Below are positions 1 to 64,000 of a stretch of DNA of 64,000 nucleotides, piece by piece (the first letter of the stretch is position 1; the number at the start of each line of letters is the position of its first letter). Below the pieces are notes generated by a model. The model did not search any database. It saw only the letters and a program-made list of their open reading frames with translations, and was not told the DNA's origin. This DNA is from Ceratodon purpureus (lineage: Eukaryota; Streptophyta; Bryopsida; Pseudoditrichales; Ditrichaceae), in assembly GCA_014871385.1 (NCBI GenBank), contig CM026427.1, forward strand, positions 432,907 through 496,906, written 5' to 3'. The position numbers and the translations under genes were made by a program.

Positions 1-1
1 T

Positions 2-190
2 CGAGAGGACGCCAAGAGGAGGTTTGTGGATTTATTGTCAGAGGTGCTGCCCGAATGGAAGAAATGGAGCGCAGAGCACGCACCAAAGCCTGGCAATGGG
101 GAGGAGCATGAGAGCGAAGCCGACAGGCTTGTGAGAGCATTCAAAGCTAGACTAAACTCCAGCACCTCAACTCATTTTTCTAGGTTATAG
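2..190 (+). CDS. C-terminal exon of a CDT1-like replication licensing factor (partial)
   Basis: An open frame enters from the left edge and ends at TAG 188-190, giving 62 residues. It contains the stretch LLSEVLPEWKKW, followed by a charged tail ending RLVRAFKARLNSS. The pattern LSE(L/V)LP(D/E)W followed by a basic helix about 30 residues later is typical of the extreme C-terminal winged-helix region of CDT1, which helps load MCM helicase at origins. Only the last exon is visible, so the call rests on one short motif. The 5' part lies outside the window. Alternative: another winged-helix protein with a similar final helix. Confidence 0.5.
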   Translation, partial: REDAKRRFVDLLSEVLPEWKKWSAEHAPKPGNGEEHESEADRLVRAFKARLNSSTSTHFSRL

Positions 191-2261
191 CTATATTAAA
201 ATGCCGAGCTCTGTAGGCTTGAACATTCTATAACAGTGGCACAGCAAAATGAACAATCAAGTAGCAACTAGTAGATATGCAGTAGCTCCATGCAGAGAGT
301 CGCTTTGTTTTTGCCGATGGAATCCTCGTGTGCTGATATGAATCCAACAAAAGCATGCTCTTCTGCATGGGCGTTGTAGAAAACTGGTAAGAAGAACGTA
401 TTCCAGTACTGCTCTCCAACAATTTGTCTTTTCCTTCATTCAATAAGATAGGCTTTTTGTACTGGAAAGTTGAGCACCTATTACTTACCTTAATATGTTT
501 CTTACGACTGGAGAGTGGTTCTGATCCAAAGCTGACCAGAATTGCTGTATGTTGTTCCTCTCTAATTCCACAGTCTAGTAGTCCGATAACTAATCTTTGT
601 GTACGAATCTGATCTAACTTATGAGTCTTCACTGATGCTCTCGAGTACCTTAAGCGAGTAACGAGCGAAACCGAGCAAGTCAATTTCCTTCAAAGAACTG
701 TGACCACAATGAGGCACATTTATTCTTGAACCAGTTGGCCAAAATATGTGAATTTTTATTGAAGGTCTTAGTATAGAATATCCCCAATCCCACCTTGTCA
801 CCTTGTCAGCATGCAGCTGCAGGATTGCTTGGGCCTGTGAAGCTCCCACTCTCGTTTCTAGCAGGAGATGATTTCTCTGAATCAACGGGGAATCAAGAGT
901 GTGATTGGAGCAGTTAGAATTGTTTGCTGGACTTCCCTCAGTCAACTCGTGTACGTAGCGTGTAGTTTTGTGTGAGTGAGAAATGTGTGGGGTACTCGTA
1001 CGCTCTGCAGGTAGGGTTTCCCCTACATACCCATAAATTTTGTTACGAAGCAGAACCCGTTGCTTTCTTGGAACAGGCTAGGTTTCAAACATTTGGAACA
1101 CAAGAAATTATGAGTGTTTAACACGCTTGACAGGGTTTAACAGGATGATGAAGAAGTCTTGAGAGGAAGCAGAGCAGACCTTCGACCTGCGTTAAGACCT
1201 TCCTGCGTTAACAGTGACCACTCTAACAAAGATTTGTTTAAAGTTCCATCCCGAAGCTTCTTCGGTTCAGTTGCACTTGTTACATAACACATGTTTGTGT
1301 GTCCGAGATCTCGTTCTGATACTTATTTGTCCAAGTGATATGGCGTCAGTAGTAACCACATAGTCACAGTCAAACTTGCGAGGAAAGAATATATGTAGAG
1401 CCTGCAACCAAAACGGTCCCGTTTCCAAGAAATTTCCGAGCTGGTTGTTGTTCAATATTTACTTGCTTATGAGACCGTGTTCTTATTGATATTCTCTTGC
1501 ATATACTTTCAACGCACAAGACTTAGTTACATGGTTACGAATGGTCAAGCCAATCCCAATTTCTGCTTCATGGTGTCGTCTCCGGTGTGGCTGAAGCATC
1601 AGTCTGCACCGCAAAGTCTTCTCAGAAGAGCTAATCGTGGGATTTTGGGAGCATTTGTTACTATCATGGTTTCAAGACTTCTGTCGGTATCAGTCGGTAT
1701 TGGAAGTTGCAAGCGTGCCAGGAAAGTGAAGGCTGCTAATTGGTCATCTCCGAATGTCGGCCAAGATGATGATTCTTCTCGACTCATTACTGACCACCTG
1801 GACTGAATAGGCAAAATATCAGGCTGGGTGGGAGTCCTCTTCTGCATGGATAGTACGATATTATAATAGGTACGCAGGCTCTTGAGCGTTATCAGTTTCT
1901 CATACATTACTACTACTCTGCCACTTTGTATGAATGAAGCACACTGAACTGGATTGTAGCTAATGTTGTTCGTGCTGGTAGATTGCCTAGTGGATCAAGT
2001 GCAAGCTGAGTTTCTTCGACCCCCAAGATTGTGATTCGTGATACTGTGAGCCTTTATTTTTAGTTCGTTCTGCCATTAGGCGTACTTCTTTAATATATAC
2101 CACTCATTAATCAGTGAAATCCACCTTAGAAGAGTCTCATGACACATAATTTCTGTGTGCAGGGGAAGCAGACTGTTGATCAGTTACAGGCTTTGCGGTA
2201 TCACATAATAATATCAGCTAGCTAATTCTTTGTGTGGATTGGGAGTAGTACTAGTGCCACC
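191..2261. other. Intergenic: 3' UTR of the CDT1-like gene, then no supported gene
   Basis: Short ORFs occur on both strands, for example + strand 1477-1806. None has a recognisable domain, a good start context or splice-consistent neighbours. A polypyrimidine/CAG acceptor-like site just before position 2162 could end a 5' UTR intron of the glycine-rich ORF that follows. Confidence 0.5.
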
Positions 2262-2552
2262 ATGTTGCCTCTCATAGTGGTGGGGGTAGGGGTAGGGGCA
2301 GTGGTGTTTGAGGCTGCTGCAGTCCTCATGGCCACAACATTGTGCGCTGATCACCATCACCAGTACAAGCCCAAGGCACATCGTGGAAGCCATGCTGGAG
2401 GGGGGGCAGTAGCGGCGGCCACTTTTGCGGGACTTGGTGGGGGTGGAGGGTACACTGGCGATACTGGTGGCTGCACCACAGGCGGTGGAGGGGGTTGTGG
2501 AGGAGGTGGTGGAGGCGGGGGTGGCGGTGGCGGTGGCGGTGGCGGATGCTGA
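2262..2552 (+). CDS. Small glycine-rich protein, 96 aa
   Basis: The ATG at 2262 lies in a near-ideal context (GCCACCATG). The frame encodes a short hydrophobic N-terminus (MLPLIVVGVGVGAVVFEAAAV), a basic, His-containing middle, then GGGGGYTGDTGG and a C-terminal run of glycines ending in cysteine. Plants have many such short glycine-rich proteins of unknown function, often wall-associated or secreted, and the hydrophobic start could be a signal or membrane segment. The Gly tail is encoded by GGTGGC-type simple repeats at about 2490-2548, so the ORF could be a repeat artefact. No function can be assigned. Confidence 0.45.
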   Translation: MLPLIVVGVGVGAVVFEAAAVLMATTLCADHHHQYKPKAHRGSHAGGGAVAAATFAGLGGGGGYTGDTGGCTTGGGGGCGGGGGGGGGGGGGGGGC

Positions 2553-4023
2553 GCCTGGCCCAGGGCGAATCGTTATCAATATATATCATTCATACACTAT
2601 GATACATATTTGTTTGAATTGGCACTATATAGCTTCACACTAGAATATATACATGTGACTGGAATATGTAAATGATGTGAGGTTAGTTGGTTTGGAGTCA
2701 CTGAAATGTTTTCCAATTCTGAATTCTGAATGATGCATACATGTTGAATCACCAATATTGCTCAACATATACTGTATTGCTCTTGGAGCCATGGTTGACG
2801 TCAATCTTCGAATTTGTGCACAATATCTTGTAGCAGTTGGAGAGTACTGGCCTAATGAGCTTAGTTCTGGTCCCTGTAAACTACAATCCTTCAACAAACT
2901 CTACGAGGCCTTTCATTTGGTGCACATACGCTTCTCTTCAGACGTTCTGAGCGCTGTGAATCCTGAATTCCTCTAAAATGCGCTGTTTAAGCTGCAAGAC
3001 TTGAATCACCATGCTGTGAAGATACTTGAAATTTGAGCACATCGGTACAAAGTTTTACAACACTACCGGAGTAATCTGAAACTGTCGTGAGCACCAAGCA
3101 AACTCAGAGACAGAATGCAAATTCCTTTTCTGATTTGGCGTCGGTAGCTCTCGAGTAGAAGGTCATGCTTGCTCCCCTGATGACAAACCGGTATCTCTCA
3201 TCAAAGTGCAGGCAGTCCTTTCTGGTGATGAAACTGACAGTTTTCAGAGGCACCGAATGGGTTAATGTGGTATACCGGTACACAAATCGTAAACAAGTTA
3301 CAATGAACACTAGTAAGCAAAAGAAGCCCTGTTTAGTAGATTAAAAAAACTTTGTGGGCCCGACTGATAGTAGGAGCAGAGAATAAACAAATGGGACCCC
3401 AATTACTTCTTAGACCTAAACTTAGAGAAAAAATAGAGTTACAGCGGAGAATCATCGCGGTTACACATTTCCCATCAGCAGCCCAGCTAAGCGTCTTCTC
3501 AAGTCGAGTACTCGAGGAAACATCAAATCCTCCCGTCACGGTACCGAACAAATGGCATTTCTGTTCGTCTACAACTATCAGGAACTAATCACCTATCTTC
3601 AAAATCCCTTTCCTGAAGACCATCGTCAGAAAAGTTAAGACGAAATTGTCAAGTCCTGGCACTGGATATTTTCATTCCATAATCTGACTGGACCTTTGGA
3701 TTAGCAGAGATCGTACTAATGACAAACCATAGGATGTTCAGCACAGGACACTAGGAAGGTACTTAAGAGAGATCTGTGTACAATAGACCTGTTCTCTTCC
3801 CAACAAACTTGGGCATCCCTTGCGGATGGCCATGAACCTAAGTATCACAACACTGAATATGCTTTCCATTTGTTCTGTCCCTGGGCTAATTGACTGTACA
3901 GGCACCCAAATAAACTTCACTCTTGGCCATAAAACCAGCTGAAGACGTATGACAGGCATGACGGCAATAATCGCAAGCGCTCCACAAATTTGCAGCAAGC
4001 CTCTTATCTTTGATTGCCCTTCA
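2553..4023. other. Intergenic, including the 3' flank of GCN5
   Basis: This interval lies between the glycine-rich ORF and the GCN5 stop codon. No domain-bearing ORF is seen. Part of it, towards 4023, is probably the GCN5 3' UTR. Confidence 0.5.
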
Positions 4024-8873
<4,850 letters not shown>

Positions 8874-9226
8874 GGATCGTCGCCCGTCGCCCGTCGCCCG
8901 TCGCTCGTCGCTCCCTGTCGTCCCCGCTGCTACCTTACGTTACGTCCCGTTTCAACTTGCCGGTTGAAGGTTCCCCTTCCCTGGGCTTTGATCGAACCAC
9001 CGACCGACCGACCAACCGCGCTGATTCTGATTCCTCTCCTCGATCGGACTCCGTCGCTCGGGCCTCCGTCGCCGGTATATTCATACATCTCCCGACTCCT
9101 GTGTTCCGCCATGGCCTCCCGCCATCGCCATCGCCACCGCCACCGCCACCGCCACCATAGTCCTACCCATGTCCATATTTCGATTAGTGTTTTAAATCTG
9201 ACACCCTGCTCTCTTCTGGGTTCCAA
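8874..9226 (-). promoter_or_regulatory. 5' flank of GCN5 with a CGCCAC simple repeat
   Basis: GC-rich DNA immediately upstream of the GCN5 start codon. It includes reiterated CGTCGCC near 8878-8905 and a CGCCAC/CGCCAT hexamer run at about 9121-9158. It presumably holds the 5' UTR and promoter; no TATA box is evident. Composition changes abruptly to AT-rich at the TTAA border at 9227. Confidence 0.5.
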
Positions 9227-9994
9227 TTAACCCCCACATGCCATGCCTGAGCCTATGACCACGGAAATAGACTTTGACTTTGGATGCTCTATTTTGCTAC
9301 TATAAATAATGTAAAATATTAATTTTTTATTTCTCTTAGCTTAATACACATATTATCTACAAGCAACAATTTTATCAAAATTAATGGTTTCATTATGTAA
9401 TTAATATAAATTTTCTAATCAAAACAAACAAAGAAAATTCATTTCAAATATTGGTTATACCAAAAATTTACGAAATATCTACCATAGATGTATATGACAA
9501 CCAAAAACCTTATATTAGTTACCGTGCTCAAAAATTATGTTTTAATTCAAAACTATGATGAAAAAACCTAAAACCGTGGAAAACCAAGAAGTAGCCACGG
9601 TTATACCCCTTCATCTTATACCAGCTATAAATCACTCAATTTTATATATGTTTCAAAATATTAAATTGGATTGGAAAAAATATTTGTCAAGCTACATTTC
9701 ATTAGTTTACCTCAAATGCAAAAAAGATCATCTCAATTGTCAAAATTGTATTCCAGCTGTCTGAATTCAGGAATTTTTGAACATACACATGGTATTGATG
9801 TTTTGGACTTTAAGGAGGCACCAAAATTCATGGAATTACTATTTTGAGCATCCATTAATGAAATTAGATAGATTTCTCACAACTTTACAAAATGAAAATA
9901 AAATGGATGAAAATTTGTCATTTGGATGACAGATATGGAAACTTGAAAGAATGAAATCAACCAGTTTTTGGTCGTTTAGGCGTTTAGGAGTTAA
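9227..9994 (-). mobile_element. TTAA-bounded non-autonomous element, copy 1 (piggyBac-like candidate)
   Basis: This 768-bp AT-rich element is flanked by TTAA at 9227-9230 and 9991-9994. Its outer ends read CCCCCACATGCC and, from the other side, CTCCTAAACGCC. It is homologous along its whole length, in inverted orientation, to 36522-37283. The homology stops at TTAA on both sides in both copies, which defines the borders. It contains no credible ORF. TTAA duplication with C-rich tips is the hallmark of piggyBac-type transposition. Confidence 0.7.
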
Positions 9995-10651
9995 TCTGAA
10001 TGAATTACCACTTTCATTTGTGCACATGAGGAATATAACACCCCGTTATTGGTCCTGCATAGTTGTTGGCACCTCTACCTTATATGTTGTTGAGTGATAT
10101 TGTTGTTGAGTGATATTGGTGGAGTTGTTTTACAGTGGCACTTTCAATTATGCCACACGATGATGCCATTGCTGACTAGAGAAAGCAAATGCAAGCACAA
10201 GAAGAAATAGCACCTGTACTTGAAGACAATTGGATCATTGATTTTACAATTTTGTTTCATGCTTTCACACTAATGGCAACGAAGTTGTCTACACGACATG
10301 CTTCATAGATGAAAATAAATTTTAAATGCTCTTGAATAGTAACAACAAGTCTTTATCATGGAAGTTTGCTCCATCTACATTGGAAGAAATTTGGAGTTTC
10401 TCCACGAGCATTCTTGTTGCATTTCAATTGTGCACTACACTTCAAACTTGAAATGATGTGACATACAAAAAATGTTTTGCCATTCTTTCATAGCTTTTAT
10501 TTGTTAAATGCTCGTACTTCAAAGTAGGTCTAAAAGTATGTGTACATTAGATATCCGATTTAATTCTCTAAAGCAGCGCTATCCGGAATGAAGGAACCCA
10601 CCAATAGCATACAAGTATTGAAAATTCTTGATAATATATAAGAAATCAATT
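9995..10651. other. AT-rich intergenic DNA between two TTAA elements
   Basis: No gene, and no repeat with definable ends, was recognised. A short duplicated phrase (TTGTTGAGTGATATTG) occurs near 10088-10120. Confidence 0.4.
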
Positions 10652-11584
10652 TTAACCCCATAAAGGACAATCATCCACATTTGGGCTTTTTTAGAATTCG
10701 GGCATGTACCTATGACTTCAATTTAAGTCGTGATTTTTTGAAACTTTTTGTGAATGAAGGCCGTAACAACGACTTTGAGGGAATCTAATTTTATTTTCAA
10801 TTAGACATTTCAAAAATTAGTTATGGTACCCAAAGAGAAATGTGTTATTTGGTGGGTTCTTCGGTCACCCATGCAAAATACATATGTTCCCTTTGAGATT
10901 ATCTCTATAAATACTTAATCTTGCCATCTTTGAGATTTCCCAAAAAAAAAAAAAATTCAGTTCAAAATGTTCACTCTACAATATATCAAAGTTTTCTCAC
11001 CGTTTGAGGCAGTGTACTAAAAAAACTTCTTCTTTCCTCCATAAAAGTTAGAAAAATATCATTTGGGTTTCTTTCTTTTTTTCAGTGAATACGTGGACAT
11101 TAATCTTTACTTTGACCGTTTGGATTGGGACTTTATTAAATAATGGAATTTCCAGGAAAGAAATAAGATTCAGCATTCTTGTGTATTCAACTTAATGAAA
11201 AAATGTTTTCAACATGCTACACTTGTCTTTTGTGTGTAATTTTATTTTTCAAAATTAGCTTACTTAGTCTTCTTTAACACGCAGAAAAATTGCTAAAATC
11301 GATACTACAAAAAACCAAAAGACAAAAAAAGCTAGAGTGTGTTGACCTAGTTAAAAACTGTGTCAAAAAAGTTTGTTTTTCAAAATTCAACTGCTATAAT
11401 CTTCTAATCTTTACGGTCGATTATGATGAAATTTTTTAAGCTATCTACTACAATAATATTTTTGAAGATCTTATGGTTAGAACTGGAAAATAATAATTTT
11501 GAAGTCATTCATGCTTTTTACATTGGAAATGGCAGTTTTGAAGCGTTTTTTGGTGAAACATAGTCAAGGAACCTTAGGGGTTAA
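10652..11584. mobile_element. TTAA-bounded element, copy 2 (933 bp)
   Basis: The left border reads TTAACCCCATAAAGGAC and the right border GGAACCTTAGGGGTTAA, so both ends carry TTAA with C-rich inward tips. The interior is AT-rich without a coding ORF. Its right part (GTTTTGAAGCGTTTTTTGGTG) resembles the right parts of the copies at 18285 and 37664. Family membership rests on the ends plus these patches. Confidence 0.55.
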
Positions 11585-12451
11585 GAAACAGTTACAAGTG
11601 GAAGTAGTAACAAATATAATTAGATATGAAGAAGTCTACAGAGTAAGATAAGCTATGAAGTTTTTTTTACTTTTGGAATTAATACAAATTTCAATTTTGA
11701 CAAGTCAACAAGCAAGTGAATCATGCAAAATTTGTATTCTCCATAAAAATAAACTATTCATTTACAAAATAATCAAACTATTGACCCCTAAACTTTTTTG
11801 AGTTTACATTATGATTGTAGCTCATCCCGACATGCTATTTTAACATAAAAAATATTCTATTTTTTTTGCCGCATTTGTTTTGTTGGTAACTTTTCAATGC
11901 ATAATTTTTTAAAGCATTTGAAGTTACAACACAAAAGTTATGAATTTTAGAAAGACTTGCCCAAAATTTGGGTAGCTTATAACTAATATCAGTCTTCCAT
12001 TACCTGCCTATGCTTCTCAGCTGATAACTAATCACGGTCTTCCATTACCTTCCATTACCTGCCTATGCTTCTCAGCTGATAACTAATCACAGTCTTCCAT
12101 TACTTGCCTATGCTACTCGTCATTTAGAAAGGCCATAGTGGAACAAGACTAAATTAAAAAGGGTAGGCATATGAGTCCAAAAATTTCTCATCCATACGCA
12201 TTGATGATAATTTTTATTTTAATAGATAACTTTCATTTGACAAATGGTTTCCATCCAAAAGGGCTATTTCATCTCATGCAAAGTTTTGATTTGGCCTAAA
12301 ATTACCATTCGGATGGACCGTTTTCATCTATTGTACAATTTCAACCACCAAAATATTTATATCTAGCCTTTAGTTTTCATTTGATGCATACATATATATA
12401 TATATATTTTTTTTTTCAGTTTTTGTGATATGGTAGCATGTCCATCCATAT
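11585..12451. other. AT-rich repeat debris left of the copia element
   Basis: No gene. Patches such as GCATTTGAAGTTACAACACAAAAG and the motifs following it are also found near 18430-18700, so this is part of a dispersed repeat. It includes a three-copy tandem repeat (listed separately) and a short TA run near 12392. Confidence 0.4.
11978..12119 (+). repeat. Three-copy tandem repeat, about 45-60 bp units
   Basis: The unit beginning ATAACTAATCACAGTCTTCC and ending CTATGCTTCTCAGC occurs three times with a few substitutions. The middle unit carries an extra TTCCATTACC. It appears to be a local duplication inside AT-rich repeat DNA. Confidence 0.75.
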
Positions 12452-12709
12452 TGTTAAGAAACTGCAAAGTAACCTTTCGTATAAGCAGAATGAAAACGAT
12501 TGTGATTGCAAGAAAGAACACAACAATAACAAGAAGCAGAAGCTTCGTACAAATATCGTCCGAGAAAGAATGGGAAAGAAGAGCCGAAGGTCTTCTTTCT
12601 ATACTCCCTTGCTGCTGTTCCACCAGGTGTCTAGACGGTGGACAGCTGTCATTGTGGAGTTTAACTTTACTAATTTTGAATAGTCACATATAATAGTAAT
12701 ATTTCAACA
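12452..12709 (-). repeat. 3' LTR of the copia element
   Basis: Direct-repeat partner of 17211-17468. On the minus strand it starts TGTTGAAATATTACTATT and ends CTTAACA. It lies downstream of the RNase H remnant and is therefore the 3' LTR. Confidence 0.9.
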
Positions 12710-13019
12710 CTCTGAATTTATGATTTCAGTCTGCATACCACCTTCTCTCTTTAGCCCAGAAATCAGCATACCACCTTCGCTCTTTAGCCGGGAGATCAGT
12801 TTATAAAGTCTGTATATAGAGCGGAGATATCCCATTTTCATTTGAAATCCTAATCCTGTGACCCCTCTTCCCTTCTCTATGCTCTCAATCAGCTCTAAGG
12901 TCTCTGACTGAGAGTCAAGCAACATTGACCTAATTCCCGAGTAAGGCCGTATTCCCTCGTTAAAAACCTCTGAGCAATGAGGGAAAAAGAGTGGAATAGG
13001 ACCTATGCTCGTTTCTAAA

Positions 13020-14315
13020 CTATGATATAATTTCTGATAACATACGCATGCCTGCAGCATAAACTAATTTTCTATGTTGGTGAGGTGGAAGAACCTTTGT
13101 GAGTAAGTCTGCAAGATTGTCTGCCGATGCGACTTTGGTTGCTTCGACTTGCTTGGATTCGATCAACTCCTGAGTATATCCAAACAAATGAGGGCTGATA
13201 TGCTTTGTTCTGTCTGCCTTTATGTATCCTGAAGCAACTTGCATCATCTCTCGTAGGTTCATAAGGATCACCCAATATTTTGCTCTTTCCTACCATCGGG
13301 GAAGTAAGGGGATTAGCCTGATCCATGTTGAACATCTTAAGCAGTTTTCGTGTGTATGTTTGTTGATGAACAAAAATATGTCTATTTGAGAATCGGTGGA
13401 TTTGCAATCCAAGGCAGTAAGTCGTAGGACCTAGGACTTTCATTTCGAAGTTTGTAGTCAGCTGTGTCTCAACTTGAGCGCACAGATCAGGGGTTCCTAG
13501 CAGGTTAATGTCGTCAACATGTACTGCAAGTATGATGAATTCTTGTGATTTTGTTAACACAAACACACATGGAAGTGCTAGATTAAGTATACTCTCAAAT
13601 GGGAGTACCAGGCTCTTCCAGATTGCTTTAATCCGTATAGAGCTTTTCTAATTAGTAATCCCGTGTGTTTTCCAGTTTTGGAAATTGGGGTTTCAGGATA
13701 GAAATCAGGTGGAGGCTTGAGATACAGTTCCACATCTAAATCTCTATATAAATAAGCAGTAACTACATCCATAAGACGTAGTTTGAGTCCCAGTTGGACG
13801 GCCATGGATATAATAAATCTAAAAGAGATACTATCCATAATTGGAGAGTAAGTTTCAGTGAAGTCAATTCCAGGTTTTTGATTCTGGCCTTGTGCTACTA
13901 ATCTCACTTTATATCTTATTACTTGTCCTCTTTCATTTCTCTTTTTAGTGAAGATTAATTTATAACCAATAGGTTTGTATTCTAAGTTATTTGTGAATTC
14001 TCCAAACACTTTTCTCTCTTTTGGTGAATTATATTCCCGTTCTAGAGGTGATTTCCATTGAGGCCAATCAATACTATTTTTGGCTTGTTCTAGAGATTTT
14101 GGGTCTAGTACTTCTATGTTTTCAGTTTTCTCAGTCTGCATGGCTATTAGTTTCGACTTTTTAGGAATAGGAGAATTTCCTGAACCAGGAACCGGACTTC
14201 TGATAATCCTTTGAGAGGAACTGAATCCATCTGGTAACTTGGTTGCTAATTCATTGAGATTTAGTAATTTGCGAACCTCAGAATCTGTCAAAGCTGTTCT
14301 CGGATCTGGGTTCAT
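13020..14315 (-). pseudogene. Copia reverse transcriptase / RNase H remnant
   Basis: Two open segments in different frames, 14315-13578 and 13566-13072, followed by 13271-13020. The first has the copia RT signatures YKVRLVAQG, FTETYSP and KALYGLKQSGRAWY. The second begins with the catalytic block AVHVDDINLLG. RNase H is represented only by its end, ADNLADLLTKVLP. Frameshifts separate the pieces and part of RNase H is missing, so this is a dead gene. Confidence 0.9.
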
Positions 14316-14399
14316 CGTTAGTGTCTCTTGGTCTCAAAATGTTACTGATTGTGGGTGATTGGTGGTTTCTAGGAATCGATCCTCAAGAAACCTGCAGTT

Positions 14400-15528
14400 C
14401 TAAAAATGAGCTTTCAGGACATCATCACGACCTGGGAGTTTGTATCTGATAATACTTGGTGAATCGAAGCCTAAGTATATAGCTTTAATTCGATGGGCTG
14501 AAATGGTTTTAATTTTTGGTTCTGGAGCAGGTATCCATACCTCGCATCCAAATACTCGGAGGTGGGATATATTGGGAGCTGAACCTATCACGAATTCCAT
14601 GGAAGTTCTATCATTTAATAATGTGGGTCTGTAGCGGAGCAGTGTCGCTGCATGGAGCATCACATGACTCCAATAATGTGCACGTAATTTTCCACGCAGT
14701 AGCATAGGTCGAACAATTAACTGAATCTTTTTGATATAAGCTTCGGCTTGTCCATTTTGAGCGTGCTCATATGGAGCAGAATATGTTAAGCTAATTCCCG
14801 TGGCTACACAATAATCTTCAAAGGTAGCTGATTTAAATTCTAAAGCATTGTCCATGCGAAGGTACTTGACTGGATAATTTGGAAAATGGTTTCTGAACCT
14901 GATGAGCATTGCTAATGTTTTCGGAAACACCATGTTTCTGGTGGTTAAAAGGGAGACTTCGGCGTGTTGCCGAGAGGCACCACAAGCACGAAGAAATATT
15001 TAAACAAATGGGAGGGTGGAGTTATCGGACCACACCAATCTCCATGTAGTCAAGCAGGGGTGGAGGCATCTCTGTGGGTAGCTTCCACTTCGATGCCTGG
15101 CGCACCAGCTTGCCTGCTATGCATGCTTCGCACTGTGCTACTCTTTCTGCCTCCCTGGTACTCAGACCATGGTTGGTAGTTATCGGAATTTGCCGTCTCA
15201 TCATGGTGGTTCCAGGATGCCCGAGGCGATGATGCCATATATTGGCAGTGCAAATCGTACTTGAGAAAGATTCAGAGATGTTCTCTGATCTTGCAGTTTC
15301 CCTATGTGGAGAAACTGTACGCAATTCGAATAAGCCTGAAGAACTGGCATGGATTGTAGCAATCACCAGTTGTCCCTTCCAAAGCTGGAGTGCTTCTTGA
15401 CTATCCTTGACGCAGGTTTGTGCATGGATACCATTTGCTCTGAGGTCTCTGTAGCTGATCAGGCTGCGAGGTGCCTCTGGAGCATACATTGCCTTTTTGC
15501 AATGGATTCGAGATCCTCCAGGCAGCAT
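14400..15528 (-). pseudogene. Copia integrase remnant
   Basis: Segment 15528-15022 carries the pre-integrase zinc domain (WHHRLGHPG with a later CEACIAGK). Segment 14933-14400 carries the DDE core, with RMDNALEF, the A/P-rich YSAPYEHAQNGQAEA patch and WSHVMLHAA. The two are out of frame and a stop lies between them, so integrase is inactive. Confidence 0.88.
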
Positions 15529-15591
15529 TATATCTGCTTGTCCTATGACAAACTGAAACTTTCTTTTACCCGTTACTGTTAATATTTCGCA

Positions 15592-16751
15592 CTATTCCCA
15601 TGGTTCATTTTGTGTTTTAAAATTAAACATATAATCTTTCGTTAATATGGTGTGAGTAGAGCCACTGTCAAGCACTATCGTATCTCCATGCTGGTGAGTG
15701 TAAACCATGTAGTTCTCAATATCTGGTTCATCCAAGTCAAAGGAGGGAGCATCCATTGTGTGAACTTCCCGACCTTGACTCTTGCCTCTATAGTTTTGGA
15801 GTTCAGCGTATATAGCAACCATATGAGCTGAGGCATGACACTCACAAACATAGTGACCGGCCCTGCCACATTTGTGACATGCACCGTCTTTTGAATCAGA
15901 TTGATTTTTATTTTTCTTATCCTTTTGATTATTGTTCTCATACCTAGGTTTGGTATTCGGTCTGTTGGAGTCCCACCTTGCAGTCCATTTCGACTTTGGT
16001 TTTCTCTCGGGGATCTCTGTGGAATGTACCTCCTTGCTGCCTGCCGAATTGAATTTCTTCGAAGATGGCCCTATGGTTGATTCCAGTACCTTTGTGGTAT
16101 GCACCTCTCGTGCAGGTCGTGACTCGTGCTTCTGCATTTTTGAGCATTAGTACCTGTTGCCTTTCTGCCAAAAGAAGGTATGACATTAATTCACCATGTG
16201 TTTTAAATTTCATGTTACGATACTGTTGAGCCAATATGGCATGAGCCAGGGAGGAATGTCGATAAAGTTTTATCAATGAGTTCTTTATCTTTGACTGGAT
16301 ATCCACACATTTTAAGTTGCGATGCAATGCGATGAAGCTCAGCCTTAAATGAAATGAGGTTAGGAAAATCTAGAACCCAAATATGAGTCCAATCACTGCG
16401 AGCCTATGGAAGAAAGCTCATTTCTTCATGGTTGAATCTTGCTTCCAGCGCCTTCCAGAGCTTGACTGGATCGTCCTCCTGGATGTACTGTTGTCGTAGT
16501 GTGGGATCGATGTGACGACGGAGGAATATGACTGTGTAGCATTTGTCCGTGTCTGGTACCTCTTTTTCTGGTTTGGGTTGAATCGTGTCTACCTTGTCTT
16601 CACATCGCAGGTGAGTTCGCATGTCGATGCTCCACGACATGTAGTTTGAGCCGTCTTGCTCAAGGGACTTGAACATAAGTGGTTGCAATCGTTTGTCATG
16701 ATTTCCCTTATCTGTAGACATCACAAGCGGTGTAGGAGCAAGATGCACCAT
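15592..16751 (-). pseudogene. Copia gag and protease remnant
   Basis: The gag N-terminus (16751-16404) starts at the ATG at 16751 and has the typical SWSIDMRTHL and LWKALEARF stretches. After a frameshift, segment 16137-15592 contains a CCHC zinc knuckle (CHKCGRAGHYVCEC) and the aspartic protease motif LDSGSTHTI. An intermediate segment near 16327-15944 is in another frame. The polyprotein is broken. Confidence 0.88.
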
Positions 16752-16932
16752 TTCGATGACCCTCCCACCGGTGATAATAATGCAATGAAAAAATAGTTCT
16801 TTATTAATTCAAAGTTACCGTAAAAGCTTTCAAACCCTCAGTTCTCAAAAGCTTAAGGTGTGCTTTATCAAAACTCTTAGTTCACGAAAATTCAAGATTG
16901 GCATTAATGTTTATTGTAACTCTCAGTTCTTG

Positions 16933-17206
16933 AAAGCTCAATATAACTCTCAGCATAAGATAATTCTCAGCTCAAGATAACTCTCAGCATAAGATAATTC
17001 TCAGCTCAAGATAACTCTCAGCTCAAGATAACTCTGTTCTCTCTGTGTCTATCAATGATATTGAGCTCTCTGTGTCTGTAATCGATATTGAGCTCTCCGT
17101 GCTTGTAATCGATATTGAGCTCTCTGTGTCTGTAATCAATATTGAGCTCTCTCTGTCTGTAATTAATATTGTGCTCTCTGTGTCTGTAATTAATGAGCGT
17201 GCTGAT
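16933..17206 (-). repeat. Two tandem-repeat tracts in the copia 5' leader
   Basis: About 16933-17034 is made of 17-bp units (AACTCTCAGCTCAAGAT). About 17040-17206 is made of six 27-bp units of the type GAGCTCTCTGTGTCTGTAAT plus 7 bases. The 27-bp tract is open on the minus strand as nonapeptides like ITDTESSIS. It lies between the 5' LTR and gag, so leader expansion is likelier than protein coding. Confidence 0.8.
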
Positions 17207-17210
17207 AACG

Positions 17211-17468
17211 TGCTAAGAAACTGCAAATTAACCTTTCGAATAAGCAGAATGAAAATGATTGTGATCGCAAGAAAGAATACAACAATAACAAGAAGCAGAA
17301 GCTTCACACAAATATCGTCTGAGAAAGAATGGGAAAGAAGAGCCGAAGGTCTTCTTTCTATACTCCCTTGCAGCTGTTCCACCAGGTGTGCAGACGGTGG
17401 ACAGTTGTCATTGTAGAGGTTAACTTTACTAATTTTGAATAGTCACATATAATAGTAATATTTCAACA
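17211..17468 (-). repeat. 5' LTR of the copia element
   Basis: Direct repeat of 12452-12709. On the minus strand it ends in CTTAGCA and is followed at once by CGTTATCAGCACG, a primer-binding-site-like sequence resembling the 3' end complement of initiator tRNA-Met used by many plant copia elements. Confidence 0.9.
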
Positions 17469-18284
17469 CACATGACTCACTTTTAGAAAGCCGCCTCTTT
17501 AAAACTAGAAAAAATTATATCCTTTGTACCTCAAAAACTTGCATAAATTTGATCTTTACTTCAATTTTCTTAAAAACATTTATGGTTATTTTTCTTGTGA
17601 TATTGAATATATCAACCATTTGGATTTCAAATTGGACATGTTTAACTTATCCTTTGAGGTGTACTAAATTTGGATAATAGAAAGGAATTTCAAAACACCC
17701 TCAATGACCAAAACAAGAATTTTTCACCCTTTCCAAGCATATATGGTTCTCAAATTTGGAGAGCGTTAATCTAACTTCCATATCTACAAGAATCAATGTC
17801 CTTTCATCTTTCAAATGTCTTTTCAAAATATATGTTTTCGGCATAGAAATTTAGGTACATTAATGCAGTATTGTCAAAAAAAATTGAACAGTGACTAAAA
17901 ACCTCATTATCTCCAAATTTGTATAGTTGATTGTGCTACAATTTGGTGTAACTTTTTTATTTTTATTTTAATAAAGGATAGGTTTAAGATAATATGGTTA
18001 TTAACTCTTTAAAAAATTAATTTTAGAAAATAATGAGTTGCTACTAGTAGGGGTCTATTTATAGCAAGTTTTGGCTCCAAGACACCAACGAATTTGAAGG
18101 GTGAATGGCTTTTTCATAAATAGTGCAAATATCTTAAGTTTTTTAACATAGTATCTTAACATTAGTTATCAAAGTACCACACTAAATGTCACAATAAAAA
18201 TCTTGGTACTTTTGAGGTCAAAGATAAAATGCAATAGTGCAAAAATAACGTAATATATTATAGAAAATGTTTTGTTCAACACAT
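17469..18284. other. AT-rich intergenic DNA
   Basis: No gene seen. The phrase GCAAGTTTTGGCTCCAAGACACCAA near 18064 is echoed at 19383-19406 inside the next element, so an older related repeat is probably present, but I cannot fix its ends. Confidence 0.4.
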
Positions 18285-19423
18285 TTAATCCCTAAAGGCA
18301 CTTCAGACAATATTGTGGTCGTGGCACTTTTGAGGTAGGCTATTCTAAGGTTACAAAATTTAATTATATTTTGAATTTATTACCTTATTTAGCTCTCAAT
18401 AGTAGGTTTCTAACGGCACAAATTTCAAAGCATTTGGAGTTACATTGCAAAAGTAATGAATTTTAGATTAATCTGCTCTATATCTGGGCAGCCAAAATTC
18501 AATCAAAATCTTCCATTTCCTACCCAAGTTGTCTGTCATTCACAAGACAGAATTTCAAAAGGTGGACACTTGTAAAATGATGGGCCCAATATTTTTTCAT
18601 CCGTACACATTCATGACAATTTTCTTCCAATATAAAATTTTCATCTAACTAACCGTTTCTATCTAAAGAGGTTGTTAACCTTTTTTGATCCAAATGACAA
18701 TTGTTATCCAAAGAACATTTTTTATCCAAATCCATTTTTCATCCAAACTTAATAAATTAATCCAGTATCTATGACGTGGCACGGGGTCTATCCTCAGGAC
18801 CTCTTTTTTACCAAAATTGCCATTTGAAATAAAATAGAAATTTACAATTTACATGTCAAAAAACTCTAGAAATTTGAAATCTACTCCAATCATGTAGAAA
18901 CTTTTTGTAGTTCGTTATCTCATTAACTTCAACATATCTATAGTTTGGATTTCCAATTGGACATTTTAAGATTACCCTTTAAGTAGTTTTAATTTTGAAG
19001 AATGTAAAGCATTTTTAGCACACCCTCTTTCACAAAATCAAAGATCTTTTCTCCTTTCCAAGCCAGTATGAGGCTCAAACTTTGTGAGTTGAACTCCTAA
19101 CTTCCATCTCTAAAGGAATTGATGACCGACTATGAATCAAATGTGTTCCCAAAGTATAGTCTAAGAGCATCAAAACTTAGGTAATACTCTAAGGGCAGTG
19201 TTAAAAAAAACATTTACAGTGACTTCAAACTTTACAATCTAGCAATGTGTATGGTATACTGTCCTCAAAATTGGCATACACCTTTTTTAATAAGGTAATT
19301 ACAAGATCCAATGGGTCAATATTCAATTTCATATCTAAATATAAAAAACAATAGGCTTCTATAAGTTGAGGTATATTTTTGGCAGTTTTGGCTCCAAAAA
19401 CACCAAGGGCCTATAGGGGTTAA
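18285..19423. mobile_element. TTAA-bounded element, copy 3 (1139 bp)
   Basis: The left end is TTAATCCCTAAAGGCAC and the right end GGGCCTATAGGGGTTAA. A near-palindromic subterminal segment (GACAATATTGTGGTC) matches the position of a similar one in the copy at 21583. No ORF of note. The borders are inferred from terminal motif and TTAA, not from an empty site. Confidence 0.55.
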
Positions 19424-20040
19424 CATAGTAGTGTCTATATCATTAGAAATATCAAGAGCATGTAAACCAGAAGAGGAACCGTTATATTGTTGTTGTATGT
19501 CAACCTATTTCGTGAAAGTTTCTTTTACTTTGATGACTTTACTAAGTGACACTTCATAATTTGTAGTTCCATAAAATGACAAGTGTTTTGTTAAATCACC
19601 TGTAAGGAACAATTGTTTTGTAGATGGTTTATGTAAGTAAGAGCCCTATGATTTCTCCTCACAAACAATTGCTGTAAACATTGACTTGTGACATTTTTAT
19701 TTTGCTCAATTCAATACACCATCCATTGAAATCCTTTGTGATTCAATTTAGAGTACGAGAATATATCCATACATTCAAATGTTTATTACCCAACCATTCA
19801 TGTAATTTCTGCAATTCTTCTCTATGCGTCCATGGCAATAGATGTTTTTTATATCCTAAATGTTGCATCAAGTTATTAGTGTCATGGCTTTCTTCTCCAT
19901 TATTGTCTTCATCTTTCATTTTTTTTTGCATCTCTTTGTTTCCTTACAATGAGAGCGAAGAAAGTCTCCTCTATCTCTATTCTTACTGTATCCAATTATA
20001 TTTCATTATTTTTTAGTTTAAACAAGGATTGTAGGTAACT
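19424..20040. other. AT-rich DNA without a supported gene
   Basis: A 111-codon open frame at 19681-20016 is rich in Leu/Ser/Phe codons. It has no domain and starts inside AT-rich repeat DNA; it is treated as chance. Confidence 0.4.
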
Positions 20041-20600
20041 TAAGAATGATCTATGGATTATCTTTACTCTAGATATAGGAGTTAAGAAGATAGAAAGATC
20101 TAGAAGAGTCTATGAGTTGAATAAATAGAAGAATCTAGAAGGATTTATGGATTATCTTTACTCCAGATATAAGAATAAAGTATGGATTATCTTTAAAGGA
20201 GATAGAATGATCTAGAAAGATCTATTAATAGGATAGACTATGTGACATACTTTGAGATAGACTCTAATTCCTTTTGGGAAAGAATGAGTATACTAAAGGC
20301 TTGTGGGTGAGAAGGTGAGACACTTTTTTTGGTGATCACTTCTCTATGGTTGGGTGGTGAGCCTTAGTCAATATGTTTTGATCTTTGTAATTTATTGATT
20401 TTTTATTTTTCCTTTGTCATTATTATGAAGTTGTTTGAGAGTTGGTGGCAAACCTGTTGGAAGGTTTGTTACAAGGTATCAAGAGGTTTTTTATTGTACT
20501 TCACTTAAGTTTTTTTGTTTTTTAAAAAAAAAAACCAACTAAAGCTTATCATTAGTGGAATTTTCTTCAGGGCAATTGATTTGGTATCAAGTTAGTCCAT
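20041..20600 (+). repeat. Possible remnant of an LTR retroelement
   Basis: The phrase ATGGATTATCTTTACTC recurs near 20050 and 20145. Two primer-binding-site-like strings, AAGGTATCAAGAGG (about 20473) and TTTGGTATCAAGTTAG (about 20580), follow a T-rich stretch, as at the end of plant copia LTRs. No partner LTR and no pol remains were found nearby, so a solo or truncated element is only a suggestion. Confidence 0.25.
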
Positions 20601-21128
20601 CTTTTGGCTTATTTTTTTTCTTCTACTCATCTCCAATTTAATAGGGCCTTCATTTAGATCTTGATCCAATTGTGAAGCCCTATTGTCTCCATAACTAGAT
20701 TCTTCAAGACCCTCGGAATTAAAATTGGTAATCATGAAAAAAACAATCATATAAATTGGAGATTGTATTGCCGCCAAATGTATCTATTGTAACTAAGTGT
20801 ATGCAATTTTGCAAACATAAGTGTCAACTTTGTACTGGAAAACAAGGTGTAGAAGTAGACGTAACCTCTTTTTGTAAATTTTCCTATTCACCCAAAAGCA
20901 CCTCCCACCATGGAATCGCTCGCGGTGGTTTGCCTCCCGGGTTTTTGGGCGGAAATCCTGCCACACCTAAAAACTTGTGAGGCAAGAAAGTTCGGGCAGA
21001 GTGAAAATATTTTCAGAATGGGCAGCCAGTTTCGAAGAAGCTGAGAAATTCCTTTGTCGAGGGTTCCAGGTTCAAACCTGCTCAGCAATCCGTAATTGAG
21101 TTGTAATTCAGTATATTTTTCATCATTC

Positions 21129-21199
21129 TGTCGTGGGGGTTAGAACCCGCGACATCATGGTTGGGATTTCGAGGCTCTAGCTGCGCATCTAACAAGCCC
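21129..21199 (-). repeat. tRNA-like sequence, SINE head candidate
   Basis: On the minus strand a 71-base stretch begins GGGCTTG. It has an A-box-like TTAGATGCGCAGCTAGAGCC near its start and a B-box-like GGGTTCTAACCCC at 52-64, the spacing of a tRNA. The ends do not form an acceptor stem and the B box deviates from GGTTCGANNCC, so it is not a functional tRNA gene. It sits in a GC-rich island (about 20880-21500) within AT-rich DNA. A second B-box-like AGGTTCAAACCTGC occurs near 21069. Confidence 0.4.
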
Positions 21200-21390
21200 A
21201 CAATGATGTCCTAGAAGAGTTAGAAAAATATAAGATTACGGGCAGTGAGGCAATGGGGGTCACGCAGGATGAGCCCCTCTCCCCTCCCGCGATGGGAGGT
21301 TCCCCTCATGCACGGGTCAGATTACGCCCTACCCTTTGTTATGGGGACCTCCCATTGGGTTAGCTCCTCCGAGAGGGGACCTCCCATCGT

Positions 21391-21498
21391 GTGAGCCTCT
21401 CCCATCGCGTGAGCCTCTTCCATCGCGTGAGCCTCTCCCATCGGGTGAGCCTCTCCCATCGGGTGAGCCTCTCCCATCGCGTGAGCCTCTCCCATTGC
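21391..21498 (+). repeat. 18-bp minisatellite, six copies
   Basis: Six head-to-tail units of GTGAGCCTCTCCCATCGC with single-base variants. Related CTCCCATC phrases occur just upstream (21346-21390). The array is open in several frames on both strands (for example repeats of DGRGSR on the minus strand) because 18 is divisible by three. Coding is not supported. Confidence 0.9.
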
Positions 21499-21582
21499 AA
21501 TATATTGGCATCCGATGATATAATTGTATGATGTATGCTCAATATTAGCAAATTTCTATGTTTGTTTGGATGGTTTGCATGA

Positions 21583-22478
21583 TTAACCCCTAAATGCACT
21601 AGCGACCAAAATGTGGTCGCAGCCTATTTTGGGCAGGCTGCTACGCCTTTAAATATAATTATTAAGTTTTGAGCTTTTGTATGTAGATTCCTTAAGTCAT
21701 TACGTACATGTCAAGCTTTGTTTCATATGATTTTGATAGGTAATGCAAAAGTTATGAAGGATTAAAGGTTCAAAATCTCAACGCGGGCAGCATATAAAAA
21801 ACTCAAATCTTTTTCTAAAAAATAAATTAAAATATCATCATTTTCTACTGATTTGTATGCACATAGGAAGCTTTGAGCCATGCCAATCCAATAAGTGAGG
21901 TAAGAGATATGAGAAGTCATATTATGCGGGCAGTTCGGTCAACTCTTTATCAAAAATAACTTCAACTATTGATTTTGAACTCGATTTTAGCAATTTTCCA
22001 AAATTAAAAATTGGAAAAGTTTTTGGTTACTTGTTACACCAATTTCACCGTTGGAACTGACAATACCTATTTTCATGTGGACAAAATTAGTAGTTTAGTT
22101 TTTCCCTCTATTCTACATCTTATTTTTATTATTTATGGTTTGAAGATGAAAATCAAGGTTTAATGTTTTTAAATAGAATATGCAATTGCCCATTCTAAAA
22201 TTCTAAAGCATATTTTCTGAAATTTCGTTGAAGACAAGATTTTAGTTTTTTGAAGGATTGGAAATAACTTGTCTTGGAAGTTTAAACATCATGATCTTGT
22301 GATTGGTTTGGTTTCTGACTCTAAGAGTTTGAGAAATAGCTTTTTGATGAGTTATTTATAAGATCCTACGGTTGAAATTGCAAAAGAATGTTATGAAATC
22401 AATAAAATCAGCTTGCTTTACAAAGAGGTATCAAAAGATAGTTTGAGCCTGAAATTTTCAAGAGCATTTAGGGGTTAA
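21583..22478. mobile_element. TTAA-bounded element, copy 4 with perfect 15-bp ends
   Basis: The left end TTAACCCCTAAATGC (21583-21597) is exactly inverted at 22464-22478. The 896-bp interior is AT-rich and non-coding. A subterminal near-palindrome, GACCAAAATGTGGTC, lies at about 21604-21618. This copy best defines the terminal consensus of the family. Confidence 0.72.
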
Positions 22479-22547
22479 AAGTGGATGTAGTTTTTGAGAC
22501 TAGTAGTGATATGATGCCTTGATTGCGGGGCAGTCTGGTTTGTAGTA

Positions 22548-22738
22548 CAGTAGAACCTGTCTAAACTAATACTGTCTAAACTAATAACCTCTGTAATCTA
22601 ATAGAAATGTCTAATAAACCTCCCTAAACTAATAAGGAGAAACCGTTGCAAAGGGGGAAAAAATAAACCGACCTCCATTAACTAATAACCTGCCTAATCT
22701 AATGGTCCCAGCTGTATTAGTTTAGACAGGTTCTACTG
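22548..22738. mobile_element. pogo/Emigrant-like MITE, 191 bp
   Basis: Perfect 25-bp terminal inverted repeats start CAGTAGAACCTGTCTAAACT on both strands. Each end is flanked by TA (22546-22547 and 22739-22740). The TIR closely resembles the CAGTA(A/G)AACCT... ends of plant Emigrant/Lemi1 (pogo superfamily) elements, which also duplicate TA. Further AACTAATA motifs recur inside. It is non-coding and non-autonomous. Confidence 0.9.
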
Positions 22739-23522
22739 TAGAGGAGAGAGCTTGAAATTCAGCAAGAGTGGAGGCTCCATGCTGGTGCTGGTGCTGGTGC
22801 TGGTGCTGGTGCTGGGTGGCAGGTGGCAGGATGTGGGAATGGAACACAGGCACCGGCACAGGAGCGGCCAGTGCAGGGGCAAGGCAGCGAGCGAGCGAGC
22901 AGGGCAGTGGGAGTGGAGCCTAGCCCTGAGCCTGAGCCGGGCGTGGAAGCGACCTCTCCACCTCCGTCTCCGCCTCCGTCGAGGGAGGGAGGGAGGGAGG
23001 GAGGGAGGGAGGGCGGGCGGGGAGGGACTGCACCTCTCCACCTGAACCTCCACCTGAGTCCACCTCATCGTGGATAAGTCGGGACTGGGACTAAGTTAGA
23101 GAGCCTGAGTGAGCCTGAGGCTCCTTCGCTCCTTGGCTCCTTCGCTCCTTCCCCACATTACACGCATGCATGCACATATATTGCACACAGCACAGCATTC
23201 CCAATTGCCCAATTGCCCATCCTCATTAGCTAGCATCATTGAATTTGGCATCATGCCTCATGGCTCCTAGCTGCTTCAGTGCTCATTGTTTACGCCATTC
23301 ATTGCTGGGGATGGGGATGGGGATGGGGATGGCCAAAGCTACCTCTCCTTCTCGTGCCACTTCGCCTTGCAACTTGTTCTCCCACCTCACCTGACCTCAC
23401 CTGAGCTCCCTCCCTCCGTCCCTCCATCCCCTCCCTTCCCTCCCTCCCTGTCTGTCTGTCTGTCTGTCTGCTTGGGTCCTCACTTCGAGTCCTACTAGTG
23501 TAGTGTACTCTATTCCGTATCA
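22739..23522 (+). promoter_or_regulatory. 5' flank of the GNAT gene, rich in simple repeats
   Basis: Contains GCTGGT hexamers (about 22782-22815), GAGCGAGC runs, GGGA tetramers (about 22981-23015), GGGGAT hexamers (about 23307-23331) and TCTG tetramers (about 23448-23470). These pyrimidine/purine tracts precede the putative start codon at 23523, and plant 5' UTR/promoter DNA often looks like this. No gene is supported here. Confidence 0.5.
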
Positions 23523-26500
23523 ATGGCCACCACGGTGGCGCCACTCACTGTGTCGCGGCCTCGGCCTCCTGTGTCTGGTTGTGCCTTGGATTCCTCGTCA
23601 CTGTCGCCTTGGATGCTGCCGCCCTTCTTTTGCTGCTGCCGTCGTCTACCATCGTCGCCCTCCTTCCTGCCACTGCTCCGGAGATCGACTACCGGTACTG
23701 CGGACCACTTGGCGAACTCGCCGGTTGGTTGTCTCAACTCTTCCACCTTTTTTATGGTGTGGATATTAACTTAGCCATGGCGATTTTTGAATTCCCTTTT
23801 CATATCCCTGAAACATCTATCTTGCCAATTTGGATTATCATGAACGGAATGAATGAATGGTGTATCAGGCGTGTCCACTGTGTGTGTGGATTTTGCACCC
23901 TTTTTCGTGGACAAGGGTGGGAATAGTTTGATAACATTGTTCTCCGGAGCCTGTTCCCAGAGTGGTATCCGACAAGAAGGTTGCGGAAAGCTTGTTTGGA
24001 AATTCTCCAATTGGTGTAGTTTTGGTGATTAGCAGTGGAGGTTAGGTACGTGAGGTGGGTTGATTTGGTGAAGAACGTGATTGGTGTTCGTGGAGTGAGG
24101 CGACTGCACATGCAGAGATATATTCTCCTTGTTCCGGTTGTTTGTTTGTCTGAAGCGAGAGAGTGTTGGAAGAGTTGGTGATCATGAGCTGTGACGGGAA
24201 GGCGAGCTCCTTGCGGTCGTCTATGGTCAGTGGTGGTGGTTGTGCGAAGGCAACGATGCTTCAACCACTAAGACTGTCCCTTTTGCTGTGTTCTCGTGCT
24301 CCAGCCAGGATGAAGATTTTCCTGGAATTGAGCTGAACAGGGATGTGTTAGGTCGAGGTCGGCAATGCTCCAGATTTTTCTTTTTTCTTTTAGAGATAGT
24401 GTTAGAATTGCAGCAGCTATCTCGTATCATCAATATGCAGCTGTTGTGTCACGAATTCAAAATTCCTTCTGAGGTGGAGGTTTTTGTGAACATGATGAAT
24501 CCCTACATTCTCAGCGAACAGACTATTGGTCAGATGAAGCGCCTCGCGGCCTCGGATATTTATCACTGGATCCAAATGATCGAAGTGGCCATCAGGCGAG
24601 GGAGCTTAAGAGCATTTGCTCAAGTGTCTCGATTTTGTAGAGTCGGCTAGTGTGGTCCGAGTTAGAGTCCTAAATCTCGGCTTTAGTTCTGGGTTTTTCT
24701 CATGTAGTGTAAAACAGTCTGATCTTGGAGTGAGTAATTGGTTTCAGAGGAAGTTCTTTCCAGCTGAATTTCAAGTAAAACCCTATTTCATAAACCCCAT
24801 ACGAACGAAGCCTACACGATGTCCACAAGTACCGGAAGGTCCAGCTATTTATCGTTTTGTCCAATTGGACCGAAATCGAGCTCTGAACATGTGTGTAGGG
24901 TTGCAACGATTTGAAACGTTCGTTACTTAAGGATGGGTGAAATATTTCTTGTTGAATTTAGATTGGACTTACACCTGGTGCTAGTACGGAGGATTAAATT
25001 CGAAGTATTGTAGTACACCACATGTATAATTTTTCATGGTTTTCGGTGTATTCCTCATGTATGAAAATTGGTTGCCTCAGCGATTCCCTGGATCCTTTGC
25101 CGTTGGGAGTTCTGTTCAACGCACTGACCTATCTTTTCTCCGATTTAAATGTCTGGATTTGGTTACCTTCAATTACATTTTTAAATTATGTGTTTTATTT
25201 GAAGTGTGTGCTGAAATATGTGCTTCAACACCTTGCTTCGTTGCTTCTTAGTTAAACCCGCATTCAACATTGTAATCTTGTAGCGAGGAGCGATTATTCA
25301 GGCCTCGACCCCGTTGCCTCAATCGCCAAGGCCCTTATGGCCTATACGAATTCCACGACCGCTGGTGTATAGTACGAACCTGGCGGACGTTGATCCAGTT
25401 CAGGTAGGCGTTTCCTCCTTGCCATTTACTTATGTGGTAATTGAATTTGTGACAAACACCCCATGTAATAACTTTCTCCATCTCCTCATGGGTACATATT
25501 ATTGTAAGGCTCAAAAGACGTGAATGAGGTATTGCACTGATTATTGGAGTAATAGGCTCCTGCTCCCTGTGCTGTAAGCTTAGTGTGATTTAACATGGTG
25601 CTTGCATGTTCTTGGGTAATCAGCTTAGCGAGCTTTGGGAGAAGACGCTGAAGGTTACGAGAGAGCCATCAAAGATCATGAAAGCACTGCGGCATAGCTT
25701 CATGGTAAGCGAGGAACTTCTTCTTCCCATGTATCTTGTGGGAGATTATGGGCTTTAGTTGAGCTGAATGTAAGATATTTCAAAAGACGTAGTTGTCAAA
25801 TATCGGAGGTTGACGATCCTTTTCAAATAAACACGGAACTCTATCTATTAACCTAGCAAGTAAGAGGTATCCTAATATTGTAAACCACGCGTATGAACGC
25901 GTCCACTTCACCATCAACGAGGTTGACATGAAGAAAGCTGGTCAAATACGCGCTGTGAATAAAAATTTCTCGACCTAAACGTTTCATTCAGATACGTAGG
26001 AAGATACTAGTGAATGGATGCGTGTTTATACCTCTGACAGGGAGTATTAGAATATATTAGTAAATATACTACTGCTTAGGGTGTTTGATAAATTTATTTT
26101 GCAGCGTGCATGCTGCAGTTTGTGATTGTGCTGGCAGAACAGGAGAACAACGACCTGGGATTAAGAACTCGTCCAAAAGTCGTTGGTATGGTTCAAGTCT
26201 ATTTTCATTTCTATCTTCTAGGCAATTCTGTATTACGAGCATGAATATCCATCAGAATTTCAGATTTAAGGATTTGTGAATTGCTACATGTGTTTTTTTT
26301 TTTTGTTTTTTTTTGTTTTTTTTTTCCTTTTTTCTTTCTCAAGTAATTGAGGCATCTCTTGATTCTGTTTCCGGCGTTGTGATGTTGATGTGGAGCAGGA
26401 ATTGGGCGCGCAGTGTCTGATGGTGCATTCATTGTATGTGATTATTTTTTCCCCAAGAAATTGTTGTCTGTTTTATTGAATGCGAAATCAAAGAAAAACA

Positions 26501-27121
26501 GTTAATTTACTCAAATCAAGATTCTTCATATGCTTGGAGGTCATCCCTGACTGAGGTGTTTTTTTTAGATATGAAATATTGAAGTGAGTGTTAGTTGGAA
26601 TGATGTGGCTTTGTTATCTTTCCCCAGGCCACAATTTGTGATGTAGCTGTTGATCCAGAATACCAGAAGCAAGGTATTGGACGGCGAATCGTCAAACGAC
26701 TTGTGCAGGTTTTTCTCTCTTTTGAGGTCCTATTGCTTTTCTGATGATTTAAGTATTTACTTACCTGTAGATTCCTTTTTGGGTCGCTGTATGTCTTCAA
26801 AAAGTAATGGTTGTGCAACCATCACTACTCTGAGGAAGATAAGTTACTTCACTTGACACTTGAGAGTGCTTATTTCCAGGAAATCAAGAAAAAGGGTGGT
26901 CCATCAGGGTTTGCGGTGTTCCCACCACCGCTTGCAAGGCGATTCTTCTGGCTCATTGGTTTCAGGTCGAGATCTCTACGTTTTATTTCATTCTCTCACT
27001 CCGTGAATCTTATTGTTGGGTGTAGAGAATTCTATAACTGCCTCTGATAAGTACGTTCATCGAAGAAACCACGCTCTTTATGTTTTTTTTTTGAAAAACT
27101 GTTCAGGTGCTTCATTTGCTC

Positions 27122-27165
<44 letters not shown>

Positions 27166-27477
27166 GTTCAGGTGCTCTTATGAATTAATTAAGATAATGA
27201 ATTTTTGTATTTAGAAGGTCTTGTGGGAAGGTTCATGGAATGTGCCAAAACTTGACTGCCTTTCTTTGAGGCAAATAACGTTGTGACTCGTAACACTCCT
27301 CCCCAGCAATATTACTTATCAAAGATGCCTCTTTTGATCAGGTCTGACAGAAAGTACCGTCTCATGGGGTATCGAGGCAAAGAAGAGAAGGTTGACAGCA
27401 CTGCTAATGCCGGCGACGAGTCTCTTACTGAGTGCCCCATTGATTCTCTAACCTTAGAGACAGACTTAGAATCATGA
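23523..27477 (+). CDS. Plastid-type GNAT N-acetyltransferase (SNAT/NSI-like)
   Basis: The catalytic part is clear. Exons 25288-25403, 25624-25704, 26119-26185, 26399-26433, 26628-26708, 26880-26965 and 27342-27477 join in frame across GT-AG introns and end at TGA 27475. They encode LVYSTNLADVDPVQ, PSKIMKALRHSFM, GIGRAVSDGAFIATICDVAVDP, the acetyl-CoA loop QKQGIG, and a C-terminal region with FFWLIGFR and YRLMGYRG. This is the layout of plant plastid GNATs (serotonin/protein lysine and N-terminal acetyltransferases). The 5' end is less certain: the ATG at 23523 starts a Ser/Arg/Pro-rich presequence typical of transit peptides. An exon ending at 24351 (…NRDVLG) fits the phase of 25288, but its own start is unresolved. 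The substrate is unknown. Confidence 0.82.
27096..27176 (+). repeat. Poly(A) insertion flanked by a 16-bp direct repeat in the last GNAT intron
   Basis: AAACTGTTCAGGTGCT occurs at 27096-27111 and again at 27161-27176. Between the copies are TCATTTGCTCC and a run of about 41 adenines (27123-27163). This is the signature of a severely 5'-truncated retroposon with target-site duplication, although slippage or an assembly effect around the A run is possible. Confidence 0.6.
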
Positions 27478-28386
27478 CAATTGTTTTTTTGGTAAGGCAT
27501 TGAGATCTTTGAACTTTTCTCACTTCATTATTGTCGGACTTTCTGGCATCTAATTTGTAATCTATTCCGTCTGTAACTTCCATTTAAGGACAAGCATAGC
27601 GGTCGTAGCTCCAATATCTTGCAATGCACTTTTCAATTACTTCCCGTCAGTGCTTCTTTTATCTAGTACTGAGTGAGCGTACTTTGTCCTTTGCAACCAC
27701 TCTGTCACAATGCAGATTACGCAATATTTGAGGTTTTGGGCTATAGGATTGGAGATAGGTGTGTCAATGCTTGATTTTATTTTTCACACAGCGTTAAGCA
27801 TGGCAAATGCTTTCAAATCATAATTCGTACGAAACACAGGGATCATAAGTACACATGTACACACTCAGCTCTCACTATCGAGCACCCACCCACAAATGTG
27901 GTCTTGAAATGTACTCAACAAGAAGATTTTCATGTCGTTTTTAGTGATTTTCCTTCACTTCGGTTTCACAAGATGGGAATAATCTTTGTAATCAGCATAT
28001 ACTGGAGTTTCTAGAGTTGAGTCACCTGTCTTTCTGTAGTTGGTTGTTGGAACGCAGCCATGAACTTAGGCCCGAGTAGTTTTAAAAACCTAAACCTGGC
28101 CCCTAAACGAAGCCATTGACAAGACTCTCTGCAGAAACCAATCCCTCCTAGCTTCAATTGAAAGCAAATTTTTCCCACGCTTCTTAAAATCTGAGTTTAT
28201 CGTGACCAGGTAGCACGCAGTACCGTCCAGGCTATGACTAACTACAAGAGGGATCCTGGATGGTGTAGTACGTCTCTGGGTCAAGTTAGTAATGGTACAG
28301 TACTCATCTAGAGCCTGCAGCTCATCTCCCAAATAGCACATTGTATGCTACTTTGGGCAACTCCATGGAGATCTTGGCGATTTCTA
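27478..28386. other. Intergenic between GNAT and B3 genes
   Basis: No gene supported. The minus ORF at 28090-28341 lacks a recognisable domain. A partial match to the neighbouring MITE end (GAGATAGGTGTGTCAA) occurs near 27750. Confidence 0.45.
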
Positions 28387-28670
28387 AGGTTGACACACCT
28401 ATAGTCGACACATGACCAATAGCCGATATCTTCTAATTCCTAGATTATGAAAGAACAGATGTACCTCATTTGTATATATCGGCTATTGGTTCGGAAGTAC
28501 TTTTCACTTTGAAAAATTGTACAAATTTCAATATTGGGAGATAATTCATGGAAAAATGCTCATTCTTCATGAACATTATTTTCCTATGAACCAAAAATAT
28601 CTCCTTGTCGATAACCCAAGCTTTGATATGCTAAACTGCTTTAAGTTGTCGGTTATAGGTGTGTCAACCT
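28387..28670. mobile_element. MITE with TA target duplication, 284 bp
   Basis: Terminal inverted repeats AGGTTGACACACCTATA are followed by a slightly diverged CGACA. TA flanks both sides (28385-28386 and 28671-28672). A second inner inverted pair, ACCAATAGCCGATAT and its complement, lies at about 28414 and 28476. The TA duplication and palindromic structure fit a Tc1/mariner (Stowaway-type) MITE. It lies about 220 bp upstream of the first B3 gene's start codon. Confidence 0.75.
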
Positions 28671-28886
28671 TACTTTGGAGAACTCAGGTGCTGTGACCAT
28701 CGCACTACTCCTAGCTTCATTTCCGCCTAGAAGCTCGTCTTGGGACGGAATAAGTCTATCTCTAGATCCAAAACGAGAGTATTTTCACTCCTCTTCTCGA
28801 AGTTGAGGGGGCTGCCAAAGCAGTTGTGTGACTTCACGTTGTGCCATTTCACCTTGATGCTCTAGAATTGGGAGTAAGTTGCAGAG

Positions 28887-30583
28887 ATGGCACTAGTTAA
28901 ATGTGTGCAGGATGTGCAAGATGTGCAGAGGAGCGTTTCTTTTGAGAGGATACTAACAGCGACGTGTGTGCCGTCTGATGTCAATGCATACCCAAGGCTG
29001 GTGAGTTGCTGGCTGCACATATAATTATGTACTGTTTGTCCACTTTCGCTCTTCATTCAAAGCTGTTGGTAAGATTTTCTTTACTTGCAGTTGCTATTTT
29101 CCAAGTACCGTTGAAGCACGTCCTGGTATGTTGTACCACGATTGTTGCCTGGTTTTGTTTTACAATGAGATATTGCTCTTAATTAACATGACAGCTAGTA
29201 CAGTAGGTTTGCCAAATTGAAATATTTGCAGACACGTCTTAGTAGCAATATGAACCTAAATTGCATTTCAGCTTCAGTGGTGGATGCTTACACAACCTTA
29301 TTTGTCTTTCAGACACTGCCGTCATTGTTTGTGCGGCAGCATGCTGATAAAATACGATTATCCGCTATACTTCAAAGCAAAGCGACGTCCAGAAGAAAAT
29401 GGACTGTGCAGATCGTTGTTCGTCACCCTGAGAAAAATCCGCAAGTCATGTTCTACGGTGGTGGATGGAAAGACTTCGCTGCTTTCAACGGCCTTGTTGA
29501 AGGCGATAGGCTAACTTTTACCCTCACGGCCATGTCTGAGTTTGAAGTCTCTATTTCTGACGATGCCGGAGACTTGCGGCCAGTCCCCTGGCCAAGGAAA
29601 CGCTCGAAAAGAAACAGAGTCCCAGAAAGAGTAACAAATATATCATCTCCTGGCCGAATTCCAAAAATTAGAGATGCGACTGTCAAGAAACTTAAGCATG
29701 ATGTGCTTGATCCTGGATTTAAAGGCAAGCTTCGTTTAAAGTGCACAGCTGAGGAGGAAGAATCAGGCTCTGCCTCCGACTCGTCCATCAGCAAGCTGCC
29801 ACAGGTAATGGACCTTTCATTTACCGTCTAACCTTGATTACAGAGATACGCATGCCTTGTATTCGAATCACCAGTATTTTGCGTGCTAATTTATTTGAAT
29901 TGATGCCGTGTCTAGTGTTTCTCAAATGATCATGTTTATCGTAATATGGTGTACAGGTTTCGTCGTTGAATAGCCACCATGACGCAGACCCTGATCTGAT
30001 GGTGGTCTACCAGAAGGAGCTGACTGTGGTGAAGTCCTTCAATACGAGTAGCACCCCCTGGAACTCCATTCAGAGAAACAGATATCAAGCTCGTGAGAGT
30101 TGGATCGATCTTCCCCGAATGAATCTGCAAAAATCTTTGCCTAGCTTCGTCAAGCAACTACAAACTCAACATGTCCACCGCATGGTAAGTTTAGTCTCTG
30201 CCTGAACTCTTGTAGTCACCCTGGCATGTGATCACTTTCTTGCAACGCCAATCAAGTTAATCAAGTAAGATATGTATTGTCATATATCAGGTCACCCAGA
30301 TGAGACTTGATTGTGTTTGGCAATTGTGCAGGAGATTCCTCGCGGCTTTTATAGGACGTATGGCAAACAACTTCAGGCTGATGTCAAGCTTCAGGGGATA
30401 CATGACGGGTCCCCGGTGCGCGCCGTGACTTGCCGTTCGAGAAGCGATGGCAAGAATTTGAGAATCGAACTCACGGACGGGTGGAAGGAATTTAATCTCG
30501 AAAATTCTCTTTATGCAGGGCAGAAGTTTGTTTTCACTCTCACTGCCTACTCGTTCTTTGAGGTGAGGAGGGTATGCTCGTGA
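28887..30583 (+). CDS. Two-B3-domain protein A (REM-like), 4 exons, 361 aa
   Basis: Exons 28887-29000, 29313-29804, 29957-30184 and 30332-30583 all join in phase 0 with GT-AG borders and stop at TGA. The first B3 domain spans about residues 19-119: SFERILTATCV, then LPSLFVRQHADK, GGGWKDFAAFNGLVEGDRLTF and FEVSI. A basic, Ser-rich linker (PRKRSKRNR) could be a nuclear signal. The second B3 domain (about 262-358) has IPRGFYRTYG, LTDGWKEFNLENSL and GQKFVFTLTAYSFFEV. B3 domains are plant-specific DNA-binding folds. Two divergent domains in one protein recall the REM group, but the DNA target is unknown. A paralogue with identical intron positions lies downstream at 32092. Confidence 0.88.
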
Positions 30584-32091
30584 AGGCACGGAGTTTTGCG
30601 TGTCACTGAAATAGTCTAAGAGCTCATGACGAGCAGAAACCAGGAGTGATGAGAGAATTTTATGAGACTTGACTACTTATAGTTGTCTGCAGGGATTCAG
30701 AGATGCTTGAGGGTTTTGAGCAGGATTTTTCAACCTTTGAGATTGGCGTATGGACATATTTTTGATTCCTCCGCAGAACAGAACAACTCTTTCAGATTGT
30801 ATATACTGCAGTGGATCAAATGAATCTCAAAAATTGCCATCGGATCAGGAAATACTGAACTCTTAGTAGACGAATAGGCTAATTATCATACCAAAGGACA
30901 TGCTTGTGCTTCCTGGTGCCTAATCAAACTTTAATGTTAGTCCTTTCTCTGCCCGAAACATCGCAATTGCAGAAAAGATATCACGATCTGTTTTGATTTT
31001 AGGTCAATGTTGCCACTCACTGTGAATGGGTGATCACACAGTCAACTTGCGATTATTCAGGTGTAGTCTTGCCTTCAGCATTGCATGCTTGAAATATGTT
31101 TCAGTTATAGATCAGCACCAGGATTTCTGTTGCTGTAATAATAAAATCAAAGCAAGTGCTATCTCAGTAATTGTTTTGATTGCATCATCACACATAGATT
31201 GTGGTTGGATCACTCAGCCTTGTATTTCTCACAATCGTGTCGTACTGAAAAGCACTATCAATATACGATTCATAAATAATTAATCTGGAGACAAGTGAGT
31301 CACCGCATTCTGTAGCAGGTCTTGGCTGTGTTGCGGGCGAAGGTGAACATCAAAATACAATGATTGATATTGAGTAACATCCTTGTGTGAACAATCAGTG
31401 AAGTACTTCAATCCGATCTGGCTCGATATTATCTAGTCATTACTGGAAAATCTCTAAGCAATGAGAAGTACGATGCAAATGAAATGGAATAATGAGTATA
31501 TAGCGGAGGCTAGCTAGGGGCCGCATCAAGTGCTTTCTTAGCACCACCATTAATCAAACTGATCCAGTGGTGATACTCAATCAAACATTGTGATTGTGAG
31601 TCTCTGAATCAACACACGTCATTTCAGTAACTCTTGTCGATTAGCTTCACCTGTTAATGCATTAACAGGTACAAAGGCAGTACAGTCTGCATGCTAAGAT
31701 ATCTAGCTGCAATTCCTCAGCTGTTCGACTTCCTGACCTAGACCAAACCCTTACCATTCTCACTTTGTCTCGAGAGCCTGAAAGTTATATTTGCCGACCT
31801 CCTTTCAGGATCTTCATAATAATCCTAAGCCCCTTTTGAGTTGAGTGTTCTAGGTTCCTTAATCACTGGCAATGATGTAGAACTTCAAGCGTCCCCAACA
31901 GCTGTCCCTTCTGTTTAGGCATGTACCCCGTCGTTTTAGCTCCACAATCGACTGTTCTTTGCGAATCTCGTCTTTGCCATTAATGATTCGGTGGTCTAGT
32001 CTGTATGGGATAGATGTGTGCAAATGCTATGGCTTCGTGACAAGGTGGAAACAACTGCAGAATTAGTTGAGTTCACTCAATTCTTACAGCG
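30584..32091. other. Intergenic between the two B3 genes
   Basis: No gene supported. Presumably holds the 3' UTR of the first B3 gene and the promoter of the second. A short palindrome, ACCTGTTAATGCATTAACAGGT, near 31650 is the only structure noted. Confidence 0.45.
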
Positions 32092-33955
32092 ATGTCAGAA
32101 CTTGTAGAAGATGGATCCATGGCCGGAAGCTTGAAGATGCAATCGAGTACTGGGGATGGCAACAAAGATGTTTTGCTCCGCAAACTGCAGAAAAGCATTC
32201 ATTTTGTGAAGACGGTTACTTCTTCGAGTATCCGTGGGGGCAATTATATGGTATGCTTCTTCAGATGGCATTTGTTTCATTTCAAGGGCTGTTTCCATCT
32301 CGAGACATGGTCGGCAGATCATTGAACATCGGCTAAGAACTGATCATCAGGTCATGCTAGCCATAGCTTCTGCAAGCTGCGATTGTATTGTAGCTTTTGT
32401 TTTGCAAGATTGGGATTCTGACTTTCCCCTGCTTCTTATGATTCTTTCCAGACACTTCCAACCTGGTTCGTAAACGAACATGGTGACAAATTTCAACAAA
32501 CTATCTTTCTTCGGTCTGGATTGTCAACAGAGCTATGGCGTGTGCAGCTCTACATTCATACCGGTTCATCTTCTAGATCACCAGAAGTCAAACTTTGCAC
32601 TGGATGGAGAGATTTCGCTGTTTTCCATGAGTTGATCTTGGGTGATGATCTGCTTTTCTCTCTTCGTGCAATATCAGAATTTGATGTGTATATTTTCCGT
32701 GAAACTAGTAACCCTGTTAAGGCATCTTCAATTCGAGCACTAAGAAAGCGGTCTCAAGATTTCGAAGTTTCACAAGAGGAAGTGCTACAGAAGGCTGGTG
32801 AATGCAGCGTTGGGCATTTGAAACCCGAAAGAAGTGAACGTCCAGTCGATGGATCGTCTGGATTGTTTACGACGAAGAAGAAAGTTGAAGTGGAAGGTCC
32901 TATCTTTGCTTTCCACGGCCGCTCTGCGGCCGGCCGATGGCGCGGCACATCCATGTCCGACGTGCATTACCTTGTATCGGTGAGCATCGATTTGTTCACT
33001 GATTCTCTGTCCACAAATGTGCTTACTGAATCAATCATGTAAACATTTTGTTGTTATGTATTGAAAGCCTGAGGGATCAAGAGAGACTGACGCACAGAAT
33101 CTGAGATAATTCCCTATGGCTGTGACAGCGTAATCTTCGAGATCCTCCATTTTCCCGCTCTGACTCGCATCAAGACCAACAACATCCAATTCGCGAGCTT
33201 GAACAGGTGAAGAGGCCCTGTACTGGCAGTGCACAGCGCATTGGTGCTAGAAAGAGCAAAGCCAATGAATTCAAGGATAAGGCAGCTGAGGGGACGAAGA
33301 CATTCCCTCCAAGATTTCTCAGGCGGCTGAACGCCAGCAACTTCAGTAGTGGAAGAGGAGCTGCGACTGCGCGATTGGTAAGCTCCCCTGTAAACGGATT
33401 CTTGCTTGCTCTGGGATCCCTCTCTTTTGCCCGAACTCATGCTCACATGCGGTCACATTGATTCATTGTATAACGCTCAGGACACAAACTAGGTTAAGCC
33501 AGGCTAACAGGCATGCAAGTTGAAGGAATTGACAAATTCAGAACACCTCGCGGTGGTCTCCCACGGCAACCCCCATTGGGGTATCATCTGCAGCTCTCTC
33601 GATCTGTCTTCAATTGATCCCTCCAACCACCTGAGAATTCTTCACAAAATAACACGAAGTCATACCACTAATGTCGTTGTCGATCTTGCAGGAGATTCCT
33701 AGAGATTTTCTGAGAACGTATGGCAGTGTGATTCACCCTCCAATTGTCAAGCTTCAGGGCATACACGAAAGGAGCCCGGTGCGAATTGTACTTTGCAAGC
33801 GGTGGAAAAGGGGAGATTGGCTCAATCCTCCTTCCAGCCTCTTCCTCTCAGATGGATGGAGGGAATTTGCACATGAAAATAATCTCAAAGCAGGGCAAGA
33901 GCTTGCATTCACCCTCACTGCCGACTCCTTCCTTGTTGTTCGAACCACATCTTGA
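32092..33955 (+). CDS. Two-B3-domain protein B (REM-like), 4 exons, 399 aa
   Basis: Exons 32092-32250, 32452-32979, 33129-33377 and 33692-33955 join in phase 0 and end in TGA. The first B3 domain (about 33-136) includes KSIHFVKTV, TLPTWFVNEHGDKF, CTGWRDFAVFHELILGDDLLF and FDVYIF. The linker is basic and Ser-rich. The second (about 295-397) has IPRDFLRTYG, LSDGWREFAHENNLKAGQELAF. Exon number and all intron phases match the gene at 28887, so this is a tandem duplicate. It has an extra N-terminal extension (MSELVEDGSMAGSLKMQSS). Both B3 domains look intact. Confidence 0.88.
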
Positions 33956-34456
33956 CCGCCCTGATGTAGTCTCAGTGTGCAGTTACATGAGTGACGGTGA
34001 GAGTCGATGCATTGAGTCCAGCTACCAACATAGCGTCAAGGAATTACGTGCACATTTAGTGCCAACCCCATATATTGAATGGTGCAGCACTGAATTCCTC
34101 TGGCTAAGAATCCAACCCCACTCTCGGTAGCAATTACGTTCCAACCATCAGAGAGGAGTTGCTCTGTTCTCTGCCAGAGCAAGACATGGGGTGAGTTTTG
34201 TCGGATTAATTTCCAATAGGCATGCAGATGAGTATAATCTAGCTTAGAGTCGGCCTACATAATATAATTACTGAACCAAACCAGTGTTTAATTGGGATCC
34301 AGTTGCATGGAACTACTTGCACTTGCTCCGTATTCGACCACATCATTGAATTGGCTGCTCCCTGGTTGTGAGTCTTGTGTTGGCCATTGATCATTTAGAT
34401 AGATGTATGCCGAAAGTCTGCGAAAACGGTCGAGGTCGCACTCGATTCTTTCAATG

Positions 34457-34690
34457 ATGTCATAACTCGTAGATGATGAACCAATTGCCTGCCGGGGATA
34501 ACACCGAAGAAGTGAATTGCAGTCTAAGAGCATTCGTTTTGTGGAGACTAATCTTGCTTCTACAAGTGTGGAGAATAGAATATCAGGGGAGTCGTAATAA
34601 GCTGGTGCGCTTCTTCAGGTCGCATTTGTATCGTGTCAAGGACTGTTTCCATCTCTGCACAGGATCACCTTTCGAACATAATATTGACGA
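34457..34690 (+). pseudogene. Relic of a third B3 gene copy (exon 1 and adjoining intron)
   Basis: The DNA aligns with 32092-32330, including the bases before the start codon. The ATG TCA start is kept, but the third codon is TAA where the intact copy has GAA, and small indels shift the frame. KSIHFVKTV becomes SIRFVETNL, readable only in a frame closed upstream. The intron-derived stretch (CTTCTTCAG…GGACTGTTTCCATCTC) is also recognisable. No later exons are found, so the copy was truncated or deleted. Confidence 0.75.
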
Positions 34691-34765
34691 TTGGCTGCAA
34701 ACTTATTAGGTCAATCCCGTCCTAGCTAGTTTATGCACGTAACTTGCCTCTGAAATGCTATTTAC

Positions 34766-34768
<3 letters not shown>

Positions 34769-34838
<70 letters not shown>
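34769..34838. repeat. (AT)35 microsatellite
   Basis: An uninterrupted run of AT dinucleotides, 70 bases. Confidence 0.98.
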
Positions 34839-34841
<3 letters not shown>

Positions 34842-36081
34842 GGGAGTGAGCTAGTTCTGTGTCGCCATATGAGCAGCTGCTTGAGATTCTCACAGGTTTC
34901 CATGAATCTTCTTCTTCACACATGTTTCCAGTCTGGTTTGTACAGAATTATGGCCCACTCAGCTCATTCAGCTCGTTGCATTAAGATTACTTGTGTCCCA
35001 TGAAATTATTTTATCATGTCTCCAGGATCGTATTAGTGTCTACAAGCATGTCTGTATGTGTGATTGCGGAGGTGGACTGAGTTTACTTTTTGGAGAATTA
35101 TATGTTGTCTAGGTTAGTTTCAAGATTGACTGTGTACAAATTATCCAATTGAGTTCTGCTCAAATATAATTGATTGATTCATCCCCTGTACATGTTCCCC
35201 ACCTGACTTCTGAATTTGTTCTCTTTGAAATTATGTCACAAGCTGAAGTCCGGAAGAGGTAAAGAAGACGGGTATCAATTGGGAAATTTCAGAGCCTGAA
35301 TATATTATAGCAGGAATGCATATTATCACCGCATAATCTAACCGTATATAAATAATGCTTTCAAATTAATACAGTGCCAACATATTTGAGGTTTTTTAAT
35401 ATAAAAATTATAATGGATTTACATGCTCCAAATTTAATTTAAAAATATTTTTCACATAAATATTAAAAAGAAGTTCTGGTAATAATATTTCAGATATATA
35501 TTTTAAATAATTAATCAAATCAAATAGATAAAGTATATGGAATAATTAATTCGATTATGCAATGTAGTGTTAAATGTACTACTGGTTAAATTGTTTTATA
35601 TTGTTGTTGCAAAATAAATCTTAAAATAAAATCAATAAAAATATCAGATATAAGATATTACTTATTATTATTTATTGTCTTACAATAATTTCAATAACAT
35701 ATTGATACGATGTATTTAAATCAGTTTTATGTTAAAATTAGTCTGGTCAGTTAAAAGGATTTTGTCCTTTCAACATGTGAAATGAAACGATGCACAAACT
35801 ATAACGTTTGAATTTCAATATTATAAATTTCTACCGTATCTTCTTCAACCTTCTCAATGATAAAAATTTAGGAATTCCAATACACATGAAATGTATTTAT
35901 TTTTTTCGAATTAAAAGCTAGTACTGTATATTTTTTTAATGTTTTTCTAAGTTCAATAACTACTTTATAGTATCATGTCAATAGGGTATTATTGCATTGT
36001 AAGTAACATGAATCATAACATTAATAAGTCAATATCGATAATGCTGTGGTGATTAATAGGGCTAAATTAGAAAATTGGGTG
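34839..36081. other. Intergenic, becoming strongly AT-rich from about 35,380
   Basis: No gene recognised. The change in composition near 35.38 kb marks the left edge of the second transposon-rich block. Confidence 0.45.
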
Positions 36082-36492
36082 ATGCAACCTTTCTACATAG
36101 TAATTAAACCAAAATATTACAAGGTATTAAAACAAAATGAAAAATACGATTACGAATCTCAACAAAAACGCTACTGTGAACTGGTGCTCCCAAAATATTG
36201 GTGCAGACAAAATGATTACGATGATTCTGTAAGTAGCATTCATGTTACTAGTAAGACACTACAAAATGGCAATGAACATGATATGAAAATAGAATTTAAT
36301 ACAGTGAGGCTTAAGAACACTTTTGACTTTACAACCAGAGCAGGATGGAAGGAGTTTCTAGAGTTGCACAAAATTGAGCTTGGATGGAAATTGAAGTTCA
36401 CTCCTGATCCATCCGAGGGCCGAGGAAAAACTTATTTAACAGTCCAGCGTGTCATGGATGCCCAATCTGGTTGTTCTATACACGACATTTGA
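36082..36492 (+). CDS. Single-exon B3-domain-like protein, 136 aa
   Basis: An intact ORF begins at the first ATG of a frame that is also open a little upstream (from about 36046). It shows the B3 order: FYIVIKPKYYKV near the N-terminus, ELVLPKYWCRQN in the place of the LPxxF motif, and GWKEFLELHKIELGWKLKF as the conserved GW…F…GD-like segment, ending LTVQRV. It is diverged from the two tandem B3 genes and is embedded in AT-rich DNA, with a TTAA element beginning 30 bp after the stop. It could be a small B3 gene, the 3' exon of a larger one, or a transposon-carried fragment. Confidence 0.6.
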   Translation: MQPFYIVIKPKYYKVLKQNEKYDYESQQKRYCELVLPKYWCRQNDYDDSVSSIHVTSKTLQNGNEHDMKIEFNTVRLKNTFDFTTRAGWKEFLELHKIELGWKLKFTPDPSEGRGKTYLTVQRVMDAQSGCSIHDI

Positions 36493-36521
36493 ATAGAAGA
36501 AGAGGAACAAGACTGTTGCAG

Positions 36522-37283
36522 TTAACCCCTAAACGCCTAAACGACCAAAAACTGGTTGATCTCATTTTTCCAAGTTCCATAACTCTCATCCAAATGTCAA
36601 TTTTTCATCCATTTATATTTTTTTTCATATTGTAAAGTTGTGAGAGATCTATCTAATCTCATTAATGAATTCTCAAAATAATAACTTCATGAATTTTGGC
36701 GCCTCCTTAAAGTCCAAAACATCAATACCGTGTATGTATTCAAAAATTCCTGAATATAAAAAACTGAAACACAGTTTTGACTATCGGGATGATCTTTTTT
36801 GCAGTTGAGGTAAACTAATAAAATGTAGTTTGACAAATCTATTTTCCAGTCGAATTTAAATTTTAAAAAGTACCTAAAATTGAGTGAATTATAGCTGGTA
36901 TAAGATGTAGGGATATAACCGTGGCTATTACTTGAATTTCCTCGGTTTTAGGATTTTTCATCATAGTTTTGAATTATAACATAATTTTTGAGCATGGTAA
37001 CTAGTATAAGGTTTGTGGTTGTCATATACATCTATAGTAAATATTTTGTAATTTTTTAGTATAATCTATATTTGATATGAATTTTCTTTGTTTGTTTTTA
37101 TTAAAAAATATATTGATTACATAATGAAACCTCAATTTTGATAAAAGTGTTGTTTGTAGATAATATGTGTATCTAGCTAAGAAAATAAAAAATTCATATT
37201 TTACATTATTTATAGTAGAAAAATAGATCATCCAAAGTCAAAGTCTATTTTCGTGGTCATAGGCTTAGGCATTTGGGTGTTAA
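36522..37283 (+). mobile_element. TTAA-bounded element, copy 5, inverted mate of copy 1
   Basis: The left end is TTAACCCCTAAACGCCTAAA and the right end GGCATTTGGGTGTTAA. The whole 762 bp aligns in reverse complement to 9227-9994 with substitutions and small indels, and similarity ends at TTAA on both sides. It has no coding ORF. Subterminal ACCAAAAACTGGT is an imperfect palindrome, as in copies 3 and 4. Confidence 0.75.
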
Positions 37284-37663
37284 TGAATAAGGTAGCAGCA
37301 CCCATTTTCGTACATTTAAGGAATTCACTATACTTGTCAAGGTGGAATGAGTGGCTTATTATTTTTTAGTAATCAACAATAAGAAAAAATGAAGAATCCC
37401 CATTTTTAGGATATTTATAAGCACTTACAATAATAACTACAAATTTTAGAAGTGACCAATACATGTTAACCTATAGCCGGACACCCTACTGCATGTACGC
37501 ATGGGGTACATTATAGGTAGTTATAGAATGATTAAATCTCCAGTGGAACAAGAATCCGAGGTGTTCGCTTTTTTGAGGGGGGGGGGGGGGGGGGGGGGTC
37601 CCCGATATACGTGCTTACACGAGATGAGATGATGGTTATTGATTGAATGAATCATAACATAGC
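37284..37663. other. Short AT-rich spacer with a (G)22 run
   Basis: Nothing gene-like. An uninterrupted run of 22 guanines occupies 37577-37598, ending in TCCCC. Confidence 0.8.
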
Positions 37664-38244
37664 TTAATTCCTAAATGTCCTTACCTATGTCTAGTTTGGG
37701 CAATTTTGCAAAAATGCTTCATAAAACACAATTAATATAAATATTTTGAATTTGATGTATAAATAAAAGTTATGTATTTTGAATTTTAGATTCTATCTAT
37801 ATAGTTAGATCTATAACTGTACTCGCCAATCTCGTTTTATAAATTTTGAAACATAAAATAAAAAATCATTTTGTAATTCAATCACAAATAAGATATTGAC
37901 AATTAGTGGATGAAAATTTGTTGTAATGGATTATAATGTAGTACTTTAGGTGTAGTAATTTTTGGAGATTTTTTGGATGCTTCACTTTAATAAAAAAAAT
38001 TCTTCAAAAGCACTTTTAGACCCAAATCTTCAAGATTTTTGGTGAAACATTAGAACACAAAATGAACCATAATTTTTTCAAAAGCTATTTCTTTTCAATC
38101 GAATCACACATACATACATGAAGCTAACTTTCCATAAAAAATATAATGAAAAATCACACTACAAAAAGTGCATGACGGATGAGAAAATATGGATGAACAC
38201 TTTATATTAAGCCAAAAACGCCTGCTTGGGCACCGAGAGGTTAA
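37664..38244. mobile_element. TTAA-bounded element, copy 6 (581 bp, diverged)
   Basis: The left end is TTAATTCCTAAATGTCC and the right end GGGCACCGAGAGGTTAA. The right part, CAAGATTTTTGGTGAAACAT, resembles the right part of copy 2. The ends are more diverged than in the other copies, so membership is moderately supported. Confidence 0.45.
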
Positions 38245-39440
38245 ATTACTTTTGTTTCATTCAGAAGTTTCAACTAGTTTTTATTTAATATAAGGAGATT
38301 ATATGGTGGCCTATTGGCACTAAAACATAGTAATTCTAATACATAATCATTTCTATAGCAATAACAAAATATCCACTCTACCAAAGTATTTTACAACAAT
38401 AAAGAAGAGACAGATTCCAAGTAGTTCACATTATATAAGTATTATTAAAAATGAAATTAAAAAGTAATATTGTACTTGAAAATATTCTATGACTAAGAAA
38501 AAATTATGATTGCACAATGAAGTATATTGTCAAGTGAATAAACAAAAACATTATTTAAAATTGTTTTACATTGACTATGTTTGTTTTGGATTCATATTTT
38601 ATATTTTATAAAATAATGAAATTAAAAGAAATTTGTACAAATTCATCTCTGTAAAGCATCGTAAAAAAACACAAATAAAAAATCATATACATCTAATTTA
38701 TTTAGATATTTTTGCATATTCAATAATTTTAGTATTTTAAATAATTTATCTTATAATAAAAACAATTTTTTTTTTATCTTTTATTTGATATAAAAGTTTC
38801 TGAGACAAAAAAGGAAATACAAAAGCATGTTAAGTAAACATTTTGTAGAAATAAAACTATGAAAATATAAATCCCATGATGTACTAATCGTTTTTACATT
38901 GATTGTGGCTTAAACGTTGTTATGTATTGACTTATTTAAAATTCTAGTAAGTTTGTTAGTTTGCAAGATTTTTAAGATTTAATTAAAAATTCAAAAAAAA
39001 AAAAAAAAAAAATTCAAAAAAAAAAAAAAACAACTTGAATGCATTTATGACTTGCATTGTGTGAACATATGCAAAAGCATGTAATGTGAAGATTGTGTTG
39101 AAAAATACATTGAAATTAATTGAAGAATTTTAAACAATACGTAAATAACCCTTTGAATAGTTGAAAAGGTTGCACGATTTGAAAAGTCACATAAATTAGG
39201 TTTCATGTAAGTATTGGCTTATAACTCACGGATAAACGAACACCATTTTTTTTACAATATACATGTTTGATATGTAAAAATTCTAATTAAATCTTAAACT
39301 AGACCTTTCATTTGAGAGTTGGTTCTAGTAGCTAAGATGAAAACATTCAAGAATCAATTCATTCTTTAATCTTTATAATTATAAAGGATTTTTAAGTGAC
39401 CTTTAGGTTACGCCTATCCGTCCAACATTGGGAGCGCCAG
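38245..39440. other. AT-rich DNA, no gene seen
   Basis: Contains poly(A) tracts at about 38993-39030 (two A runs separated by TTC). No ORF with a domain. Confidence 0.45.
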
Positions 39441-39600
39441 CGTTCCATGAGATATCGATGAGATGGGAGCGCAGTAATTCCACACTGCGGCCATGGAGGC
39501 TGAGTGACGGACTGGCTCACAGCTGGCATTGCTCATAGATTCATCGATGAGCCTCTAGGAGGCGCGGGTTTGAAACTTGCTGCTGGACTGCAAAAGCAAG
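39441..39600 (+). repeat. GC-rich tRNA-like island, SINE candidate
   Basis: Within AT-rich DNA, a GC-rich stretch has an A-box-like ACTGGCTCACAGCTGG (about 39511-39526) and a B-box-like GCGGGTTTGAAACTTGC (about 39564-39580), with tRNA-like spacing for a long-variable-arm tRNA. Stems are not complete, so a real tRNA gene is unlikely. A downstream A-rich tail is not obvious. Confidence 0.33.
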
Positions 39601-41454
39601 CAATTTATAAAATTATAATGTAAATTTCTGTCAATTGTTCTCGTCAAAACATGTTTTACAATTACTTCAGATTTTTTGTGATTGATTGGATTTGTGTAAC
39701 ATTGCAGTGTTTCAAATACGAGGGGAATGTTTTTTAGAATTATGTCATGTGGGATTGACATGTCTTTGGTTCCTTGTGGACTAAGATTTTTGAATTAACA
39801 GATTTTGATTTGGTTGAAAATCTCAAAGAAGACTATGTTCATAGTTACTGTAACATATTGTAACAGATTAGCAGGTTCATCCAACTCTAAACAAATATGT
39901 ATTTTTTTATAAAAATGTATATAATGCATGGAAATCTATACATTTTATACAATTTTGGAGTCTTCCATGTTGATCTAAAAGCCCACTACAGTATCGAGTA
40001 TCGACTGTATCGTGTTTGGATTTGTTTCAAAATGATGAAAAAGATTATATTATTTTATCAACTATGCATAGTTTAAGTGACAGGATTTAATTTAGAGTGA
40101 ATATTAATGTTCAAAAAATATGTAGGTAAAAGTAAATACAAATCTACAAAAATCAAAAAATCATGTATCATCTACAAATCAATGTTCTTTTGTTTGACGT
40201 GGACTTCCACATTAAGATCCATATGTCATTCTATCAAATCTTGCTATGGAACAAGCTTTTCAACTAGGGTCATAACTTTAACATTATTTTGTAGTTTGAT
40301 CCGTGATCTTTACATTTGGTCCTTAATTGTTACATTTATTTCTAATTATGAGAATTATGAGGGTTTGAGGTAGGAGTATCAGCATAAACAAGTAGAGAAT
40401 AAAGTGCACCAAGCCAACATCAAATAGGGGCAAAATCATGTAGTATGGTCAATTGATGCAAAGCAATATATTTGTATTTAAAGAATTAGAAGTAGAACAT
40501 AACATGATAGAAATTATACAACACAAATTACAAATACAAAATTGTTTACAAAATTCATGAAGAGAAATCTGTAGTCTCAAAAGGGGCCTTTGAGTTTGGC
40601 ACGTGCTAAATTTTTTTATTCAAACCGAGCACATTTGATGGTGGCACCAATGGTGCCATCTGATTGACAATAGTGTTGTTCTATGGGTCCAGCGACGGGT
40701 CTAGCCAATCGACGTTGCTAGCACTACCAATATAGCGAGCGCTGCCACCACTGTAGCTTCTGACATTGTCAACGGGCAACAACATGCACCAATGGGCTTT
40801 TATGGAGAGGGGTATTTGGACGCCCAGTTTACCTAACACGGGTTGTCTGCAGAGCTCCTTTAGGACTCCATTTTTCTCCCAATGGATCAATGAAGTTTTG
40901 ATCAAAACTTATTCTTTGAACATTTGCCACTTGTCCAAGCAAAAAGACATAGTGTATTTAGAAGATAATGGCAATTTGAGTCTAATGTCTAGATCTTTTA
41001 GAACGAGGTTGAAAATTTTAAAGTTCTTCTAGTTAAGATGAAATTTTTGGAGTGTAGTTGGTGAATTTCTTGCTCTAATGATATAGTGGTCAAGTTGTTC
41101 ATAGGAACTGGAAGCTTTCTTTTATAATGTTATTTTTCAAGAAGTAGCATTCAGGGATGAAGGCAATTTTTTTCCACCATCAAACGCAAGAAAATCATTT
41201 GTTACAAAATGTAAAATTAGGGGTTATCTTTCTAGTATCGATTCATTGAAGGACTACATACTTCATTATGCATAGAGAAATCTTTACAATGAAATTAGTT
41301 AAGAAAACTTATTAAATAAGGTTCTCAAGAAACATCCATGTTTAGATCCAAATTATATCGGAGAAGTAGACAGGATTGTCGAGTTGAAGGTTTTAGAAAG
41401 AATTGGACTTGTCAAACAAGATTGTTTCAATCACAATTTTAGAGAAGAGATGGA
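39601..41454. other. AT-rich DNA; possible upstream part of a helicase relic
   Basis: Several short ORFs (for example + strand 40766-41032) lack domains. The stretch from about 41340 may belong to the decayed helicase that follows, but I cannot read it securely. Confidence 0.35.
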
Positions 41455-41940
41455 GTTAGTTGTATTGATAGATGAACAACAATAGGTTTTTGATAGGATG
41501 AGTACTTCAGTGAAGAGTATGAATTTTCTCAAAGATACAACAAAAAGTGGAAAGAGTTTCTACATTTGGTACTTTACAAACTATTTGCAAGGCTTGAGAA
41601 AAAAAGTAGTTCTTGAGAAAAAACAACAACAGCTCATATGCATTATAGAATTTTGGTTCATGGCTACTTATATGGTCTCTGTAAACTAATTGTTACTTTG
41701 CAAAGGTTAGAAGAAGCTCATGTGTACATCATTGACGAAATGGATATGATGACAAGTGGTTTTTTTATTGCCACTTATTCGAGAGTCAAATAGAGCTCAA
41801 AGGATTTTAATAATCCATTTGAAAGAAAGTTATTGTTGTTGGTGAGAGATATGGCTCAATTGCCTGCAATATGTGAATTGTATTTTTTAATGTCATCACC
41901 GTGCAGAGGAGTTTGCCACAATATGTGAATTGTGTTTCTT
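41455..41940 (+). pseudogene. Decayed Pif1-like helicase (Helitron-type candidate)
   Basis: Reading across frames gives VLIDEQQ, a stop, then VFDRM and a Walker-A-like FLKDTTKSGKSF (about 41519-41562). Next come a Walker-B-like VYIIDEMDMM (about 41724-41753) and a motif-III-like LVRDMAQLPAI (about 41838-41870). The order and spacing match the Pif1 superfamily-1B helicases found in Helitron Rep-helicase proteins. Stops and frameshifts make it non-functional. No Helitron 5'-TC or 3'-CTRR hairpin end was identified. Confidence 0.55.
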
Positions 41941-42238
41941 GGAGAATTCAGTAGTAAAAATATGAGAATCAACGACTCATTAAATGACTTGCTTATGAAT
42001 CAGTTTATACAAGGTGGAATATAAATGACATAGACTTCTCTTATCAATACGGACTAGTCCTTCTTTTGTGCGCGTCATTTTGGACCTTTTTTACTACCCA
42101 AGTAAAACGAATTTCCTAGATTTACAGTCAGTCTCAGCTGCAACTGCAAAATATGGTAGAAACTTCAGATTGTCGACCGCTCATTATCGTTGGAGCATTA
42201 TTACATCATCTACCAGAATGTCTACCCATGTACCGAAT
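41941..42238. other. Spacer between the helicase relic and the CACTA element
   Basis: No gene seen. May include further helicase debris. Confidence 0.35.
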
Positions 42239-43534
42239 CACTAGTAGAAACAGGTGACAACTACATTGAAACATCACACCGAAAAATCCATTTGGTGTTA
42301 ATTTAATCTCAGCGACACACCCTATTGGTCAGTGGATTCTTTTGGTGTAATGTGCATTGCCATTTCCATTCTCCTTTGAAATTTCGGCTTTATGTCTTGT
42401 GTCTAGCCCCGTCCAATGCGGACGCATTCTAATTTTGCAGGGTTATGAAAAGAATTGCTCACATTACACTGAAAAGTCCATTTGTAGGCCCTAGGTAACG
42501 AATCGTCGACCATAGGTGATGTAGTTGTCTTTATATGCAGGTTTATATTCTTGCAGGTTAGTCGGTTCAAAAGACGGTTAACAGATCTGCCTACCGTCAC
42601 CCTCACCTTCGTAGCCTCTGTAGCGTGTCTGCAGTTGAATGTCCCAGGTAGGTGGGTGTTGGTTGATTACATGCATTTCGTTGTTGACAGGTGTAGGAGC
42701 TGCCTTGCATTGATGTGTTGTTGTTTTGCAGCATGTTGGCGTGTTGATGCGTTGTTGTATTGTATCACTGTTTTGTAAAGGTCATTGCTTTGTGAAGGTT
42801 TGTGAAGGAATTTGGTGGTGTTGTGACAAGGAAGTGCTGGAAGTACATATGAAGTCATAGCAACCAAGCTATTACAATAAGAATGCACAGAAATACAAAT
42901 CATCCACTATGTGTTACTCAATATAATTTTACCTTCCCATAAATTTACTACAACAATTGGTCACCACACCACTTAAATGTAGGGTGTGAGTCACATCGGT
43001 GGAGACACCATTTATTAAGCAAGTGGACCTATGCAAATAGTAAATGCTCCTTTTCAGACACCCTGAAATAGGCTTGAGTGGTGTCCAACTACACCAAACA
43101 ATAATCTCACTAATGTAGAGATGGGTATTCCCGTCAGGGTTTTAATTCGTGGCCTATCAGTGTACCAATATCTGAGCAGACAGCACCTGACTACCACACT
43201 CAACAGATTGTATAACAATCTATCATGTTCTCTATGCAAGAATCTTTGTATTGCATATACCTACTCACCGAAATACTGGTCTATAATGTTGCACTTCAAA
43301 TATTCATGGAAGTTTGATAAATTTCAAAAAAAATATTAAAAAATCAGATTTGTGATTTTCGACCTAACTTCTATTTGTATAAATTTTATCCCCATAGTTT
43401 TCTCAATCCCAAATATTCTAAATGGCTTAAACTGACGGGAATATCCATCTCTACCTTACACCATTTGGAAAAATTAAAATTAGGCCTATTTTTGGTGTCC
43501 ATCTTGGTGTAGTTGAGGGGCTTTTCTACTAGTG
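42239..43534. mobile_element. Non-autonomous CACTA (En/Spm-type) element, 1296 bp
   Basis: It starts CACTAGTAGAAA and ends TTTCTACTAGTG, with similarity continuing inwards to the C/ACAACTACA block, giving TIRs of about 28 bp with mismatches. A 3-bp AAT duplication flanks it (42236-42238 and 43535-43537), as expected for CACTA elements. Subterminal motifs such as GAAAAATCCATTTGGTGT and variants recur near the left end and at 43440. No transposase ORF, so it is non-autonomous. Confidence 0.85.
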
Positions 43535-44056
43535 AATGTACTAAATGTTTGTAAATATACCAAATGTACCAAATGTTTGTAAATGCTCTGTAATCTTCAA
43601 ATTACAATCATTGAGGTCATACGTGGTACACATCGTCTGGTTTAGATTATTCAAACAATGCTGCAGATCCAATGAATCTCATTGATTTAATCAAAAAAAT
43701 TCAAGAATCCAAGAAGAGACCTCAGACTGTTCAAATCATCTATTTTTGTAGACATAAATGAATCGTTATCCGGAAATTCCAAGCTCTTGACCATCTTCTC
43801 GCATTCTTCCCAATGGAACCTCGATGGATCCTGAGGACTTATCACTTATGCGACAATCCATGTATTATCACAAATAAGTTCTTAAACATCGTGATAGCAA
43901 TCAAAGACCACTAAGCATTGCCGAATCTAGATGATTGAAGAGTCCAATACATATGCATTATGATGTTACCGGTGCTTTTGCTATCACGGTGTTTGTAAAC
44001 GCAATGTCTCCATGTGCATGTGTGTGTAGTGATCAGGAAAAGTAAGGGTTGTTGTG
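43535..44056. other. Intergenic between two DNA transposons
   Basis: No gene seen. A short tandem phrase (CAAATGTTTGTAAAT) lies just after the CACTA target duplication. Confidence 0.4.
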
Positions 44057-44933
44057 TACCGTAGCTTACTAGCAGCTTCGGCAGAAATTAATCCTAAAAA
44101 TTAACGCCTAAATTTTTTGGAAATTATGGGCAATTCTTGCCTAATATTGTGAAATTTAAAGTTCATCAATGCCTAAAATTGAGAAAAATCTGCAGTTTGG
44201 AAGATTATACCTCACTTTGAAGCTTAGATTGATTGAGAAGGGGGAGAAGGTGCTCCTCTTGTAATCAAGCCCACTTACACTACTCCACAAAGAATATGGG
44301 TTAAGAAGTGGCAAGACTCTAGGTGGGGTTTTTGAAATGTGTTGTACACAGATTTTTGGAGTGTGATTGAGCATAGAAGATGAAGTTATATGAAAGTGTG
44401 ATAAACCAAGAAAAGTTGAGTAACCAAGCCTTCTTCCATCTCCAACAAGTTTTATGTCAAAAACAGTTTTTATGCAAAAGATATGGGCAAAACAGCACGT
44501 AAAGGTCCATGTATCAAAATGTGTTCCAAACAGTTTTTTTAAAGCTCATTTGTGCATAGCAAATCAACTTTTTCGGAAATATTTTTGTCTAAGAAAAGCT
44601 TTAAAATCATGCTATCTTTCACCTCCAACAAATTTTGTGTCATTTGGAGACTTCTTGCAAAAGCTATGCTTGTTATTAAAATGAAGACTAACTAGTTGTT
44701 TCAACACAAAGTTCACATATCCCACATGCATTGTTGAATACAACTCCACTCGTTGTGTATAAGTAACTGAGCATTCTCTACCTCGGAAGTTGGATGAGTG
44801 CCTAATTCATATTTAATTAAAATTTAAAAGTGCCTAATTTTTTGGATATCATTTTTTGAAGTGACTAACCATTTTTTGCACTTTAATTAATTATTAGGCA
44901 AACAAGTGCCAAAGCTGCTAGTAAGCTACGGTA
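44057..44933. mobile_element. TIR element with GCCTAA subterminal repeats, 877 bp
   Basis: TACCGTAGCTTACTAGCAGC begins the left end. The right end is its inverted copy, with one mismatch over about 27 bp. Inside both ends the motif (T)GCCTAA recurs at least six times, for example GCCTAAATTTTTTGG and GTGCCTAATTTTTTGG. Flanks share only TTGTT, so the target duplication and superfamily (hAT or Mutator-like) are undecided. No transposase ORF. Confidence 0.7.
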
Positions 44934-47900
44934 TTGTTCCATTGTAGTGAAAATTACGGGGGGTGATTACTCATATTTAGTCAAAACGCATTTTTAATAT
45001 AGTTCAAACAAGTTGGGATTTGAGACATGTACTCATTATATTGTCACATTATAGGTGAATTAGGTGGCCTTTATAGATACATTTTTTCTTGATTTGGGGA
45101 AAGTGTAGAGATTCTTTTAGGTCTAATGGACATGACACACTTCAGAAATTCATTACAAATTCAAACTTTGTCTAAAAAATAAAATAAAATTTCCACTCCC
45201 TATTTTTGACATTTGTCTTTATGTGGAATTTTAGAAACAATTAAACAATGGCAACAAGGCACATCAATCATTCTGCCTATCATAGGTTGTTTTTATCTTG
45301 TGCAGATATGTGATTTTGGAATATCAGTATTAAAGTGTGGAGACATCTTCCCGTTCAGAAGCTAACATTGTAGAGACATATCAAATCATTATCATTTTGG
45401 GAGACCCTGATGCAATTTTCTTGTGCGAGGTTGTAAAACAATGTGATTGAAAATACCAAATCTATTCAAAGATACAGAGAAAGCGTTCATTTAACATTTA
45501 GCCTTGTCATGCATCATATATACCACTTGAGAAATTCAACTGAGTATATAGCTAATTAAGTTGCTTTTCATTACAACATATAACTTTCTAGTTCATAAAA
45601 GTAGTTGTTTATTTTAATAGTTGATGCAAATAAATCATAAAATTTGTACAAGTTTTGAAAGAATAACTAAGGTAAATGTTTAATAAAAGTGTAGAGTATA
45701 ATGTGATTTTGTTTGGAAAAGATGCGGATATTTGTCAAGCTTTTGATTACGATTTAAAGATGGGAGTTGAAGCACCTTCACAAGAATAAAATACAAGGTA
45801 ATCATCAATTGCAGTTCATATGATAGAAAGTTCAACATCAATTTCATTTTCAATATTGTGAATTCGATAATTATAGCTAAAAGAAACAAAAGTAGTGTAT
45901 TTACAACTTTGAGTCATCATCACACTGCTAGAATATCTATCTTCACAAAGTTATTAACAAAATTATTTACCTGCGACAAAATTGTTAAAATGCATACTAC
46001 TATAAATTGACAATTGAACAAATTATATTGGTAAGGCATCACAACATACATTGATGATGAAACCTGTGTTTATATTTCAAAATTGTCACAAAATTTCGGG
46101 ACCATAAAACCCCCAAAATGCAAAGCCGTAAGTTGTTGGCTTGATGCACTTCTTTTTCTACTTGTATATGCTAATACTCTTACCTTGAACCCTATACTTT
46201 AGTTTCAACTTTCTCCAAATTTTGTATTTGTAGGTGAACCTTGAGGTCCCACACGCCTTGTTGTCATACAAAGATGATTTCATTTACCATTATTCTAATT
46301 TATATTATCCATAAAGTACCGTATATTGAACATCTTTATAAAATAAAAATTTATTACATGATTTAACTTAAATTTAAAAATCTCCTATTTTGGATTTGAA
46401 TTTTTCTTTTGAATTACATTTGTTCTTGTATAATTTTTTCAAAAAGAATTTCACTTATAATCCTAACCATTAAAAGATTATTGTTTATTTGACCAAAATT
46501 GGAATATTGAACAAGTTCCTTTGATGTTGGTTTTGAATGCAATGTTTTAAAGATCTTTGTGAATGTACGGAATTATAAGAGCCTCGTAGGAATATAATTT
46601 TCAATTGATTGAACCTTTAGTAAAAATGTTGTAGTTCTTTGAATACTTTTTCTTCACAAAAGGTTGCTCTGTAAGTTTTACTACACCCTTTCACTACCTT
46701 TGGAATTCTTGATACAAGTAATTATATGGTCGCCTTTGAGATTGTAAAGAAGACATGGTCTAAAAAAGTAAAAAAAATATAAGAGAAAGAATTCAAAATT
46801 CTCTTACCTTTTTTGAATTGAAACGCATCAAAATAAATGTTTATTTTTTTATATTATTGAATTTCTAATTTTAGAATAGGCATGAACCTTTGATTTGACC
46901 ATATGATAATATTAAACTTCTATATGAAATTGACCTAAAATACAACCAAATGTATAGTAGCAATTTTATGAACCTATGTCCTTTTCACAAACGTTTTTGC
47001 AAAGCTTCACCACTTTGCAACCTCTAACATTAGGCGTATATGAAATTAACATCATGTATACAATAATAGCATAAAATTTAGAATTTGCATAGTGGAAAAT
47101 TTTGACATCTAGAGAAGTGAAGGTTTGTTCATTATATCTAGACATGATAAAAATAAACATCTTTATTAACTTCAAAGTGACTAATCTTCTAATTTGTGTA
47201 GTTAGATTTATTACAACGATAATCAAATATTCCCACGCTAAATCCCATAGCTGAAGATGCAAAGTAAGCATTTTTTTCCCATCATTATTTGATCTAGAAA
47301 TTTAGAAATAACTTATGATGAGAAATGGTCAAGAAATATTAGAAATTAAATTGTTTCCATGATATGTTTAGATCTTGCTATGTAAAATTGAATAAAAACT
47401 AAAAATAACTAAAAACTCAAAGTAAAATAAATTTTTATTGACAAAAGCTTGAATTGTATATGAATGAAAATAAAATCATATTAAACCTTGTGTATTTATG
47501 TATAAAAACATATATCTGATCCGATTTCATGAAAAAATATATGTGTTACCTTGTACTTGGGTTTTTGTGCGTATTTAATAGGTACAATTTCCATGGAATT
47601 GGCAGATACTTACATGGCATTACATAGGGTAGAGGGCATTGATTTTTCCAATACCACATACTCACTTAATGAACCTCACTATCAAAGCAATAAAATCATG
47701 AATGCATCACCTTCACACATCAATCCCATCCCATGCATGGCACCCATGTTGGTCCAATATTCCAATTAACATCTAACATATATATGCAAGGCACAGTACC
47801 TCTGAGGCTCTGATGAAGTCGAAATTCTCAATCCCAACTTCTCATCAGAATTATTTTAGACGTGATTAGAACTTGAGACAAGAAGACCATGGATAATAAC

Positions 47901-48130
47901 TTGAGAGATAAAAATGTAATAACTTATGAGTAAAAAAAGTGAAGTTTCCAAACCAATATGTTAATATTAGTTTTCAAGATATAATAAAATATGAGAAACA
48001 AAAGAAGACAAGACCAAATGAGTTGCAAGTAACTCCTCAATTCAAATGAAACTACGACAGCCAGGGCAACGTCACAGACTTGGAATAAATTAAGTTAGGT
48101 CATATCATGCATGCAACATTCATTCACAAC
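44934..48130. other. Long AT-rich interval with no supported gene
   Basis: Small ORFs occur on both strands (for example - 46966-47271 and + 47551-47769). None has a domain or codon usage like the real genes nearby. Probably old, decayed repeat DNA. Confidence 0.45.
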
Positions 48131-48503
48131 TTAACCCTTAAACGCCGGACCCATAACCATGGATTTAGTCTTCAACTTTAGAGCCAATTATTTCATTAAC
48201 TGTGTTATAACATTTCACTTTATATTTTTAGTAGTTGAGAAGTATATGAGTTTTGTGTGTCATAAATTTTCCATAATTAAAAAAAGAAATTATAATTATC
48301 ATGATTTTTAGAAGTGTTTGTAAAGAAAATTCATATCAATTATGAAATATGCTTAAAAATTTCAAATTTTGTACAATGTATGCAAATCATAATGGAGAAC
48401 ATCATGGTAGATGAAAATTGTCCGTTCAACTAAAACTAGTAAAAGTTGCCACCTTATGGTAATAGGTATCAATACCTATTACCATAATATTCAATATTTA
48501 CAA

Positions 48504-48560
<57 letters not shown>

Positions 48561-48887
48561 AAAACTAGCTAATTGCATAGGCTTTTTTTTGTTAGTTAAC
48601 GCAGCAAAGATTCTTTTAATGAACTAAATTTAGTTTTGGCAAAAATTCCCAAAAAATTATAAATACACTGTAAGGTGATCTGTTTTTATTACTGTTTCAA
48701 AGTTGAAGTCTCATGTAAAATTTAAAAGTAACCTGTACAAATAGTAATAAAATTGAAGAGATAGCTCAAGCCCACTAGAAACTAGAAACCATTCACAAAA
48801 GAATATGGGATGAAATTACGGCTGTTGCTGTGTTCAAATGAACAGGCACTGTCGTCCAAACGCCTCAAGCAGGCGTTTCTGGGCTAA
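48131..48887. mobile_element. TTAA/CTAA-bounded element, copy 7
   Basis: The left end is TTAACCCTTAAACGCCGG; the right end is AGGCGTTTCTGGGCTAA, where the outer TTAA has become CTAA. The terminal AAACGCC and its complement agree with copies 1 and 5, and the length (757 bp) is nearly the same. It contains a (TA)n tract at 48506-48558 that is absent from the others. Confidence 0.5.
48506..48558. repeat. (TA)n microsatellite
   Basis: An uninterrupted TA dinucleotide run of about 53 bases inside the TTAA element copy 7. Confidence 0.97.
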
Positions 48888-51105
48888 CACAACATAGTCT
48901 AATTAGCTTATAACAGCAAGTGAAGGAGTGGAACTGGCATAAGATATTTGAGGTAACTTAGTTGAGTTGAGCACTAAGCCTATTCGTTTGCTGTTGCAGG
49001 ATAAATGGCGAAATCTTATGCGAACCAAGTGTTGAAGCTCAGCAGCAACATCATATCCCCCTCGGGCCTCGGCCCTCGGGCCTCACCAAGTGGGTTCCTT
49101 GTTCCTAATTGTGTAACTTAGCACCGTACGTACCATGTGGTGAAGCAAGCAGCGCAATGCCTTTAGCCTTTGGTTGTACTATACATGTGGAGCCCTGATT
49201 TAATATGTCAAGTGTCCAAGTGCGTGTTGCTACATATATATTTTGGCTGCTGGTCACTCGTCTCGTTATGTATAGAGACGTACGGCAAGAGCTTATTTTC
49301 TAGGACTATCTGCCTGCCGAATCATTTGTCGCAGTTTGGGAAGACATCTCCCTAGGGAAGAACCCCGTACTAGTACTCTTCAACCAGCTAGGGTAATTCT
49401 GTGCCAATTAGATGACCGAAATGATATGATGTTCATTACGTAACTTCGTGAAACATAAATGCTGAGACATTAGAGACCCATTTATCTTGTACAAGTTACT
49501 GTTTGATTTCGAATATATATATGTAGACAAGTTTTCCAGTAGACAGACTGAAACATACGTCGAATTGGAGCATAGCAGAAGTTACGTTAACCTCGTGATA
49601 ACGGAGAATTGTCATCGTTAAGGGCATTTGCTATCTGCAGTGCTCCTGTACGTACGTGTAGTACTGCGAAGGAAGTCCTCTGATGTTATCCACATGTAGG
49701 CGATCTATGGAGCCATCCGATTCCTTTCAACCAGCCCATCCATTCAAATGAATTCTTTCGACAACGCCACCTTCGTCCATCATCCAAAACACAAGTTATA
49801 AACTCTCCTGCATCCAGATTCCAAAACCATACGCTCGCTCGGTAATTAATTAAGAACAAGATGAATCTGCAGGAGCCCTACAGTATAATCAAATAATGAA
49901 CTTCGACCTGCCAATAACGCGGCAAGGTGAACTGTTTGGACCTCTAATTCGCAAGAGTAACTTACAGTATCCTCAAGCGCATTAATATTATCGGTGAACC
50001 TCTTCAGATTCCTAACTTAAATTTCACCATTCCAATTACAGGATTGAGAATGCTTCATGTCGCAAACGTTGAGCAATTCCAGTTGGAACAGGGACTTGGA
50101 AACGTTCGTTCTCCCGCCTGGAATAGAAAGAACTCAGTAACAGCCCCGAATTAGGATTCGGTAATTATGTTGATCTCTGAACGCGACTGTTTCCCGCAAC
50201 CGCGCACTGGATGAGGGCCTCCAGCCTGACTTACGAAGGACGAACAGTGACGGCAGCGTCACTCGTCGCAACCAGTGACAGTACCAGGGATGATGGCCAT
50301 TGGCGACGACTCGAGTACAGTACTGGCGAGCCTGAGCAGCGTCGTGGAAACGGCGGCCAGAATGAAATTATATGGTAGGATCGGAGAAGCGGCGACACCT
50401 GCGGCGACAGTGCCCAGGGACCCCCAAAGTCGTCGCCAGTGCCCAGGCGCTCGAGCCTCGTTGCGTCGCTTCCTGGAGCCCGTAACGCTCAGAACCATCA
50501 CCGAAGCACGGCACCCGGAGAAAAACCATGCCTAGTCGCCTCGGAACCCGGGAGCCCAGCTTTACTCCAATATAATACTCCACCCCTACCGACTGTGCAT
50601 TAAAAAACTCTGCGGCAACGCGGGCCCACGCGCTGCCCACAATTTCTCCGAAGAGCTCTCCAGTTTTGTCTGCAACCAGTTTCCAGCGGGGCACTCGTCC
50701 TCGAGACTGTGCTCCAATTCTGAGTCCCGAGGGTATATGATGAAGCCGGGCTTGCGTTGCACTTCAGTTGTATTTTGAAGTCAGCGATCGATCGGTGTTT
50801 GGGGGTCATCAGGTCAGTGGATGTCGACGAGTGGAAGATTGCAACCGAGGAATTAGCTGGAAGAGACGTCGGAGGAGTGGATTTGTACTGGAGGACGCAT
50901 TTTGGTGCGGAAGACTGTGCGGTTCAAAGAGTGGAGCTGCTCCGGCTCTGGCGTCTGGAATTAGAGATTGAACTGGAGGGATTCGAGATTGGATTTCGTA
51001 GAGACGACGACGTCGTTGTTGTTGTTGTTGTGAGGAGTTGTGGAGCTTTCTGTAAGGAATTTTCGGTGAGTCTTTTGTGGAGGTGGTGGGTAATTGATTA
51101 GAATT
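48888..51105. other. Intergenic and 5' flank of the AP2 gene
   Basis: No gene supported. GC content rises from about 50.2 kb, marking the promoter/5' UTR of the AP2 gene. The long minus ORF overlapping 50809-51984 is a shadow of the AP2 coding frame. Confidence 0.5.
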
Positions 51106-51957
51106 ATGGCGACAGTTGCATGGAATAAGAGCCGCAGGCTGTCTACGGATCAGTCGTCGCCGAGGGCTGCCGGGAGGAAGACCAAGAATGCGTTCTTCGG
51201 GTCTACGTCGCCGACGTCGTCGTCGTCGCCCTCGCCACCGCGGCGTCGGGATGCACTTCGGAATCTGGTGATTAATGCGGTGCGTCCGCCGCGGACGGAG
51301 GCTGGGACGGAGTACCGAGGTGTGAGGTACCGGGAGGAGCTGAACAAGTACGTGACGGAGATTCGGCCTGCGCGGAGCTCGAAGAAGATTTGGCTCGGGA
51401 CTTATGACACGGCGGAGGAGGCAGCGCGCGCCTTCGACATTGGGAATTTGTGTTGCAAGAAGAATTTGCCACTTAATTTCCCGGACTCGCCGCGCATGCT
51501 GAAGCGAATTTCCTCGCAGCTCTCTCCCGACGAAGCGCGGAGCGCCATCGCGAAGCTGGCGAAGGAGGTTGCGCGAGTGGTCATTAATTCGACCTCGGAT
51601 GGCGAGACAATCAAGCGAAAGGAGGTCGATCGGGCCGCGGCGTTGAAGGCGCATGAGCTGGTGCAAATCAAGGCTGAAGAGCCGCTTCCTAAACCCGAAT
51701 TTCAAGCTCTTCACCTCGAATCTGCAACATCCGTTGTCACGTACACGGAACAGCTCAACGAGAACATACTCGAATTCTACGAAGAAGAAATTGCGACGCC
51801 GATGGCCCTGACAGAAGGAGGCTCTGGTGGCCACTCGTGCAGCTTCGATTTGAGCCAAGTGTTCCTCAACGACGACCTCGCAGGGATTCCATGCCTTGGC
51901 ATGGATTTTGGCACCATTCAGGATAGCAACGGCGAGATTTATTATTACGCCAAATAG
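51106..51957 (+). CDS. Divergent AP2/ERF-domain transcription factor, intronless, 283 aa
   Basis: The ATG at 51106 opens an uninterrupted frame to TAG at 51955. A Ser/Arg-rich N-terminus precedes one AP2 domain at about residues 70-130: YRGVRYREELNKYVTEIRPA, then KKIWLGTYDTAEEAARAFD and LPLNFPDS. The IWLGT and TAEEAARA blocks are classic. However, the WGKW segment of ERF/DREB domains is replaced by ELNKY, and the RAFDIGNLCCKKN segment is unusual. Downstream are a charged helical region and an acidic/aromatic C-terminus (ILEFYEEE, FDLSQVFLNDDL) that could be an activation domain. Single-exon structure is normal for ERF genes. Nuclear DNA-binding role inferred; target element uncertain. Confidence 0.88.
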   Translation: MATVAWNKSRRLSTDQSSPRAAGRKTKNAFFGSTSPTSSSSPSPPRRRDALRNLVINAVRPPRTEAGTEYRGVRYREELNKYVTEIRPARSSKKIWLGTYDTAEEAARAFDIGNLCCKKNLPLNFPDSPRMLKRISSQLSPDEARSAIAKLAKEVARVVINSTSDGETIKRKEVDRAAALKAHELVQIKAEEPLPKPEFQALHLESATSVVTYTEQLNENILEFYEEEIATPMALTEGGSGGHSCSFDLSQVFLNDDLAGIPCLGMDFGTIQDSNGEIYYYAK

Positions 51958-53288
51958 GCAGTTCAACTGTACACAAACTGGCACAGATCATCTCGGGATG
52001 ACTCCCGATTCATCCACTTCAAGCATTCACGAAGGGATTTTACAGCACCGGCTCTACACCCTCCGTTAATTCATGCTCGCCACCAACCAAGCTTCCACAG
52101 TCACAGTCGTCACTCTCCATTTATGGTTCCCTAACTTCCCTTGGTGGGCAAGTGCTCTAATCGCACTCCAAAAGCAGCAGTGGTATAGTTTCCTGAATTC
52201 CAATCAAGAGCGTTCCAAGCAGCAAGCAGCGACAATAGACGAGCCCCTAATTCTCAAGACGAGAAGTGCCGCAAACTAAATGTACATTTGATACGGCATT
52301 CCGACGTTGCTGCAGACGCAATGTGCTACTCTCTTGTGTAAACCTTTGGTCACCCAAATTTTAGAAGACATGTATAATATGTACATTTAGCCCACCCGAA
52401 CTACTTCACCTCGGCTATGACATCATTGTAGGAGTAGATAGAGAAAGAGATGCGGTAGTTTGCATGATGGTTCTGTCCGATAGTACAATCCTTCCCAAGA
52501 GGATCATTCTGAATCCACACAAAGGGACAGTCCAGTCTGTATTTTCGGACTCGTAATTGAAGTTTTGGAAGCATTCATTCCTTTGCAAAGATTCATTTCC
52601 AAACATGAGCGTGCCCTGCCCTGCCCTGCCCTGAGTTGTGACGATCTCCATGGATGCCGCATTTTGGGGACTGTTTGGCTCGCATCGGTCCCACAGCCTT
52701 GGTGTGTGAGTTATTTGCGGTCTTGCGTAACATATTGTGTCTTGTTTGAGGTCCCACAGTCATGTCCTGAGGTCTCGCAAACGCTGCGTCATCGGCGTCC
52801 ATAGTGTCGTTTAGGGTTGGAACTTGGGCGTCGTCTTAGAGTTCGCATCGCGTCTGCAGCATGCTGTCGCAAGTCTGTGAGTATCGAGATCCTTTGATAA
52901 CCATTCAAGTCAATACACAAGCACTCGTTGTGTTAATATTTACATAAGCAGTGCAAAGATTCGGAAACCCCTCCGTGGGAACATCTCAGATTAGCGCAAC
53001 AGCGGTGACCGTGTCGGGTTGAGAAAGATTTGTTTCATTTTAGAGAACATCAGGATACCGCAACTTTATAACATGAGTGGTCGCAGATGCTCATGGTGAA
53101 CTTAAGCATCATTTTTCCGGTGATACGGAGTTGTGGTGTAACCTGGTGACGGTAGACTTGGGGTACTAGACTACCTGGTGTGAGAAGCAGGGGATTCCGT
53201 GCCAGGAGTGCCGAGTACAGGGAGGGGCAGCAAACGGTGCGCATGGCAAGTTTTGGGGGTTAGGGTTTATGGAGCTGGCGAAGTAGAA
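51958..53288. other. Intergenic between the AP2 and maturase genes
   Basis: No gene supported. Contains a short CCCTG pentamer run near 52613-52632. The GC-rich end is probably the promoter of the maturase gene. Confidence 0.45.
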
Positions 53289-55877
53289 ATGACCGCGGAG
53301 AGTCTTTACCGCGCCTCACTCTTGGCGACAATGGCGAGTCGAGGGATACTCCGTCGTTGTCCTGCTTCGTGTTCCTCTTGTGCATCATTTCCATCCACGA
53401 GGAATGCGACATTGGACCTCTTACGTTCGCTCTCTGGCTCCAGTGCTCGTGGAATTTCCGGATGCGGGAGTGGATCGATTGCTGACGAATGCAAAGATGC
53501 TGGTATACCGTTTAGAATACGTCAACTCGAGCCTTCTGTGGTGCGGCAATCTGGTTTAGCGATGAGGGAAAGGATTGCAAGTAATGCATTTTCCGATCAA
53601 GCGTCAGCAGCAGCTGCTGGTGAGTTCTTACGTAGAGACAAACTACTTGCTGGGAGTGTGTTCCTTCATAGAATTCCTGGAGGGCTGAGAGTGGGTTTAG
53701 GGTTTGAGAATAGGCCACTCTGTTCTTGGATCCCGCCCCCTATATTACTGAACGATTGTAGAGATAGTCATGGCATTTACAATTGCCAACTGATCTCCTA
53801 GTGTGCTATGAGAGCTGTGAAGATTGCTGCACGAGAGATTCTCACTTGTCTCCTGGGACGCAAGAAACCCTGCCTGCGGTGTGAAGCTGTGCCTGGTGAT
53901 GATAGCGAGTATCACGACTGTGTGCTTGGTCTGTAACTTTGTCGCTGGACATCCAAGGGTAAGGTTCTGATTTTGGTCTGGTGTTTTTGTTTCACTTAAT
54001 ACAGATCATGGAGGATGGTGGTGCGCAACACAGTGGATGGAGAGGTTGTGCTCGAACTTTGCACAAATACATGAAATGCGAAAGCTGCTTTCTACAAATT
54101 TTGGCCACCAGGTATGAATATTGAGTAGTGTGCTTTCGAATCAACCCTTCTTTTGCATGCATTTCTTTGGGTTTTTTTACAGTGTCTTAGAATCACTACA
54201 GACCTGGGCTTTTGGGTGATTAACATTCAATTCCAGAAATTGTTAGGAGCAGAATCTCTTGAGAATGTGGCGGGAATAAACGGAAACAGATGCAGGGGCA
54301 TTGTCTTCACGTATCAGTATGAATATACGATGCTACTATCGGAGAACAACGTCCTTGATTTCATAGTCTCGACTCTAAAACCCCAAACCCTAGAACCTAA
54401 AACTATTATTGTAACATGGTAGGCTTAATTGTGTAGGTCAAAACAAGAAGTACTTCCCCACCGCAATTTTACCAATCCCTTAGGTCACATGTGGTGCTTT
54501 TGGCATGTATTTCGTGTTGCAGGCACTGGGTACTGTGCGAGGCCAGAAGATAAGAGCACCTCGGGGATGTAGAATAGACCCCACTGAGCCTTTCAGTTCT
54601 GCAGCAAATGGGGTTAAATTTGGGCTTAAACTTAGATTGTCACAATGGCAAGGAAACCAGGTAAAACTTGAATTGCACACTCTCTATCTTCTGTTTATGC
54701 ATCCTTTCCTCCAACATTAAAGGTGACTTAACTAAGGTCAGATTTAACAAGTTTTCATGTAGTTTTACATGTCAGGTTCTCTATGGGAATGCACTGGTAT
54801 GATGACTGTCTAGCTAACCAGATATTCTTGTGCTTCTTTTGTGTGTGTCTTGTATGTGTTCAGAACGGTTCAGTCTGGTTCATGAACAGCACTGTACAAT
54901 CACAAGGTTCTCGAAATTTAAGTTCATCAACATCAAGGGATGAAGGCAGACGGAGACGCCAAGAACTCACTGACAGTGACTCACAGCTGGAGCATACTGA
55001 GGAGGAAGATCTGGATTATTACATGAAGTCTCGGTACGATCAAGAGAGTTTGAAGAGCGACGAAACAGAGTCAGAAACTGAGTCAGAAGAGGAGTTGTCC
55101 AGTGAACCTGCCCAGAGTGAAGAGCTAGAAGAGGACCTACTCTGGAAATTGAAGCCAAACAAGAAAGGCAAATTTGACAACGTTGTTGCTGTACTTGGTG
55201 ATCCTCGTGTGCTTGCAGCAGCACATGAGAGACTAAATGTGAGGCGTAGGAACTGGACTCTAGCCAGTAATGAACTTGAAATCTCACATGTTCCCAAGGA
55301 GAACAGGTTACTGCGCTCACGAGAAATTGATTACAACTGGTTCAAAGAAGCTGCATATCAATTACAGACTGGTTCATATTCGTTCAAACCTGTAAAACGC
55401 CTGGACATTGCAAGAAGAGGACGTGGGGAGGCAAGACAATGGGTGTTCGTGCCGCCAAAGGATCAGGTCGTTCAAGAGGCGATTAGAGGTATTCTTGAGA
55501 GAATCTATGAGCCGATATTTTCTGTTCATGATTTTGGGTTTAGGCCAGGTTCTAGTGTTCACGCTGCTCTCAAGTCTGTGAAGTACGGGTGGAAAGGAAT
55601 ATCATGGTTTCTACAGTTTGATATTAGGATAACGGATCATAATAGTGTGCAGAAGCGGTTGTTGAAACTGTTAGGTGAGCAAATAGAAGATGAAGTGTTT
55701 TTAGATGCGTTGAGGCAGATGTTCAAAGTAGGTACAATATGGATTGACACTAGTGCAGAGGAGAATAAGCCAGAAGGGAGTGTTTTGTCGCCTATGTTAG
55801 GGAATATCTACTTCCATCATCTGGATCTGGAGATCAGTCGCATCAGAGAGGAAATAAAAAATGAGTCTCAGGTTTAG
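53289..55877 (+). CDS. Nuclear gene for a MatR-like mitochondrial group II intron maturase, truncated RT domain
   Basis: Supported exons are 53289-53619, 54005-54111, 54523-54660 and 54864-55877. An exon starting at 54183 is likely, but its 3' end is undecided. Exon 1 encodes an Arg/Ser-rich, acid-poor presequence (in-frame ATGs at 53289 and 53331; RGILRRCPASCSS) suited to mitochondrial import. The last exon has a long acidic linker, then group II RT blocks: PPKDQVVQEAIRGILERIYEP, FGFRPGSSVHAALKSV, WFLQFDIR, and PEGSVLSPMLGNIYFHHLD with EISRIREEI, the MatR style. Such proteins help splice mitochondrial introns. Oddities: the region after FDIR lacks the usual KCFDTID, and TAG at 55875 stops the frame before any YADD and maturase domain X. 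It may be a pseudogene or a repurposed fragment. Confidence 0.7.
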
Positions 55878-57567
55878 TGGAAGCGAGTACCTCAATCAAG
55901 GAATCCACGGCAACAGGGTTTATCAAGTGTCAACGATTTTGTCAATGCGATGTTATCCCTTGTCGATGATTTTTTTTCTTTTACAACAAAAATGTGAGGG
56001 TTTTATGACATTCTTCAGAAAGTAAAAATTGCAAATCCAGTTTTAATCCCAGAAGGCTTTCTTCAGATATTTACGATGAGCCCAGAGCCGTTTGAACCCT
56101 GCCAATGGTGAGACCACAACATTTTTTTCAAACGAAATCTGAGTTCTCCAAGGTTGCGGCTCACACAAGAAGCGGGAGTATTAGTTGGTACGGATTTCAT
56201 CGTCTACCACTACAAATGGGATCACTGTTGTATACACTGAGTGAGTTAGAAATGGATCGTCGATCACTGTGGAATGAACTGCATGCAATGGGCGGGTTAG
56301 AAGGGGCCCCTGAGGCGGAGCAGTGAGTGAAATCCCAGACGAAAATCGCCAAAATCGAAGTCCTTCCAGTCAAATGCGACATGCCCCGTTCAGAGCGGAG
56401 TCAAGAACGACCAGTTTCGTAGCAGTGTGGGTGAAGGGGAGCTCAGTCTCGGTCATTTGTATTTCTGACCATTTGTTATATTGCTTCTGTATGATTCGTT
56501 GTTCTCTTCCTGTCTCCCACTATTTGCAGCTGTGCTTCTCTTCAACGTGGAGTTGGAGAATTGTTTTAGTGCGAAAACTTTGTTTTACTTCAAAGCAGAG
56601 CTATCTTGTCTGTGCATTACAAGTTATTAGAGTTTCTTGCTTAGACGATTTAGGTCTGCAATCAAGAGGAAGAAGAATGTTGTTGAGTATTCTCTTAGCA
56701 CCAAATCAAGCAACCTGAACTATTTTTATATAGTGTATCAACTTTGGAGAATCAGTCTTCGAAGATAATTTTATTAAAATTACACATGTTTTCACAAATT
56801 TTATTCTTAATAATAAAGTAAAACAAATTTTGAAAGTGAAAAGCAATTCATGACCCTGTATTGTTATGTGGGCTGGTTTTCCTCATTCCTTTGAGATTTC
56901 AACTCATTATGACGTTTTAAAACACCAACTAGTAAACAAAGACGGTCTGGGTTGTACTCTAATGTAGTTGGTGATTCCAGTAAAAGTTTTACCGTGCAAT
57001 TGTGGGGGAGGTCGTGATGTAAGGTCACTCATCCATTGTGAAGAATGGTTTGCCATGAGAGCTAGCAGGTGCCGTGCACTATGCAATGACCTGATGAAGA
57101 TGTTCGATGACTTCTTGGAACAGCGGTATGTGCACACCGTTATTAGTTTTACTCTGGCGTTGTGCCTGGAGTATGTCACAGAGGAGCTGTGTACGTTGTG
57201 TTCGCTTTTTGATTTAGGGCTATTGAGCCGGAGATACAAAGGAGCTCTTTGGATCCATTGGTATCTTGATTTCTGAACATTGGTACATGGTAATCGCGAA
57301 ACATACTTACTGATTCACATCGGATGTTGCAACGGAATTGCAGTTCTTCGAGGAATAAAATCTGAAGTTACACCATTGGATTCATTGAATGCATATCGAA
57401 AATTCCAATCCACAGGAAACGAAATGTACAAAATTCATCTATTTAATGAAAGTCTTTACAAAAAACAAGCCCCTACATGATGTCTTGATTTATGCCATTG
57501 AGGGGATTAATGAACTAAGGCGATTTCTACTTTCAGTTCAATTAAAGGTCAGGATACTGGAAAACAT
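55878..57567. other. Downstream of the maturase ORF; no complete gene
   Basis: The frame after the TAG stays open to TGA at 55995 (about 39 codons: WKRVPQSRNP…LVDDFF). ORFs at 56105-56326 and 56968-57276 on the plus strand are open, but no domain is recognised. Some of this could be decayed 3' coding sequence of the maturase. Confidence 0.4.
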
Positions 57568-61070
<3,503 letters not shown>

Positions 61071-62984
61071 GCCGAAACAAAGACGATGCACCAAACCCTA
61101 GCTCCGCTCTGGCTCTGGCTCTCGCTCTCCCCGTCTCCAAGCTTTGCTGCAATTTCAGGGTTTGCCAACTCTCGCTCTCGCTCTCTCCCTCTCTCGCCAA
61201 CTTAACTTAGTCTGCGAATTAACTTACTTCCTTCCTTCTTCACAGACACGACCGCCTTCTGAGCCCAGTGGATGGATGAATCCCAGTTCGTGGATGGATG
61301 AAGCCCAGTGCGTGGATGACTCTTCCGGATGACGGACGTTCGTTTTGGGAAGCCATTTTATGATGATCCCACAAGTTCCACAACCGTCAAGGACTCGGGT
61401 ACAAAAGTACAGCTTATATCCCATAATGTTCCTCAACACACTCGAGTTCACAAGTGGAGTACAGAAAAGTTGTAACATGATGTTACATTTCGTAACCACC
61501 CTCTTTGATTGAACTTGTTTCTATTTTGAACTCCTCGTCCTTTACGCACGATAAGCTCATGAACCACCTCGGTCCAAGAGCTTATTTTACACATTTGATG
61601 ACGTTTAATGACGTTTGATGACTTTTGATGAGACTTTCTCCTTTGAATTTTGGTACGCTTGTTAGGATGGCTGCTGCCTCAGAAGGCACTAGTAATAGTT
61701 ACTAGTAGGTATGGGCAGAGTTGGGCAATTATGCCCTTTTGATCTCTATTTTGAGGGGGCCATGAGTCATGCCCTAGGTCATGGTGCTTCTACTTCTACT
61801 TCGTGGGAGTGAGTGAGTTTCTTTCATGGCGGTTAAGTTGTGCTATGAAACGTCTTCAGAATGGAGATAGATATTATTTCACAGTGAGCGAAGTTGGATA
61901 CAACAATGCTAAGAGCTAAGTGGCCTGGCTTGCATAGGTTTATCATGTGACATGTGTACTCACTCACTCTCTTCCATGTTCCTTATTTTGGAAAAGTCAC
62001 TTTTTTCTTTTTTAAACTATACTTCAAACCAAAGATTTATTGTTCACTTTTTAAATATGGTCTTGACTCTATGAATGGTACAGTAACACGTCTACTTTAA
62101 AAATCAATTTTCACTCTGGAGGGTGCTAAAATGTTAGCAAGTGAATGTGATTTTATGGAATGGGTCTCTCTTTGATAGTCTGTAGTACGTCTATAAATCA
62201 TCATGCACAATTTAGAATAATCAAACCTTAAGAACAATTAAACTTGGAGTACAGGTATGTAAAGCAGGGACACACTTTGCCGCATTTAGAACCCTAATCA
62301 TGTGTGGTTTCTCCACATCTCTCGGAGCTCTCTTCAAATCAGAGGAGTAGTGAAGTTTGTTTGACTCCGAATATGGAATCACTAAGGTAATCTCGGCATT
62401 GAGTGCAGGGACTACCGGTTTAATTACTTCTACACGTACTCTTTGTGTACTCTTCTTCACAAATAGATAGATCAATCTGTTGCCTAAAATCCTTTACCTT
62501 ACATGAATTATCCATATCAATCCTTTCCTAAATCCATGGCAGTACAAATAATGAATTCCTGATCGGATGATCAATAGTCATCAAATCCAACGCCCATAAA
62601 AGAGCAGGCCCTGGAAAGGTCTAAGTTCTCTACAAGTCAGCCATGGAACTTGCACAAGGAGAGAACGGAATGTTGATGTTGATCCGGAGGAACTGAACTA
62701 ACCTGACTTCAAGTGTGGAGCACGCAAGCAAGCAAACCCGACATATCATGAAACAACGAGCCATGCCTACTTCATTCACCAGAGAACAAGCAAGGAAGGA
62801 AGGAAAGGAAGAAAGAAGGAAAGCATCAACAGATCTGAGGAGCCAAGTATGGTAGAAACAAACAAATAATCAAACAGTTAGTACACCTAAGTTAGTGAAA
62901 AAGCAAAAGCCATGCACGAAATGAGAGCAAACAAACAATGAAACGAACAGAGAATACTAACTTAATTAATTATATTGAACAACT
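61071..62984. other. RPT3 5' flank and gene-poor DNA
   Basis: GCTCTGGCTCTCGCTCT-type repeats lie just upstream of the RPT3 start (61105-61195). Farther out no gene is supported; the minus ORF at 62221-62475 has no recognisable domain. A run of (T)GATGACGTTT phrases occurs near 61597-61630. Confidence 0.45.
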
Positions 62985-63720
62985 CGGGCAGGGAGGGGAG
63001 GCTGGAGGGAGGGAGGGAGGCTGGAGGGACTCACTCATCAATGGAATGGGCAAGTGACGGAGTGACGGCTCCTCACTCACTCACGCACTCACGCACTCAC
63101 TCGCAACCTCGTGCCGGAGTGAGGGAACTGGGAACTCAGGAGAACTCAGGGGAACTCAAGGGAATTGGGGATTTAGTAGATTGATGTAGAGTAGAGTCAG
63201 ACAAGACATGGACATCATGACAAGGAGGCATCAGGCAGGCTCCAACATACACTATTACACACACATATACTAGTATATATTAATTATGTACTAGAGTAGT
63301 AGTATAGTACATTTGAGTTGAAGTTACTCGTAGGAGCCTAGAAAATGAATGATTATTGTATTGTCATTCATTCGTTCATCCATGTATGTATGTATGTAGT
63401 ATGTGTAGTATATGTATGTAGGATCATTGTGTTTGTGAAGAATTGTTGGCAAAAAGAAAGGAAGGCTCACTGACTGACGGACTGGACTGTATCTTGCTTG
63501 AATGCATGCTGCATTGCATTGCATGCATGCATGCGCTCTCTCCCTCCGCCCCTGCTCCGTCCCAGGTCCGTCCCTCCGTGAGCCTCCCTCTCCTTTAAGT
63601 TGGATTGATTTCCTTTCCGGAGGGCTTTCTTTTAAATTATGTGACTAAATTGAGTTAGCTCATGATCTCATTCATGGTGGCCTGCCAGCCTCCACTTGCA
63701 CTTGCATTGCGTGCCTGCGT
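62985..63720. repeat. Simple-repeat-rich intergenic DNA
   Basis: Contains GGGA/GGCT purine repeats (about 62990-63030), CACTCACT tracts (about 63072-63105), GTATGTAT tetramers (about 63383-63420) and GCAT tetramers (about 63510-63535). No gene seen. Confidence 0.7.
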
Positions 63721-63740
63721 GCTTGCCTGCAGCTCCACCC

Positions 63741-64000
63741 CACTCCACTCCACTCCACCCCACTCGACCCCACTCCTCTCCTCTCGACCCCACTCCTCTC
63801 CTCTCGACCCCACTCCTCTCCTCTCGACCCCACTCCTCTCCTCTCGACCCCACTCCTCTCCTCTCGACCCCACTCCTCTCCTCTCGACCCCTCCTCTCCT
63901 CTCCTCTCCTCTCCTCCTCCTCTCCTCTCCTCTCCTCTCCTCTCTCTCCTCTCCCTCTCCTCTCCTCTCCTCTCCTCTCCTCTCCTCTCCTCTCCTCTCC
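63741..64000 (+). repeat. Pyrimidine minisatellite: 20-bp units grading into CCTCT pentamers
   Basis: Six tandem copies of CGACCCCACTCCTCTCCTCT lie at about 63765-63884. They follow CACTC pentamers and precede a run of TCCTC pentamers that reaches the window edge. The complementary strand is open as repeats like GREERSGVE, which is an artefact of the repeat. Confidence 0.95.

What the first reader, a model, noticed from the sequence alone, without database searches (positions are those of the whole stretch)
9227..48887. A family of seven TTAA-bounded repeats with CCCCTAAANGCC ends: piggyBac-like MITEs in a plant?
Candidates at 9227-9994, 10652-11584, 18285-19423, 21583-22478, 36522-37283, 37664-38244 and 48131-48887 end in TTAA (13 of 14 ends; the other is CTAA), followed by a C-rich tip close to CCCCTAAA(C/T)GCC. 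They are 0.6-1.1 kb, AT-rich, non-coding, and several carry a subterminal near-palindrome (GACCAAAATGTGGTC and variants). TTAA duplication with CCC-type tips is established for piggyBac transposons, which are uncommon in land plants. A perfect 15-bp inverted end pair in the 21583 copy and the shared borders of the 9227/36522 pair are the strongest evidence.
Basis: partly seen in the sequence, partly recalled or inferred. Interest (0 to 1): 0.75.

Follow-up and report, generated by a model that had tools for sequence, protein, structure and literature searches.

The report
PiggyBac transposons thriving in a moss
The repeats are short, non-coding relatives of piggyBac, a cut-and-paste jumping gene studied mainly in animals, and this moss genome also holds full-length copies that carry the enzyme likely to move them.

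Summary
The window lies in a 362-Mb assembly, inferred to be the moss Ceratodon purpureus. The seven candidates are TTAA-bounded, non-coding elements with CCCCTAAANGCC-type tips. They form about six families rather than one. An eighth, decayed copy is split by a Ty1/copia element.

The exact 16-mer TTAACCCCTAAANGCC occurs 802 times in the genome, its reversed control 0 times. In 14 of 14 aligned copies of one family, homology stops at TTAA on both sides. Two empty sites keep a single TTAA, one of them inside the window.

The genome encodes piggyBac transposases: 116 PF13843 matches scored of 998 candidates, 93 without a stop in the match. Two full-length elements carry the end pairs of two window families. 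Catalytic aspartates align with those of solved piggyBac.

So these are piggyBac MITEs in a land plant with a transposase source present. The superfamily is known; its scale in a moss is the notable part. My library searches showed no report of it.

The parts
9227..9994 (-). Family I piggyBac MITE (inverted relative to the 36522 copy)
   Evidence: Ends; 88% to 36522-37283 over 757 columns; aligned with 12 other copies, TTAA on both sides
36522..37283 (+). Family I piggyBac MITE, 762 bp
   Evidence: 40 matches scored of 765 candidates, 37 of 40 over the full query; same two ends as the full-length element in L043
10652..11584 (+). piggyBac MITE-like element of a large family
   Evidence: With 150-bp flanks, 32 of 45 non-self matches end within 1 bp of 11584; 2568 first-look candidates
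18285..19423 (+). piggyBac MITE-like element, 1.1 kb
   Evidence: L014 aligns over 18285-19423 exactly, 76%; ends
11781..18105 (+). Eighth, decayed copy related to 18285-19423, interrupted by a Ty1/copia element; ends TTGA and TTCA
   Evidence: 67-75% in pieces to 18285-19423
12451..17471 (-). Ty1/copia element inside the eighth copy (approximate borders; LTRs 94% alike over 259 bp; flanks CATAT/CACAT)
   Evidence: LTR pair, frames, borders read
21583..22478 (+). piggyBac MITE-like element, related to the full-length element in L040/L045
   Evidence: End pair shared with the element in L040/L045; L005 aligns over 21583-22478 exactly, 73%
37664..38244 (+). piggyBac MITE, about 580 bp
   Evidence: With 150-bp flanks, 30 of 39 non-self matches begin within 2 bp of 37664 and 25 of 39 end within 2 bp of 38244
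48131..48887 (+). Old, low-copy piggyBac MITE-like element
   Evidence: Matches of 67-81% begin at the left border; right ends scatter between 48868 and 48889
44676..44679 (.). Single TTAA of an empty site; the paralogous locus L003 has a family I element here between two TTAA
   Evidence: Flanks 92.6% and 93.3% alike; junction read
21603..21619 (+). Palindrome CGACCAAAATGTGGTCG at bp 17-33 of the end
   Evidence: 7 of 8 pairs
36542..36558 (+). Near-palindrome CGACCAAAAACTGGTTG at bp 17-33 of the end
   Evidence: 5 of 8 pairs; 6 of 8 in the full-length element L043

Best explanation
The repeats are non-autonomous piggyBac transposons (MITEs and slightly longer derivatives) of a moss. A piggyBac (DDE_Tnp_1_7) transposase made by full-length relatives elsewhere in the genome recognises the C-rich tip next to TTAA. 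Its C-terminal cysteine-rich domain most likely binds the palindrome at bp 17-33 of one end. It cuts the element out and inserts it at another TTAA, which ends up on either side. Shown here: insertion limited by TTAA, empty sites with one TTAA, matching end pairs in transposase-bearing elements, conserved catalytic residues. Inferred: that these enzymes moved these copies, the excision chemistry, and the contact of the cysteine-rich domain.
For: 802 exact tips against 0 in the control. TTAA before the tip in 92 of 100 listed sites when TTAA was not part of the pattern, the other 8 one substitution away. 14 of 14 aligned copies bounded by TTAA with no shared sequence outside. Single-TTAA empty sites. 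PF13843: 116 scored of 998 candidates, all 116 over the curated cut-off. Full-length elements with TTAACCCC at both ends: L021/L022, L043, L044, L040/L045, L033; L043 has the end pair of family I, L040/L045 that of the 21583 copy. PDB piggyBac 6x67 E 7.7e-27, piggyBat 9c0f E 3.3e-25, with D268, D346, D447 and D450 standing over D. Six invariant C-terminal cysteines in 8 of 8 moss proteins aligned. Palindrome at bp 17-33 of the end on the 5' side of the transposase gene, as in piggyBac.
Against: No movement was observed. The Pfam models found in 5 moss proteins did not include the zinc ribbon PF13842. The palindrome is poor in L033 (2 of 8 pairs) and at most window ends (10 of 14 have 4 pairs or fewer; no chance level was computed). 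For families of 10652, 18285, 37664 and 48131 no full-length partner with the same end pair was identified. Two matches of the 37664 family run past the border, and the right border of 48131 is loose.
Confidence: 0.97

Rival explanations
1. The elements belong to another TTAA-specific superfamily (Kolobok or Sola3), and the piggyBac transposases in the genome are a coincidence.
For: These superfamilies also duplicate TTAA (recalled; TTAA for Kolobok also fits PMC6004289, seen in a search listing only). I did not search the genome for their transposases.
Against: Elements with the same end pairs enclose a DDE_Tnp_1_7 frame.
Confidence: 0.02
2. They are PIF/Harbinger (Tourist) or mariner (Stowaway) MITEs, common in plants, whose TTA or TA duplication happens to lie in a longer TTAA.
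For: Both are the usual plant MITEs with TA-containing target sites (PMC10004981, passage).
Against: All four bases TTAA are kept at 14 of 14 copies on both sides and in 92 of 100 sites; the matched full-length elements carry piggyBac transposases. The count of PIF transposases (PF13359) was asked for and never answered.
Confidence: 0.01
3. The tips are chance or interstitial telomere-like repeats (CCCTAAA) and not transposon ends.
For: The tip CCCCTAAA resembles the plant telomere repeat (recalled), and the copy in L051 lies beside such repeats.
Against: 802 against 0 for the reversed pattern; families with exact borders.
Confidence: 0.003

Closest known systems
piggyBac of Trichoplusia ni and piggyBat of Myotis (solved transposases)
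   Same: TTAA target, C-rich tip, DDD transposase with aligned catalytic residues, C-terminal cysteines, palindrome at bp 17-33 of one end
   Different: Moss frames are often longer (about 660-1070 aa in the loci listed, against 594 and 578 aa) with long N-terminal parts; elements of 4.6-6.6 kb; about 31-41% identity is seen even among moss lineages
piggyBac transposable element-derived protein 4-like transposases of fish, molluscs, ribbon worms and an anemone
   Same: Named relatives found by the protein searches
   Different: In a quick tree the 8 moss proteins fall with 26 unnamed proteins in a clade of 34 rows (SH-aLRT 100) that holds no named animal protein
piggyBac MITEs claimed in angiosperms and piggyBac counted in land plants
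   Same: Named as present: PMC10004981 (passage), PMC4438587 (passage); fragments counted in a fern, PMC6890710 (passage)
   Different: Those passages give no moss; here full-length elements, matched ends and empty sites are shown

Membership tests
piggyBac superfamily | TTAA target site, single in the empty site | tested here: met
piggyBac superfamily | Terminal repeats beginning CCC | tested here: met
   the same tip rule is described for animal piggyBac in PMC10813416 (passages)
piggyBac superfamily | DDE_Tnp_1_7 transposase in full-length members with the same ends | tested here: met
   exact end pairs found for two of the window's families
piggyBac superfamily | Catalytic aspartates D268, D346, D447 | tested here: met
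   Alignment; invariant in 8 of 8 moss proteins; roles from PMC7351741 (passages)
piggyBac superfamily | C-terminal cysteine-rich domain | tested here: inconclusive
   Six invariant cysteines, but PF13842 not matched in 5 proteins
piggyBac superfamily | Palindromic internal repeat at bp 17-33 of one end | tested here: met
   4 of 5 full-length elements with 5-6 of 8 pairs at the 5' end of the gene, L033 with 2; no chance level computed
piggyBac superfamily | Seamless excision | not testable with these tools
   Needs an assay or insertion polymorphism
MITE | Short, non-coding, high-copy, with defined ends | tested here: met
   the 0.9-1.1 kb members are long for the class
Kolobok / Sola3 | Transposase of that superfamily in full-length members | tested here: not met
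   Followed full-length members carry DDE_Tnp_1_7; no genome search with Kolobok or Sola models was made
PIF/Harbinger (Tourist) | Three-base TTA/TAA duplication and DDE_Tnp_4 transposase | tested here: not met
   Four bases conserved; matched full-length elements carry DDE_Tnp_1_7; PF13359 search not answered

The most novel reading that the evidence does not exclude
Mosses carry their own long-lived and recently active radiation of piggyBac transposons: several deep transposase lineages with long N-terminal extensions, each giving rise to MITE families, so that piggyBac is a chief source of small DNA elements in this genome and could supply a native plant piggyBac system.
Probability: 0.4. 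Interest if true: 0.68.

Novelty: new member of a known kind. Interest (0 to 1): 0.52.

Why it matters
piggyBac is a widely used genome-engineering transposon and is best known from animals. A moss genome with more than a hundred scored piggyBac transposase matches, 93 of 116 without a stop, and hundreds to thousands of candidate dependent elements offers a plant host in which its control, target choice and effect on the genome can be studied. It also suggests that plant repeat pipelines limited to the usual superfamilies may miss or misname such elements (my inference, not tested).

Tried and rejected
Chance and telomere-repeat origin, PIF/Harbinger or mariner borders, and another TTAA superfamily were considered and set aside for the reasons under rivals. 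Rfam (gathering threshold) and tRNA scans of the window gave nothing. Comparing the two ends of single elements was uninformative for most copies. L066/L067 (955-aa frames, 94% over 3.6 kb) were fetched to look for a recent jump, but no shared TTAACCC ends were found in 7 kb. L068/L069 share a TTAACCCC end and 99.2% over 3164 bp on two contigs, but the other end was not found. Counts of other transposase families (PF13359, PF05699, PF10551) were asked for and never answered, so I cannot say that piggyBac dominates. The Ceratodon genome paper (PMC8245031) and 10.1093/molbev/msp013 are not held. No paper was read whole: passages only (searches found none of the terms).
Full report
Where the window lies. 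An AP2/ERF frame at 51094-51954 has moss proteins as its closest named relatives (Ceratodon purpureus, Syntrichia, Physcomitrium). The assembly that holds the window has 362,488,568 bases in 151 contigs, and the window is C7:432907-496906. Its contig C3 is 25,160,467 bases long, exactly the contig length listed for the C. purpureus protein P0005. I infer that the genome is Ceratodon purpureus, a moss (lineage).

The observation. The 14 ends are as reported. TTAA plus the tip is far above chance in the window (12 against 0-1) and in the genome (802 against 0). The family I end was also searched without fixing TTAA: a first base other than G, four free bases, then 25 bases of the end. It has 171 matches and 0 in the control. 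Of the 100 listed, 92 have TTAA before the tip and 8 have a variant one substitution away. So TTAA is a property of the sites and not of the search.

Families. Copies 9227 and 36522 belong to a family of about 762 bp. Forty matches were scored of 765 candidates, 37 of the 40 over the full query. In 12 fetched copies plus the two of the window, TTAA is kept in 14 of 14 on both sides, while the commonest base on the first position outside is shared by 4 (left) or 5 (right) of 14. Copies differ from the majority by 2.1-8.3% and from each other by 2.4-12.1%. Copy 37664 belongs to a family of about 580 bp. With 150-bp flanks, 30 of 39 non-self matches begin within 2 bp of 37664 and 25 of 39 end within 2 bp of 38244; two run 32 and 46 bp past the right border. 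Copy 10652 has the most first-look candidates (2568, of which the best 40 were scored); 32 of 45 non-self matches end within 1 bp of 11584. Copies 18285 and 21583 align end to end with L014 and L005. Copy 48131 is old and rare; its left border is met, and right ends scatter between 48868 and 48889. An eighth, decayed relative of 18285 lies at about 11781-18105 and was later split by a Ty1/copia element. The counts of candidates are first-look numbers, mostly not scored.

Empty sites. In L013 one element sits inside another. Its flanks joined with one TTAA align without a gap at the joint to five related elements (L010 and L011, a duplicated pair, counted once): four have TTAA and one, L014, has TTTA. 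The window itself holds another empty site: 44646-44709 carries one TTAA where the paralogous locus L003, 92.6% and 93.3% alike on its two flanks, has a family I element between two TTAA.

The enzyme. A search of the genome with PF13843 (DDE_Tnp_1_7) found 998 candidates. The 116 scored are all over the curated cut-off, and 93 of them show no stop inside the match. The tool's 14 control genomes have none; their names were not shown, so I do not know whether any is a plant. Five element types were followed to both ends: L021/L022 (4637 bp in L021; homology between the two copies, 95%, ends at TTAA); L043 (6592 bp), L044 (5816 bp) and L040/L045 (5127 bp); and L033 (5447 bp; its relative L037 shows the same left end, but its right end lies outside what I fetched). 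All five begin TTAACCCC at both ends. L043 has the pair of different ends of family I, and L040/L045 has that of copy 21583. In L044 the frame is split into 586 and 384 aa by a stop. The L043 frame of 1020 aa matches PDB 6x67 (piggyBac) at E 7.7e-27 and 9c0f (piggyBat) at 3.3e-25; piggyBac residues D268, D346, D447 and D450 stand over D. These aspartates and six C-terminal cysteines are invariant in the eight moss proteins that I aligned. Pfam's zinc-ribbon model did not match in the five proteins scanned.

The palindrome. Counted from the first base inside TTAA it lies at bp 17-33 in copy 21583 (7 of 8 pairs) and, with 5 of 8 pairs, in 9227, 36522 and 18285; the other 10 window ends have 4 pairs or fewer there. 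In L043, L044 and L040/L045 (6 of 8) and L021 (5 of 8) it is at the end on the 5' side of the transposase gene; in L033 it is poor (2 of 8). In piggyBac the dimer of C-terminal domains binds bp 17-33 of one end, a palindromic 19-bp internal repeat (PMC7351741, passages). The same place on one end makes the same role likely; binding was not tested and no chance level was computed.

Relatives and history. Two protein searches, each limited to the roughly 8000 candidates sharing most words, return named relatives only from animals, plus many unnamed proteins from metagenomes and read archives. In a quick tree of 79 rows (8 moss proteins and 71 of the 98 hits, those of at least 420 aa without X), the eight moss transposases and 26 unnamed proteins form one clade (SH-aLRT 100, no bootstrap) with no named animal protein inside. 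The unnamed members may come from mosses in the samples; this is a guess. L068 and L069 are 99.2% alike over 3164 bp from a shared TTAACCCC end on two contigs, which suggests fairly recent movement, though the other end was not found.

What is known. PMC4438587 lists PiggyBac among superfamilies found in all groups it studied, land plants among them (passage). PMC10004981 lists PiggyBac among angiosperm MITE superfamilies (passage). A repeat table of the C-Fern paper counts PiggyBac fragments (passage). Searches pairing piggyBac with moss, Physcomitrella, Ceratodon, bryophyte, plant genomes and land plants showed no description of piggyBac elements in a moss in the listings I saw, which are capped; the one paper holding both piggyBac and Ceratodon purpureus speaks of 'expression piggybacking'. 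The library holds open-licence papers only, and Repbase could not be consulted, so earlier notice elsewhere is possible.

Verdict. A known superfamily in an unusual host, apparently on a large scale.

Noticed in passing
window 12451-17471: A degenerate Ty1/copia element (LTRs 94% alike over 259 bp) lies inside an older piggyBac MITE, so that MITE predates it.
   Followed up: partly
L019 and L020 (G000 C1:7053000-7073500): A direct repeat of about 3.88 kb carries one TTAACCCCTAAACGCC-type tip per unit and a 212-aa frame that looks like a J-domain (DnaJ) protein (by eye).
   Followed up: no
L051 (G000 C4:22740676-22741677): A family I copy sits next to telomere-like CCCTAAA repeats about 44 kb from the contig end.
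   Followed up: no
L066 and L067: A 955-aa piggyBac transposase frame in two loci, 94% alike over 3.6 kb, without TTAACCC ends in 7 kb; possibly a longer element or a gene that no longer moves.
   Followed up: partly
L009 (G000 C1:3986000-3991600): Two family I copies in opposite directions flank a segment that looks like a large inverted duplication (same frames on both strands).
   Followed up: no
window 54732-55877: A 381-aa frame that resembles a group II intron maturase / reverse transcriptase, as in plant nuclear maturase genes (by eye, not searched).
   Followed up: no
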